Notes under the pieces: model-generated
What the model was told of the DNA's origin: nothing
What the model saw: the letters and a program-made list of their open reading frames with translations, nothing else
Databases searched by the model: none
Position numbers and translations under genes: made by a program
Virus record (IMG/VR): IMGVR_UViG_3300042350_004247
Span: 1-46,828 of that record
Source of the DNA: a virus
DNA: 46,828 nt
Direction: 5' to 3' (one strand)
Shown here: one piece after another, positions 1-46,828 of the stretch
Position numbering within the stretch: position 1 is the stretch's first letter
Layout: each line of letters opens with the position of its first letter

Positions 1-2430
1 ACCTTCAATTGATTCAGGATTTAAAACATGAGAATCAAAAGCAGATTCTGATATATAGTTAGACCACATTCTAAACTCTTGAAATGAACCAGAGAATGGA
101 GAACTTAATGGTGGTACATTTCCTAAATGTAATTTAGAATTAGCAACCGCTCCATACCAAAATTCATTATCTGAACTAATAGTACCATCAATATATAAAC
201 TAGCACTAGCTACATGACCTATTTCTCCGTATACATTGTTTTTAACGTATAAGTCATAATATTGTTGATCATTTAGTTGTCCTACTCTTCTATTAGGATA
301 TCTTCTTTGTAATAATAAATTATACCAACTAGTTTCACCATCTGAACCTGTTGTAAATATAGGTACAGTTGATGAAGTGACGTTAAATGTGTTGATAGTG
401 AAACTAATATAGCCAAATTCTCCTGTACTACCTGAATAAATAGAATCTGATGAACCAGTTTGAGTATAAATCAAATCAAGATTCATATATGAAGTAACAT
501 CATCACTGAATCCAGCTAATGTTTGTACATCATAGTTAATTTTCATTTCATTAGATGATGTAGCAAATGCTTTAAATCTAAATTCAAATCCATCAGGTGC
601 TATATCATTATATCCAGTTCTATTTAAACTTTGAGATAAGAATACCCAAGGTATTTCTACAACACCTTGATCAAATGTATTCATACCATAAGTAAATCTA
701 TCATATTCATACTCGAATGAGGATGTTACTTTATCTACTCCACCATATTCAATATACCCCATTATTGTATTTGGTATTCCGAATATAGTATTTAAATACT
801 GAATAAAACGATTTGTACCTTTTGATTTAAGTAATAAAGGTAAGTTATGATATAAACGTTTATAAATTTCTTTTTGTTGGTCTTGTCCTGGTATTTGGTA
901 CTGGGATGCTGTTACTAATGTTTCAAGAGATCCTGTATTAGGTAAGTAATTACCGTTTTCATCTATACCATACAAATATTTAAATGCACTTTCTCCATCT
1001 TCATCAGTGTAAGTATTAATACCCATTGATTGTAGAGCAAAGTATACTAAGTCTTTAGATATACCTTGGTCTAGAGCATTTTTAGCTTGATATAAGTCAG
1101 ATATTGCTTTAATATGAATCCAAACATCATCAAACATTTGTCCTATTGATGCTACAAATTCAAATGCTAATTCATTATTTTCATTTTCAGCTATATATCC
1201 TGGTAAAGTATATAATAAGTAGTTTTGATTATTTTCATCATATATTGATGAAGAATCATAATTACCTGTAAACCAAGAAGCAGCCTCTGAGGCTGTCACT
1301 GATTGTACTATGTAAGGTTTAGTATTGTTTTGTTTAGGCCAAGCTGCTGATTCTGATTGAAAGTATAAATATTGTTCCCAACCATCAAAACTTTGAACTA
1401 TTTTATTTATATTGTTTTGATAGTTTTCAGCATCTATGTTTGATGTTGGAGACGCACTAGACGCAGCTGAGGCACTCAATGATGAGGTTGCTTCAATATT
1501 AATTAATTTATATCTAAATCCTTCTAGTCGACGAGCGGCAGAAGAGAAATGAATAAAATCTTCATAATTAGTATAATCAACATTGATAGAAAAATTAGAA
1601 GCACTTAATTGACCAAGCAGCTGTTGTAATTGAGGAGCGAATTGTCCTGTATAGCTAGTTACTTGATTAAAGTTATAATAAGGTGTAGGTCCAACTCTTA
1701 ATTGATCTAAGTCTAAATCAAAGTTAGGTCCACGTAATGTAGGAAAAGTAACAGGAATTGTATCTAATGTTATTTCAACATTAAACACCTGTGGATTAGA
1801 TATTTCATCAACTATTGATAAAGAACTATTAATATTATATCCAAATTGAGGTAATGGATTTAATAGTTTTATAACTACTGAATATATAGAAGTAGATTTA
1901 TCTAGAGCTATATTAACAAATGGTACTAAATTATTATTACCAAAATTTAAGTAATATTCTTTAAAATAATTTACACTTTGTATTTCATTAATAACATCAA
2001 TAACACCTTGTTCTATTTGATCATTAGTGATATTGTTAGTACTTAATCTAAGTTCAAGTCTATTTGGAGATATTTCTTTTAAGAAAAATGGTCTATCATT
2101 AGTACCAAGTACTACTTTTGGTCTTAAAATATTATATTGAATTCTATAATCACCAAATTGAATACCTAAATTTTTAATATCAATATCAGGATTAAATTCT
2201 AATTCTTGAATTGAGTAAGTATCAGTTGGTTGAAATAAACCAGGAACTTTATAGTTAGTGAAAGGAATAACAGAATATAAATGTTTGCCCGCGGGGTCAG
2301 ACACATGCATTTCAACAAAATCTCCATCTGCTCCAAAATTCCTTACCATGTCTCTTGAAGGGACTAGTACTGAAGCAGATCCAGATAGGATATTATTAGA
2401 ATAGGATAGTTTAGTAACTGTTATTGACAT
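1..2430 (-). CDS. Large tail/adhesin-like structural protein, C-terminus missing (partial)
   Basis: An open frame of 810 codons runs from the ATG at 2430 (protein begins MSITVTKLSYSNN) off the left edge, so the C-terminus is not seen. The protein is rich in Ser, Asn, Tyr and Thr with few charged clusters, as in phage fibre or baseplate-periphery proteins. A Ser/Ala-rich linker lies about residues 317-330. The last visible part has a pattern like a concanavalin/LamG-type domain (SASLYIDGTISSDNEFWYGA, then an FRMWSNY segment), which often binds glycans. It is separated by one base from the gene transcribed before it, so the two are co-transcribed. The exact role is inferred from position and composition. 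Confidence 0.75.
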   Translation of the reverse strand, partial: MSITVTKLSYSNNILSGSASVLVPSRDMVRNFGADGDFVEMHVSDPAGKHLYSVIPFTNYKVPGLFQPTDTYSIQELEFNPDIDIKNLGIQFGDYRIQYNILRPKVVLGTNDRPFFLKEISPNRLELRLSTNNITNDQIEQGVIDVINEIQSVNYFKEYYLNFGNNNLVPFVNIALDKSTSIYSVVIKLLNPLPQFGYNINSSLSIVDEISNPQVFNVEITLDTIPVTFPTLRGPNFDLDLDQLRVGPTPYYNFNQVTSYTGQFAPQLQQLLGQLSASNFSINVDYTNYEDFIHFSSAARRLEGFRYKLINIEATSSLSASAASSASPTSNIDAENYQNNINKIVQSFDGWEQYLYFQSESAAWPKQNNTKPYIVQSVTASEAASWFTGNYDSSSIYDENNQNYLLYTLPGYIAENENNELAFEFVASIGQMFDDVWIHIKAISDLYQAKNALDQGISKDLVYFALQSMGINTYTDEDGESAFKYLYGIDENGNYLPNTGSLETLVTASQYQIPGQDQQKEIYKRLYHNLPLLLKSKGTNRFIQYLNTIFGIPNTIMGYIEYGGVDKVTSSFEYEYDRFTYGMNTFDQGVVEIPWVFLSQSLNRTGYNDIAPDGFEFRFKAFATSSNEMKINYDVQTLAGFSDDVTSYMNLDLIYTQTGSSDSIYSGSTGEFGYISFTINTFNVTSSTVPIFTTGSDGETSWYNLLLQRRYPNRRVGQLNDQQYYDLYVKNNVYGEIGHVASASLYIDGTISSDNEFWYGAVANSKLHLGNVPPLSSPFSGSFQEFRMWSNYISESAFDSHVLNPESIEG

Positions 2431-2431
2431 A

Positions 2432-2779
2432 TTATATTAATGTTCCAGGGTTAATTTGAGAAGCTAATAATATTTGATTTTTTAAGTCGATATTTTCTTC
2501 TCTTAATTCAGTAATTTCATTTTGTAGGTCATCTAAAGATACACCTATATATTCTAAACTTCTAGTAGCTAAAGCTAAATGAGAGTCATCTGATCCTGAA
2601 GGTGGTATTTCATAAAATAAAATATCATATTCATTAAAGAATTGAGGAACAGTCATGTCTGGTGAAGCAGATGATGTTGGCTGTCCTGTTGTTATTAACT
2701 CAGAAAAATCTGTATTTATAACATTGTTAAAGCTTTGAAGACCATATATGGTTTTCTGTATCTTAACTTGTTCACTCAT
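2432..2779 (-). CDS. Small structural-region protein with C-terminal coiled coil
   Basis: This 115-aa protein is not recognised. Residues about 79-108 (LDDLQNEITELREENIDLKN) have a heptad pattern typical of a short coiled coil, so it may be a trimeric connector or chaperone for its fibre-like neighbours. Its start overlaps the stop of the preceding gene in a TAATG arrangement, and its stop is one base from the next start, which points to translational coupling within the tail-protein operon. Confidence 0.7.
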   Translation of the reverse strand: MSEQVKIQKTIYGLQSFNNVINTDFSELITTGQPTSSASPDMTVPQFFNEYDILFYEIPPSGSDDSHLALATRSLEYIGVSLDDLQNEITELREENIDLKNQILLASQINPGTLI

Positions 2780-3894
2780 TATTTAACAGTTTGTAACACT
2801 TTAAAATAATAATCATCATCATAAATGTAAGTACCACCATCAATAGTAGACTTAATTTGTATTTTATAATAACGATCTGGTTCTAATCCATTCATATACA
2901 TTCTAAAGAAACTACTAGTAGTATCATTACTTAATTTAGTAGCTACATTATCAAATTCAACTATTTTAAGATTTGATTGTAAATCTATAACTGAATAATA
3001 AGATGCTGTTGGTAGTAATTTATTGTATATATATAATGACTGTTGTGAATATATTCTTTGAGGATATTTTTCTCTAGCATATACTCTAAACTTTACATAT
3101 TCATTATCATAAAATATATTCTTGTTATTACCAATAGATATATTTATCTCCTCATTTGGTATATATGGAGTTGAGCCGGAATTAAATGTACTATCATCCC
3201 ATTTAAACTCCAAACATGGAGGATAAATAGTATTAGTGTCTCTAGAGAAGAAATTGAATGTATAAATATAGTTATAATCAAATTCAAATGATCCTGTACC
3301 TGTAGCTGATTCTGATGTGCTATTCAGTATTATGAATCCATTATTTGGTATTACACTAGCTGTGTACCATCCTACAAATCGACTAACATTAACATCAATA
3401 TCTTTAGTTGAAAAATAATCAAAAGATTGAGTTACACTAGATGTGTACCAACTACATCCTCCAGTATTTAAACTATAATATGATGAAGTAACTCCATTAG
3501 GTAAACCACTTACAGTCCAAGCATTGGTTTGATTTGCATTTCTATATTTCCAACTTGCACCATCACTTGTCTCAGGAATGTTATTAAAACGTCCTGTACC
3601 CATATCCCAACTTTGGTATATAGGGTGTATTTCAATATTAAAATTGGCTGGTATTCCATCTACATGGGCATTATATAGCTTAAGTGAAGCGGTGAAATTA
3701 GCGCCTGATTTAGCGACAGCTTCTGCTATGTCATCATTATCAAATTTGATTAGTACACGGCTAGTAGAAGATGAGGGATAGAGATATGGAGCATTTTTTG
3801 ATAAGTCCAATATCGAGTCTATCCCAGCATTTAGAGTTTCGTAGTCTGTATAGATTGTTGTATCCTGTGATGGAAAAATTTTATAAACACCCAT
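2779..3894 (-). CDS. Fibre or adhesin protein with DNRLRE-like beta domain
   Basis: This 371-aa protein opens with FPSQDTTIYTDYETLNAGIDS followed by SRVLIKFD. That layout resembles DNRLRE/disaggregatase-type beta domains (a T-Y-x pattern, then an R-x-L-I-K-F-D strand) found in phage and surface adhesins; the match is by eye. The rest is beta-rich with many aromatic and Ser/Thr residues. It overlaps the next gene by one base. A tail fibre or receptor-binding component is the likeliest role. Confidence 0.7.
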   Translation of the reverse strand: MGVYKIFPSQDTTIYTDYETLNAGIDSILDLSKNAPYLYPSSSTSRVLIKFDNDDIAEAVAKSGANFTASLKLYNAHVDGIPANFNIEIHPIYQSWDMGTGRFNNIPETSDGASWKYRNANQTNAWTVSGLPNGVTSSYYSLNTGGCSWYTSSVTQSFDYFSTKDIDVNVSRFVGWYTASVIPNNGFIILNSTSESATGTGSFEFDYNYIYTFNFFSRDTNTIYPPCLEFKWDDSTFNSGSTPYIPNEEINISIGNNKNIFYDNEYVKFRVYAREKYPQRIYSQQSLYIYNKLLPTASYYSVIDLQSNLKIVEFDNVATKLSNDTTSSFFRMYMNGLEPDRYYKIQIKSTIDGGTYIYDDDYYFKVLQTVK

Positions 3895-3914
3895 TTATCT
3901 TAGTATTATTCTAG

Positions 3915-3923
3915 TATAAATAT
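3915..3923 (-). promoter_or_regulatory. ATATTTATA box upstream of fibre gene
   Basis: ATATTTATA on the minus strand lies 21 nt before the ATG at 3894, in the gap between the endolysin and the fibre gene. The same word precedes the genes starting at 11637, 31694 and 36376. In DNA this AT-rich several copies arise by chance, so promoter function is tentative. Confidence 0.3.
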
Positions 3924-3939
3924 GGGCTGTTTATAGAGA

Positions 3940-4542
3940 TTAAGCTAAACAAGCATAGTATTCCTTAAAATGCTTAATACGATCAGCTAATCCAATAGTA
4001 CCTCCATTAACACGTTTTGTAATTGTTGTTACAACAGCGTCAGTTGCACCACCATCAGCTAATTTATGTAAACCATTTTTATGAAAGAACCAACCAGCTG
4101 ACATTAATGGATATTTTGTAGCTACTAAATCAGGATTTTCAATAATATTTTCTTCAACTACATTATCAAAAGCTTTATAATTATCTTTTCCAGTTAATTG
4201 GATATAACCACGTCCACGAAATTTATATCCTTCACCTGATGCTTTATCACCATTTCCCATACGTGAAGCATAAACAATATTGGCTATTTTTTCTGGTTTA
4301 CGTTCATAAAGTAAAGCCATATCATTTGTTGGGAAATATTTTTTAAATATACTTGTTAAACCCTTAGCACCATAGTTTAAATTTTCATTCACTAACTTAA
4401 ATCCACCTGATTCATGTCCAGCTTGAGCAAGGAAATGAGCTAAACGCAATGGTGTGTTTAACTCAAATTTAACAATTGTATCAGGAAGTTGAGCGATTAC
4501 TGTATCTGGAATATGTCCTTTTAATTTTTCTAAGTTCATCAT
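3940..4542 (-). CDS. Endolysin, glycoside hydrolase 19 (chitinase-like lysozyme)
   Basis: This 200-aa protein is a single GH19-type catalytic domain expected to cleave peptidoglycan glycan chains at lysis. It shows AHFLAQAGHESGGF at about 35-48, where the Glu matches the catalytic acid of the family, and YKFRGRGYIQLTG at about 106-118, the substrate-cleft motif. There is no signal peptide, so export needs a holin. Its start overlaps the stop of the upstream small membrane protein by ATGA, a usual holin-endolysin pairing. A virion-associated role is possible given the tail-gene neighbours. Confidence 0.9.
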   Translation of the reverse strand: MMNLEKLKGHIPDTVIAQLPDTIVKFELNTPLRLAHFLAQAGHESGGFKLVNENLNYGAKGLTSIFKKYFPTNDMALLYERKPEKIANIVYASRMGNGDKASGEGYKFRGRGYIQLTGKDNYKAFDNVVEENIIENPDLVATKYPLMSAGWFFHKNGLHKLADGGATDAVVTTITKRVNGGTIGLADRIKHFKEYYACLA

Positions 4543-4727
4543 TTTTTAATTTTAATCTTATAATAAATTTGAATGCATAGCCAAGTTATAGAAGCTATAT
4601 AAAACAATCCTGTTATTAAGGGATTAAATACTTGGAAGAAACTATTTAGAGCTGCAAGGCATGTTGTTGTAATACCTAAGGCATTAGCTTCTGAAGAATT
4701 CATCATGGTTGTTATAAATTTAGGCAT
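4539..4727 (-). CDS. Holin-like small membrane protein
   Basis: This 62-aa protein has one or two hydrophobic segments (about 18-33 and 37-54) and a basic KIKIKK tail, a class-II-holin-like layout. It overlaps the endolysin start by four bases. Sequence alone does not prove holin function; the position and topology suggest it would release the endolysin through the inner membrane. Confidence 0.65.
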   Translation of the reverse strand: MPKFITTMMNSSEANALGITTTCLAALNSFFQVFNPLITGLFYIASITWLCIQIYYKIKIKK

Positions 4728-4731
4728 ACTT

Positions 4732-6606
4732 TTAATAAGTTACTATGCGGCCATAAATATCAGACTCTGGGTATCTTACCTCAAAGATACATGGATCTAT
4801 TGAAGGATATACAACTCCTTGTTTTGTTGCTGCCTGTATATCATATCCATATGAAGAATAATTACCCCCTGCTAAATTTTCAATAATTACTTTAATAACT
4901 GATTGAACACCTTTAATAGCTCCAATTAAGTTATATACATCTGAATATATTATTGGTTGATTTATTTGCCATTTTTGAACATCAAAATATTCTTTTAAAG
5001 CATTTATACAATTAGTTAATACATCTTGTGAATTATATGCTGGTAGTAATGATATATCAAAATTTACTTTTATATTAACATAATAAGCATCTTTAATTAA
5101 TATAGCATCACTCATCATTTTATTGTATGATAAGTATGTTTTTAAGTTTTGTTTAACAACATTAGACGCTCTAGTTAATTTACCTTCTAAATTATTAGAT
5201 AGAATATACACTGAAAGTGATAATGGGTTATTGTTGATATAATTTTGTTTATCAGTATCATTTGCTACTAAGTAATCTTGTGTTACATAAGCTTTATTTA
5301 TATAACCAAACTTAGCGGGCATAGAAAGTGTTCTAATTAAATAATCAGCTTTAGTAACATTTCTATTTTGAGTTGGGAAGTTAGCTAATGCTTGTAAACG
5401 AATTTCTTCAGTTGTTTCACCTGGTCCACCGCCTGATGAAGGAAGAGGATTGTTAAATCTAATTGAACCTTGTACTGTCGCTAGTAATGATGGATTTAAA
5501 TTATAACTGTCAATTGTTGTACTAACAGAATTATTCAAAGCTATATCATCTGAAGGTAGATTAGCAGATGAACCACCACCTACTAAATAAGTTACGGTCA
5601 AGGTAGTATTTGAAGGTGCTATACCATATTCATTTGTATATTGAAAATTAGATGGATCATAAGCCATAAACATCTTACTAATACCATCAACTAAACCTAT
5701 ACCTACATTATCTGGATTTGGAATTATAACTTCATCAGCTGATGAAACTACACCACTACCAAATTCTAACATTAGATTATTATCATCATCAAAACGAGTA
5801 ACAAAGCGTCTTTGTACTTTCTTAACACGAAGTAAAAAACGAGAGTTATCATCTTCAGTATAGTAATTAGGCTCGTTTATAGGTAAGTTAAGTGACTCAT
5901 CAAATACTGTATCTTGAGCTAGATAAGGAACTTCATACCATTGATTATTATCACTATCTGTTATACTTATTACTTCAATAATATTAGCATCATTGATAGT
6001 AACAGTTGGAAATTGAATTGGATTACCAAAAGTAAATGTAGTTGATTTAATTTGTCCTGATATTGCTTCTACTGATTTTTTAAGTAGATAATACTGTGGG
6101 TTAGTTGTATTAGTATAGTATTGAAATATATTAATATCTGTTGGATCAAATGATGATGAAAATTTAAAATCAACAACATCTTGAGTTAAAAAAGTTATAC
6201 TTGGATTTGATATAGATTTAATTGTAGAGTTTTCACCTACTCTCATAGTATATCTAAAATCAGGATTATAATTAGGAGAACCATCTGATGGTATCAGTTG
6301 ATAAACATCTAATTGAACAGAAGCAGCTGAAGTTATTTTAGGTCTATAACCTAAAGCATAAGCTAAAGCTATAATATTTTTTCTCTCTTGAGCGTATAGT
6401 AATAATGTTTCTTGTAACTGATTATCTGTATAGAAGGATAATACATCACCAACATAAGCAGCCATCTCAATGAACATATTTCCAGGAGCAGATGGACTAA
6501 AATCCATATAGCTATTTTGGAAGTAAGTTCTAGCATAGTTGATTAGATCTTGCTTTAATGTTGTAAAGTCTTTATTGTAATATTTTATATCAGGTACGTT
6601 TGCCAT
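4732..6606 (-). CDS. Baseplate wedge protein, T4 gp6 / Baseplate_J-like
   Basis: This 624-aa protein matches the gp6/Baseplate_J family that forms the inner ring of contractile-tail baseplates. The N-terminal region has a family-like segment (ARTYFQNSYMDFSPSAPGNMF). A glycine-rich loop (SSGGGPGETTEEIRLQAL) near residue 390 leads into the conserved NRNVTKADYLIRTL segment. Length fits the family. It lies directly downstream of the gp25-like gene with a two-base gap, the usual gp25-gp6 order. Confidence 0.88.
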   Translation of the reverse strand: MANVPDIKYYNKDFTTLKQDLINYARTYFQNSYMDFSPSAPGNMFIEMAAYVGDVLSFYTDNQLQETLLLYAQERKNIIALAYALGYRPKITSAASVQLDVYQLIPSDGSPNYNPDFRYTMRVGENSTIKSISNPSITFLTQDVVDFKFSSSFDPTDINIFQYYTNTTNPQYYLLKKSVEAISGQIKSTTFTFGNPIQFPTVTINDANIIEVISITDSDNNQWYEVPYLAQDTVFDESLNLPINEPNYYTEDDNSRFLLRVKKVQRRFVTRFDDDNNLMLEFGSGVVSSADEVIIPNPDNVGIGLVDGISKMFMAYDPSNFQYTNEYGIAPSNTTLTVTYLVGGGSSANLPSDDIALNNSVSTTIDSYNLNPSLLATVQGSIRFNNPLPSSGGGPGETTEEIRLQALANFPTQNRNVTKADYLIRTLSMPAKFGYINKAYVTQDYLVANDTDKQNYINNNPLSLSVYILSNNLEGKLTRASNVVKQNLKTYLSYNKMMSDAILIKDAYYVNIKVNFDISLLPAYNSQDVLTNCINALKEYFDVQKWQINQPIIYSDVYNLIGAIKGVQSVIKVIIENLAGGNYSSYGYDIQAATKQGVVYPSIDPCIFEVRYPESDIYGRIVTY

Positions 6607-6608
6607 TA

Positions 6609-7028
6609 TTATTTAGTTAAGTCTTGTGTTGAAACATTTATCACCAACTCATCATCTTGGTTATTTATAGAATAATTTAATACTATGTTAATTACATTCT
6701 CGTCTGAGAATGGTTTTACAATTATGTCTCTAATAATGATGTTAGGAACATAAGCGTATATTTCTGTTTCTAATCTAGCAGCTACACTATCAAAAGATGT
6801 ATCTGGTTCGAATAAGGTAGCTCTTAAATCACCCCCAAATTCAGGATCAAATAAACGTTCTCCTTTATTTGTTAGTATATAGTTTATTAAATTAGATTTA
6901 ACTTGTTCTTTAGTAGTGAATGTTTGGTTAAACACACTAGTATCATTGTTAAATAAAACATTAATGCCTATACCTCTAGCTTGTCCTATATCTAAAGGAT
7001 TGAGTCTATATGTTGGTCTTTTTAACAT
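6609..7028 (-). CDS. Baseplate wedge protein, T4 gp25-like
   Basis: This 139-aa protein has the gp25/W signature NKGERLFDPEFGGDLRATLF at about 54-73, in which the Glu-Arg-Pro/Phe region builds the core of the baseplate wedge bundle. Despite the lysozyme-like label often given to gp25, its role is structural, partnering gp6 and the sheath. It overlaps the preceding gene by one base and is followed by gp6, consistent with one baseplate operon. Confidence 0.92.
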   Translation of the reverse strand: MLKRPTYRLNPLDIGQARGIGINVLFNNDTSVFNQTFTTKEQVKSNLINYILTNKGERLFDPEFGGDLRATLFEPDTSFDSVAARLETEIYAYVPNIIIRDIIVKPFSDENVINIVLNYSINNQDDELVINVSTQDLTK

Positions 7029-7492
7029 TATATTTGTCCTTGTTGTTTCATTTTACTCATTAAACCACTAAAATCAGGTACTACATCAATTTTAACAGCA
7101 TTAATATCTCCTGCTGGTCTAGTACTAGCTAACATTTGATCTACACTTCCTACTACTGTAGGTTCACTCATTGCTGCTCCTCCATTAAAACCTTGAGCCA
7201 TATGTGATTGACCATCAATAGCTGTTCTCCATTCACCACCTTGTGCAGTTTCATTTAAAATATCATTTAACACATTATTGTTAGTAAATGAAGTTGGTTT
7301 AAGAGGTTGTGTTGGTCTTGTTGATCTAATTGAATCAACCATTGAATTTTTTACAGAAGATTGTTTAGTCTCTACTACAGTTTGTTTAGGTACTGGTGTT
7401 TCAAGTAATAATCCTAATTCTTCTCTTACTACTTGTTGTACTTCTTCCCGTACAACCTTACGTAATAATTTAATAAATGTGTCTGCTTTCAT
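7028..7492 (-). CDS. Baseplate-region protein of unknown function
   Basis: This 154-aa protein is not recognised. It starts with a basic amphipathic helix (LLRKVVREEVQQVVREELG) and then a low-complexity, Thr/Pro/Gln-rich stretch. It sits between a coiled-coil protein and the gp25-like gene, so it is probably a minor baseplate or tail assembly protein. Its stop overlaps the gp25 start by one base (ATG/TAA). Confidence 0.7.
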   Translation of the reverse strand: MKADTFIKLLRKVVREEVQQVVREELGLLLETPVPKQTVVETKQSSVKNSMVDSIRSTRPTQPLKPTSFTNNNVLNDILNETAQGGEWRTAIDGQSHMAQGFNGGAAMSEPTVVGSVDQMLASTRPAGDINAVKIDVVPDFSGLMSKMKQQGQI

Positions 7493-7508
7493 AGTTATAA
7501 ATATTTTA

Positions 7509-8693
7509 TTATCCTAATATTTGTTTAAGTTCATCAATTAATTCATCAGCCCTGCGAAGTTTACTAGGAGCTGTTTGAGTTATTTTCATCATACTGAATT
7601 TATCATACGCTACAGCCTGTAATGCGCCTGATGGTGTTGTTGTTACTTTAATAATATATTGTTTTTCTCCGTTACTGTATTCAGCTTCTGTAGAAGAAAC
7701 AGCAATTGGATTTTCATCTATTATTTGTGATAATTCAGTAAATGTTGGATTGGTTGATATTATTGTTAAACTTAATGTTTCTAATTTTATTTTAACAGAG
7801 TTAATTAATTTTTGGAATATTTTTAATATAGAATTAATAATACCTATCAATAATATATAATCATCTATTTTTTTCTCTAAATTTTTAGTCATATCTTGAC
7901 TTACTCTATCAGATATTGTATAAGTAGAAGCAGCTGCTTTAACTGGGGATGGAGTTAATAAATCAGTTGATGCGGCTACTGCTTGTATTTGTAATTGTTT
8001 CTTTTTTAATGTTAGTAAAACTTTAAAAGCTACTAATGCTGTTTGAAGTACTTTAAGTAATGTGGTTAAAGCGTCAACTGTAGTTTTTAAAGCCTTAACT
8101 GTATTTTTTAAATTATTTACTTTACGGTCAAAATCTTGTTTAAATCTTTGATAGTCACCAGGATTTTTAGGTGTGAATGTAATTTTTCCTCCTACAACTT
8201 CCACACGACCTTTATCTCTTAATTTTCTTTTTGTACTATTTATTATCTTATTAATAATAGCATTAGCTGATTTTTCAGCACTAATAAATTTGGTTAATAA
8301 AGGTAATATAATACCTATTATAGCTTTTTTAGCATCAGTAGGACTTGTTTTACTTTGCTCTTCTAAAAAGTTTTGTTTATCATCAAGTGCTTTTTCAGCA
8401 GTGTCCTTTTTAGCCTGCTGTTGATCTTTTATATTATCTATTTGTTTTTGATTACTCTCAACAGTAGGAACAGAAGCTGCTTGATTTGGAGCATTTACTC
8501 TAACCATATTACTAATAGATGGACCGTATGTGTCTCTTAAGAAGAGAATTGCCTCACTAACTAATGAATTAGGTCCATCAATAGGAGATGTAGGAGAAGG
8601 TCTACCAGTATATATTATTTTACTATTGTCAAAAACAATAAGTGTTTTATTAAATCCTGATGTTTGAACGCTATATGTAAATCTATTAACCAT
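7509..8693 (-). CDS. Baseplate-region coiled-coil protein
   Basis: This 394-aa protein is not assigned. Residues about 79-120 form a Lys/Gln/Asp-rich helix (KQIDNIKDQQQAKKDTAEKA), and more amphipathic helices follow about 180-240. The C-terminal part is more beta-like. Its order in the operon, before the gp25 and gp6 genes, fits a baseplate hub or wedge component. It overlaps the start of its upstream neighbour by one base. Confidence 0.7.
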   Translation of the reverse strand: MVNRFTYSVQTSGFNKTLIVFDNSKIIYTGRPSPTSPIDGPNSLVSEAILFLRDTYGPSISNMVRVNAPNQAASVPTVESNQKQIDNIKDQQQAKKDTAEKALDDKQNFLEEQSKTSPTDAKKAIIGIILPLLTKFISAEKSANAIINKIINSTKRKLRDKGRVEVVGGKITFTPKNPGDYQRFKQDFDRKVNNLKNTVKALKTTVDALTTLLKVLQTALVAFKVLLTLKKKQLQIQAVAASTDLLTPSPVKAAASTYTISDRVSQDMTKNLEKKIDDYILLIGIINSILKIFQKLINSVKIKLETLSLTIISTNPTFTELSQIIDENPIAVSSTEAEYSNGEKQYIIKVTTTPSGALQAVAYDKFSMMKITQTAPSKLRRADELIDELKQILG

Positions 8694-9124
8694 TATATTG
8701 TGAAGGATTTATCAGATTTAAAATTATCAAGGTTAAGTTTTATCTGTTGTAATCTACCTTTTAACATCTGTTCAGCTACAATTAATGTAGGAGGGACTGC
8801 TGCTAAAGTTGTTACTAACTCACTATATGAAGCTATAGCACTCATTAAATCAGTTAATATTTGATCTAATTGCTCACCTTTTACTACAGGTTCAGATGGA
8901 CCGTTTTTTTCTAATCCAAATTGCATTCTAGGAGCATTAACTAAAAACATATTCTGCTCATTATCACTGTCTACACTTCCTACATCAATAGTTACTTTAT
9001 CACCTGATGATATATTGATATAACGTTTGGCGTTAATATAAACATCATTAGAACGAGCATTAAATACTAAACGTCCTGATGATAATATTACTTGTTCACC
9101 ATTATATTGTTGTATGTCTTTCAT
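8693..9124 (-). CDS. Baseplate/tail-spike-associated protein (gp5 C-terminal-like)
   Basis: This 143-aa protein begins with a repetitive beta pattern (GEQVILSSGRLVFNARSNDV, then INAKRYINISSGDKVTIDVG) like the beta-helical stem of spike or baseplate hub proteins, where strands of alternating hydrophobic residues carry 'lSSGRlvFnA' units. A helical C-terminus follows. It is flanked by a peptidase-bearing tail protein and another baseplate gene, with one-base overlaps on both sides. The assignment is by pattern and context only. Confidence 0.65.
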   Translation of the reverse strand: MKDIQQYNGEQVILSSGRLVFNARSNDVYINAKRYINISSGDKVTIDVGSVDSDNEQNMFLVNAPRMQFGLEKNGPSEPVVKGEQLDQILTDLMSAIASYSELVTTLAAVPPTLIVAEQMLKGRLQQIKLNLDNFKSDKSFTI

Positions 9125-10287
9125 TATTTTAAATAAAATGTTCTAATTAAACCTACACCAATTGATTCTTTTGTTTCCGCGGGCCAAATTTTACCTCCAC
9201 TTGGGTCAAAAACAACATAAGTACCATCTTTATTTTTACCATTAATTACCATCCAATGGTGGTTTTTAGTAAAACGATTTTTATAATTAGGATTTGATAC
9301 TTTTTTATTATCCCATTCAAATGCTAAAGGTCTTGTTTTTAAAAGAGTATCTATAACAGTTAATGATGTTGTATCTTGAATAACACCACTCACACCTATT
9401 GATTTTGCCATTGAACTCCAATATACAACAACTGATTTTGATGAATTACTCCAAAACCATTCAGGTGTGTATCCAGCATTATTTTTTATCTGAGTAGCTA
9501 ACATAGAAAAACTATTATAAGCACACCCATATCCTTTCATAGTATATTTATCTGACTTTAATGAGCCCCATTGTTTATCACCTTGATTAAATAAAGCACA
9601 TGGGTAATAATATAAAGAATCAAATTTACCTTCGTTTTGTATTAATTTAAATGATGAACTATATTTTTCAAAATCAGCTCCTGATTGAGGAATTTTTCCT
9701 TTATTCCTATTTTTAACACCTACTATATTTAAAAGAGATACTTCAGATACTAATGATGGAGAATTTGATTCACGAACATTAAATTGTTCATTTTCTTTAA
9801 CTTGAATAACCTCATATATTTGAACACCTTCTTCTGGTGGTAATCCATCAAATTCAGCTGTGTAAAGATCAGTATTTGCTTCTTCCTCAACTGAACCAGT
9901 TAGAGGAGTTGTTACTATTGGTGTTGGTTCTTCAGTAGGTAAAGTAGCAGGTATATTACCAACTTCTAAAATTGGTTTTTCAGGTGCAATAATATCATTT
10001 GGATTAGTAATATCATTTAAGTTTAATGTATCAATGTTATTATTACCTAAAGTAGTATTATAAGAACCATCTTTTGAAATAATAATAGCTGATGCTACAT
10101 TATTTGGATCAATAGGAATAGTTCCATTATATTGTTCTTGTTGTAGTTTATCTAAATCTTGAGTTGTATTTTCAGTGAATAAATAAGTATTCTTACCATC
10201 CATAAAAACTCCATTACCTCCAGGGGCTAGAAGAGAAACATCTCCTTCTTTAATATTTCTATAATATCGTTTTTTATTGTCTGCCAT
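9124..10287 (-). CDS. Virion protein with C39-like cysteine peptidase domain
   Basis: This 387-aa protein has an N-terminal, Thr/Pro/Asn-rich part (about 1-220) and a papain-fold C-terminal domain of the Peptidase_C39_2 type. The probable catalytic Cys255 lies in YGCAYNSFSMLA, His343/344 in KNHHWMVINGKN, and Asp361 in VVFDPSGG. Such domains in tail proteins can cut peptidoglycan cross-links or process proteins during entry. It is followed by the spike-like gene and preceded by a tail lysozyme, so a cell-wall-piercing role at the tail tip is plausible. Confidence 0.78.
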   Translation of the reverse strand: MADNKKRYYRNIKEGDVSLLAPGGNGVFMDGKNTYLFTENTTQDLDKLQQEQYNGTIPIDPNNVASAIIISKDGSYNTTLGNNNIDTLNLNDITNPNDIIAPEKPILEVGNIPATLPTEEPTPIVTTPLTGSVEEEANTDLYTAEFDGLPPEEGVQIYEVIQVKENEQFNVRESNSPSLVSEVSLLNIVGVKNRNKGKIPQSGADFEKYSSSFKLIQNEGKFDSLYYYPCALFNQGDKQWGSLKSDKYTMKGYGCAYNSFSMLATQIKNNAGYTPEWFWSNSSKSVVVYWSSMAKSIGVSGVIQDTTSLTVIDTLLKTRPLAFEWDNKKVSNPNYKNRFTKNHHWMVINGKNKDGTYVVFDPSGGKIWPAETKESIGVGLIRTFYLK

Positions 10288-10288
10288 A

Positions 10289-11290
10289 TTACCAAACTAA
10301 AAAGCTATTAGGATCACTAAATTGTCTATAATAATCTTCAGCATATCTACTTCGTTTAGAAGGTGCTACAGATATCTGTTTTCCTCTAATGGTTATTATT
10401 CCACCATTATTATATACTTGTTTTGTTTTATTACAATATGAACATACTTCAACATAATGAGCAAATAAGAAAGCAGCATTATCTGCGTCTAATTTACTAC
10501 TATTTAGTTGGAGATTTGTTACAACAGCATTTGGGATTGGATTAACAGCTGATTTAAGAAATTTATCCATCCCGAAAGTACTACTGAATAAAAAATTCAT
10601 TTGACTTTCAACTGTAAGACCTATTCTTTTATCTATATCAAAACCGTACGCTTTATTATTCCATGATATTAAACCAAATGAATTACCCTTAGTATCAACA
10701 CCACCTGATTTTAGGTTAAATGATGATTCCTTCATAATATTACCCATTATACCAGCGGTTAATTCTCTACTTAGATTTTTATTTTTTAAGTAGTTTTTAA
10801 CACCAGCCATTGTTTGTTGTTGTTGTTGGGTTGTAAATGTAGTTCCTGATGTTGCTCCTAAAGAATTATTTTTATAATCATTAGTTGTTGGATTGATATT
10901 ATTATTACCATCACCATTACCAACTATAGTATTATCATTAACAGTTTGGTTAATAGATATAGGATTTAAGTAATAAACTGTCTTATCATATTGTTGACTT
11001 AATAAGGCAGATTCAGGTATAGGTCCTTTAAGTAAAGGTACAACATCACCTTTAACAGGTAATTGGGTATTATTTTTATAAAATGGATAAGCTATACCTA
11101 TTTTAGCGTTAGCGAAATTATCTTCAATAGGTTTATATTGTATAGATTGATCATTATTTATAACTACAACTTTACCATATGTGTATGGATTTTGATTTTT
11201 GTTATAATAATTTTCACTAGAATTTCCTCTATTACTAGATCTCAAATCAATACCAGCTCCTCCAGTTTTTATAGTATTACCTGTACCCAT
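10289..11290 (-). CDS. Phage tail lysozyme domain protein
   Basis: This 333-aa protein has a low-complexity N-terminus with a QQQQQ run near 156, then a phage_tail_lysozyme-type domain. GIMGNIMKESSFN at about 180-192 holds the catalytic Glu188, and SFGLISW at 204-210 is the conserved follow-up motif. It likely degrades peptidoglycan locally during DNA injection. Together with the C39-like protein and the GH19 endolysin it gives three cell-wall enzymes within 8 kb. Confidence 0.82.
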   Translation of the reverse strand: MGTGNTIKTGGAGIDLRSSNRGNSSENYYNKNQNPYTYGKVVVINNDQSIQYKPIEDNFANAKIGIAYPFYKNNTQLPVKGDVVPLLKGPIPESALLSQQYDKTVYYLNPISINQTVNDNTIVGNGDGNNNINPTTNDYKNNSLGATSGTTFTTQQQQQTMAGVKNYLKNKNLSRELTAGIMGNIMKESSFNLKSGGVDTKGNSFGLISWNNKAYGFDIDKRIGLTVESQMNFLFSSTFGMDKFLKSAVNPIPNAVVTNLQLNSSKLDADNAAFLFAHYVEVCSYCNKTKQVYNNGGIITIRGKQISVAPSKRSRYAEDYYRQFSDPNSFLVW

Positions 11291-11637
11291 TATTTATTTT
11301 CAATTTGTTTTATACTAACTGAATTAATTTCTTGGAATAGTAATTCTTTATCACGATCACTTAACATTCCATCATCACTACCAATAGTATTAGAAGTCAT
11401 AGCTCGTTGAACAATACCCGCCATTTTAATTAAGGCGTCATCATTTTTAACAGCTATTTCCATATATTCCTTTAACAAAGGAACAAGCATCATCGCGTCA
11501 CCTGGTTCCTGTATCATAGGTTTCAGTTGGTCGATTAATGCTTTAATTTCTTTCTCTTTACGAGTTGCATTCTTGTATATATCCTCAAGTAGGCTTGAGA
11601 AAGTCTTGTCTTTAAATAAAACTTGATTAAAATCCAT
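11290..11637 (-). CDS. Helical protein of unknown function next to the late sigma gene
   Basis: This 115-aa, almost wholly helical and acidic-basic mixed protein is not recognised. It overlaps the tail lysozyme start by one base and opens the transcription unit that runs into the structural genes. An ATATTTATA box lies 13 nt before its ATG. Small helical proteins in this position can be assembly chaperones, but nothing in the sequence proves that. Confidence 0.7.
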   Translation of the reverse strand: MDFNQVLFKDKTFSSLLEDIYKNATRKEKEIKALIDQLKPMIQEPGDAMMLVPLLKEYMEIAVKNDDALIKMAGIVQRAMTSNTIGSDDGMLSDRDKELLFQEINSVSIKQIENK

Positions 11638-11649
11638 ATTGGCGTTTAA

Positions 11650-11658
11650 TATAAATAT
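11650..11658 (-). promoter_or_regulatory. ATATTTATA box, possible promoter of the tail operon
   Basis: ATATTTATA lies in the 36-base gap after the sigma gene and 13 nt before the ATG at 11637. The copies before 31694 and 36376 have nearly the same spacing. The word alone is expected several times by chance at this base composition. Confidence 0.35.
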
Positions 11659-11673
11659 GGAAGGTAGAAGGAG

Positions 11674-12432
11674 TTAGATTGACATAGTTATATGTCCATG
11701 TTCATAATATTGGTTATATTTCTTAACATATATTATCTTCAAACGCTTAATTATTTTAGTTATTTGAGGTGTAGATGCTTCAGTCATCTCTTTAACATAA
11801 ATGTATAAGGCTTTTTTATTGAATATATCTAAATTTTCACTTTTACGAAATAACTCTAATATAGCATCTGCTATACGAGCATCATTGGCTTTAGGAAATA
11901 AACTAAATAAATTTTTATCAACATATTTAGTAAATTGTTTCATGTATGAAGGAGCATTTTCAGCATATAATTCTTTACCATTATTAGTTATATCAATGAA
12001 TATTGATTTATCTTCATCAATTGCTTCAACAGGTGCTCTATCTTTTAATTTCTTGTAGTTTGCGTTATTATATAAAATAAGGTAACGTTTAACAATAGTA
12101 CCAAAATAAGAAAAAGCCTTTCCTTTATTTTGGTTGTAAAGATGTAATTTTTCAAGTAAGAAAGCGACGACTTCATGTTGTAATTCTGGTATTGTGTCTA
12201 CTTCTGTATAGTAGAATTTAAATGTATGGATGATATTTTCTGCTAATTTATGAAACGAATAATTAATATGTTCATTAAATATTTGATTTCGTTTAGCAGT
12301 ATCTTTAGTTAATAGATACTCAATAATAGCATCTTCAGTTTCTTGAGTAAAATATATATTAGCCTTTTTTGGCTTACGCTTACGCACAGTTCCCTTCTTA
12401 GTTAACTCAATAACTTCTTCTTCCTTCATCAT
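11674..12432 (-). CDS. T4 gp55-like sigma factor for late transcription
   Basis: This 252-aa protein resembles the reduced sigma-70 relatives of T4-type phages. The region-2-like core runs about 70-145: FHKLAENIIHTFKFYY, LQHEVVAFLLEKLH and AFSYFGTIVKRYLILYNNAN, the last corresponding to the core-binding and -10-melting helices. A Lys/Arg-rich segment (about 12-24) precedes it. gp55 in T4 binds host core polymerase and reads TATAAATA; a matching box occurs next to many promoters in this window. It overlaps the upstream gene by four bases. Confidence 0.82.
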   Translation of the reverse strand: MMKEEEVIELTKKGTVRKRKPKKANIYFTQETEDAIIEYLLTKDTAKRNQIFNEHINYSFHKLAENIIHTFKFYYTEVDTIPELQHEVVAFLLEKLHLYNQNKGKAFSYFGTIVKRYLILYNNANYKKLKDRAPVEAIDEDKSIFIDITNNGKELYAENAPSYMKQFTKYVDKNLFSLFPKANDARIADAILELFRKSENLDIFNKKALYIYVKEMTEASTPQITKIIKRLKIIYVKKYNQYYEHGHITMSI

Positions 12433-12707
12433 ATTTGGTTCTTAAGATAGTAGTTTAACGAATCTTGTATAGCCTTTAAACTATTAAAAAAGAATCCAAT
12501 TTGGTCATCAGATTTAAAAGCTTCAGTTAATTCAACTGATTTAAGTTGTTTATCAGATTCACTAACAATAGCTGCGACACTATCAATAATTACTCTTTGT
12601 TGTGTAGCTATTTGTTCTAATTTAGTTACTTTTTTATTTAAATTCCAAATGATATACCCAACTATAGTGGCTATCCATAAGCAAATTGATATAATTCCTA
12701 TTATCAT
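12429..12707 (-). CDS. Small membrane-anchored helical protein
   Basis: This 92-aa protein has an N-terminal membrane segment (IIGIISICLWIATIVGYIIW) followed by a cytoplasmic or periplasmic coiled-coil-like helix (KVTKLEQIATQQRVIIDSVA). It overlaps both neighbours by four bases (ATGA type), so it is made with the HD hydrolase and the sigma factor. Function is unknown; the shape is like a phage spanin or membrane tether, but no lipoprotein partner is adjacent. Confidence 0.65.
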   Translation of the reverse strand: MIIGIISICLWIATIVGYIIWNLNKKVTKLEQIATQQRVIIDSVAAIVSESDKQLKSVELTEAFKSDDQIGFFFNSLKAIQDSLNYYLKNQI

Positions 12708-13477
12708 ATATTTTTCATTAGTTCAGCTAAAGCAGGATTGACCATTTTCTTTAATGCCTTCTGCTTAATTGCTGAGTTGTTTTTATTTAAATTAAATGTA
12801 CTTGATTTTTTTTCTGTTACTTGTTTTTCACCAGTTAACTTAGGTAACCATTCTCTTTCAAACTCAACCCTAGCAGCTAACATATCAGCCTGATGTAGTA
12901 CTAACATAATTGCTGTTCTAGGTTTAGTTTCTGGCGCGAATGAATGTAGATATGATTTATTAGCTTCATCATATAGACCATCATGTGTCCTAATAGCTAA
13001 GAATTCATTTTTAGTATATTGAATACCATTTTCCATCAGTAGAAATAAACCACGATCAGGTACAGTCATATACTCAAGACGATCATTAAACATATAAGTT
13101 TCATTCAATTTATCTCGTCTCCATTGATCAGTTTGTTCAATGTATGAAGCGTTATTTTCATCTCCGAACTTACCTAAGTCATGATTAATAGCTGAGAATA
13201 CTAATTCTTCAGTTGTATAAGTATCAAACATATCCATGTCACGCCATACCTTATCTATCTTAAGAGCAGCTTCAACTACACGGTTCACGTGGTCGATATA
13301 ACCTCCTGGGAAGCAATTATGATATTGTGACTTATGAGACGCAGGCATTAACATAAAACGCTCTTCATGTCTAGTGTAAAAATCAACTAACAACTCAGCT
13401 CTATCTGGGGAGATATAAGTGTTGATGTTATTGATAAATAAATCCCAGTTATCTTTAATTTTCTCAGGTGTTATCAT
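12704..13477 (-). CDS. HD-domain phosphohydrolase
   Basis: This 257-aa protein has the HD metal-binding pattern: His53 (YHNCFPGGY), His63 in GGYIDHVNRVVEA, the His99-Asp100 pair in INHDLGKFGDE, and a later helix with HQADMLAARVEFER. HD proteins hydrolyse phosphoester bonds of nucleotides or nucleic acids. In T4-like phages such proteins are often near replication or sigma genes. The substrate cannot be told from sequence. It overlaps the membrane protein gene by four bases. Confidence 0.82.
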   Translation of the reverse strand: MITPEKIKDNWDLFINNINTYISPDRAELLVDFYTRHEERFMLMPASHKSQYHNCFPGGYIDHVNRVVEAALKIDKVWRDMDMFDTYTTEELVFSAINHDLGKFGDENNASYIEQTDQWRRDKLNETYMFNDRLEYMTVPDRGLFLLMENGIQYTKNEFLAIRTHDGLYDEANKSYLHSFAPETKPRTAIMLVLHQADMLAARVEFEREWLPKLTGEKQVTEKKSSTFNLNKNNSAIKQKALKKMVNPALAELMKNI

Positions 13478-13483
13478 AACTTA

Positions 13484-13663
13484 TTAGTCTTGTGGTTCGT
13501 TATTAATTAATTGTCGAATTTCTTCAACTTTTTCTTTCATAGCAACTACCATATCTTTAGCTACAGTAATGTTAAAAGATGGATCAGAAAATCTAGATGT
13601 AAATCCAACTAACATATTCTCTAATTGGTCTAATTTTTTATCGGCAACTTGTTTATATCTCAT
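13484..13663 (-). CDS. Short helical protein
   Basis: This 59-aa reading frame starts MRYKQVADKKLDQLENMLVG and ends in TAATAA just before the HD gene. Its start overlaps the glutaredoxin stop (ATGA). It is largely helical, with a heptad-like Leu/Met pattern. The tight coupling on both sides supports it as a real gene; the function is unknown. Confidence 0.65.
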   Translation of the reverse strand: MRYKQVADKKLDQLENMLVGFTSRFSDPSFNITVAKDMVVAMKEKVEEIRQLINNEPQD

Positions 13664-13986
13664 TTTATATATTGTTTTATGATACCAATTAAATGTGGTA
13701 TCGTGTCAAATGTACGTAGTGTATCTGATGTCTCCAAATTTGTTTCTCCAACTATAGTTACTATACTTGGTCCTAAATCTACAAATACCATTGGATATGT
13801 ATTTGCTTTAAATTTATGTTCTATAGCAGTAGAAAAATCATCATGTTTGATAGCATCAATATCAACATAGGCTATTCCTTCCTCATCTAATTCACTCTTT
13901 AGCCACTTACAGTAATCACAATCACTTAATGTTAATATCCTTATCCCTACTTCCTCATTTCCCTTTCCTTCCCTTCCTATACTCAT
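13660..13986 (-). CDS. Glutaredoxin-like protein
   Basis: This 108-aa protein has a glutaredoxin fold: beta strand IRILTL, active site CDYC (Cys23-Cys26), and the cis-proline TYPMVFVD at about 63-70. Phage glutaredoxins commonly supply electrons to ribonucleotide reductase. The first dozen codons come from an almost pure purine tract and encode GREGKGNEE, which is not part of the fold, so the start could be wrong or the N-terminus an extension. It overlaps the next gene by four bases. Confidence 0.82.
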   Translation of the reverse strand: MSIGREGKGNEEVGIRILTLSDCDYCKWLKSELDEEGIAYVDIDAIKHDDFSTAIEHKFKANTYPMVFVDLGPSIVTIVGETNLETSDTLRTFDTIPHLIGIIKQYIK

Positions 13987-14003
13987 ATTAATTATTTAAT
14001 ATT

Positions 14004-14129
14004 TTAGAAAAAATAGTGAAAAATCTCTGGGAGGCCAAGCTTTCCTTTGGCGGTCATCCAAATATAAACCGACGGTTTTATCCGGGCTTTAACGGCTAAT
14101 TCACTGCTATATAAATATATATAAGTCAT
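14004..14129 (-). CDS. Possible 41-aa peptide in a GC-rich islet
   Basis: An open frame of 41 codons (MTYIYLYSSELAVKARIKPS, then a WMTAKGKLGLP segment) fills the gap between the T5orf172-type gene and the glutaredoxin gene. It overlaps the upstream gene's end in its start region. The segment 14,030-14,100 is clearly richer in G and C than its surroundings. It could be a real small gene, a remnant, or non-coding structured DNA. Confidence 0.35.
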   Translation of the reverse strand: MTYIYLYSSELAVKARIKPSVYIWMTAKGKLGLPEIFHYFF

Positions 14130-14142
14130 AAGAGATAGTCGT

Positions 14143-14637
14143 TTAAAGCGGTGATATGGTGTATTTAGCGCCAATTTTTTTAACGGTATCGATAGCGTCT
14201 TTGGAATGTAGATAAAACATTTCTCTATTGTTCGCGACTCGAATAGCATCTAAATGTTCATGGATTTCTTGTTCTAATTTATAAGAATTAAAACATTTAA
14301 AAGAAAAAATAGGTACCCATGGTGTAGGCACTCCTGTTGCACCTGAAATTTCTTTTGCTCGCTCTTCTACTTCACGTACTGTCATTCCTATCTTAACCAT
14401 ATCTGGCATTGATTTATTTACAAGTACATAAACATACTCGGTAGGAACTAAATTACCATCTTTATCTAAGGGACTATCCTGATAATAATTTACTAACTCC
14501 CAACCCGGACTATCCGGATCAGGAGTTAAAGTAAAGGCAACTGCTTTTCTACAAACTTCTTCTGATGATAACTTATCTCGATCTAACCATTTATAAAAGT
14601 GAGCATCTTCGATTGTTATTCGTTTGAATGATTTCAT
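14143..14637 (-). CDS. T5orf172 / GIY-YIG-superfamily protein
   Basis: This 164-aa protein has an N-terminal unassigned part and a C-terminal domain of the T5orf172/Mug113 type, a GIY-YIG nuclease relative. It shows EYVYVLVNKSMPDMVKIGMT at about 67-86 (YVYVLVN and VKIGMT stand in for the two strands of the fold), then VEERAKEI with the expected Arg and a Glu in LEQEIHEHL. Members may cut DNA, but many phage copies have unknown roles. It overlaps its upstream gene by ATGA. Confidence 0.8.
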   Translation of the reverse strand: MKSFKRITIEDAHFYKWLDRDKLSSEEVCRKAVAFTLTPDPDSPGWELVNYYQDSPLDKDGNLVPTEYVYVLVNKSMPDMVKIGMTVREVEERAKEISGATGVPTPWVPIFSFKCFNSYKLEQEIHEHLDAIRVANNREMFYLHSKDAIDTVKKIGAKYTISPL

Positions 14638-14843
14638 GGTTTAAGTTTTTCTCCTGCTGTTGGGTTACCATATATTTTTATATCATTTTGATCAACTGTT
14701 CTAACTTCTCCTGTGTTATAAAACTTAATTATAAACTGTGGATTTGAATGTATTGAACCTGCAATCATAAATAACACTACTCCATAACCTAAAGGTGTTT
14801 CAACATCAAATGGATTTTCAATTTCATGTATTGTCTGTATCAT
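14634..14843 (-). CDS. Small conserved-looking phage protein
   Basis: This 69-aa protein (MIQTIHEIENPFDVETPLGY) has a beta-barrel-like run (GYGVVLFMIAGS, then QFIIKFYNTGEVRTVDQNDI) resembling small SH3-like phage proteins. Function unknown. It overlaps the T5orf172-type gene by four bases. A 22-nt sequence around its start is repeated exactly 170 bp away at the MoxR gene end. Confidence 0.65.
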   Translation of the reverse strand: MIQTIHEIENPFDVETPLGYGVVLFMIAGSIHSNPQFIIKFYNTGEVRTVDQNDIKIYGNPTAGEKLKP

Positions 14844-15032
14844 AATTATTTAGTTATATATTCTGGTATTAAAATATCTGCTACATCATAAAAATCATTC
14901 CAATTTGGATTACGCATTACTGATATTATAAGTCTCATTTCTTCTATAAACAATTCACGTTTATTACCTTTTAATTCTATATCATCAGCTAAGTTTATAA
15001 TTTCTTGTTCCATAATTATTTAGTTATATATT
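14841..15032. repeat. Direct repeat pair (22 nt) bracketing a 55-aa gene
   Basis: A 22-nt sequence beginning CATAATTATTTAGTTATATA at 14841 recurs at 15011. Each copy spans an ATG, a stop codon and the last Y-I-T-K codons of a gene. The copies are 170 bp apart and enclose exactly one small gene. Confidence 0.85.
14846..15013 (-). CDS. Short acidic protein downstream of the MoxR gene
   Basis: This 55-aa frame (MEQEIINLADDIELKGNKRE ... ending YITK) lies two bases after the MoxR ATPase stop and two bases before the next gene. Like the MoxR protein it ends in Y-I-T-K and is flanked by the same 22-nt sequence. It is helical and acidic; no family is recognised. Confidence 0.65.
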   Translation of the reverse strand: MEQEIINLADDIELKGNKRELFIEEMRLIISVMRNPNWNDFYDVADILIPEYITK

Positions 15033-16212
15033 TAACCAATTCTTTATTCAACATCATCAATTTAAATTTATTTGGATTACTATTATAAATCGATTTAACC
15101 ATATTATAACTTACATCTGTAGCAAATATTTTCTCGGTAACAATCTTACTTATACGTTCTATAAGTGGTTTTTCAATCGCGTTTTCTTTAGAATAAAACT
15201 CTAAATAGTTAGACAACCTAGTACCTAATGTTGAGGCGATATCTGCTCTATAATCTTTATCTTTACCAACTAAACTCTTAAGTGTATTTGTTACATACTG
15301 TTCATCTTGACTTAAGATATTTTCTGGTGAAATCATCTTATCCAATTTATTATTAATAAACATTGTAAACAAAGTACTAAATTCAGTACCAACACTACCT
15401 TCTCCAATCATTTGAATTAATGGTAATGTATCTTCAAAACTCTTAATTGAACTAATACTATTAAAGAACATACTAACACTTCTACTATTAACTTGTTTAG
15501 TAACTAGTTCTGGATGCATCAACATAAAGTTAATACAACGACCATCTAACTTATTTTCTTCAGCCCACTTACCCCAACATTTAAGATCAAACTTTAAATT
15601 AACACTAATGAACCTCGTTTTTTGAGCGTTGTCAATACTATTAACTAAATAATCTCCATTATCAGGATTTGATGTAAGAATAATATGCCAATCTTTAGGC
15701 AACTTCCAACTTATATATTGTTGTCTATCTATTAACTCCATTACAGCTTGAATAAATCTCATATCAGCTCTATTCCAATCATCTAATAATAGAATACCAC
15801 CATTTGATTTACCACTAATCCATTCAGGTGGACAATAACTCATACGATTCAAACCAGTTGATTCAAAACCTTTCTTACGATAGTCTTCAACTGAATTCTC
15901 ATCTACCCACTCATTCTTATTTTTATCTTTCATTTCAAATTGACGAATTGGAAAACCAACCAAATCACCTATTTCTTCAATCTGTGCTAAGTTCAATTTA
16001 ACAAAATTTAAATCTAATTCTTCAGCTAACTGAACAATAGCTGATGTTTTACCAATACCTGAGTCACCAACAACCTCTGTACTAACCATTGGTTTATTAC
16101 TTGACTGTAGATAACGATTATTATCAATAATGTGTTTTAGAAAATCTTTTAATTCATGTACATTCAGTGATACTGATGTGTTTGTAATTTTTGTTGCTTT
16201 ACTTTTTGCCAT
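15016..16212 (-). CDS. MoxR-like AAA+ ATPase
   Basis: This 398-aa protein has Walker A GDSGIGKTS at about 49-57, Walker B GGILLLDDWNRAD near 140, and a sensor-1 segment IILTSNPDNGDY near 185, the layout of MoxR-family AAA+ ATPases. These pair with VWA proteins to remodel or load metal into target complexes; the VWA partner is the gene just upstream. The gene has its own TGACC promoter. Target and role in the phage are unknown. Confidence 0.88.
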   Translation of the reverse strand: MAKSKATKITNTSVSLNVHELKDFLKHIIDNNRYLQSSNKPMVSTEVVGDSGIGKTSAIVQLAEELDLNFVKLNLAQIEEIGDLVGFPIRQFEMKDKNKNEWVDENSVEDYRKKGFESTGLNRMSYCPPEWISGKSNGGILLLDDWNRADMRFIQAVMELIDRQQYISWKLPKDWHIILTSNPDNGDYLVNSIDNAQKTRFISVNLKFDLKCWGKWAEENKLDGRCINFMLMHPELVTKQVNSRSVSMFFNSISSIKSFEDTLPLIQMIGEGSVGTEFSTLFTMFINNKLDKMISPENILSQDEQYVTNTLKSLVGKDKDYRADIASTLGTRLSNYLEFYSKENAIEKPLIERISKIVTEKIFATDVSYNMVKSIYNSNPNKFKLMMLNKELVKYITK

Positions 16213-16235
16213 AATTTTATTTTTTATTTATACTT

Positions 16236-16261
16236 TAATTTACATTATTAATTAAGGTCAT
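16236..16261 (-). promoter_or_regulatory. TGACC-N13-TAnnTTT promoter (copy 1, MoxR gene)
   Basis: ATGACC, 13 nt, TAAATTA, followed after 3 nt by TATAAATA. The -35 overlaps the stop codon of the VWA gene. The start codon of the MoxR gene lies 24 nt past the -10 box. Confidence 0.75.
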
Positions 16262-17502
16262 TAAGAATTAATTTGTACTTTAGCTCCGGGCAATTCATTA
16301 TTAATACTTCGTCCTGAACAATGAACCCATAATGTAGGCTTACATGGTTGTGTTCCGACATTACATTCACCATCAGTTAGATAAATTAAGTTTTGATATT
16401 TATCTTTATTATCCCATAAATAATCAATTACTGGTTCATAACTTGTACCACCTCTACCTGTTACTTCTAAAGCTTCTTCACTTTTACCTTTATATTCATA
16501 AACACGACCAATTGAAGCGTCACATTCAATAACAGTCACTTGTGTACCTGTCTTCCATATATGATATATTTCACTTAAAAATTCTTTTAAATCATCTTTA
16601 CTAACTGAACCTGATGTATCAATAGCAACTAATGTATTTTTCTTTTGTTTAATTTTAAGAGCTGGATTACCATAAAAACGTTTATTTGGTTTACGTCTTG
16701 TTTTCTTAGTATAAACTTTAGATGCCATACCATTAAAACGTCTTAGATAAGCTCTCCAATCAATAACTGCTTCTTCACTTACATATAAATTATCAATTAA
16801 TTCTTTCAACTCACCAGGTATAGTACCTCTTTGTTTTTGTACTTGTTCAGCTACATCTTTAAGTTGATATTCAATTTGTTTCTCCATCAATTTCTTTTCT
16901 GCTTCATCCATACCCTCAAATTGTTTCCAAAACTCATGAGACGCTTTAATAGTTACTTTTGTACCATCTCCTAATGTTATTTCTCCTTGCATACCACCAT
17001 TATTAGCTTCTTTCATTGCATCTAACATCTTACAAATATCTCCATCTGGATTGTCTTTACATTCCTTCATAAGTAACTCATAATACTTTCTAGTACCTGC
17101 TTTTAAAGGCATATTCAATTCTTTAAATGGAGAGTTAGTTATTTCTAAACCATCCCAAGTTTCATCTTTGTATTCGTCTTGAATATATTGATTTATTTCA
17201 ATATCAGCAGCTACATTCAACATTTCTTTTTCTGCAAACTCGTCAAACATTTGTAAGTGTTTAAATGCTATATGTAACAATTCATGTTTCAAAACAGCTA
17301 CCTTACATTTATCACCTATTGATTCCCAAAATGTAGGACTAATAACTAACTTAGTATTAATACCATCTCTAGCTACACATGCAGTTGAAACAGCATCATT
17401 TATTTCTTTATTAAGACCAATTAAAAACAAACCATAAAACGGTTCTTTAAACATTAGCGTTTTTGAGTGTTTAGCTATTTCACTATGCATGTCTGATATC
17501 AT
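16261..17502 (-). CDS. VWA-domain protein with N-terminal HELLH metallopeptidase-like domain
   Basis: This 413-aa protein combines a DUF2201-type N-terminal domain, whose HELLH (73-77) is a zincin-like metal site, with a C-terminal VWA-like domain. The MIDAS motif is DTSGS at 295-299, with TDGE near 375. Such proteins are encoded next to MoxR ATPases, as here. The metal-binding residues look intact. The pair probably acts as a chaperone or protein-remodelling machine; the phage target is unknown. Confidence 0.87.
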   Translation of the reverse strand: MISDMHSEIAKHSKTLMFKEPFYGLFLIGLNKEINDAVSTACVARDGINTKLVISPTFWESIGDKCKVAVLKHELLHIAFKHLQMFDEFAEKEMLNVAADIEINQYIQDEYKDETWDGLEITNSPFKELNMPLKAGTRKYYELLMKECKDNPDGDICKMLDAMKEANNGGMQGEITLGDGTKVTIKASHEFWKQFEGMDEAEKKLMEKQIEYQLKDVAEQVQKQRGTIPGELKELIDNLYVSEEAVIDWRAYLRRFNGMASKVYTKKTRRKPNKRFYGNPALKIKQKKNTLVAIDTSGSVSKDDLKEFLSEIYHIWKTGTQVTVIECDASIGRVYEYKGKSEEALEVTGRGGTSYEPVIDYLWDNKDKYQNLIYLTDGECNVGTQPCKPTLWVHCSGRSINNELPGAKVQINS

Positions 17503-17519
17503 ATATTATAATTTTATTT

Positions 17520-17545
17520 TAAATTAATTATTTAGCCTCGGTCGA
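17520..17545 (-). promoter_or_regulatory. TGACC-type promoter (copy 2, VWA gene)
   Basis: TCGACC, 13 nt, TAATTTA. Same spacing as the other copies with one changed base in the -35. It overlaps the end of the 382-aa protein gene. Confidence 0.6.
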
Positions 17546-18676
17546 GAAAACAACATCCACAATCGCTTCAGCAGCTGAATTACTTAATTTGAATTCACGA
17601 TTAATATTATCTAATAAAAACTTTCTAACAATATCACCTTCTTTACCCGTTTTAAAATTAAGTCTCAACCCAGTACCAAACGATTTCCAATCTCGTTCCC
17701 ACATTATACTCTTAGTTCTTAGTAGTTTTAATAGTCCTTTAAGGTTGGAATTATTATTTGTATAGTAACTAGGTCTGAATTTAGTTGTGTGGAACATTTC
17801 ATTTAATAGGAATGCTATTGTTAATAATGTTGATTGATTTAGAACTAAATTAGACATCATTTCAAAACCTAATTTAATATTAGTTTCATCTTTACTAAAC
17901 AACATATCTCTAAGTGTTTGAAGATATTCATCATCCAATTCAATTCCTTCCTTATTCAATTCAACAAATAAGTCTTCATCAAAAACAAACTTAACATCAC
18001 CATTAATGATATCATCAATTTGACTACATATCAACATCATTAATTCAACTAATTTATTTTCTCTATATGTTTTGAAAATTATCCCTTCAGTTGTGTGTAT
18101 GTTATTATTATATATTTCTCTAACTCCCTGTTGTTTCTTTTCTAACTGTGGCCAATTAATACTTCCCATTCTACTAATATCCACATAGGCTATATTACTT
18201 TTATCCTTGCTATTACTTATGATATTTAAATTTGTCTCATCATTTGAATTATTTCTTTTATCAAAAATAGATGTAACTTGTTTATTAAGAAAATCTTCAT
18301 TAACAAATAAATGATTACCAAAATTTAATTTTCCAATTATATCATTAAAATAACCTTTATTTACTATAATAATATCTGCGGTATTTACTTTAGATGTCTT
18401 CTTAAAATTATTTTCTTTAATATATTCTTTTAATTTGAAACGTGGTATTTCACTTGCTCTAGAAGCATATACAATACAATTCTTTTTTATAATTTTATTA
18501 TTACTATTGCTAATTATTTTAATAGCATTTTTTAATTTAGTACTATCTACACTATTAATAAAATAATCTTCATTTCCCCAATAATGTGATGGTTTAAAAC
18601 CTATACCAGTTAAGGTTTTATTTGAATGATAACTGGACCATTCTCCAAAAGTGACTGATGTTATTCTGTTTAACAT
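17528..18676 (-). CDS. Unknown 382-aa protein of the MoxR-VWA module
   Basis: This protein is not recognised. It is Asn/Lys/Ile-rich with a mixed alpha/beta pattern, including ADIIIVNKGYFNDIIGKLNF around 105-125 and a helical C-terminal half. It sits immediately upstream of the VWA and MoxR genes and has the same type of promoter, so it may be the client or third component of that machine. No catalytic motif is obvious. Confidence 0.75.
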   Translation of the reverse strand: MLNRITSVTFGEWSSYHSNKTLTGIGFKPSHYWGNEDYFINSVDSTKLKNAIKIISNSNNKIIKKNCIVYASRASEIPRFKLKEYIKENNFKKTSKVNTADIIIVNKGYFNDIIGKLNFGNHLFVNEDFLNKQVTSIFDKRNNSNDETNLNIISNSKDKSNIAYVDISRMGSINWPQLEKKQQGVREIYNNNIHTTEGIIFKTYRENKLVELMMLICSQIDDIINGDVKFVFDEDLFVELNKEGIELDDEYLQTLRDMLFSKDETNIKLGFEMMSNLVLNQSTLLTIAFLLNEMFHTTKFRPSYYTNNNSNLKGLLKLLRTKSIMWERDWKSFGTGLRLNFKTGKEGDIVRKFLLDNINREFKLSNSAAEAIVDVVFSTEAK

Positions 18677-18693
18677 ATTTTTATATTTTATTT

Positions 18694-18719
18694 TAATTTA
18701 ATAATCGAATTGAGGTTAA
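18694..18719 (-). promoter_or_regulatory. TGACC-type promoter (copy 3, 382-aa gene)
   Basis: TTAACC, 13 nt, TAAATTA, a one-base variant with the standard spacing, just after the stop codon of the RadA-like gene. Confidence 0.6.
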
Positions 18720-18721
18720 AA

Positions 18722-19546
18722 TTATTCACTATCTTCTTCTTCATTTACAATTGAACCATAGTATATATGATCACTTTGTAACTCATAACCAAACTTCATA
18801 TCAACATTACCATTTCTATTCTTCATAAAGTTCATATATGTTCCACCACCATCACGATCACTTCTTCTTCTCATCTCCATCATTGCGTCTGTCATGTGTT
18901 TCAATTTATTTGAACCTACAAACTCACCTGATTTAGTTACTTGTTGAATTAATAAATGTGATGTGAATTTATCTTGTTTATTTTCACCTTTATTATTCTT
19001 AACACATAAATCAACTAACCATGATTCAGCTTGTTTACGATCCCATTTATTATCATCTCTAACACCTTCTATTATTTCAGCAATTGAATCTATTAATACT
19101 AAATCCCAACCCATATCCATAACTTGTTCAATAACATCTTTTGTATTATGTTCTAAATAATCAGACATAAACAATGTTTGTATTTGACCAAATTGTGGAA
19201 AACGTTGTGTATATTTAAACATTTGTTTTTTACCCATTTCACCTGAAATGAATAAACATTTTCTTCCACGATTTTGAACACCTGATAAAACATCTAATAG
19301 TACAGTTGTTTTACCTACTCCTGGATCCCCTATACACATAATATTTGTAGCACATGGAACACCACCTTCGTGTGATATTAAACTATCAATTGACATACCA
19401 GTTTTCATAGTTTCCATCATTCTTGGATCAATATCTAAATTATTCAATTTTATGATATCAAAACTAATTGGATTTGAAGTAGTAACTGTAAAATTTGCTA
19501 CTTGTTTTTTTGATGGTCTGCCTCTTTTTTTCATAATTGTGTTCAT
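18722..19546 (-). CDS. RadA/RecA-like P-loop ATPase
   Basis: This 274-aa protein has Walker A GDPGVGKTT (about 73-81), a GEMGKKQ segment, Walker B LVLIDS (about 149-154) and a stretch IQQVTKSGEFVGSNKLKHM followed by FMKNRNG. These follow the RadA/Sms and DnaB-like core, without the zinc finger or Lon-like domain of bacterial RadA. A role in recombination or as a helicase/branch-migration motor is likely. Start chosen at ATG 19546: the longer frame from 19591 begins at a TTG that is the -35 element of its own promoter. The N-terminus carries KKRGRPSKK, an AT-hook-like tail. Confidence 0.85.
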   Translation of the reverse strand: MNTIMKKRGRPSKKQVANFTVTTSNPISFDIIKLNNLDIDPRMMETMKTGMSIDSLISHEGGVPCATNIMCIGDPGVGKTTVLLDVLSGVQNRGRKCLFISGEMGKKQMFKYTQRFPQFGQIQTLFMSDYLEHNTKDVIEQVMDMGWDLVLIDSIAEIIEGVRDDNKWDRKQAESWLVDLCVKNNKGENKQDKFTSHLLIQQVTKSGEFVGSNKLKHMTDAMMEMRRRSDRDGGGTYMNFMKNRNGNVDMKFGYELQSDHIYYGSIVNEEEDSE

Positions 19547-19565
19547 ACTTTTTATTTTATCTAAT

Positions 19566-19591
19566 AAATTTAACGTGTCAGTCGCGGTCAA
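19566..19591 (-). promoter_or_regulatory. TGACC-type promoter (copy 4, RadA-like gene)
   Basis: TTGACC, 13 nt (GCGACTGACACGT), TAAATTT. The ATG at 19546 is 19 nt past the -10 box. The TTG of the -35 opens a false N-terminal extension of 15 codons. Confidence 0.8.
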
Positions 19592-19595
19592 TCAA

Positions 19596-19655
19596 TTATT
19601 TATTTTCACTTAATAAACTATACATCAACAAAAACCATAATATTATAATAACCAT
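19596..19655 (-). CDS. 19-aa hydrophobic peptide
   Basis: The frame encodes MVIIILWFLLMYSLLSENK, a single membrane segment. It lies between promoter copies 5 and 4, starts 24 nt after the -10 box of copy 5, and stops just before the next -35 element. This is the same layout as other promoter-gene units here, which supports it despite its length. Confidence 0.4.
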   Translation of the reverse strand: MVIIILWFLLMYSLLSENK

Positions 19656-19679
19656 ATCTCTTATTTCTTATTATATAAT

Positions 19680-19705
19680 AAAGATAGCAAGGGAGTCCGG
19701 GTCAA
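19680..19705 (-). promoter_or_regulatory. TGACC-type promoter (copy 5, in inverted repeat)
   Basis: TTGACC, 13 nt, TATCTTT. The -35 lies within the hairpin at 19691-19720 and shares 18 nt with copy 6. Confidence 0.7.
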
Positions 19706-19720
19706 TAAAGCCGAACTCCC
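19691..19720. repeat. Inverted repeat containing promoter copy 5
   Basis: GGGAGT pairs with ACTCCC and CGG with CCG, leaving a 10-nt loop. The hairpin could be an operator or a transcript-end structure; no strong T-tract follows on either strand. Confidence 0.7.
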
Positions 19721-19741
19721 GAAGATTCACCAAATTGTGAT

Positions 19742-19767
19742 AAAGTTATCAAAGGAGTCCGGGTCAA
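19742..19767 (-). promoter_or_regulatory. TGACC-type promoter (copy 6, in inverted repeat)
   Basis: TTGACC, 13 nt, TAACTTT. It is 62 nt from copy 5, points the same way and has no ATG of its own before copy 5, so the two form a tandem pair. Confidence 0.65.
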
Positions 19768-19780
19768 TAAAACCCGACTC
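19755..19780. repeat. Inverted repeat containing promoter copy 6
   Basis: GAGT pairs with ACTC and CGGGT with ACCCG around loop CAATAAA, with one bulged C. The left arm and loop (18 nt) are identical to those of the hairpin at 19691. Confidence 0.7.
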
Positions 19781-19801
19781 TCTCTTATAAAACGTTATAA
19801 A

Positions 19802-19993
19802 TTAATTATTTAGAAATTTATATGTACTATAATCATACTGTTTAATTATATCCATCGCGTTTATTATAGAAGATCTATCCTGATATGATTGAGATACATT
19901 TAATTCTTTCATCCATATTTGAAAGTTTTTATCTCCCATTGTTTTGTTTCTTTCTTTTTCGATTTGTTCTAATCGTTCAACTGTAATGTTCAT
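19802..19993 (-). CDS. Small helical protein
   Basis: This 63-aa protein (MNITVERLEQIEKERNKTMG...) is not recognised; it is helical and charged. The start at 19993 is chosen because a leader with TTAAAGGTT directly precedes the ATG, as before other genes here. The longer frame from 20041 would overlap the neighbouring 54-aa gene. Confidence 0.65.
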   Translation of the reverse strand: MNITVERLEQIEKERNKTMGDKNFQIWMKELNVSQSYQDRSSIINAMDIIKQYDYSTYKFLNN

Positions 19994-20009
19994 AACCTTT
20001 AATTTTAAA

Positions 20010-20174
20010 TTAAGAAAATAAATACTCAGCACACTCTGCATGCCTAGACATATTCATGTCATTAAAAACTTCAGTTACAACTGTTGGATTAGATATTTTA
20101 GTTAATTCTAAAACTTCTCTAACTACTGTAGATCCAAATACAGCTACTAGACAATACATTTTATTTAAATCCAT
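20010..20174 (-). CDS. 54-aa protein of unknown function
   Basis: The frame encodes MDLNKMYCLVAVFGSTVVRE ... ending AEYLFS, with a mildly hydrophobic centre. It sits in the only frame without stops in this gap, begins after an A/T-rich leader and ends 16 nt before the next gene start. No family recognised. Confidence 0.55.
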   Translation of the reverse strand: MDLNKMYCLVAVFGSTVVREVLELTKISNPTVVTEVFNDMNMSRHAECAEYLFS

Positions 20175-20186
20175 GTTATTAAATTT

Positions 20187-20321
20187 TTATTCGTAAATTG
20201 TTATTGAACCGTCTTTATTTAACTTTAATCGTGATCGATGATATTTAGGCTTTTTACCTTTATATTTCACAATTATAATCTTTGGTTCTTCTGGTTTATT
20301 ATTTTTTAAGTTGTTCTTCAC
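20187..20321 (-). CDS. Short basic protein, GTG start
   Basis: A 44-codon frame with many Lys and Pro (NKPEEPKIIIVKYKGKKPKY, then a RLKLNKDGSITIYE end) follows the 74-aa gene. No ATG is available; GTG at 20321, which overlaps the upstream gene end, is the best start. The strand-turn-strand ending looks protein-like. Uncertain. Confidence 0.4.
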   Translation of the reverse strand: MKNNLKNNKPEEPKIIIVKYKGKKPKYHRSRLKLNKDGSITIYE

Positions 20322-20523
20322 AAAATTCAATTAATTTTTTAGCTGTTTCTGATTCAATATCTAATTCTTCTTCATCACTATTCATGATTATCCAATCATT
20401 AGTCAATTCTCCTTCAGCAAAGTGAATCCAATATTCTTCTCCTTTCCAATCAATTAACCATTTTCCAGTTATATATTGAGCATAATCAATTACTTGCATT
20501 TCCATAAACTTATTTTTTAACAT
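20299..20523 (-). CDS. Small acidic protein
   Basis: This 74-aa protein has a Trp-rich beta pattern (ITGKWLIDWKGEEYWIHFAE) and an acidic helical tail. It overlaps the upstream gene by seven bases. A later in-frame ATG (residue 7) is an alternative start. No family recognised. Confidence 0.65.
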   Translation of the reverse strand: MLKNKFMEMQVIDYAQYITGKWLIDWKGEEYWIHFAEGELTNDWIIMNSDEEELDIESETAKKLIEFCEEQLKK

Positions 20524-20708
20524 ATATAATATTCCTTTAACATATCACTTTCAATAAGTTGCTTAATTTGTTTTTTAAGCTCCTCATAATCAGCAGGTTT
20601 AGCTATCTGCCAAATTTCTAAAGTAGTATCAACGTGATCATCTTCTTGAAATATCTTAACACAAACCTGTTTACCTAAACATTCTTCTAATGTATAATCA
20701 AAATCCAT
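20517..20708 (-). CDS. Small acidic protein
   Basis: This 63-aa protein (MDFDYTLEECLGKQVCVKIF...) has a beta-like N-terminal half and a helical C-terminal half. It overlaps the next gene, so the two are probably made together. Function unknown. Confidence 0.65.
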   Translation of the reverse strand: MDFDYTLEECLGKQVCVKIFQEDDHVDTTLEIWQIAKPADYEELKKQIKQLIESDMLKEYYIC

Positions 20709-20730
20709 AATCTTTATTTTATTTTTATTA

Positions 20731-20964
20731 TTAACGAATTCTTCTTACATCTGCTACTTTTGGTTTAGCATCATCAATATCCTTCTTAGCTCTACTTTCA
20801 GCATTCTTACGTTCCCAATATTTAAATTGTTCTGCAAGTGGTAACATTGTGGGTTCAAAATCTGGATGAGTCTCACTCATTTCTTGTTTGTTACGCTTAG
20901 CTGTTTTTTCAAACTTACTAATCATTCTTTCTTGGTCGGAGTTCTTGTCGTAATAAAATCCCAT
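20731..20964 (-). CDS. Small charged helical protein
   Basis: This 77-aa protein is rich in Lys, Glu and Arg, with no membrane segment or recognised motif. It is preceded by promoter copy 7 and leads the short operon with the 63- and 74-aa genes. Confidence 0.65.
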   Translation of the reverse strand: MGFYYDKNSDQERMISKFEKTAKRNKQEMSETHPDFEPTMLPLAEQFKYWERKNAESRAKKDIDDAKPKVADVRRIR

Positions 20965-20989
20965 ACTTTTTTAATTTTTATTTATGATT

Positions 20990-21015
20990 AAAGATAATAA
21001 ATTAATTTCGGTTAA
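20990..21015 (-). promoter_or_regulatory. TGACC-type promoter (copy 7)
   Basis: TTAACC, 13 nt, TATCTTT; a one-base variant at standard spacing that overlaps the last codons of the 83-aa gene. Confidence 0.6.
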
Positions 21016-21263
21016 TAATCTCCATATCTAGCAAAGGCACGCTTAAAATTCATTTCATGATTCAGCTTATCTTCTTTAAGTCGCTCCTTAAGCCATTCTT
21101 GATATTTAGCTAACTTATAAACCTCCTCACTAATCTTATCACTTAACAAATTTAAACGTTCACTCATACCAGGACTAAAATCTCTACGATTAATAGTCTC
21201 AACACAATAATACAAATCATTCAATTCTTGTTGACTAAGTTCTATTCCGACTTTTTTGCTCAT
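21012..21263 (-). CDS. Helical 83-aa protein
   Basis: The protein (MSKKVGIELSQQELNDLYYC...) is helical with a regular charged pattern and ends in a basic-aromatic tail. It has its own promoter. No family recognised. Confidence 0.68.
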   Translation of the reverse strand: MSKKVGIELSQQELNDLYYCVETINRRDFSPGMSERLNLLSDKISEEVYKLAKYQEWLKERLKEDKLNHEMNFKRAFARYGDY

Positions 21264-21281
21264 GTTTTCTTATTTATATAT

Positions 21282-21307
21282 GAATATACTAAACTAATTA
21301 GGGTCAA
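21282..21307 (-). promoter_or_regulatory. TGACC-type promoter (copy 8)
   Basis: TTGACC, 13 nt, TATATTC, then 3 nt and TATAAATA. It lies directly after the stop codon of the 47-aa gene. Confidence 0.78.
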
Positions 21308-21451
21308 TTAAACATAAAACGTAACTAAATATTTACCATTTGGTGTTTTTCTATAACCAGCTTTAATTTTAGCAGCTGCTAATTTTGCTAACACCTCAGC
21401 TAATTCTTCTTGAGTATCAATTAACTTTCTAAATTCTTTAACGTTTATCAT
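21308..21451 (-). CDS. 47-aa protein
   Basis: The frame encodes MINVKEFRKLIDTQEELAEV, a helix, then a basic beta-like end (GYRKTPNGKYLVTFYV). It is framed by promoter copy 9 upstream and copy 8 downstream, the same unit layout as its neighbours, which supports it as a gene. Confidence 0.6.
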   Translation of the reverse strand: MINVKEFRKLIDTQEELAEVLAKLAAAKIKAGYRKTPNGKYLVTFYV

Positions 21452-21470
21452 AACTTTTTATTTATATAGT

Positions 21471-21496
21471 AAATATAGTAAATTAATTTGGGTCAG
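21471..21496 (-). promoter_or_regulatory. TGACC-type promoter (copy 9)
   Basis: CTGACC, 13 nt, TATATTT, then 4 nt and TATAAATA; the -35 overlaps the end of the 71-aa gene. Confidence 0.75.
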
Positions 21497-21708
21497 TTGG
21501 ATTTAGCGTTTTTTCTTGGTTTTTTAACCATACTACCACTCACCTCACTCACAAGTGAAGGTATTGTTTGACCAACTCCAAGTTGTGTTTTAAACCATAT
21601 CAAACCATCCTCCACTTTAATCACTTGATATTGGGTTTCATCTTTCGCGATTTTAATCCACGAGTTAATAGGTATATCCATATTAAGCGGCTTTTTTATT
21701 GTTAACAA
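21493..21708 (-). CDS. Small SH3-like basic protein
   Basis: This 71-aa protein has a beta pattern (INSWIKIAKDETQYQVIKVE) suggestive of a small barrel and a basic KKPRKNAK tail that could touch nucleic acid. It overlaps the upstream gene by 26 bases, so it is likely co-expressed from promoter copy 10. Confidence 0.65.
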   Translation of the reverse strand: MLTIKKPLNMDIPINSWIKIAKDETQYQVIKVEDGLIWFKTQLGVGQTIPSLVSEVSGSMVKKPRKNAKSN

Positions 21709-22129
21709 ATGATTTACAAGCGTGTGTTTTCGCGTTTACTTGATTCCAAATGTTCCAATCAATCATTTTTGAAAATGCCTGGTGCATATCACCTACAGTT
21801 ATACTTTCTAAAATTGCCTTATCAATTGAATACCATTTACCACCTTTAGTTGTCAACACATGAAACCAATATGATCTACCTGATATTAATCTTTCAACTT
21901 CAACTACAGTTGTGTGTTTAGATATATACCAAGCTAAATCTTTACCCGCACAACTTACATCTTTAATACATTGAAAACCTGCTTTTGCTTTTGCGGTCAT
22001 TCTAAAATTGTAAACAATATCTTCTTTTAATAAATTTGACACACTAATATCCTGACCATTGATTCTAATTGAACCGTAAAAAATATCACTTGTTAAATTT
22101 CCGGTGTTTACTTTGATTAAATTTTCCAT
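21683..22129 (-). CDS. 148-aa protein of unknown function
   Basis: The protein has alternating beta strands (IFYGSIRINGQDISVSNLLK) and a C-terminal helical, Trp-containing segment. Three Cys residues (two at about 54-60, one near 138) may be structural. No family recognised. It has promoter copy 10. Confidence 0.68.
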   Translation of the reverse strand: MENLIKVNTGNLTSDIFYGSIRINGQDISVSNLLKEDIVYNFRMTAKAKAGFQCIKDVSCAGKDLAWYISKHTTVVEVERLISGRSYWFHVLTTKGGKWYSIDKAILESITVGDMHQAFSKMIDWNIWNQVNAKTHACKSFVNNKKAA

Positions 22130-22153
22130 AACTTTTAATTTTTATTTATATCT

Positions 22154-22179
22154 AAATATAGTAATTAAGTTGCGGTCAA
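22154..22179 (-). promoter_or_regulatory. TGACC-type promoter (copy 10)
   Basis: TTGACC, 13 nt (GCAACTTAATTAC), TATATTT, then 3 nt and TATAAATA. Confidence 0.82.
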
Positions 22180-22407
22180 TTACCTATAGTGTATAGTTAC
22201 CCTTGTACACTTATACCCATATGAAACTGTTTCATATAATTTGACATCTAATGTTGGGTCAAGTGATTTGATATAGTTAAAAACTTCTACTGCATTAATA
22301 ACCCTGATTTTAATTCGGCGGGTGCCGGATTTATAAAGGTCATTGTAAAACGCAAAATTTTCTCCAAATTTGTTTCTTAAAACAGGTCTTAATGTTTTCC
22401 AATTCAT
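22180..22407 (-). CDS. 75-aa basic protein
   Basis: The protein (MNWKTLRPVLRNKFGENFAF...) has a ferredoxin-like alternation of strands and helices and ends CTRVTIHYR. It is basic. Function unknown. The stop is one base from promoter copy 10. Confidence 0.65.
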   Translation of the reverse strand: MNWKTLRPVLRNKFGENFAFYNDLYKSGTRRIKIRVINAVEVFNYIKSLDPTLDVKLYETVSYGYKCTRVTIHYR

Positions 22408-22430
22408 AATCTTAATTTTTTATTATAATT

Positions 22431-22456
22431 AAATATAGTAAACAAGTTGCGGTCAA
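22431..22456 (-). promoter_or_regulatory. TGACC-type promoter (copy 11)
   Basis: TTGACC, 13 nt (GCAACTTGTTTAC), TATATTT. The second box is shortened to TATAATA. Confidence 0.82.
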
Positions 22457-22681
22457 TTAACAACCGGCCATTATTTCATTATGCTCATCAATCTGGATTT
22501 GAATATGCCTAAATGAATCATAATTGTATGTAGTATCAAACCACTTACTATTATCATCCCAACCTTTGGGAAACATAGGTGCCAAATCACTATCGGTAAC
22601 TTTTGGGTTAATTAATTTGATAATCGCATCAAAATGGTTTTTTGGTAAACTCACTAAACTCTCTAATTTTTCTTTATACAT
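22457..22681 (-). CDS. 74-aa protein of unknown function
   Basis: The protein contains a Trp/Asp-rich centre (FPKGWDDNSKWFDTTYNYDS) and a short helical end. No family recognised. It has promoter copy 12 and ends where copy 11 begins. Confidence 0.65.
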   Translation of the reverse strand: MYKEKLESLVSLPKNHFDAIIKLINPKVTDSDLAPMFPKGWDDNSKWFDTTYNYDSFRHIQIQIDEHNEIMAGC

Positions 22682-22704
22682 AACTCTTAATTTTTATTAT
22701 ACCT

Positions 22705-22730
22705 AAATATACTGAACTAGTCGCGGTCAT
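22705..22730 (-). promoter_or_regulatory. TGACC-type promoter (copy 12)
   Basis: ATGACC, 13 nt (GCGACTAGTTCAG), TATATTT. The -35 encodes part of the N-D-R-D C-terminus of the upstream gene. Confidence 0.78.
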
Positions 22731-22875
22731 TCTTCCATTTCTTAGCACCATCCTTAGATAGTTGTTTTTTCTTATCTGTGACTACTTTAGATGTAAATCT
22801 TCCATCATACGCTCCTTGGCTGACCATATCTCGGCGCTTAAAACTTAACTCAATATTTTTACTCTTATTTTTCAT
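22717..22875 (-). CDS. 52-aa highly basic protein
   Basis: The start at 22875 (MKNKSKNIELSFKRRDMVSQ) is chosen because a longer frame to 22941 would run through promoter copy 13. The protein is rich in Lys and Arg and could bind nucleic acid. No family recognised. Confidence 0.6.
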   Translation of the reverse strand: MKNKSKNIELSFKRRDMVSQGAYDGRFTSKVVTDKKKQLSKDGAKKWKNDRD

Positions 22876-22881
22876 ATAATT

Positions 22882-22907
22882 AAATATAGCTAATGAGTCG
22901 CGGTCAG
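22882..22907 (-). promoter_or_regulatory. TGACC-type promoter (copy 13)
   Basis: CTGACC, 13 nt (GCGACTCATTAGC), TATATTT, only 6 nt before the ATG at 22875. The leader is therefore very short, unlike the other copies. Confidence 0.72.
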
Positions 22908-22957
22908 TAAAATAGCCGACCATAATTGGCCGGCTATACACAGTATAAAAATTTATA

Positions 22958-23065
22958 CTATCTAAATTGCTTTAATATCGCGTTGTTTTGATCAATACGC
23001 TTCTTATGCTTCTTACCATTCTGTCTGGATTTCATTGGACGCCAAGTGTGTTTCGCTTTAGCCAT
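22958..23065 (-). CDS. 35-aa basic peptide
   Basis: The frame encodes MAKAKHTWRPMKSRQNGKKH plus 15 more residues, with 13 Lys/Arg. Such peptides can bind RNA or DNA. No canonical promoter precedes it; a CATAAATAT box lies 15 nt before the ATG. Confidence 0.5.
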   Translation of the reverse strand: MAKAKHTWRPMKSRQNGKKHKKRIDQNNAILKQFR

Positions 23066-23302
23066 GATTATTAATTTGGCATAAATATATACTTTCTCGT
23101 CGATGTAAAAATCCTAAAAAGAAGAGATTTATAATATTGAGTACTTGTGATGAAAATGGTTATATATAAGTATATATGCGTCGATGCGGAGATCTGTTTA
23201 AGATCGGTGAATACAGCCCCTTTTTACACGGGTCAACCACTGACGTCGATGGACCTCTATTACCGGGGGTCCTCTAACATCCCTTCACCTCTAACACCCG
23301 CG
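23066..23302. other. Non-coding repeat-bearing segment (237 nt)
   Basis: No gene is supported here. It is richer in G and C than its surroundings. It holds three copies of CGTCGATG (23098, 23179, 23244), two copies of CCTCTAACA (23271, 23288; a third at 23320 lies in the next gene), a short GATCT/AGATC hairpin near 23190-23205 and a GGACC/GGTCC inverted repeat near 23250-23272. It may be a regulatory or origin-like site, or an untranslated RNA region. Confidence 0.5.
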
Positions 23303-23548
23303 TTAGAAATCTTCTTCTGCCTCTAACATCTCATCTATATCTAATGATCTCTCATATACACCAGCATCGATATCACCAATTAGTGTTTCCATTTCGTTTA
23401 ATGCCGATTCGAGTTTAGATACTACACCATGATAGCTATCATCAATCAAAGCCTGGTTATCAGTGTTTCTTAGTTCACCGTCTAGATTCTCATATAGCTC
23501 CTGTAGTTCAGCTTTCATCTCGTTGAGTTGTTGCTTAAGTTGATCCAT
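23303..23548 (-). CDS. Acidic helical protein
   Basis: This 81-aa protein (MDQLKQQLNEMKAELQELYE...) is strongly acidic and coiled-coil-like throughout and ends EMLEAEEDF. Acidic small helical phage proteins can mimic DNA, but there is no specific evidence for that here. Function unknown. Confidence 0.68.
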   Translation of the reverse strand: MDQLKQQLNEMKAELQELYENLDGELRNTDNQALIDDSYHGVVSKLESALNEMETLIGDIDAGVYERSLDIDEMLEAEEDF

Positions 23549-23635
23549 TGTATTATTTTTGCTTATACATATGTTAAATAAAAATTGGGAGTAGCACCAA
23601 CACCACCCCCAAGCGTGAACACTTGTTCCCCGTCT

Positions 23636-23869
23636 TTAGATTGTCTCGTCAGCCGTCACTTCAGCCTTAGGCGCCTTAGACTTAACAGTCTTCGTTTTAG
23701 CTACTACATCCACCTGGATTGTAACTGGATTCTTTGGACGGCCACGTTGTATTGTTCCGCCAGCTGCTACTTTAGCTGCACGCATCGCTAATACTGCCTG
23801 GCGCTTAGAACCTTCTACTGTTGGACGACCACGCTTTACTGATACTGTTTCTGTGTTTGTTTTAGACAT
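23636..23869 (-). CDS. AT-hook-like DNA-binding protein
   Basis: This 77-aa basic protein has two AT-hook-like motifs, KRGRP (about 12-16) and QRGRPKNP (about 41-48), both with the central Arg-Gly-Arg-Pro that inserts into the minor groove of AT-rich DNA. In a genome this AT-rich it could act as a nucleoid-like or promoter-silencing protein. The start at 23869 follows promoter copy 14; the 24-codon extension from TTG 23941 is the promoter. Confidence 0.72.
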   Translation of the reverse strand: MSKTNTETVSVKRGRPTVEGSKRQAVLAMRAAKVAAGGTIQRGRPKNPVTIQVDVVAKTKTVKSKAPKAEVTADETI

Positions 23870-23915
23870 AACCTTGATTTTTATTGTTTGTGTTATTAAA
23901 TACTTATTTATAATT

Positions 23916-23941
23916 AAATATACTATTCGTTTTCGGGTCAA
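23916..23941 (-). promoter_or_regulatory. TGACC-type promoter (copy 14)
   Basis: TTGACC, 13 nt (CGAAAACGAATAG), TATATTT, then 3 nt and TATAAATA. Its leader to the ATG is longer (46 nt) than usual. Confidence 0.78.
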
Positions 23942-23946
23942 TCAAA

Positions 23947-24207
23947 TTAATCAACGTGCGCTTCATAATCTGGAATGAATTGTATATGTGTTGCTATATC
24001 ACACTCCATTGCTCTGAACAAATCAATTGTTCCATATATGCGTTCGAATATCTCTTCTACTATATCTGTTCTGATCATACCATCCACTGTCCACGTATGT
24101 GAACTAAACTTATCTAATAATATGCTCGCTATGTCTTCATAGTCTCTATTTGTTAACCACTCGCATATTTGATTTAAATCCATCCTATTATTTGTGTAAC
24201 CGTTCAT
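23947..24207 (-). CDS. 86-aa acidic protein
   Basis: The protein (MNGYTNNRMDLNQICEWLTN...) is helical and acidic; ATG at residue 9 is an alternative start. Codons are richer in C and G than in most nearby genes. Function unknown. It has promoter copy 15. Confidence 0.65.
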   Translation of the reverse strand: MNGYTNNRMDLNQICEWLTNRDYEDIASILLDKFSSHTWTVDGMIRTDIVEEIFERIYGTIDLFRAMECDIATHIQFIPDYEAHVD

Positions 24208-24229
24208 ATTTTAAATTTTTATTATAATT

Positions 24230-24255
24230 AAATATAGTGATTGTGTTGCGGTCAG
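24230..24255 (-). promoter_or_regulatory. TGACC-type promoter (copy 15)
   Basis: CTGACC, 13 nt (GCAACACAATCAC), TATATTT; the second box is shortened to TATAATA. Confidence 0.78.
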
Positions 24256-24259
24256 TCAA

Positions 24260-24352
24260 TTATTTGATCCACGTCTCATAGAACGCTTTTGCTACTACAT
24301 AACCGATTATACTTACTACACTTACTATTACTGCTTCTACTATTGTTATCAT
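24260..24352 (-). CDS. 30-aa membrane peptide
   Basis: The frame encodes a single hydrophobic segment, MITIVEAVIVSVVSIIGYVV, ending FYETWIK. It is framed by promoter copies 16 and 15 like the other units, which supports it as a gene. Role unknown. Confidence 0.5.
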   Translation of the reverse strand: MITIVEAVIVSVVSIIGYVVAKAFYETWIK

Positions 24353-24371
24353 GTGCTTCTTATTTATAACT

Positions 24372-24397
24372 AAATATAGCATAGGGGTTCCGGTCAA
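24372..24397 (-). promoter_or_regulatory. TGACC-type promoter (copy 16)
   Basis: TTGACC, 13 nt (GGAACCCCTATGC), TATATTT, then 3 nt and TATAAATA. Confidence 0.8.
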
Positions 24398-24446
24398 CCG
24401 CCTTAGCGGTCGCCGGACACCCTGCATTAAATCTGGCAGTACTTGA

Positions 24447-24677
24447 TTAAGCGAATTGCTCGTTCTTCTGACGTCTGCGAGTCAACATGTACATGGTATT
24501 TGCTACCGCGTCTGTTACTCTACGTGCACCACTGATCATGTTTGAGATGTGGCTAACTGAATACCCAGTCTCGTCCGCGATGCGAGTCACGTCGCCAGTG
24601 CGCTTACGATGAGTAAAAAAAGACAATTTCGCTGTACGGTTGAGGTAATTAGCCCTCACTTTTGTTTGATAACTCAT
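24447..24677 (-). CDS. Helix-turn-helix regulator
   Basis: This 76-aa basic protein has a Cro/CI-type HTH: GDVTRIADETGYSVSHISNM (about 29-48), with Ala, Gly and Ser/Ile at the usual positions. It is the only clear DNA-binding regulator among the small genes, so it is a candidate controller of the nearby TGACC-type promoters, though nothing shows this directly. Its codon use (CGT, CGC) is GC-richer than the average of the window. Confidence 0.75.
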   Translation of the reverse strand: MSYQTKVRANYLNRTAKLSFFTHRKRTGDVTRIADETGYSVSHISNMISGARRVTDAVANTMYMLTRRRQKNEQFA

Positions 24678-24967
24678 AACTGTTTGTTTTATTTTAAATT
24701 TTAATTATACTATAATATAACATCATTTTTTTAGGCAACCAAACTTAAGATATATACTTATATAGAGTCCCTGTAGTGGAAGACTTGGAGGCGTGCCCGA
24801 AAGGGGGGAACATAACACAAACATCACATACCCCATATCCAAATCACTTATCACATACCAATACGCACCTCACATACCACACATGCGTTTAACTCACCCG
24901 CTTACCACCCGTTATACTTGTTTGTCACCCTTTAATATCATCGATTTAAGCGCTTATTATTGCGTTT
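24678..24967. other. Non-coding segment with TCACATACC direct repeats (290 nt)
   Basis: No gene is supported. The plus strand is rich in C and A. TCACATACC occurs three times (24824, 24851, 24870), an iteron-like arrangement, and CCCGAAAGGG near 24797 can fold a three-base stem with a GAAA loop. The word TATATAAGTATATAT appears here inverted (24750-24764) relative to its copy at 23163. It may be a replication or regulatory site. Confidence 0.5.
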
Positions 24968-25216
24968 CTACCGCACTATTTTTATGTCAGCCGTCGTTTC
25001 AATTACCACTCTCGCACCACAACTCAATAACGGCTTAGCATCCACCCCATCACCCCCATACACTATCCTACTCGGTCCCATTATCTCTACCTCATTACAA
25101 TACGTGTTTGTCTTACCTTGTTTAATTGTTATCACAGGTAATTTCGTCCCACGTTGTTTATTTGACCTAACATTATGTTGGTTAACATGTATTTTAGTTA
25201 CTTGTTGCCTCGCCAT
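24968..25216 (-). CDS. 82-aa basic protein
   Basis: The protein (MARQQVTKIHVNQHNVRSNK...) is basic and beta-rich (KLPVITIKQGKTNTY, VEIMGPSRIVYGG). It overlaps the upstream gene by 23 bases. Composition suggests nucleic-acid contact, but no family is recognised with confidence. Confidence 0.65.
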   Translation of the reverse strand: MARQQVTKIHVNQHNVRSNKQRGTKLPVITIKQGKTNTYCNEVEIMGPSRIVYGGDGVDAKPLLSCGARVVIETTADIKIVR

Positions 25217-25448
25217 TGTCCTTATTATCCTTAGTGTTGCTTAATTTTAATGTCGCACGTGATGTCTTATTTATCATAGACATTATCTCATCCATCATCT
25301 TAGCTATCGTATACTCATATCCACCCATAGCCATCTTGATACACGTTGCGTTCTTATTTGATTCAGGTACATACACCGCCTCGATAAATTCTGAGTTGAT
25401 GTATATTGTATTATTTGCCGTGTCCGTTAACTTGATTAAATTATTCAT
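25194..25448 (-). CDS. 84-aa protein, FlbD-like pattern
   Basis: The N-terminal part, NLIKLTDTANNTIYINSEFIEAV, then a TYTIAKMMDEIMSMI-like stretch, resembles the small FlbD/YlzI-type fold (IKLT...INxxxIExV...V.Es..EIi..I). The C-terminal tail is Lys/Asn/Asp-rich and probably disordered. The similarity is weak and by eye. Confidence 0.62.
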   Translation of the reverse strand: MNNLIKLTDTANNTIYINSEFIEAVYVPESNKNATCIKMAMGGYEYTIAKMMDEIMSMINKTSRATLKLSNTKDNKDNGEATSN

Positions 25449-25477
25449 TATATGTTTGTTTTTTTATTATTCCTGGG

Positions 25478-25672
25478 TTATAGTTTGTTGTTTATTATTA
25501 TTGTTGCTATTTTATCTTGAGCCACTTGTACATCTTGATCAATTCTATCAATTCTAGCATTTAGATAGCCAACAGCAAATCCATTCATCCATAGTTGTTT
25601 ATCACTCTCCTCAAATCCATATTGGTATGTCCACTGTTTTTCAGCTAGTGCTTTAATTTGATCTGTTGTCAT
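25478..25672 (-). CDS. 64-aa protein
   Basis: The protein (MTTDQIKALAEKQWTYQYGF...) has a short helix, then a GYLNARIDRIDQDVQVAQDK coiled-coil-like end. It overlaps the upstream gene by four bases. Function unknown. Confidence 0.62.
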   Translation of the reverse strand: MTTDQIKALAEKQWTYQYGFEESDKQLWMNGFAVGYLNARIDRIDQDVQVAQDKIATIIINNKL

Positions 25673-25908
25673 ATGTTACTGTTTATGTATTTAATTTCAT
25701 TAACATAATTCTCCGCATCATTAATATGATTACATTGTGCATCATCATAACCTGCATTATAATCCCTGATGTGTTGGTTATATTCTTTTTCAATTGCTCT
25801 AGTAAATATACCTTCCCTTTCTAGTCTTTCAAATATAGACCGTACCAATGTATTCTCTAATTCTTCAATTAACTGTTGTACTGTTGATTTATTTTCCATA
25901 TGTGTCAT
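25669..25908 (-). CDS. 79-aa helical protein
   Basis: The protein is helical and acidic (ENKSTVQQLIEELENTLVRS). The segment AGYDDAQCNHINDAENYVNE recalls small phage proteins with an 'AGYxDA' motif. It overlaps both neighbours (one and four bases), so it belongs to one operon. Confidence 0.62.
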   Translation of the reverse strand: MTHMENKSTVQQLIEELENTLVRSIFERLEREGIFTRAIEKEYNQHIRDYNAGYDDAQCNHINDAENYVNEIKYINSNI

Positions 25909-26246
25909 TATAATTTTACTTTCACGTATCTTCCACTATCACTTACCATTTGTAATGTATCTTTACCTTGCATCCATTGTACCTTAATCCATCCTATTGT
26001 TGTATCATTCTGAACTATGATACTATGAGGTTGATCATTATTATCACTTGTAAATCCATACATCCATCCATACCCACGTAGAGTATCAACTTTACTTCTA
26101 CCTATCGCATCTTTATAGATTATTGATACTCTTGGTGAATTAGTTTCTACTCGGTAATAATACCAATACATTTGTTTATACTTTCTACAGGAACATAATA
26201 TTAGTGTAATAAATAAACATAGTATAAATACTGTTATTAGTTTCAT
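25908..26246 (-). CDS. Phage-encoded lipoprotein
   Basis: This 112-aa protein has a signal peptide (MKLITVFILCLFITLILCSC) with a lipobox ending at Cys20; position -2 is Cys, which is unusual. The mature part is beta-rich, with Trp/Tyr and a GWMYGFTS segment. It is likely anchored in the outer membrane or periplasm. Superinfection exclusion is one known role for such lipoproteins, but no evidence here is specific to that. Confidence 0.68.
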   Translation of the reverse strand: MKLITVFILCLFITLILCSCRKYKQMYWYYYRVETNSPRVSIIYKDAIGRSKVDTLRGYGWMYGFTSDNNDQPHSIIVQNDTTIGWIKVQWMQGKDTLQMVSDSGRYVKVKL

Positions 26247-26278
26247 AACTTAAAGATAGTAAATTTATTTTCCATAAC

Positions 26279-26473
26279 TTATCGTTTAAATTTAATTAAT
26301 CCTAAAATGTGTATTGGAACAACGAATGGTGCACATATCATTGATGGAACTACATATGCCAATATATCCATTAATGTAAAATAGTTCTTATCATCTCCTA
26401 TTGAAGGAGTTGTAATGCACCAATATACTCCGTACACTGTCGTTAATATCCAATAAATAATTAAATATGTCAT
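26279..26473 (-). CDS. Small membrane protein
   Basis: This 64-aa protein has two membrane segments (TYLIIYWILTTVYGVYWCIT; then near 36-60) separated by an acidic loop (GDDKN). It lies just after the tRNA-like sequence. Function unknown. Confidence 0.62.
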   Translation of the reverse strand: MTYLIIYWILTTVYGVYWCITTPSIGDDKNYFTLMDILAYVVPSMICAPFVVPIHILGLIKFKR

Positions 26474-26487
26474 AATTTATTTTTCGC

Positions 26488-26562
26488 AGTCAGGGCCGGA
26501 CTCGAACCGGATAAGCAACCATTACTGGACTCGGAACCGTTCCTCATTACGCCCACCTGACT
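26488..26562 (-). tRNA. Atypical tRNA-like sequence, anticodon unclear
   Basis: The 75-nt sequence has a perfect 7-bp acceptor stem (AGTCAGG with CCTGACT), TG at 8-9, a D-loop-like AATGAGGA between CGT and ACG, and a T arm with TTCGAGT in its loop and four of five stem pairs. No five-base anticodon stem with a U33-type loop can be found. A second T-arm-like block (GGTTCCGAGTCC) sits where the anticodon arm should be. CCA is not encoded. It overlaps the stop of the upstream small gene by two bases. It may be a degraded or unusual tRNA. Confidence 0.45.
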
Positions 26563-26674
26563 ATTTTATTTCTATAATCATTCCTATTATTCTAAATCCA
26601 ATCACAATTGATGCAAACATCATTACAACATAAAATCCAATGTCTTCTATCTCATTTAGCCTATCTCTTTTCAT
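26561..26674 (-). CDS. 37-aa membrane peptide
   Basis: The frame encodes MKRDRLNEIEDIGFYVVMMF plus a hydrophobic stretch ending GMIIEIK: a charged N-terminus then one membrane segment. It ends in TAG, of which two bases are shared with the tRNA-like sequence, and starts one base after the stop of the next gene. Confidence 0.5.
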   Translation of the reverse strand: MKRDRLNEIEDIGFYVVMMFASIVIGFRIIGMIIEIK

Positions 26675-26675
26675 G

Positions 26676-26915
26676 TTATGATCTTTTACTTCCTATTAAT
26701 TGATATGTTTCATATAGTATTCCTAATGCTTGTTCTAGCTTAAATTTAATATCTTCATCCACAGTAGCCAAAGGATGACTTAGTAAATGAGTATCAATCA
26801 TACAACATGCGACATGTGTTCTATCTAATAGTTCAAAATAATGTCCCTGATTAATTTCTATTTTTAATCGTGGTGTTGGTTTTAGTTTTGCCTTTTTTGT
26901 TGTTTTCTCTTTCAT
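26676..26915 (-). CDS. 79-aa protein with basic N-terminus
   Basis: The protein opens with KEKTTKKAKLKPTPRLKIEI, then a helical region with HVACCMIDTHLLSHP. It overlaps the upstream gene by 65 bases in another frame. The overlap is long, so one of the two starts or ends may be slightly off. Function unknown. Confidence 0.6.
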   Translation of the reverse strand: MKEKTTKKAKLKPTPRLKIEINQGHYFELLDRTHVACCMIDTHLLSHPLATVDEDIKFKLEQALGILYETYQLIGSKRS

Positions 26916-27165
26916 TTATTTTTTTCATTTGTCGATCGTTTCTGCGATCGTTTTTAGCTTCTCGCTGCATTTTATTCCAATTGCTTGTCTTGTCTAAGCC
27001 GTTTTTCCATTTAATATCAACTTCAATTGGACCACGTTCAAATTTATTTAAATCATATTTCCATGTCTCAGTTGTTTGTTCATCCTCATATATACGTATG
27101 AACTTGCGAGGCATGTCTTCGAGCTGCATTTCTTTAGGCCTGCCCTTACTGGTGTATGAAATCAT
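26851..27165 (-). CDS. 104-aa basic protein with Lys/Asn-rich tail
   Basis: The N-terminal part (MISYTSKGRPKEMQLEDMPR) is followed by a helical region and a very basic tail (ENNKKGKTKTNTTIKNRN) that overlaps the next gene. A nucleic-acid contact is plausible. The start overlaps the upstream stop in ATGA fashion. Confidence 0.58.
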   Translation of the reverse strand: MISYTSKGRPKEMQLEDMPRKFIRIYEDEQTTETWKYDLNKFERGPIEVDIKWKNGLDKTSNWNKMQREAKNDRRNDRQMKKINERENNKKGKTKTNTTIKNRN

Positions 27166-27377
27166 AATACAATTCCTTTTACAACTGTGTTAGTAATATG
27201 TTTAGTCTCATCATAATTATCATTTACGCCATACCACCAATCATTATTTACATCTAATGCTATATCTTTAACTTCACTTATAACAACATCATCATATCCA
27301 CCTTCATATCCATCTACAAATACATGCAGTTCAGGGTCGAGTTGTTGTAGTTGTTCTATTAATTCTTTAACTATCAT
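27162..27377 (-). CDS. Small conserved-type phage protein
   Basis: This 71-aa protein has the pattern VKELIEQLQQLDPELHVFVD followed by GYEGGYDDV, seen in many small phage proteins of unknown role ('L-x-Q-L-x-x-x-D-P-E ... V-x-V-x-G-Y'). It ends with a beta strand, TVVKGIVL. It overlaps its neighbour by four bases. Confidence 0.68.
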   Translation of the reverse strand: MIVKELIEQLQQLDPELHVFVDGYEGGYDDVVISEVKDIALDVNNDWWYGVNDNYDETKHITNTVVKGIVL

Positions 27378-27382
27378 ATTAT

Positions 27383-27928
27383 TTATTTTTTAAGTTTAAA
27401 TTTGGAATTAGCTAATAAATCATCCCAATCTTTAAATCCTTGCTCAGTAGCATAAACATCATTTTTCTTTCTCCAAAATGCTTTTTTAGTTTCATCATCA
27501 TGCATTTTATCAGGATCAATTCCTAATTCTTCAGCAGTTGCTCTATTACACTCATCAACACTACCTATACTGATATGAATAGGTAAATCTGTTTCTAATG
27601 TTTCTATAAAATCTTCAAATTGGTTAGCAGCTATAAATGGCATACAATATAAACCTTCATCAATTTGATAACCACTTTTATTTTGTTTATCAAATACTTC
27701 AACTCGACCCATTCTATATCTTTCACCTAATAAACTAAATATTCCATAACCTACAGTTGAGTAATAATAACGACTTGGATGTGATACTTCATCCATACTA
27801 ATACATGATGGATTTGTTTCCATCCATGATGCTAATTTATCAATCAAATCAGAGTCTGATAGTCCTTTACTGTTGTGTATTTTGATATGTTTTAAATACC
27901 CCTCCAGCTTACTTCTGTTTATCTTCAT
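27383..27928 (-). CDS. 181-aa protein of unknown function
   Basis: The protein has a helical N-terminus (LEGYLKHIKIHNSKGLSDSD), a beta-rich centre, and a C-terminus with KMHDDETKKAFWRKKNDVYA. Signs of a known enzyme are absent. Its start overlaps the next gene by 20 bases. It belongs to the operon that runs from promoter copy 17. Confidence 0.65.
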   Translation of the reverse strand: MKINRSKLEGYLKHIKIHNSKGLSDSDLIDKLASWMETNPSCISMDEVSHPSRYYYSTVGYGIFSLLGERYRMGRVEVFDKQNKSGYQIDEGLYCMPFIAANQFEDFIETLETDLPIHISIGSVDECNRATAEELGIDPDKMHDDETKKAFWRKKNDVYATEQGFKDWDDLLANSKFKLKK

Positions 27929-28196
27929 AATTTATAATTTTAAGACCATAACTTAAACCAATCCATATCATTTGTTTTTTAGCCATATATTTAGGCCGAC
28001 GTCTTTCTCTCATTATAATTTTAATAGCAGCATCTACCCACTGATTATTTTGATCTTGAGTCATTGTATATTGTTGAAACCAATTATCAACTTTAAGAAT
28101 ATCTTCATATTGAACATCAGTATAACCAGCAATAATAAACATCTCATCAATGATCATTTTCATTAATTGTTCATCACTTACTTTCTTCAACCTCAT
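27909..28196 (-). CDS. 95-aa helical protein
   Basis: The protein is helical (LKKVSDEQLMKMIIDEMFII), with a basic stretch MRERRRPKYMAKKQ near 66-79. No family recognised. It overlaps both neighbours, by 20 and 23 bases. Confidence 0.62.
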   Translation of the reverse strand: MRLKKVSDEQLMKMIIDEMFIIAGYTDVQYEDILKVDNWFQQYTMTQDQNNQWVDAAIKIIMRERRRPKYMAKKQMIWIGLSYGLKIINYEDKQK

Positions 28197-28398
28197 ATTC
28201 TCTAATTATTGTTTTAGATGGTTTAATATAGTTGTTAACAGCTGCTTCAAATAACTGGTTAGCTGTAACTTCATCTGTTGCTATATCTATAAATGTAGAT
28301 GAATTATTTTCATCAATTAATTTAATATAAAACCAAGTATTAATTTTACCTTGTTTCCATTCAACTTCTTTTTCAATTGTAAATTTTCTTTTTTGCAT
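28174..28398 (-). CDS. 74-aa protein, first gene of an operon
   Basis: The protein (MQKRKFTIEKEVEWKQGKIN...) is beta-rich, with strands FTIEKEVEWK and TWFYIKLID. It overlaps the next gene by 23 bases. It is the first gene after promoter copy 17, and a run of overlapping or near-touching genes continues down to about 24.97 kb. Confidence 0.65.
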   Translation of the reverse strand: MQKRKFTIEKEVEWKQGKINTWFYIKLIDENNSSTFIDIATDEVTANQLFEAAVNNYIKPSKTIIREYEVEESK

Positions 28399-28414
28399 AA
28401 CTTTTATTTTATTT

Positions 28415-28440
28415 TAAATTAATAATTTTATTTAGGTCAA
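28415..28440 (-). promoter_or_regulatory. TGACC-type promoter (copy 17)
   Basis: TTGACC, 13 nt, TAATTTA. It follows the stop codon of the 283-aa gene directly and heads a long run of small genes. Confidence 0.72.
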
Positions 28441-29292
28441 TTAAGCGGCTTTTAATTTTGATTCATAACGTTTTGTTTCTTTTTCATTACTTTTATCAGC
28501 TTGATCATATTCCCAAGTATAAACTTTATCAACAAAGTCTTTAAATTTTTTCTCTAACACATCATACTCTCTCTGTCTTCCATCTTCAAAATATACCACT
28601 ATTTTATATTTATTACCTTTTTTATTTAATACTTTAAAACCATGAGTATAAGTAGTATCATATTTTGATCGACCATATTGTAATTCTATACTTTTACTTC
28701 TTTCAACTAATTCATTCTCATAAGTACAATGTAGTGATTTTTTAAATGAAGTACTTTCATAACCAATTTCTAACATTGATTTGAGTTTATCATCACGTAT
28801 CTCAAGCGATAAAGTATTTAAAGCACTATTTAATGTTTTATAATCTTCTTCAAATTTAACTTTATTATTATTTATTTCATTATATTGAACTTTCCATGTA
28901 TTCTCAAATAAATCACTAATGGTTGAGTATTTATCAACTAATTCATTTAAAAGTTTGATGTGATTAATATAAAGTGCTACACTAGATCCTACATTAGCAC
29001 TACTGTACATGATATTTAATTCTGTTTTTTTATTATAACCCTCATACCTATTAGCTAATCTAACTCTAAAATTATATCTGTCTGAGTCACTAGATATTAT
29101 TTCAATTTCACTCCCATTATAATCAAATTCATCATATGTAGCTTTAATATTATCAACAAACCATCTATTGACTTTAGTTTTTAACTCAACCATAGCTGGA
29201 GTGTATGTATTTTTATTATACTGATCACATTCTTGTTGTCTAATATCAAGTTGGGCTTTAAGTGTGTCGTACAAAAACTGTTTAGTGTTCAT
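28441..29292 (-). CDS. 283-aa coiled-coil protein
   Basis: This mostly helical protein has long charged helices (LYDTLKAQLDIRQQECDQYN and VKFEEDYKTLNSALNTLSLE) and a C-terminal part with YKIVVYFEDGRQREYDVLEK, a beta hairpin. It may be a structural or scaffold-like protein. No family is recognised. It starts four bases after the stop of the upstream small gene and shares its promoter, copy 18. Confidence 0.68.
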   Translation of the reverse strand: MNTKQFLYDTLKAQLDIRQQECDQYNKNTYTPAMVELKTKVNRWFVDNIKATYDEFDYNGSEIEIISSDSDRYNFRVRLANRYEGYNKKTELNIMYSSANVGSSVALYINHIKLLNELVDKYSTISDLFENTWKVQYNEINNNKVKFEEDYKTLNSALNTLSLEIRDDKLKSMLEIGYESTSFKKSLHCTYENELVERSKSIELQYGRSKYDTTYTHGFKVLNKKGNKYKIVVYFEDGRQREYDVLEKKFKDFVDKVYTWEYDQADKSNEKETKRYESKLKAA

Positions 29293-29296
29293 AACC

Positions 29297-29524
29297 TTAA
29301 TTTAAGTGTATAAAATTTAATTTTTCATCTGGTGTTACTGGAAGGTAAATTAATTCAGGTCTGTTTGGATAGGCGAATATTTGCACCTTATCAACTCCAG
29401 CATTTATTTCTTCAATGATTAGTTCTACTTGTTCTTCATCTACCCAACCATCACCATCTATATCAACTACATTACCGACGTAATATAAACCATCATATTG
29501 GGGAAAATCATTTTTAGTCAACAT
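29297..29524 (-). CDS. 75-aa acidic protein
   Basis: The protein contains VGNVVDIDGDGWVDEEQVEL, a D-x-D-G-D-G-W pattern that resembles a single EF-hand-like calcium loop followed by a helix; whether it binds calcium is unknown. It is preceded by promoter copy 18. Confidence 0.65.
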   Translation of the reverse strand: MLTKNDFPQYDGLYYVGNVVDIDGDGWVDEEQVELIIEEINAGVDKVQIFAYPNRPELIYLPVTPDEKLNFIHLN

Positions 29525-29547
29525 AACCTTAATTTTTATTTATAATT

Positions 29548-29573
29548 AAATATAGTGAATTAATCCAGGTCAA
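29548..29573 (-). promoter_or_regulatory. TGACC-type promoter (copy 18)
   Basis: TTGACC, 13 nt (TGGATTAATTCAC), TATATTT, then 3 nt and TATAAATA. The -35 and the following codons encode the last residues I-D-L-D of the upstream gene. Confidence 0.82.
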
Positions 29574-29760
29574 TTAAAAAATCCCATTGGGCATTAATTG
29601 CTTCTTTACCTATTATCTCTATTTCATATTCAGCTTCCATTTCCATTACTGTGCCTAATTCTCTAATTTCAACTAATTTATTCCAATTATCAACAGTCTT
29701 ATTTTCCATATAAACCTTGGTTAGTTCAAATTCTAAATCCATTAATTTTTCTAATGTCAT
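29560..29760 (-). CDS. 66-aa acidic helical protein
   Basis: The protein (MTLEKLMDLEFELTKVYMEN...) is acidic and helical; it has its own promoter (copy 19). Its final codons contain the -35 box of copy 18, so the end of this gene and the start of the next transcript are locked together. Function unknown. Confidence 0.65.
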   Translation of the reverse strand: MTLEKLMDLEFELTKVYMENKTVDNWNKLVEIRELGTVMEMEAEYEIEIIGKEAINAQWDFLIDLD

Positions 29761-29783
29761 ATACTTAATTTTTATTTATAATT

Positions 29784-29809
29784 AAATATAGCATATGAGT
29801 TGCGGTCAA
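29784..29809 (-). promoter_or_regulatory. TGACC-type promoter (copy 19)
   Basis: TTGACC, 13 nt (GCAACTCATATGC), TATATTT, then 3 nt and TATAAATA. Confidence 0.83.
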
Positions 29810-30163
29810 TCAAACACAACCATGTTTAGTTAGTATAGTACGGAGTTTTGTAATATCATCAGCCGTATGTTGTTTTTTTGTAATACGATCACATATATTA
29901 GCAGATTGTCTAATATCATGTTGTAAATCGTCTATTCGAGGGCGGAAATCACCATTTTTAGACATCCAAAAATGTAATTGATTATTAAGGCAAATTTTAG
30001 CTGTGCCTATTAATTTACGATGTTCATTGTATTGTATCTCATCATAGTCAACATCATCTCCTAATATACCATTTAGATTGATATTATACTTACGTAAATC
30101 TTGTCCCTTTTTATCTCGATTGAGAAGTTTGTCTGCGAATTTTTCAAATGGATTTTTTGACAT
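29810..30163 (-). CDS. 117-aa basic protein
   Basis: The protein has a charged N-terminus (FEKFADKLLNRDKKGQDLRK) and a helical rest ending LRTILTKHGCV. No family is recognised. It lacks a TGACC-type promoter; an ATATTTATA box lies 44 nt upstream, next to the terminator of the homing nuclease gene. Confidence 0.65.
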   Translation of the reverse strand: MSKNPFEKFADKLLNRDKKGQDLRKYNINLNGILGDDVDYDEIQYNEHRKLIGTAKICLNNQLHFWMSKNGDFRPRIDDLQHDIRQSANICDRITKKQHTADDITKLRTILTKHGCV

Positions 30164-30206
30164 TGGTCACACATAGGGTTTATTTAATTAGAAATAAATT
30201 GTCTGC

Positions 30207-30215
30207 TATAAATAT
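30207..30215 (-). promoter_or_regulatory. ATATTTATA box before the 117-aa gene
   Basis: ATATTTATA immediately follows the T-tract of the terminator at 30216-30249 and is 44 nt before the ATG at 30163. This is the expected place for a promoter of the 117-aa gene, though the word is common by chance. Confidence 0.3.
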
Positions 30216-30249
30216 AAAAAAAGAGCCCCAGACTAAGAATAGTCGGGGC
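30216..30249 (-). terminator. Rho-independent terminator after the GIY-YIG gene
   Basis: On the minus strand GCCCC and GACTA pair with TAGTC and GGGGC around a short TCTT loop (one bulge), then CTC and seven T's follow. It is the clearest terminator in the window and lies 31 bases after the stop of the homing nuclease gene at 30281. Confidence 0.85.
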
Positions 30250-30280
30250 GAAATAAAAATTAAAAGTATGAATACAAAGT

Positions 30281-30988
30281 TTAAATTATTTTATTTGAAT
30301 ATCTTTTTATTTGTGCTTCTTTCATTTTTTGTTTTGTTTCTTCTGAGTGTTTGCAACCTTTTAACTTTAAGTTAGGTTTACCTTTTAATGACTCACTACG
30401 TTTATGTTTTGTCTCTTCAGATTGTTTATTGCCGTAATGACCATGTTGTTCACCTTGTTTTGTTATATTATATTTTTTACCTTTTTTCGCCTCACTTATA
30501 TTTTTTCTAGTTTCATCATTTCTTTTTGAACCAATTATATTTTTGAAACGATTCTGTATATGCTCTAATGTTTGTTTTTTACCTTTATTTTTATTTTTAT
30601 TTCCTTTAATTAATCTTTCTTTAGCTATTCCTATTCTAGGTTTTCCTTTCGTGGCTTTACTTATATTTATTGCTCTAGTTGGATGATTTTGAGATTTTAA
30701 CTTCATTTCTTCTGTCCAATATTCAGGACCACTACCGCCTTTTTTACGTTTATTTATTACTTCAAACCCCCACTGTTTAAATTGTTCAATCCAATATGTT
30801 TCTAATGGTTCCCAATTGTATTTAATTAATGACTCTATTTGATCTATAACAGTAAATTTGATTTGTTTACCATATGTTTTTTCATGAGCTTCTTTTCTCC
30901 AATTTAAATTTTTAGTCTTACCTATATAAACTTTATTAGTTCCTTTTTCTATATTTTCAATTAAATATATATAAGTGATGTTTGTCAT
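30281..30988 (-). CDS. GIY-YIG homing endonuclease (SegA-like) with NUMOD3 repeats
   Basis: This 235-aa protein has the GIY-YIG pattern in its N-terminus: TYIYLIEN (5-12) and VYIGKTKNLNWRKEAH (20-35, with the Arg and His), and a Glu in LETYWIEQF. The C-terminal half holds NUMOD3-like repeats (EHIQNRFKNI..., SEETKHKRSES, SEETKQKMKE) that bind DNA. The protein probably cuts phage DNA to spread its own gene. It is a paralogue of the gene at 32844 and has a similar leader sequence. It is followed by a strong terminator. Confidence 0.9.
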   Translation of the reverse strand: MTNITYIYLIENIEKGTNKVYIGKTKNLNWRKEAHEKTYGKQIKFTVIDQIESLIKYNWEPLETYWIEQFKQWGFEVINKRKKGGSGPEYWTEEMKLKSQNHPTRAINISKATKGKPRIGIAKERLIKGNKNKNKGKKQTLEHIQNRFKNIIGSKRNDETRKNISEAKKGKKYNITKQGEQHGHYGNKQSEETKHKRSESLKGKPNLKLKGCKHSEETKQKMKEAQIKRYSNKII

Positions 30989-31024
30989 ATTAATAAATAT
31001 CTCTGCATACCCATAAAGTGGTCT

Positions 31025-31408
31025 TTATTCAATCATAAAAGGATTGTTGGAAAAAATTTCATAGTAGCACATCCATTTATATTTTCTCTCCATTCTATTA
31101 GCCTCTCGTTCTAATGGATGGTTTTTATAACTATATGTCTCTTGTAATTTATTATATTTTCGTTTTATACTCTGATGGTAATGAGTATATTCATGAATAA
31201 CTGTGCCTATAAATCCTACAAATGTTCTATGTTTACCTTTATAGACATGTATTTCATTATTATAAACATCATAACATCCTGCCCACTCACCTTTCTTATG
31301 AAATACTAATTTGGGATAAGAACCATTTATAGTACTAGCACCAAATGTTTTTTTACACCAATCAAAAATTTTAACTGTGTTTTTCCTGTTTATGTCTACT
31401 GTATTCAT
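31025..31408 (-). CDS. SprT-like zinc metallopeptidase
   Basis: This 127-aa protein contains VIHEYTHYHQS at about 87-97, the HExxH zinc site of SprT/WSS1-like peptidases. LEREANRMERKYKW, a downstream Glu-containing helix, may provide another ligand. SprT-like proteins can cut DNA-crosslinked proteins, but phage forms vary. It overlaps the upstream gene by 38 bases in another frame. Confidence 0.75.
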   Translation of the reverse strand: MNTVDINRKNTVKIFDWCKKTFGASTINGSYPKLVFHKKGEWAGCYDVYNNEIHVYKGKHRTFVGFIGTVIHEYTHYHQSIKRKYNKLQETYSYKNHPLEREANRMERKYKWMCYYEIFSNNPFMIE

Positions 31409-31694
31409 GGTTTAGTTCTTTTAATATTTTTTGAATTTCAATACACTCTTCAAACATATCGTTTTCTGAGAATGCACTTAGACAAGTATTAAGAGACACA
31501 ACCCACTGATCACGATTAAGTATAAACTCAACCATTTCATTTTTTATATGAAGTGTAAATGCTGTTACCTGTTTACGCTTACGTTTATCATTAAACGCTT
31601 TTTTAATTTGATTGAATACTTCAACTGATATACTTATATCTTTACTTTCTATCTTGTTCTTAAACTCCTCAATCGACTCAAATTTAAACACCAT
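31371..31694 (-). CDS. 107-aa protein, paralogue of the 36056 gene
   Basis: The protein has a C-terminal segment W-V-V-S-L-N-T-C then EECIEIQKILKEL, matched by W-K-Q-S-L-Q-S-C and EACAEIKILIDKI in the 106-aa protein at 36056. Both are small alpha/beta proteins with an FELxxxEYYVEL-like strand pair. Function unknown. An ATATTTATA box precedes it. Confidence 0.68.
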   Translation of the reverse strand: MVFKFESIEEFKNKIESKDISISVEVFNQIKKAFNDKRKRKQVTAFTLHIKNEMVEFILNRDQWVVSLNTCLSAFSENDMFEECIEIQKILKELNHEYSRHKQEKHS

Positions 31695-31707
31695 AGTCAG
31701 TATTTGA

Positions 31708-31716
31708 TATAAATAT
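31708..31716 (-). promoter_or_regulatory. ATATTTATA box before 107-aa gene
   Basis: The box is 14 nt before the ATG at 31694. The paralogous gene at 36056-36376 has the same box 14 nt from its ATG, so the spacing is preserved between the two. Confidence 0.4.
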
Positions 31717-31735
31717 ACCAGATGAAGCGGAGTGT

Positions 31736-32524
31736 TTAATTAACAAACTCCTCAGCCAGCTCCCATAATGCCTCATTGATCTTCAAATCCTGGCTGAAAT
31801 TCTTGACTGCTCTAGCTTTGCGTGTTTTAACTCCATTCATATAACTACAGCCGCCGCTGATTAATTTTTCTTGAACTCGATTAAACACAACCCATAAATT
31901 ATTACCTTCATCTGCTTTACGCTCAGCTACTAACAATTCACTTAAATCAACTTTAACACCCTCACCAAATCTAACCGCAGATGCTTTTTCAGCAAACTTA
32001 GTTACTTGTTTATCACTTAATTCGATGTTTTGAAATTTGTTAATTTTTTCAACTAGTCCTGGAAATGATCCAACTGCCTCATTAATTTTTTCAGTTAATT
32101 CAGCAAATGTATATCCCATGTGGCGTAGTTTAAAATCACCATAACTAGTATCCATAACTACTAATCCATTTGAACATACTAATCTAAACAATCCAATTTG
32201 AAACTTAAATGAACTTAATCCATCATGACTATTTGTTAATAGTATTTGTGGAAATACATCATCTCCATTAACACCTTCAATCACAATGTCTGGATTAAAA
32301 AACTTAATCATGTGTCGTTGATAACCTTTAGTAGATTTTTTACGAGCTTTAATCTCAACCGCTTGGCACGGCTTCCAACCTAATGACATCATGTCATTTA
32401 TTACTCTGTCGGTCGGAATGTGAACGTAATGTTCACTCAGGTTAGCTTTTTGCTTTGTCTGAAAAATACTTGGAGCTGCTTGTTTGACCTGCTCCATGGT
32501 CAATTCTGTGAATACGTTACTCAT
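31736..32524 (-). CDS. DUF932 / phage-plasmid-type protein
   Basis: This 262-aa protein fits the DUF932 family (phage/plasmid-like proteins found also near T4-type modules). Key parts are HYVHIPTDRVINDMMSLGWK at about 27-46, a later FKFQIGLFRLVCSNGLVVMD segment, and the C-terminal helix EALWELAEEFV. The role of the family is not established. It is driven by promoter copy 20. Confidence 0.82.
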   Translation of the reverse strand: MSNVFTELTMEQVKQAAPSIFQTKQKANLSEHYVHIPTDRVINDMMSLGWKPCQAVEIKARKKSTKGYQRHMIKFFNPDIVIEGVNGDDVFPQILLTNSHDGLSSFKFQIGLFRLVCSNGLVVMDTSYGDFKLRHMGYTFAELTEKINEAVGSFPGLVEKINKFQNIELSDKQVTKFAEKASAVRFGEGVKVDLSELLVAERKADEGNNLWVVFNRVQEKLISGGCSYMNGVKTRKARAVKNFSQDLKINEALWELAEEFVN

Positions 32525-32549
32525 AATTTTTAATTTTTATTTATATAAT

Positions 32550-32575
32550 AAATTTAACGTACAAACTGCGGTCAA
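32550..32575 (-). promoter_or_regulatory. TGACC-type promoter (copy 20)
   Basis: TTGACC, 13 nt (GCAGTTTGTACGT), TAAATTT, then 4 nt and TATAAATA. It lies one base past the thioredoxin stop codon. Confidence 0.8.
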
Positions 32576-32576
32576 A

Positions 32577-32837
32577 CTAACTGAATTGTTGGATAGTACT
32601 AATCAATTGACCACGACTCATAATACCTGATTGGCGATATACAATATTTTCACCTATTTCAAATATAATTGTTGGGACACTTGAAATCATATATTTAGAT
32701 ACTAATTCACTACTTGTATCAACATCTATTTTATTAAAATTAACCCCAGTCTCATTCATTACTCCATCAAATACTGGACTAAATGATTTACATGGTCCAC
32801 ACCAAGCAGGAGCTGTAAAGTATAAAATTTTTAACAT
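32577..32837 (-). CDS. Thioredoxin
   Basis: This 86-aa protein has the thioredoxin active site WCGPC at 12-16 and cis-Pro55 in SSVPTIIFE, with the usual beta-alpha-beta order. It probably reduces ribonucleotide reductase or another phage target. It is the last gene of the run that starts at promoter copy 21, after the second homing nuclease. Confidence 0.92.
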   Translation of the reverse strand: MLKILYFTAPAWCGPCKSFSPVFDGVMNETGVNFNKIDVDTSSELVSKYMISSVPTIIFEIGENIVYRQSGIMSRGQLISTIQQFS

Positions 32838-32843
32838 ATTATT

Positions 32844-33452
32844 TTAATTTTTAAATTTCCAAATATAATTATAAGCTGTTTTTTGTTTTCCCCTACATAC
32901 AGCTCCTATTCCATCATTATTAGGCTTATTAAAAAACAATTGAGCTTCTTTTTGTGAGTTCCATTCCTGAATAAAATTTCCTTGTAAATCAAATTGCAAA
33001 ACAGGTGATATATACCAAGTATTTTTTCTTCCTATTAAATGTCCTCGTTTTTCTTTTATTTTAATTTTATGTTCATTAGTAAATGTTTTACCTTTAAAAT
33101 AACTTACTCTTCCTTTATTAGATTCACTTATTTTTAACCCTCGCTCTTTATTATTCTTTAATTTAATCTTCATCTCCTCAGTCCAAAATTCTAACCCACC
33201 TCCTCCTTTTTTATTATTATTCACAATTTTAAATCCCCATTGTCTGAATTGTTCTAACCAATATGTTTCTAATGGTTCCCAATTTTTTCTATATAATGAT
33301 TTTACTTGATCTATAATAGTGAAATTGATTTGTTTACCGTATGTTATTTTATGTTGATTTTTTCTAATAAAAGGAGATTTAGTTTTACCTATATAAACTT
33401 TATTAGGATCTCCATAACAATTCTCAACTAAATATATATATGTGATATTCAT
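32844..33452 (-). CDS. GIY-YIG homing endonuclease with NUMOD1-type domain
   Basis: This 202-aa protein has TYIYLVEN (4-11), VYIGKTKSPFIRKNQH (about 19-34) and a Glu in LETYWLEQF, the GIY-YIG core. The C-terminus carries PVLQFDLQGNFIQEWNSQKE, a NUMOD1-type DNA-binding motif. The N-terminal half is closely similar to the other homing nuclease in this window, while the C-terminal half differs, so the two share a catalytic module with swapped DNA-binding parts. Confidence 0.9.
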   Translation of the reverse strand: MNITYIYLVENCYGDPNKVYIGKTKSPFIRKNQHKITYGKQINFTIIDQVKSLYRKNWEPLETYWLEQFRQWGFKIVNNNKKGGGGLEFWTEEMKIKLKNNKERGLKISESNKGRVSYFKGKTFTNEHKIKIKEKRGHLIGRKNTWYISPVLQFDLQGNFIQEWNSQKEAQLFFNKPNNDGIGAVCRGKQKTAYNYIWKFKN

Positions 33453-33456
33453 CTAT

Positions 33457-33465
33457 TATAAATAT
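33457..33465 (-). promoter_or_regulatory. ATATTTATA box before GIY-YIG gene 2
   Basis: The box is 5 nt from the ATG at 33452. A one-base variant (ATATTTATT) lies 4 nt from the ATG of the paralogous gene at 30988, and a 17-nt block with one mismatch precedes both. Confidence 0.4.
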
Positions 33466-33498
33466 TCCCACACACCCATAAAGTAGTCTTCATATTAT

Positions 33499-33816
33499 TT
33501 ATTTAAAAAATTTTAAAAAATTATACCATCTACGTTTTGTTTTAAATGGTACTTCAAATGGTTTTGTATTATTATCACATCTAACAACACCTCCATATCT
33601 AACCATCATCATTTGTATTAATATCTGATGCCATTCATTAGGTATTTTTTCAAAATCAGCTTTAATCTCAATAGGTAATTCAATTATTGGGTATGATGCA
33701 TCACCAGTGAATAACATTAAATGATCTTTCATTTGAACAGTATAGGATGACTTAACTGTAAGATGTTGTCCATTTCCTATATGATACTGACCCTGCTTAC
33801 TATTTACTTTAGCCAT
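33499..33816 (-). CDS. 105-aa protein of unknown function
   Basis: The protein is beta-rich in its first part (GQHLTVKSSYTVQMKDHLML) and ends in a basic helix (FKTKRRWYNFLKFFK). No family recognised. It is in the same run as the SWIM-zinc-finger gene. Confidence 0.65.
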   Translation of the reverse strand: MAKVNSKQGQYHIGNGQHLTVKSSYTVQMKDHLMLFTGDASYPIIELPIEIKADFEKIPNEWHQILIQMMMVRYGGVVRCDNNTKPFEVPFKTKRRWYNFLKFFK

Positions 33817-33830
33817 ATATTAAATATAAT

Positions 33831-34262
33831 TTATTTAATTTTAATATCCAAATTTTTCTCTCTCAACGCTATAACATGTTTACAATTACCTTTACTTCTC
33901 CAAAATCCCATACATGTACATTTATAAGTATTTTTATTTGGATTGTAAGTTGTTTTATACTTACCCATTGAACCATCAATATGTTCAATTATTTTTTTCT
34001 GTTTTGGTTTAATCCAAACAACATCTTCAAATTTAGTTTCTGGATGTACTTCTATCCACATTGGGACTAGATATGTTTTATTGTCTCTATCTGATTTATA
34101 AATTGTTGGAGGTAAATGATGTTCAATATGATATTTAAATCGACTAGCGTAACTAGATATGATTTCATCTCGTTTAGGATAAATTACAATTGGTTCTGTT
34201 GAACTAACTATTTCATTTATAACTGTCCCATTTGTGAACATTTTCTTAAGTGTCCATAACAT
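33831..34262 (-). CDS. SWIM zinc-finger protein
   Basis: This 143-aa protein has a SWIM motif near the C-terminus: C-x-C-x9-C-x-H (Cys115, Cys117, Cys127, His129 in YKCTCMGFWRSKGNCKHV). SWIM domains bind DNA or protein. The N-terminal part is unassigned. It is preceded by promoter copy 21. Confidence 0.85.
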   Translation of the reverse strand: MLWTLKKMFTNGTVINEIVSSTEPIVIYPKRDEIISSYASRFKYHIEHHLPPTIYKSDRDNKTYLVPMWIEVHPETKFEDVVWIKPKQKKIIEHIDGSMGKYKTTYNPNKNTYKCTCMGFWRSKGNCKHVIALREKNLDIKIK

Positions 34263-34285
34263 AACCTTAATTTTTATTTATAACT

Positions 34286-34311
34286 AAATATAATAACCTA
34301 ATCTAGGTCAA
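34286..34311 (-). promoter_or_regulatory. TGACC-type promoter (copy 21)
   Basis: TTGACC, 13 nt (TAGATTAGGTTAT), TATATTT, then 3 nt and TATAAATA. It overlaps the stop codon of the HNH gene. Confidence 0.82.
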
Positions 34312-34937
34312 ATTTTAGAAATAAATTCACTACCTAATTCACCATCCTGTTCAATCACTCCTAATTGTTGTAAATGTTCTTTATAGTAATCATCTAATTC
34401 CCAATCAACTTTAGATTCAAATGTTGATGGATTATAATCTTCCAAGTGTTGGATTTGTTTATCAGTGAATATATTTCCAACATAAAGGAAATAATGATTG
34501 TAACATAATAATTCTAAATTTTCTAATGTCCAATTCTTTTTATTTCCATCTTTAAAATTAAGTACTAAAGGCACTTTATAATCAACGACTCTACGTTCAG
34601 CGAATTGACATTTAGTACAACATTCTTGTAAGTAACTCTCTTGTATTAATCTATTCTTTAATTTCTCAGGTGTATATGAGTCAATAGGTACTCTACCTTC
34701 AATAATATCTTTTAATGCTGGTTCTTTACCTCTATTAGATAAAAATTTAGCTATACCTTTACCTGATTGATTTTTATGTTTATCAAACAAGGTGATATTA
34801 TTTTCATCAGTATAATTTTTAGCGTATTTTTTATAATGAATATAACTAACGTGCAGGTACCTAGCACCTGCACGATTTGATTTAGTCATAGCCATTGCTC
34901 TTTCAATATCTGATTTTGCTAATGGTTTTGGTAGCAT
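34308..34937 (-). CDS. HNH-type nuclease
   Basis: This 209-aa protein has an HNH-like module: CCTKC at about 106-110, then VDYKVPLVLNFKDGNK and the closing LELLCYNHYF (141-150). The two CxxC-like pairs probably bind zinc; the Asn and His give the HNH core, though the first His is not clear. HNH proteins are often homing nucleases. It is not preceded by a TGACC-type promoter. Confidence 0.75.
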   Translation of the reverse strand: MLPKPLAKSDIERAMAMTKSNRAGARYLHVSYIHYKKYAKNYTDENNITLFDKHKNQSGKGIAKFLSNRGKEPALKDIIEGRVPIDSYTPEKLKNRLIQESYLQECCTKCQFAERRVVDYKVPLVLNFKDGNKKNWTLENLELLCYNHYFLYVGNIFTDKQIQHLEDYNPSTFESKVDWELDDYYKEHLQQLGVIEQDGELGSEFISKI

Positions 34938-35630
34938 TTATTTTTTTTCTTCTTTTTGAAGTTCCTTACTTAATCCACTAATCGGAACAGGTGTACCTAC
35001 AGGATATGGAAATCCTTCTTTAGCTGCTGTTATAGATGTCATTCCAGATGTAACAGGAACTGCTTTACGTAATGGAACTGCTGCTTCATTAAGTGGTCCA
35101 TATACTTTTGCTAATATAATACCTGTAGATGTTGTATCAAAGATAACACCTGGCATTGCAAACATGTTGCTTTCACTTGTGTTTGGATGATCAAGATTTA
35201 CAATAAATGAACGATTTACAGGTGGTGATAATTCCCACTCCTTAGATGCTGGATTAAATTGTGGTATTGCTGTAGCTGTATCATAGTACCAAAATAGAGA
35301 CCATACTGTATTATTGGTTCCATCAGGTGATTGGAAATTTTCCTTTACATTAAACTTTCCATAAGTTCCACTATCTCCTTCCATTGCTAAATTAGAAATA
35401 GATGGTCCTGTTAATACTGGACATATAGCACATCCTTCATCATATACTACTCCTTGAACAACAATCTTTTTTCCAGTTGGAATTGCTGCTGATGCACCAC
35501 AGAAGGCAAAAGATCCTTGATGAATTTTTACTGCTGTATCAGATTTAAGATCTTCAACTGTTTCTGTTTTTGGGTTACAACTAAATAACATTGTTAGTAG
35601 ACTAACTACTATGAGTGTGATTTTTTTCAT
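34938..35630 (-). CDS. Phage-encoded lipoprotein
   Basis: With a start at 35630 this 230-aa protein has a typical signal peptide, MKKITLIVVSLLTMLFSC, with a lipobox Cys at 18. A longer start at 35654 (MKNKIKQK) overlaps the upstream gene. The mature part is mostly beta with Pro, Ser and Thr, and contains two close Cys (EGCAICPVLT). It ends EEKK one base before the HNH gene. Function is unknown; it may face the outer membrane. Confidence 0.7.
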   Translation of the reverse strand: MKKITLIVVSLLTMLFSCNPKTETVEDLKSDTAVKIHQGSFAFCGASAAIPTGKKIVVQGVVYDEGCAICPVLTGPSISNLAMEGDSGTYGKFNVKENFQSPDGTNNTVWSLFWYYDTATAIPQFNPASKEWELSPPVNRSFIVNLDHPNTSESNMFAMPGVIFDTTSTGIILAKVYGPLNEAAVPLRKAVPVTSGMTSITAAKEGFPYPVGTPVPISGLSKELQKEEKK

Positions 35631-35643
35631 TTTTTGTTTTATT

Positions 35644-36054
35644 TTATTTTTCATTATCTAACTTTAATCTCATTAATATGGTCCAAATATCCTCAGGTGT
35701 TGTTGATGGGACTATTTTTTCCTCATCATCATATAATTCATTTACTGATCCATCTGGATTGAATTTTTCATATAAATAGAAACTAATTACTTCATATCCT
35801 TCTTTTCCAAAATGAAGTAATATAAATGAGTCTATCACTTGAAAAAATAACTCATCATAAGTACTAAAGTCAATTTTTAAATCACTATTAGCTAAATGAG
35901 TTCTAGTTTGAGCAGCTTGTAATGCTAATATAATACTAGTAAATATATCTTTTTGCTTCTCAATATATGCTTTTTTCTTTCTTTTAACTGTTGAATTTAT
36001 TTTAAGTAAACTATCAACTGCTTTTTTTATATCATCAAAACCATCATTTGTCAT
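35644..36054 (-). CDS. 136-aa helical protein
   Basis: The protein has a basic stretch VKRKKKAYIEKQKDI near 21-35, helices, and an acidic C-terminal end. No family recognised. It overlaps the lipoprotein start region by up to 11 bases and follows the 106-aa gene closely. Confidence 0.65.
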   Translation of the reverse strand: MTNDGFDDIKKAVDSLLKINSTVKRKKKAYIEKQKDIFTSIILALQAAQTRTHLANSDLKIDFSTYDELFFQVIDSFILLHFGKEGYEVISFYLYEKFNPDGSVNELYDDEEKIVPSTTPEDIWTILMRLKLDNEK

Positions 36055-36055
36055 G

Positions 36056-36376
36056 TTAATTTATTTTATCTATTAGTATTTTTATTTCAGCACATGCCTC
36101 ATATAATTCTTTTTCAATATATCTATCCATACATGATTGTAGAGATTGTTTCCATTCTGATTTATCTAATTCAACATAATATTCACTTTTCCCTAATTCA
36201 AATAATATAGCTGTTTTAGATTCACTTTTAATAGCATCTTTAATACTTTCTACAGCCTCAATATATACAGCTTTTGAAAATACTTCATTACTACATAATG
36301 TTTCAACATCTGGTGTTCCATCTCCTATAACTGATAATACCATTGTAGGTATTTTTCTAGTTGATTTTTTAGCCAT
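36056..36376 (-). CDS. 106-aa protein, paralogue of the 31371 gene
   Basis: The protein shares with the 31371 gene a strand pair (TAILFELGKSEYYVELDKSE) and a C-terminal W-x-x-S-L-x-x-C helix ending EACAEIKILIDKIN. The N-terminus is basic. The paired copies, 4.7 kb apart, suggest a duplication. Function unknown. Confidence 0.68.
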   Translation of the reverse strand: MAKKSTRKIPTMVLSVIGDGTPDVETLCSNEVFSKAVYIEAVESIKDAIKSESKTAILFELGKSEYYVELDKSEWKQSLQSCMDRYIEKELYEACAEIKILIDKIN

Positions 36377-36381
36377 ACGAG

Positions 36382-37569
36382 TTATTTATTATAAATATGA
36401 ATCAAATTATGTTCGTATGTTTCTAAATTATTAATTGTTATTTTAAATATATCTAATTCAAATGTACCTACTTCACCTGACTCAGCTATTATTTCTGGTA
36501 ATTGAGTTAATATGTTAAATAATTCTTGAGTTAATAATTTACCATCAAATTTAACTATAATATCATTATTAGGTACAGTATGTTTTATTAGTTTAAATTT
36601 ACTTTTAAGATCAATTTTAGTATGTGGTTGCTCATTTTCATAATAAGTAGCTTCATTAATACCTAATTCATCATCTGTATATAAAGTATTACACCATGGT
36701 TCTAAAGCTGTTATTAATTGTAAATTGCAATTATCAACTACAAAACCAATATCATACTTATGAGGTATAATTGGTTTTAAATAATCATCATGTTTAACAA
36801 AATGTCCCCACTTACGAATAAAATTTCTAGCATTTTTACTTGTTGTATAAATCCATTCTTCACTATTTTTTCCAGCACTACCTCCTGCATGTTTATTAAA
36901 TCTACTTCCTCTACTAGTAAAGTGATAAACTAAACCATCCCATGATTGAATCACTTTATATCCTTTTAAAACAAAACGATTAAATAAATCACTATCTTCT
37001 TTTGATTGAGGAGCAAATAATTCATCATGTCCACCAATAGCTAAGTAATCTGTCTTATACATACACCATGGTGCAAATATACCTTCAGTTACTTTATCTT
37101 TATTTTGGGTTTCGAAAAATCCTATAGCATTCATAGATGCATTAAAATCAAATTGATCTACTTCATTCCCCCAATCTTGAGTTATTTTTTCTGGTCCTGG
37201 AGGATGTAATGGTGGTTCAATTCTAGTAGCACTAACTACAGTACCTGGTTTTAAATGTTTTAATATATTGGTATCTAAATTAGGTCCAGCTATCATATCT
37301 GCGTGAAAAGCAAATATAATTTCGGTTCTAGCCATTTCAATACCTTTATCAAACATGCCGACAATACCAATACGGTTTGGTCCTGGGTTGCGAAAAGTAA
37401 GTAAGTCTTCATCGTTTATTGATTTAATCCATTCTTGAGTTCCATCTTCACTAGCATCATCTAATATAAGTATTTCATGTTTAGTTGATAAATTACGAAT
37501 TGATTTATACGCTAGTTGAAGAAATTCTAAATTATTTCTACTTGGTAGTACAAATGTTATTTTTTGCAT
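36382..37569 (-). CDS. Glycosyltransferase family 2
   Basis: This 395-aa protein begins ITFVLPSRNNLEFLQLAYKS with a GT2-type Rossmann-like fold; the nucleotide-sugar motif LDDASEDGT lies near 36-44, a DxD-like HADM near 90, and a SKEDSDLFNRFV segment near 195. The C-terminal part is unique. It is the last gene of the glycan cluster and overlaps the epimerase by 13 bases. Confidence 0.88.
   Translation of the reverse strand: MQKITFVLPSRNNLEFLQLAYKSIRNLSTKHEILILDDASEDGTQEWIKSINDEDLLTFRNPGPNRIGIVGMFDKGIEMARTEIIFAFHADMIAGPNLDTNILKHLKPGTVVSATRIEPPLHPPGPEKITQDWGNEVDQFDFNASMNAIGFFETQNKDKVTEGIFAPWCMYKTDYLAIGGHDELFAPQSKEDSDLFNRFVLKGYKVIQSWDGLVYHFTSRGSRFNKHAGGSAGKNSEEWIYTTSKNARNFIRKWGHFVKHDDYLKPIIPHKYDIGFVVDNCNLQLITALEPWCNTLYTDDELGINEATYYENEQPHTKIDLKSKFKLIKHTVPNNDIIVKFDGKLLTQELFNILTQLPEIIAESGEVGTFELDIFKITINNLETYEHNLIHIYNK
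36390..36398 (-). promoter_or_regulatory. ATATTTATA box before the 106-aa gene
   Basis: The box is 14 nt before the ATG at 36376 and inside the end of the glycosyltransferase gene. Same spacing as in the paralogue at 31694. Confidence 0.4.
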
Positions 37570-38405
37570 AAATATTCTTTTATATAATCTTCAATATTTC
37601 GTTTAGGTGACCACCCTAATGTTTCTTTAGCTAATGGATCTTCACATAATGTTACAAATGCTTCTCCTGGTTTATCATCTTTATATATAACTTCTTTATT
37701 AAACATAGTAGATATTTCTTTAACTGAGTAATTTCTATTTCTGCCTAATTCAAAGATATAACCCCATTTTTGTTTTTCTAAGATTAGTATCAATGCTTCA
37801 ACTATATCTTCAACATGGGTGAAATCTCTACGTTTTCTACCATCACCATATATAACTAATGGTTGTCCTTCTTCAACTTTTTTTTCCCATGCTCCAATTA
37901 ATGTTGTATAACCACCTTCTTTTAGTTGGTATGGACCATAAACATTGTAAAAACGTGTTATTGTTGATTTTAATTTGTATATGTTTTCAAATAATTGAAT
38001 TATTTCTTCTCCTATATCTTTACTAAAAGTATATGGATTAGTTAATTTACCAGCATGATGAGAACTACTACCAGCGTATATAAGTGGTATATTATTTTTA
38101 GCGCAATAACTAGCTAATTTTAAAGTACCATTAGCGTTTGTAGTAAAATATTCTTCAGGTTTATCAAATGATGGTTGTATCCTAGCTATAGCAGCTAAAT
38201 GATATACAACATCAAATTCTCCCCAAGCGTTATAATCACTAATATTTCTAATATCATAATTAATATACTTAACTCCTGGTTGGTGATTTGATTCTAATCC
38301 TGTATTGTAATTATCTATAGATATAACATTATATCCCTTTTTAAGTAAGGCTTTAATTAGGTTAGTACCAACAAAGCCAGCTCCTCCTGTAACTAATATA
38401 TTCAT
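37557..38405 (-). CDS. NAD-dependent nucleotide-sugar epimerase/dehydratase (extended SDR)
   Basis: This 282-aa protein has the Rossmann loop GGAGFVG at 7-13, a YHLAAIARIQPSF stretch and the catalytic Tyr/Lys in NPYTFSKDIGEE near 120-130. It probably interconverts or dehydrates a UDP- or GDP-sugar in the pathway that feeds the neighbouring transferases. Substrate cannot be told. Confidence 0.88.
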   Translation of the reverse strand: MNILVTGGAGFVGTNLIKALLKKGYNVISIDNYNTGLESNHQPGVKYINYDIRNISDYNAWGEFDVVYHLAAIARIQPSFDKPEEYFTTNANGTLKLASYCAKNNIPLIYAGSSSHHAGKLTNPYTFSKDIGEEIIQLFENIYKLKSTITRFYNVYGPYQLKEGGYTTLIGAWEKKVEEGQPLVIYGDGRKRRDFTHVEDIVEALILILEKQKWGYIFELGRNRNYSVKEISTMFNKEVIYKDDKPGEAFVTLCEDPLAKETLGWSPKRNIEDYIKEYLCKK

Positions 38406-38410
38406 AAAAT

Positions 38411-39085
38411 TTATTTTAATCTCAACATACCTGTTCTTTCAAACATAGTATTATAATACACTAAATCATTTTTATATTTATCTTTTAACTGTTTTATATC
38501 CTCAAGATAATGAATTTCTTTAGCTATTCCAACTTTATTTAATTCTAATCCAGCATATATTAAAGGCTCAAAATGTAATGATGGATGTCCATTATTAATA
38601 CATTTATCAGCTATAATATTATAATTGTCTAAATTAAATACTTTACTATATAAATCTCTAGTTATAAAGAAAAATTCAGTCCTAATTGGTAAACTTTTAT
38701 TATCAATTAAATTATAATTATCATCAAACATCCATTGTCTAGGTATACCAGCTAATTTTTTATTTGATTGAATATATTCTTTAACCATCCAATCTATATC
38801 ATTTATATCTCTAAAAATCATATCTGCATGGTAATGTAAAATATAATCTTGAGTTAATAATTCATTAGCTGAACTTGCTAAAGCAAATGCACCCATATGT
38901 TTATTAGGATTATATTGTAACCAATTTATATTTAAACCGGTTTCTTGAGATATAAGTTTAATTTGTTCTTCATCTTCAAAATTAGTTATAAAATGTATTG
39001 GGTATTTGAAATTGAATTTATTATAAAACTCAGCTTGTATTTTAAACTCATTAACATCATAACATGTACATACTATATCAACCAT
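38411..39085 (-). CDS. Glycosyltransferase-like protein
   Basis: This 224-aa protein starts VDIVCTCYDVNEFKIQAEFY and shows a GT-A-like pattern with YILHYHADMIFRDIND (a DxD-equivalent HADM) near 80-95. The length is short for the family, so it is a likely minimal transferase. It overlaps the next gene by eight bases. Confidence 0.68.
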   Translation of the reverse strand: MVDIVCTCYDVNEFKIQAEFYNKFNFKYPIHFITNFEDEEQIKLISQETGLNINWLQYNPNKHMGAFALASSANELLTQDYILHYHADMIFRDINDIDWMVKEYIQSNKKLAGIPRQWMFDDNYNLIDNKSLPIRTEFFFITRDLYSKVFNLDNYNIIADKCINNGHPSLHFEPLIYAGLELNKVGIAKEIHYLEDIKQLKDKYKNDLVYYNTMFERTGMLRLK

Positions 39086-39788
39086 GTTTTCCTCTTTCTA
39101 ATTCATAAATAAAATCTGAGTCAGCATACCTATCAGATAAATATCCCATTCTGTCATTACCAAATATTTTATTAAATTTATATCCATTTAGATTAACCAT
39201 TATGTTTCCCCATTGTATATTTTCCATTTTCCCATCATATGGGTCATTAATATATTCAAATCCATTTATACGTTTATAATTAAAATAAGTCATACAAATA
39301 AAACTACCTCTAATTGTTGTGTAACATTGTAATGGTGTATCAAATAATTCTTTATTAGTAGCTACATCTAACCAAGTATTAATTGAACCATAAGGTATAG
39401 ATTCTTCAGTATTATTAGGTGTTATAATAGCATTTGGATCTAAATAAAAACCATAATTCATTCCATTAGCCATAACATCAAATTTATATGTGCTTGATAA
39501 ACATAAATTTATAAAACTCCAATCTTTAATTATTATATCATCATGAGTAAAAAATATAAAATCATCATCATTTAAATTTAAATGATTTACTCCTTGAACA
39601 TAACCTCCCCATTCTAGACCTATATTATCAAATAATTTCCAATCAAAATTATCTTTAATTATTTGAGGTGGATCTTTTCTACAAACCCAAAATACATTAA
39701 TGTTGTCATTACTGTTTTTTAATTCAATAAGATCATTTATGTAATCAGGAAAATAATGCCATCCTATAATTATAAATTGTATTTTCAT
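39078..39788 (-). CDS. Glycosyltransferase-like protein
   Basis: This 236-aa protein has KIQFIIIGWHYFPDYINDLI, then NDDDFIFFTHDDIIIKDWSF (a HDD acidic motif near 80-95), a GT-A-like layout. It overlaps the deacetylase start by four bases. Family membership is inferred from pattern and neighbours. Confidence 0.68.
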   Translation of the reverse strand: MKIQFIIIGWHYFPDYINDLIELKNSNDNINVFWVCRKDPPQIIKDNFDWKLFDNIGLEWGGYVQGVNHLNLNDDDFIFFTHDDIIIKDWSFINLCLSSTYKFDVMANGMNYGFYLDPNAIITPNNTEESIPYGSINTWLDVATNKELFDTPLQCYTTIRGSFICMTYFNYKRINGFEYINDPYDGKMENIQWGNIMVNLNGYKFNKIFGNDRMGYLSDRYADSDFIYELERGKHG

Positions 39789-40453
39789 AACTCATTAAAT
39801 AGTTTAAAATTTAGTTCAAAATTATCTTTTAAATATAAAAGTATATGTCTGAAGTTTTCATAATTATCTTCAGTCCAATTATTCTTATTGTATTCACCCC
39901 ATATGTGAGATTGAAAATATATAGTATTATCTACCATTGTTATAGATTCTGTATTATGGATTGAACTTTCACCTTTAAATATTCTATTATTTACTTTAAT
40001 ATTATCATTAAGATGAGTATGAATTGCTGTATAATTAAATACTTCACTTACAGCATCAAAGCTACCTTGTGTTGCTAACCAACCTGGCATTCTCCATCCA
40101 GTGGGAGAATAACCTGTTGAATCCCATTCATGTAAACATTCTATTAATCTATCTTTAGCTTGATTATAATCTAGTTCTACAAACTCACACTCACGACAAC
40201 TTGGATTATTAACTGTTCGTTTATGGTAATGTCCATGTCCTGCTAATTCAATCCAATTATACTGTTGCCAATAATGAATCCAGTCTTTATGTTTAGATAA
40301 AGGATATTTGTTATGATAATTGGATGGAGAAAATAAAACAAATTTACAGCCAAATTCTTTATTTAATTCTTTTAAATATTCTACTGACTGATCACCTTCA
40401 CATCCCCAATTTTGTTCTGGGTGTGTATCATCTATTGCTACTATTATATTCAT
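39785..40453 (-). CDS. Polysaccharide deacetylase-like (CE4) protein
   Basis: This 222-aa protein has CE4-like motifs: IDDTHPE at 7-13 (metal Asp), GHGHYH at 72-77 (two metal His), and GWRMPGW near 119-125. It would remove N- or O-acetyl groups from glycan or peptidoglycan, trimming the host surface or a virion sugar. It overlaps both neighbours by four bases. Confidence 0.78.
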   Translation of the reverse strand: MNIIVAIDDTHPEQNWGCEGDQSVEYLKELNKEFGCKFVLFSPSNYHNKYPLSKHKDWIHYWQQYNWIELAGHGHYHKRTVNNPSCRECEFVELDYNQAKDRLIECLHEWDSTGYSPTGWRMPGWLATQGSFDAVSEVFNYTAIHTHLNDNIKVNNRIFKGESSIHNTESITMVDNTIYFQSHIWGEYNKNNWTEDNYENFRHILLYLKDNFELNFKLFNEL

Positions 40454-41397
40454 AGTTTATTAAAGTAATTATTCATTTTAAATATAAACTGTTCCTCACT
40501 GAAATGTGTTCTATAATTTTGTTTAGCATCACCACAACATTCAATATAAAACGTTTCATCAGTTTTTAATTTAATAGCTAAATTTCTAGCTGATTCTAAA
40601 TCACCTAAATCAACACTTAATAATGGATGTATTTTTCTTTGAGTATCAGCTTCATTATATCCAATACAAGGTATACCTAAGAAACCACAGTTCATAGCAA
40701 ATGTACCCGCAGCTATTGTAGGCATTAAATGTATAGCGTATTTAAATTCAGCTAATGCTTTAATCCAATCAACCCATTGTAAATAAGGTAAATGAGTAAC
40801 TAATTGTTCTTCATTTGGTTGACGTCGTCCCATACTAGGACAATATATTGGTAAGTCAAATTCAGTAGCAATAACATAACTATCAAACCCACCATACCAT
40901 CTAGTGAAGTTACCTCCTATTATAGTTTTATCTTGTAGTTTAATATTTTTAAATTCTAAAACACTATCCTCAACCATTAATGAAGGAATATCTTGTACTA
41001 ATGCTTTTGGATTAATACCTTTAAAATAAGGTATATCAGTTTCATTTTCACTTAATATTCCATCTACACTAGTTAATAAATTATAATGCCATATTTGTTG
41101 ATGTACTGGTAGATCTTGGTATATCCAACTAGGTCCTTCTTGCATAAACACTACTTTATCTGCTATTTTACGGACTTTATCTACTATATCAATATTATAT
41201 AATTTATCTCTATCAGTTGGTGTTTTGGGTATTAATAACACTGCTACATCATATCTATTTGGTATGTTGTCTATATTAAATAAAGGATAATGATCAACTT
41301 GTAAAGCACACATTTGAGCAAATTCAACTCTCATGTTGGGATGATTTCTAGGTACTTTACCTATGAATCCCATTTGAGATAAAAATACTACATTCAT
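40450..41397 (-). CDS. Glycosyltransferase-like (GT-B) protein
   Basis: This 315-aa protein has a GT-B-type pattern without an obvious E-x7-E: MGFIGKVPRNHPNMRVEFAQ at the start, WVDWIKALAEFKYAIHLMPT near 212-231, and a nucleotide-sugar-like AGTFAMNCGFLGIPCIGYNE after it. It overlaps both neighbours by four bases in a translationally coupled cluster. Confidence 0.7.
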   Translation of the reverse strand: MNVVFLSQMGFIGKVPRNHPNMRVEFAQMCALQVDHYPLFNIDNIPNRYDVAVLLIPKTPTDRDKLYNIDIVDKVRKIADKVVFMQEGPSWIYQDLPVHQQIWHYNLLTSVDGILSENETDIPYFKGINPKALVQDIPSLMVEDSVLEFKNIKLQDKTIIGGNFTRWYGGFDSYVIATEFDLPIYCPSMGRRQPNEEQLVTHLPYLQWVDWIKALAEFKYAIHLMPTIAAGTFAMNCGFLGIPCIGYNEADTQRKIHPLLSVDLGDLESARNLAIKLKTDETFYIECCGDAKQNYRTHFSEEQFIFKMNNYFNKL

Positions 41398-42071
41398 AAC
41401 ATTAATTTAAGTTTATCAATATTCATTGATATATCACTGGGTACATTATTTGGTCTAAACTCTGATATAATATTTGAGTTTGTTTGTTTAGCTAATTGAT
41501 ATATTGTTTTTTTCTCTGTTCCTACATTATATAATCCATTAGCATTTTTATTTATCAATTGTATAACTAAATCAGCTATAACATCAACATAATCAAAATT
41601 TCCATATTGATCAATCCATCCTTTATTATACGGAAATGGTTTTGGTTTAAATGAACATCTACATATTAAATAATCATTATTATTAAACATAACATATTCA
41701 TCTGCTAATAATTTTGAATATGAATAAAAATTTGGAGCTGGTATAGCTAAACCATTTTCATCAATATCAGAATCTGAATCAGCGTAAACATAATCTGTGG
41801 ATATATGAATTAATTTTTTGTTTAATGTTTTACAAAGATTTGATAATTTAATAACAAAATGATAATTAATAGAATATATACTTTCTTTATCTGTTGAGTA
41901 TGTGTCTGTATTAGCTAAACAATTTAATATGACATCATAATGCCCTAAATAAAAAGATAATGAATCATTAATAAAATCAATATTGTCTTTTTTTCTAGAA
42001 ATATAATCCCATCCTGTTTGTCTTACAATCTCACTTCCTAATAAACCATCTCCTAGTACTAATATTTTCAT
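41394..42071 (-). CDS. RmlD-like dTDP-4-keto-sugar reductase
   Basis: This 225-aa protein has KILVLGDGLLGSEIVRQTGW (Rossmann loop near 7-13), ISTDYVYADSDSD near 94-106, and YSYSKLLADEYV (Tyr/Lys catalytic pair) near 118-129, like RmlD-type reductases that finish a 6-deoxysugar. It lies next to the E1-like dehydratase, suggesting that it reduces a keto sugar produced there. Length is shorter than typical. Confidence 0.82.
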   Translation of the reverse strand: MKILVLGDGLLGSEIVRQTGWDYISRKKDNIDFINDSLSFYLGHYDVILNCLANTDTYSTDKESIYSINYHFVIKLSNLCKTLNKKLIHISTDYVYADSDSDIDENGLAIPAPNFYSYSKLLADEYVMFNNNDYLICRCSFKPKPFPYNKGWIDQYGNFDYVDVIADLVIQLINKNANGLYNVGTEKKTIYQLAKQTNSNIISEFRPNNVPSDISMNIDKLKLML

Positions 42072-43354
42072 TTAAATTTAGTTATAACATCATTTATATA
42101 ATTAAATACAGGTTCTGTATAATGTGGAGCTGCTCCTATAAAAAATACCTTATCAAGTACTTTATTTGCTTCCGGATATAAATTATAGTCATCAAGTTTA
42201 GAATAACCTGGGTGTAGTAAGATATTACCTGCAAAATAATTTCTAGTTTGTATTTTATTTGCTTCTAGATATTCTACTAGTCTATGTTTTAATCCTGGTT
42301 CATCACATATAAATGGAGTACCAAACCAACATGGATCTGCTTTAGGTAATACATCTGGTATTCTTAGACCAGGTATATTATCAGTGAATATTTTAGATAA
42401 AGTATTTCTAGAAACTTTTCTATTAGCTTCAATTTCATCTAATTTATCAAGTTGAACTAAACCAATTGCACCTTGTAAATCTAATGGTTTTAAATTATAT
42501 CCCATTTCACTAAACACATACTTATGATCTATAACACCATCATAGTTTTCTAACCATTTATCAAATCTATTCCCACATGTTCCACAAGGTAATAAGTTAG
42601 CGGAACCAATACAATAACAATCTCTACCCCACCAACTTAAACTTACAAATAATTTTTTTAATTCATCATCATCTGTACAACACATTCCTCCCTCTCCTGT
42701 ACTAATATGATGTGCTGGATAAAAAGAGTTAGCGTATGCTACATAATATTCATTTAAATATTTTCCATCCCATCTACTTCCTAAGCTATCACAGTTATCT
42801 CCTATTAATTTTATATTATATTTAACACATAATTTAATTAATTTATCCATATCTGGAGGATTACCTAATACAGGTGATATAAATATACCTTTAGTTCTAG
42901 ATGTTATTTTAGATTCAATTTGATTAACATCAAAATTTAAAGTATTCCATTCAATATCTACAAATACTGGTTTTAATCTGTTTTGATATAATACAGAAAT
43001 AGTAGTTGCAAACCCAACAGGTGATACAATTATCTCATCATCATCTTCCCATTTAAATCTTTTCTTTAAAGCAGCTATTAAAATTAAATTAGCTGAACTT
43101 CCTGAATTGACCATATGTGAATGTCTAGTATTAAATCGTTTACTAAATTTATTCTCAAATTTATATACTTTCTCTCCAGCTGTGATCCATTTACCATTTA
43201 GAAATGAATCTATAGCTGCTTCAGTTTCTTTATCATCCCAATATGGACCTGAGTAGTAAATAGGTGTTTCACCTGGTTTAAACGCTTTAGCATTATAAAT
43301 GTAAGGTGATACATGATTACTAATTAGAGACTGGATGTTTTCTATCTTAATCAT
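42068..43354 (-). CDS. E1/RfbH-type iron-sulfur 3-dehydratase of deoxysugar synthesis
   Basis: This 428-aa protein is a DegT/AHBA-fold PMP enzyme of the E1 (AscC/RfbH) type. The usual PLP Lys is replaced by His in FYPAHHISTGEGG (His215/His216), which is the mark of 3-dehydratases that use PMP instead of transamination. Cys188, Cys246, Cys248 and Cys257 match the E1 [2Fe-2S] pattern C-x57-C-x1-C-x7-C (here x8). WWGRDCYC and DHKYVFSEMGYNLKP fit this family too. It would remove the C3 hydroxyl of a CDP- or GDP-6-deoxy-4-keto sugar and needs an E3-type reductase, which is not in view. Confidence 0.9.
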   Translation of the reverse strand: MIKIENIQSLISNHVSPYIYNAKAFKPGETPIYYSGPYWDDKETEAAIDSFLNGKWITAGEKVYKFENKFSKRFNTRHSHMVNSGSSANLILIAALKKRFKWEDDDEIIVSPVGFATTISVLYQNRLKPVFVDIEWNTLNFDVNQIESKITSRTKGIFISPVLGNPPDMDKLIKLCVKYNIKLIGDNCDSLGSRWDGKYLNEYYVAYANSFYPAHHISTGEGGMCCTDDDELKKLFVSLSWWGRDCYCIGSANLLPCGTCGNRFDKWLENYDGVIDHKYVFSEMGYNLKPLDLQGAIGLVQLDKLDEIEANRKVSRNTLSKIFTDNIPGLRIPDVLPKADPCWFGTPFICDEPGLKHRLVEYLEANKIQTRNYFAGNILLHPGYSKLDDYNLYPEANKVLDKVFFIGAAPHYTEPVFNYINDVITKFK

Positions 43355-43364
43355 TGTTATTTTA

Positions 43365-44000
43365 TTATTTTATTTTTTGTATAATGCAAGTCATGCTATG
43401 GCTTAAATTAGGTGAGTTGGTATAAAAATCAACATTACTGATATTATTGAATATATAATTTATTTCTTTTTCAGTCATATAATTAGAATATAATTTACCA
43501 TAATGATTTATATTTTGAAGCATTTGACATGTGTTAACATGACATTCATAATCATTAAAACGTTCTTGGAATGAAGTATGTATATCCTCTAATATATAAA
43601 ATCCTCCTGGCTTAACAAAAGGAAATAAATATCCTAAACTAACTTGTTGTTGTTTCATTGTGTGACCACCATCATCAATAATTAAATCAAATTCATCGAA
43701 ACTTGATTGGTCTAGTACTTTAGCTAAATCTTCTCTATTAGATTGATCTATCTTATCAAATAAAAACATTCTATCATTTTCCTTCTCTATTAATAAATTA
43801 ATATCAGCGCCATATATTTTAGCATTTGGAAAATAATCAGACCACATTCTAATACTTGGACCATATTGGACTCCAATTTCAAAAATATTAGTAAATGTTT
43901 CTCTATATTGATTTAAAAAGCTATCATAAAATGGAGTAAAATTATGATCAGTAGCTTTATCAGTATTGTATTTAACTCCTAATTGTGTTAGTTGATCCAT
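43365..44000 (-). CDS. Sugar O-methyltransferase (SAM-dependent)
   Basis: With a start at 44000 this 211-aa protein begins MDQLTQLGVKYNTDK. It has a class-I SAM fold (NIFEIGVQYGPSIRMWSDYF near 40-60) and DLIIDDGGHTMKQQQVSLGY with KPGGFYILEDIHTS, a layout like MycE-type sugar O-methyltransferases. It would methylate a sugar made in the cluster. A longer start at 44045 would overlap the preceding gene by 44 bases, so it is rejected. Confidence 0.82.
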   Translation of the reverse strand: MDQLTQLGVKYNTDKATDHNFTPFYDSFLNQYRETFTNIFEIGVQYGPSIRMWSDYFPNAKIYGADINLLIEKENDRMFLFDKIDQSNREDLAKVLDQSSFDEFDLIIDDGGHTMKQQQVSLGYLFPFVKPGGFYILEDIHTSFQERFNDYECHVNTCQMLQNINHYGKLYSNYMTEKEINYIFNNISNVDFYTNSPNLSHSMTCIIQKIK

Positions 44001-44001
44001 A

Positions 44002-44631
44002 TTATAATGTATTATAAAAATTATTTTGATGTTCTTGTCTTTCAATTGTCTTAGGATGAATTAAATCATATCCTTCAGGTAGATTAGCTATTCGCTTCCA
44101 TCCTGATAAACGTTCATGTACTTTATTTACCCAGTTTATTTCTGCTGAATTAAAACAAATACGAGTTTGATAATCAGGATAGTTAATCCATCCATTTTCA
44201 TCTACAAACCACTTCCATTTATCAATATGATCTCTAGTTAATCCATCCACTGTATTAATTCTAGGTACAGCTATAACATCAACTAATCCTTTATTTATAT
44301 TAAGTATACTATGAATATTATCTAATAACCCTTCACTTAAATACTCATCAGCATCAATAAAGAAAATCCAATCTTTATAACATTTATTTTTAAGATTATT
44401 TTTAAAAGAAGAAAAATCATTATTTAAAGAATATTCTATAACCTCATATTCATATCTTGTACCTCGTGCTTCATAACTTTTAACTACATCACGAACTTTT
44501 TTAGTAGCAGTTTTATCTAATTGAACTATAACCTCATCTCCATCATTTATATGAGTATGAAGTTGGTTCAAAAGTCTATCTAATTCTTCATGTTCATTAC
44601 AAGCAGTAATAGCAAAACTAATTGTTACCAT
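44002..44631 (-). CDS. Glycosyltransferase family 2
   Basis: This 209-aa protein has a GT2 core (TISFAITACNEHEELDRLLN, then WIFFIDADEYLSEGLLDN near 89-106, with the DAD motif). The last part has YQTRICFNSAEINWVNKVHE, as in WaaE-like transferases. It is separated by one base from the methyltransferase. Confidence 0.87.
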   Translation of the reverse strand: MVTISFAITACNEHEELDRLLNQLHTHINDGDEVIVQLDKTATKKVRDVVKSYEARGTRYEYEVIEYSLNNDFSSFKNNLKNKCYKDWIFFIDADEYLSEGLLDNIHSILNINKGLVDVIAVPRINTVDGLTRDHIDKWKWFVDENGWINYPDYQTRICFNSAEINWVNKVHERLSGWKRIANLPEGYDLIHPKTIERQEHQNNFYNTL

Positions 44632-44641
44632 GACCTTATTT

Positions 44642-45073
44642 TTAGATTAAATTAATATAAGCACACGCCTCATCAAAAGACATTTTATCAAATGTTTTTA
44701 ATGTTTTAGGATCTGATTTATGAGTGGCTCCTTTTAGTTTATTTTTTTCTTCATCTGTTGTCTCAACAGCTATAATACCTGCCCATCCCCAATTATCCTT
44801 ACTAGTACCATTAGCGAACACAGTACCTTTACTAGGTACATTAAGTACTGTTGGATACCAAACTCGTTTTTTATCATCTACAAATTTAATATCTTTATAT
44901 AGCTCAGGCAATACTTCTTCTGTATCAAGTACTAATTGACTTCCATCAATCATAACTTCATTAGTTGTGAAACCACAACCCATGCAATTCCATATAATTA
45001 TCTTATCTGAGCTTTCATGTTCATAGCAAGCATCTGACTCGCAATGAGAACATATTACTAATTTATCATTCAT
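44642..45073 (-). CDS. Zinc-ribbon-like protein
   Basis: This 143-aa protein starts with VICSHCESDACYEHESSDKI and has WNCMGCGFTT near 29-38, giving two CxxC pairs that probably bind zinc. The rest is beta-rich (YPTVLNVPSKGTVFANGTSK). It is not clearly related to sugar synthesis though it lies inside the cluster. It overlaps the next gene by eight bases. Confidence 0.7.
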   Translation of the reverse strand: MNDKLVICSHCESDACYEHESSDKIIIWNCMGCGFTTNEVMIDGSQLVLDTEEVLPELYKDIKFVDDKKRVWYPTVLNVPSKGTVFANGTSKDNWGWAGIIAVETTDEEKNKLKGATHKSDPKTLKTFDKMSFDEACAYINLI

Positions 45074-45440
45074 TTTCTTTCTTTTTATTTTCTAATGTAC
45101 TGTTTATATAATATCCAAATCCTTCTGGATGGTTAGTGTAGTGCCAATTTCCCATTTTATCATTCCATACCATTGTAGTGGATATTGAAGTTCCATTTGA
45201 TGAGGTAGAGAAAGTATTAGCTGATACTCCAGATCCTGTTACATGTATAGTTCCATTTAATGGTATTTCTTTTATGTAGTAACAATTATCTATTTCATCA
45301 TCTATTCCAGGATTATCATTATAGTCTTGGATTTCATTTAAAACTTCTTTGATACGGTCCCATTGTTTAGGAGTTGGGTGAAAATCATTACATGCTTCTG
45401 TGAAACCTGTAAACCAAACTATAAATTCATTACTTGTCAT
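45066..45440 (-). CDS. 124-aa phage protein
   Basis: The N-terminal part, FIVWFTGFTEACNDFHPTPK followed by QWDRIKEVLNEI, fits a pattern seen in small conserved phage proteins (F-x-W-F-x-G-F-x-E-A ... T-P-x-Q-W). The C-terminal half is Ser/Thr-rich. Function unknown. It overlaps the GT4 gene by 11 bases. Confidence 0.7.
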   Translation of the reverse strand: MTSNEFIVWFTGFTEACNDFHPTPKQWDRIKEVLNEIQDYNDNPGIDDEIDNCYYIKEIPLNGTIHVTGSGVSANTFSTSSNGTSISTTMVWNDKMGNWHYTNHPEGFGYYINSTLENKKKENE

Positions 45441-46725
45441 TGTTTAATGAAATTTTCTTTAATTGAGGTAATTTTAATTCTACTTGTTTAGGTACCTTAG
45501 TTTCCAATATAGTATCCAAAACCTCAGCCATTTTATCGAATGAGAAATTTGTTTTAACATGATGGGATTGACGTTTAGATAATTCAAAATATTTATTATA
45601 TTCATTATAAGTCTTTTTAAACGCGTCAGCTACATCTCCATCATTAGGAGTAAACCATTGTGATTCAGCTAATATCATATTTTTAACAACTGCTGATGGA
45701 TGTACATTGGTTAAAGTTCCTTTTACTAAGATATTATAATCAGGATAGAGAAAATCTAAATGTCCACTCCATCCACTGGCTATAATTGGTTTTTTAGATA
45801 AACTAAATTCAAGTAATGGTCTTCCAAATCCTTCACCTTTAGTTAATGACACCATTGTTTTTACTTTACCATGGTTATATAAGTCATTCATATCTTTATC
45901 ATCTAAATCACCATGTAGTAAATAAATGTTTGGTAAATCACCTTTAACAGTCTGTCTAATAGCATCTATTTTTTTCAATATTTCATCTCTATCCATTATA
46001 CAATTAGTAACTTGAGATGTTTTTAGAATTAGAGCTGGTTTTGATTTTTTATTTTTGAATGTTTCTAAAAATGCTTTAATCATGTAACCAACATTTTTTC
46101 TATCCTCACCAATATTACCTTGTAACCAATGGCCTACAAATAGAAAACAAAAATCTTCCTCTATTTCATCTAATGAAGCTACTAATTCTGTTTCTTCTAA
46201 ATTATCATCATCAATATGAAAATATTTATTTAAATCAGCTCCCTCAAATAGTACTTCAATTGGTTTTTCTAATTTAACTACACCAAGAGATTGATTAGTA
46301 TTAGGATCTTTTTTCTCAAATGATGATGATTCAAATACTTTTTTAGCATGTTCAGATGATACTAAAGTTAAATTCATTTTATTAATTCCTTCAATCCAAC
46401 TTGGATCACAAATTGTAGTTTCAATACCAGCTGTTATACCAATATTGAATTTACCTATAGGTTGGAATTCATTTGGTACTGTAATTTGAATCCAGATATC
46501 TGGTTGTTTTGGTAATTGAGGTTGTTTCCAAATTAAATCCAATATATTTTTATCTTCTGGTTTGTTAGGGTTTAAAGCACCATATGATGTACTTCCCCAA
46601 CGTTGAGATATGATTCTAATATCATATTTATCATATTTTAAAAGTGCTTTAACTACATCTCTACTTCTAGCTCCATAACCTGACATTGTGTCTATAGGAC
46701 AACTTATAACTAATAATGGTTTCAT
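45430..46725 (-). CDS. Glycosyltransferase family 4
   Basis: This 431-aa protein has GT-B features: FLFVGHWLQGNIGEDRKNVG near 194-213, PALILKTSQV, and the donor-binding E-x7-E motif in KGEGFGRPLLEFSLSKKP. It is the right-most complete gene and would transfer a sugar from a nucleotide donor in the cell interior. Confidence 0.9.
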   Translation of the reverse strand: MKPLLVISCPIDTMSGYGARSRDVVKALLKYDKYDIRIISQRWGSTSYGALNPNKPEDKNILDLIWKQPQLPKQPDIWIQITVPNEFQPIGKFNIGITAGIETTICDPSWIEGINKMNLTLVSSEHAKKVFESSSFEKKDPNTNQSLGVVKLEKPIEVLFEGADLNKYFHIDDDNLEETELVASLDEIEEDFCFLFVGHWLQGNIGEDRKNVGYMIKAFLETFKNKKSKPALILKTSQVTNCIMDRDEILKKIDAIRQTVKGDLPNIYLLHGDLDDKDMNDLYNHGKVKTMVSLTKGEGFGRPLLEFSLSKKPIIASGWSGHLDFLYPDYNILVKGTLTNVHPSAVVKNMILAESQWFTPNDGDVADAFKKTYNEYNKYFELSKRQSHHVKTNFSFDKMAEVLDTILETKVPKQVELKLPQLKKISLNNDK

Positions 46726-46730
46726 AACTA

Positions 46731-46828
46731 TTAATAAACTAATTTGTGACGAATATGATTTCTTTTTAACGGTTCTATTTTAATTAACTCAAATTTTGAT
46801 CTTGGTACCCAATTGTTTAATACTGTAT
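46731..46828 (-). CDS. C-terminus of a further gene (partial)
   Basis: An open frame continues from beyond the right edge and ends TVLNNWVPRSKFELIKIEPL then KRNHIRHKLVY with a TAA at 46731-46733. It lies six bases before the GT4 gene start and is probably another gene of the glycan cluster. Nothing more can be said. Confidence 0.6.
   Translation of the reverse strand, partial: TVLNNWVPRSKFELIKIEPLKRNHIRHKLVY

Follow-up and report, generated by a model that had tools for sequence, protein, structure and literature searches.

The DNA analysed here, hereafter the window, is the 46,828-nt stretch at positions 1 to 46,828 of virus record IMGVR_UViG_3300042350_004247, and the host of this virus is probably a member of the Bacteroidota. 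On its minus strand the window carries 21 predicted promoters in which a TGACC-like box is followed, after 13 nt, by a -10 box (N13 class), together with sites of a second type in which TTG stands 20 nt from the same kind of -10 box (TTG-N20 class).

16235..16261, minus: ATGACC-N13-TAAATTAA, promoter of a MoxR-like ATPase gene (15016-16212); a weak match in the window
17519..17545, minus: TCGACC-N13-TAATTTAA, promoter of a VWA/metallopeptidase gene (16261-17502); weak, located in the final part of the upstream gene
18693..18719, minus: TTAACC-N13-TAAATTAA, promoter-like, precedes 17528-18676; weak, poorly conserved
19565..19591, minus: TTGACC-N13-TAAATTTA, promoter of a RecA/KaiC-like gene (18722-19546)
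19679..19705, minus: TTGACC-N13-TATCTTTA, promoter within a hairpin; a short ORF begins near 19655
19741..19767, minus: TTGACC-N13-TAACTTTA, promoter within a hairpin, in tandem with 19679..19705 and without an ORF of its own
20989..21015, minus: TTAACC-N13-TATCTTTA, promoter of gene 20731-20964
21281..21307, minus: TTGACC-N13-TATATTCA, promoter of gene 21012-21263
21470..21496, minus: CTGACC-N13-TATATTTA, promoter of gene 21308-21451
22153..22179, minus: TTGACC-N13-TATATTTA, promoter of gene 21683-22129
22430..22456, minus: TTGACC-N13-TATATTTA, promoter of gene 22180-22407
22704..22730, minus: ATGACC-N13-TATATTTA, promoter of gene 22457-22681; overlaps the end of the upstream gene
22881..22907, minus: CTGACC-N13-TATATTTA, promoter; ORF start at ~22874
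23915..23941, minus: TTGACC-N13-TATATTTA, promoter of a gene (23636-23869) whose small product has RGRP AT-hook-like motifs
24229..24255, minus: CTGACC-N13-TATATTTA, promoter of gene 23947-24207
24371..24397, minus: TTGACC-N13-TATATTTA, promoter; short ORF start at ~24352
28414..28440, minus: TTGACC-N13-TAATTTAA, promoter of gene 28174-28398; weak -10
29547..29573, minus: TTGACC-N13-TATATTTA, promoter of gene 29297-29524; overlaps the end of the upstream gene
29783..29809, minus: TTGACC-N13-TATATTTA, promoter of gene 29560-29760
32549..32575, minus: TTGACC-N13-TAAATTTA, promoter of a DUF932 gene (31736-32524)
34285..34311, minus: TTGACC-N13-TATATTTA, promoter of a SWIM zinc-finger gene (33831-34262)
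24712..24742, minus: TTG-N20 class, TTGGTTGCC...GATGTTATATTAT, promoter of a small HTH-like gene; same type in clade B
33821..33851, minus: TTG-N20-TATATTTA, site preceding a clade-A-only 105-aa gene (33499-33816)

Architecture of the promoter class

The preliminary description had counted 21 copies with a spacing of exactly 13 nt, and a single regular expression, [TCA][TC][GA]ACC-N13-TA[ACT][ACT]TT[TCA]A, recovered exactly these 21 sites on the minus strand of the window and none on the plus strand. In 300 dinucleotide shuffles, scanned on both strands, the same expression gave a mean of about 0.55 matches and a maximum of 3, and with any spacer other than 13 nt (6 to 23 tried) it gave 0-2 matches. 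The strict form TGACC-N13-TAnnTTT was found 15 times on the minus strand of the window against 0 on the plus strand. The weight matrix scan with shuffled controls that the preliminary description had proposed was in agreement, returning 18 minus-strand and 0 plus-strand sites above 14 bits against 0.25 in shuffles, with a matrix built from 17 of these same sites, so that their scores are in-sample. An ATG lies 6-46 nt past the -10 box at 19 of the 21 sites, and several boxes start exactly on the stop codon of the preceding gene. The weaker sites at 16236, 17520, 18694 and 28415 have TAnnTTAA and score 9.6-14.8 bits; orthologous sites support 16236 and 17520, and 18694 weakly so. The orthologues of the MoxR-like ATPase promoter in three relatives (A39, G003 and G004) retain ATGACC and a standard TAHHTTTA, and the position equivalent to the VWA/metallopeptidase promoter is occupied in six further clade A contigs.

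The proposal that the copies form one transcription class of fixed architecture was upheld out of sample in independent relatives, where contigs that had not contributed to the pattern gave 23, 18, 16, 9 and 13 forward matches against 0-1 in reverse. In these relatives an ORF start was found 8-60 nt downstream of 70 of 94 sites (74%), against 19% for all such -10 boxes. An origin by chance or base composition is thus ruled out by the shuffles, the strand bias, the spacing and the out-of-sample contigs, and, judged by sequence, the 21 sites are a real promoter class. Their proposed confinement to 16.2-34.3 kb stands within the window, but not in the relative A39, which has further sites, three around 87 kb and another three between 14 and 20 kb.

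The -10 core had been given as TAnnTTT or a one-base variant; the pattern is correct, but the box is really TAnnTTTA, the next base being A in 21/21 sites. Over 119 sites it reads TAHHTTTA, with G at 0% at both H positions, and A occupies -5 in 21/21 sites of the window, 38/38 of clade B, 27/27 of Flavobacterium phage immuto and 23/25 of A39. In Flavobacterium johnsoniae promoters G at -5 is nearly invariant, and a TAHH lacking G marks the primary sigma-ABfr (PMC6847099). Assignment of the core to the Bacteroidota TAnnTTTG box was thus right for the TA, the non-G pair and the TTT, but not for -5, which is essentially always A rather than G.

The TGACC box and the -33 TTG

Taking the TA of the -10 box to lie at -12, TGACC(GCRACT) spans -31 to about -20, with TGACC itself at about -30 to -26, 4 bp nearer than the usual TTG. 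The A, C and C of the box are invariant (100%), its G and T are present at 91% and 95%, and a weaker GCRACT follows; the box is much richer in information than a -33 element. That the -35 region is unlike the usual TTTG, as first described, is true, yet the usual TTG persists at N20 in 37/119 sites against 2.2 expected (17-fold), other offsets giving 0-6. Where the box is present the -33 TTG is degenerate (T 66, T 66, G 42%). Simple replacement of TTG by the box would predict a trade-off between TTG and box strength, and none was seen: the box core scored slightly better, not worse, in sites with TTG. Since TTG is retained at N20 in 37/119 sites, TGACC is best seen as an extra box just 3' of it, and TTGACC is not a simply shifted -35.

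The box is restricted in its distribution. In clade B (154.8 kb) the TGACC class occurred once, on the wrong strand, and in immuto (160 kb) 0 times. In contrast, TTG-N20-TATATTTA was found on the gene strand 34 times in clade B and 23 times in immuto, and 0 times on the opposite strand. Before orthologous genes these two lineages use TTG-N20 ahead of the same TATATTTA, so that the core is shared and the upstream element differs; the TTG is extended as TTGGCT in clade B and as TTGCC/TTGCTAG in immuto. The presence of a different box before the same genes in sister viruses suggests that these promoters were all rewired as one set. Clade A phages also retain some TTG-N20 promoters (DNA polymerase, GroES and an HTH gene), and since both classes would operate within one cell, a host-wide shift in sigma-A preference fails to explain the box. 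Relatives of the VWA protein at 44-48% identity and below were without either promoter class, as were Mel-JY01 and LR756508. Among 84,980 bacterial and archaeal genomes the full consensus gave 10 single matches, none in a record named Bacteroidota, and a host-derived promoter type was rejected on this absence; in the viral set it was found in 51 stretches, nearly all from this phage group.

Candidate regulators and putative late boxes

Proteins that might read the box, and features that may belong to late transcription, were located as follows.

24447..24677, minus: 76-aa HTH-like protein, candidate box reader, disfavoured
11674..12432, minus: candidate late sigma factor (T4 gp55-like), heads the structural block
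11650..11658, minus: putative late-promoter box ATATTTATA, precedes structural gene 11290-11637
7496-7504, 3915-3923, 30207-30215, 31708-31716, 33457-33465 and 36390-36398: further putative ATATTTATA boxes

In 12 records, several of them incomplete, MotA (PF09158) and AsiA (PF09010) gave no match at E<=1, and sigma region 4 (PF04545) was likewise without a match in 12 records, several of which are fragments. The small HTH protein was rejected as reader, its helix changing from SVSHISN to SERMIYY without a change in the box, and SVSHISN occurring also in the box-free clade B. None of the 42 clade-A-only gene clusters considered as reader candidates was recognisable as DNA-binding. The 105-aa gene at 33499-33816, with a TTG-N20 promoter of its own, is a lead only.

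For the sigma-like family, phrog_234 ('late sigma transcription factor') was matched by 4/19 members with a best E of 2.8e-4, and a Sigma70_r2 match to the protein fell below the cut-off. Its AlphaFold model is of low confidence (pLDDT 67, pTM 0.40); among the fold matches listed, most were sigma factors and none was significant, which only tilts the assignment that way, and a search of solved structures with the protein returned nothing. The late genes would use a different box, ATATTTATA, probably with this gp55-like sigma factor of the phage's own.

Interpretation and comparison with known systems

The 21 sites are promoters of a single class, generally with one site to each gene, in a small-gene region of a T4-like Bacteroidota phage that is presumably expressed at early/middle times. 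Host sigma-A would bind the -7 box TAHHTTTA, as the resemblance of this box to that of sigma-ABfr suggests, and TGACC(GCRACT) would be a phage-lineage-specific element directly 3' of a -33 TTG that has partly decayed. Most likely a DNA-binding protein of the phage, either early or injected, would occupy this element 13 bp ahead of the -10, there to recruit or re-aim sigma-A RNA polymerase in the manner of MotA at the middle promoters of T4. The reader protein was not found, so that its part is an inference, and we give roughly an even chance to host sigma-A promoters with a lineage-specific box that a putative phage factor reads in a MotA-like manner. Counting against this reading are the failure to find MotA, AsiA or sigma region 4 homologues in the 12 records searched, several of them incomplete, the small HTH protein, which does not covary with the box, and the TTG at N20, which is still 17-fold over chance and not traded off against the box. 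The broader proposal, to which we attach slightly less than an even chance, is that T4-like phages of Bacteroidota possess a sigma-appropriation system of their own, with a clade-specific activator at -30, and that a regulon of about 20 promoters moved from TTG-N20 to TGACC-N13 with its genes and TATATTTA unchanged.

A rather unlikely alternative is that these are plain strong early promoters for which host sigma-A suffices, TGACC being a lineage-specific upstream strengthening whose copies are held uniform by recombination or shared selection. Such promoters would be in keeping with the sister lineages, which also extend around TTG with no dedicated factor known, with the partial retention of canonical TTG, with the failure to find an activator in the records searched, and with the early promoters of T4, which also carry additional conserved regions and work without a phage factor (PMC2988021). 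However, a G/C-containing box of 6-11 bp with invariant A, C and C at -28 to -26 corresponds to no known sigma-A contact, the Bacteroidota genomes scanned were without the full consensus, and both promoter classes are present in the same phages. It is improbable that the box is instead an operator, through which a phage repressor or shut-off protein would silence all early promoters together. An asymmetric, regulon-wide spacer box at a fixed position would fit a common operator, and the region does encode a small HTH-like protein; a repressor, however, does not depend on a rigid 13-bp spacing and keeps the -33 intact, where here the spacing is invariant and the -33 degenerate, and the behaviour of the HTH helix described above speaks against that protein in this role also. 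Very improbable is a separate sigma factor, of the phage or an alternative one of the host, reading TTGACC as -35 and TAHHTTTA as -10. The fixed spacing, the sigma-like protein and the invariant A at -5 in three phage lineages, against G in the host consensus, would suit it, but clade B and immuto, both without TGACC, have the sigma-like protein as well, it heads the structural block, region 4 was not found in the records searched, TAHH without G points to the primary sigma-ABfr, and TTG-N20 and TGACC-N13 have a single -10 in common.

We found no description of promoter classes for phages of this group in the literature searched. The outcome is a delimited class whose putative reader can be tested for, and a sister class for which a cultured phage is available (immuto on Flavobacterium sp. 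LMO8); the promoters of orthologous genes form pairs that differ upstream of the -10 only. The takeover of the unusual sigma-A polymerase by Bacteroidota phages, and concerted change of a recognition element across a many-promoter regulon, are thus now testable; if the proposal is true, the switch of a regulon's cis-element can be observed in concert. The boxes, if active, may also be of use in Bacteroidota genetics as promoter parts that are both strong and compact.

Middle promoters of T4 are activator-dependent and fire after the early genes, and its early promoters, which are extended, over-consensus sigma-70 promoters, are transcribed from the onset of infection by the unmodified host RNA polymerase. 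The class described here resembles the former in a phage-specific box 13 bp from a strict host-type -10, at about -30, in its dozens of copies and in how strictly the -10 is required. In T4 middle promoters the box takes the place of the -35 element; here the -35 is partly or wholly given up, the canonical TTG being kept in 37/119 sites and lost in the rest. In T4 the MotA box and the -10 are 12 +/- 1 bp apart, a distance of 13 bp placing the box at -35 to -26 (PMC2988021), and this MotA-type spacing is matched by the 13 bp of 21/21 sites and of the out-of-sample contigs. Unlike T4 middle promoters, the sites have TGACC(GCRACT) rather than TGCTT, a Bacteroidota-type -10 and persisting remnants of a canonical -33, and neither the MotA nor the AsiA that T4 encodes was found in the 12 records, several of them incomplete. 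With T4 early promoters they share many near-identical copies before single small genes and extra conserved positions, but here the upstream element varies between sister phages with the -10 constant, and the box is off the -35 position. They resemble sigma-ABfr promoters (TTTG/TAnnTTTG) in TA, two non-G bases and TTT, and differ in having A, not G, at -5 and an added TGACC box 4 bp closer than -33; TTG at N20 is present in the sister phages and in a third of these sites. The early promoters of immuto_2-6A and clade B serve the same genes with the same TATATTTA box and single-gene layout; in these, however, TTG-N20 (GTTGC or TTTGGCT) stands in place of TGACC-N13.

Architecture of the promoters in the window

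The window, a linear virus record of 46.8 kb, carries nearly all of its genes on the minus strand. The preliminary description had listed 21 promoters of fixed spacing, and a pattern written from that finding recovered all of these and only these, at a spacing of 13 only and with no match on the other strand, while dinucleotide shuffles gave 0.55 matches (maximum 3). With a weight matrix built from 17 of the sites, 18 were set apart from the rest at 14.8-33.7 bits. The remaining sites, at 16236, 17520 and 28415, scored 9.6-11.1 bits, near noise on sequence alone; each lies directly before a gene, and the former two are present at the same genes in relatives.

By column, the core reads T-T-G-A-C-C, with A, C and C invariant, followed by a weaker G-C-R-A-C/T-T and then by TA-T/A-A/C-TTT-A, the final A of which is found in 21/21 sites. 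An A-rich leader and then ATG follow the -10 box, which suits the Bacteroidota, where Shine-Dalgarno sequences are not used and A is preferred upstream of the start (PMC6847099). Several promoter boxes sit at the end of the gene before them, either beginning at its stop codon or lying within its final codons. Some are located in hairpins, as at 19679-19795 on the minus strand (e.g. GGGAGTTCGGCTTTATTGACCCGGACTCCC), an arrangement resembling a terminator fused to a promoter; promoter boxes in hairpins also occur in L013, L015, L018, L031 and the sister lineage clade B (TTTGGCCCTTCGGGGCC).

Distribution among relatives and exchange with TTG-N20

The encoded proteins (baseplate wedge, endolysin, MoxR-type ATPase, VWA/metallopeptidase, RecA/KaiC-like ATPase, DUF932 and glycosyltransferase-like) show a contractile-tail phage. 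Judged by the baseplate protein, the cultured phage nearest to it is Flavobacterium phage immuto_2-6A (immuto; 160 kb, 46% identity), which shares with it the order of glycan genes, DUF932, small early genes, phosphohydrolase and structural block. The host of the window phage probably belongs to the Bacteroidota.

Among 79 loci fetched with the VWA protein as query, the TGACC box was present at about 75% VWA identity or more (clade A) and in none of the loci at 64% and below. The clade A consensus, TTGA-TTGACCGCRACT-N7-TA(T/A)(A/C)TTTA, was derived from 119 distinct sites that are not independent, since 13 come from L013, which is almost identical to the window, and further ones from closely related contigs. 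In contigs outside pattern building, TGACC-N13 occurred 23, 18, 16, 9 and 13 times on the gene strand and 0-1 times on the other, and an ORF started 8-60 nt downstream of 74% of 94 such out-of-sample sites, compared with 19% when all -10 boxes of this kind are counted. In the 102-kb clade A contig A39, sites also fall between 14 and 20 kb and around 87 kb; thus the class is not tied to one block.

The TGACC-N13 scan gave one match, on the wrong strand, in clade B (154.8-kb contig) and none in immuto. TTG-N20-TATATTTA was found there on the gene strand 34 and 23 times, respectively, with none on the other strand, and six times in A39. The SWIM, RecA-like, MoxR, VWA and AT-hook genes are preceded by TGACC-N13 in most or all clade A contigs and by TTGG-N20 in clade B; the 17528-type gene also has TTGG-N20 in clade B, and within clade A has TGACC-N13 only in the window and G008. 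The DUF932 gene, preceded by TGACC-N13 in the window, has TTG-N20 in immuto. As the -10 is identical across the three lineages at orthologous genes, it is the upstream element of this promoter set that varies by lineage. Both types occur together within clade A: the HTH gene has TTG-N20 in the window, G004 and G008, as in clade B, and in A39 and G003 it has the TGACC type; TTG-N20 sites in A39 precede an 862-aa DNA polymerase gene and a GroES gene (names inferred from size, order and immuto annotation). The TGACC-N13 promoters form a class of fixed architecture, restricted to one clade and exchanged with TTG-N20 at orthologous genes.

Other features conserved between lineages were observed:

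23636-23869, minus strand: small protein carrying two AT-hook-like RGRP motifs, conserved in both clade A and clade B
18722-19546, minus strand: RecA/KaiC-like protein beginning KKRGRPSKK, conserved in clades A and B
26,480-26,560, minus strand: stretch resembling a tRNA, having a good T-arm (CCGGTTCGAGTCCGG) and no ARAGORN call, conserved across lineages (similar in clade B, G002 near 5.9 kb)

The baseplate protein of Microcystis phage Mel-JY01 (PP395634.1) is 45% identical to that of the window, near the Flavobacterium phage value, and this phage is essentially without either early promoter class; its Microcystis host label may merit checking.

A sigma-like protein and a second box

The protein encoded at 11674-12432 (minus strand) is 53% identical to a clade B protein and has an ortholog in immuto, gp118, annotated as hypothetical only. 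It gave weak matches to late sigma factors, and its fold matches lean to sigma factors, none being significant; it is probably a T4 gp55-like late sigma factor. A second box, ATATTTATA, probably a late promoter, occurs 11 times on the gene strand and never on the other, and precedes several genes of the structural block; its sites include:

7496-7504, 3915-3923, 11650-11658, 30207-30215, 31708-31716, 33457-33465 and 36390-36398, minus strand: ATATTTATA, 3-32 nt upstream of gene starts (structural and some other genes)

In A39, clade B and immuto, too, this box shows a strong strand bias. Since the sigma-like gene stands at the head of the structural block, where this other box precedes several genes, the protein is a candidate for the late genes rather than for the TGACC class. 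Within this block also lies the endolysin gene (3940-4542, minus strand), apparently relocated: it is not there in A39, and its nearest match in immuto is at 43.7 kb (60%).

Position and reading of the TGACC box

The Flavobacterium sigma-A box, TAHHTTTG, spans -12 to -5 (PMC9723704, PMC6847099). On this scale the TTG of TTG-N20 occupies its normal place, -35 to -33, and TTGACC lies at -31 to -26. A normally placed TTG is kept in 37 of the 119 TGACC promoters (2.2 expected; ≤6 at every other offset), and TGACC is therefore a box added between -33 and -7 and not a simple shift. With the base at -5 left free in the search, A occupied it in all 38 clade B sites, all 27 immuto sites and 23 of 25 A39 sites, whereas F. 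johnsoniae almost always has G there (PMC6847099). This essentially invariant A in the early promoters of all three lineages, against G in the host sigma-A consensus, is a departure common to the phage group, as the host of immuto is a Flavobacterium.

Across 84,980 genomes of bacteria and archaea the full consensus matched 10 times, always singly within a stretch and never in a record whose name places it in the Bacteroidota; it is therefore not a common host promoter. We infer that host sigma-A reads the -10, with a phage activator acting on the TGACC box and expression falling in the early/middle period. The small HTH-like protein (24447-24677) is disfavoured as this reader: its recognition helix varies within clade A while the box is unchanged, and the window's helix also occurs in clade B, where the box is absent. 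Searches for MotA, AsiA and sigma region 4 gave no match in 12 phage records, several of which are incomplete.

We do not file the class among T4 middle promoters because MotA and AsiA were searched for without a match and its box sequence differs from theirs. It would nevertheless work in a similar way, and its box has the same place relative to the -10 as the T4 MotA box, which lies 12 +/- 1 bp from the -10 and, at a distance of 13 bp, spans -35 to -26 (PMC2988021).
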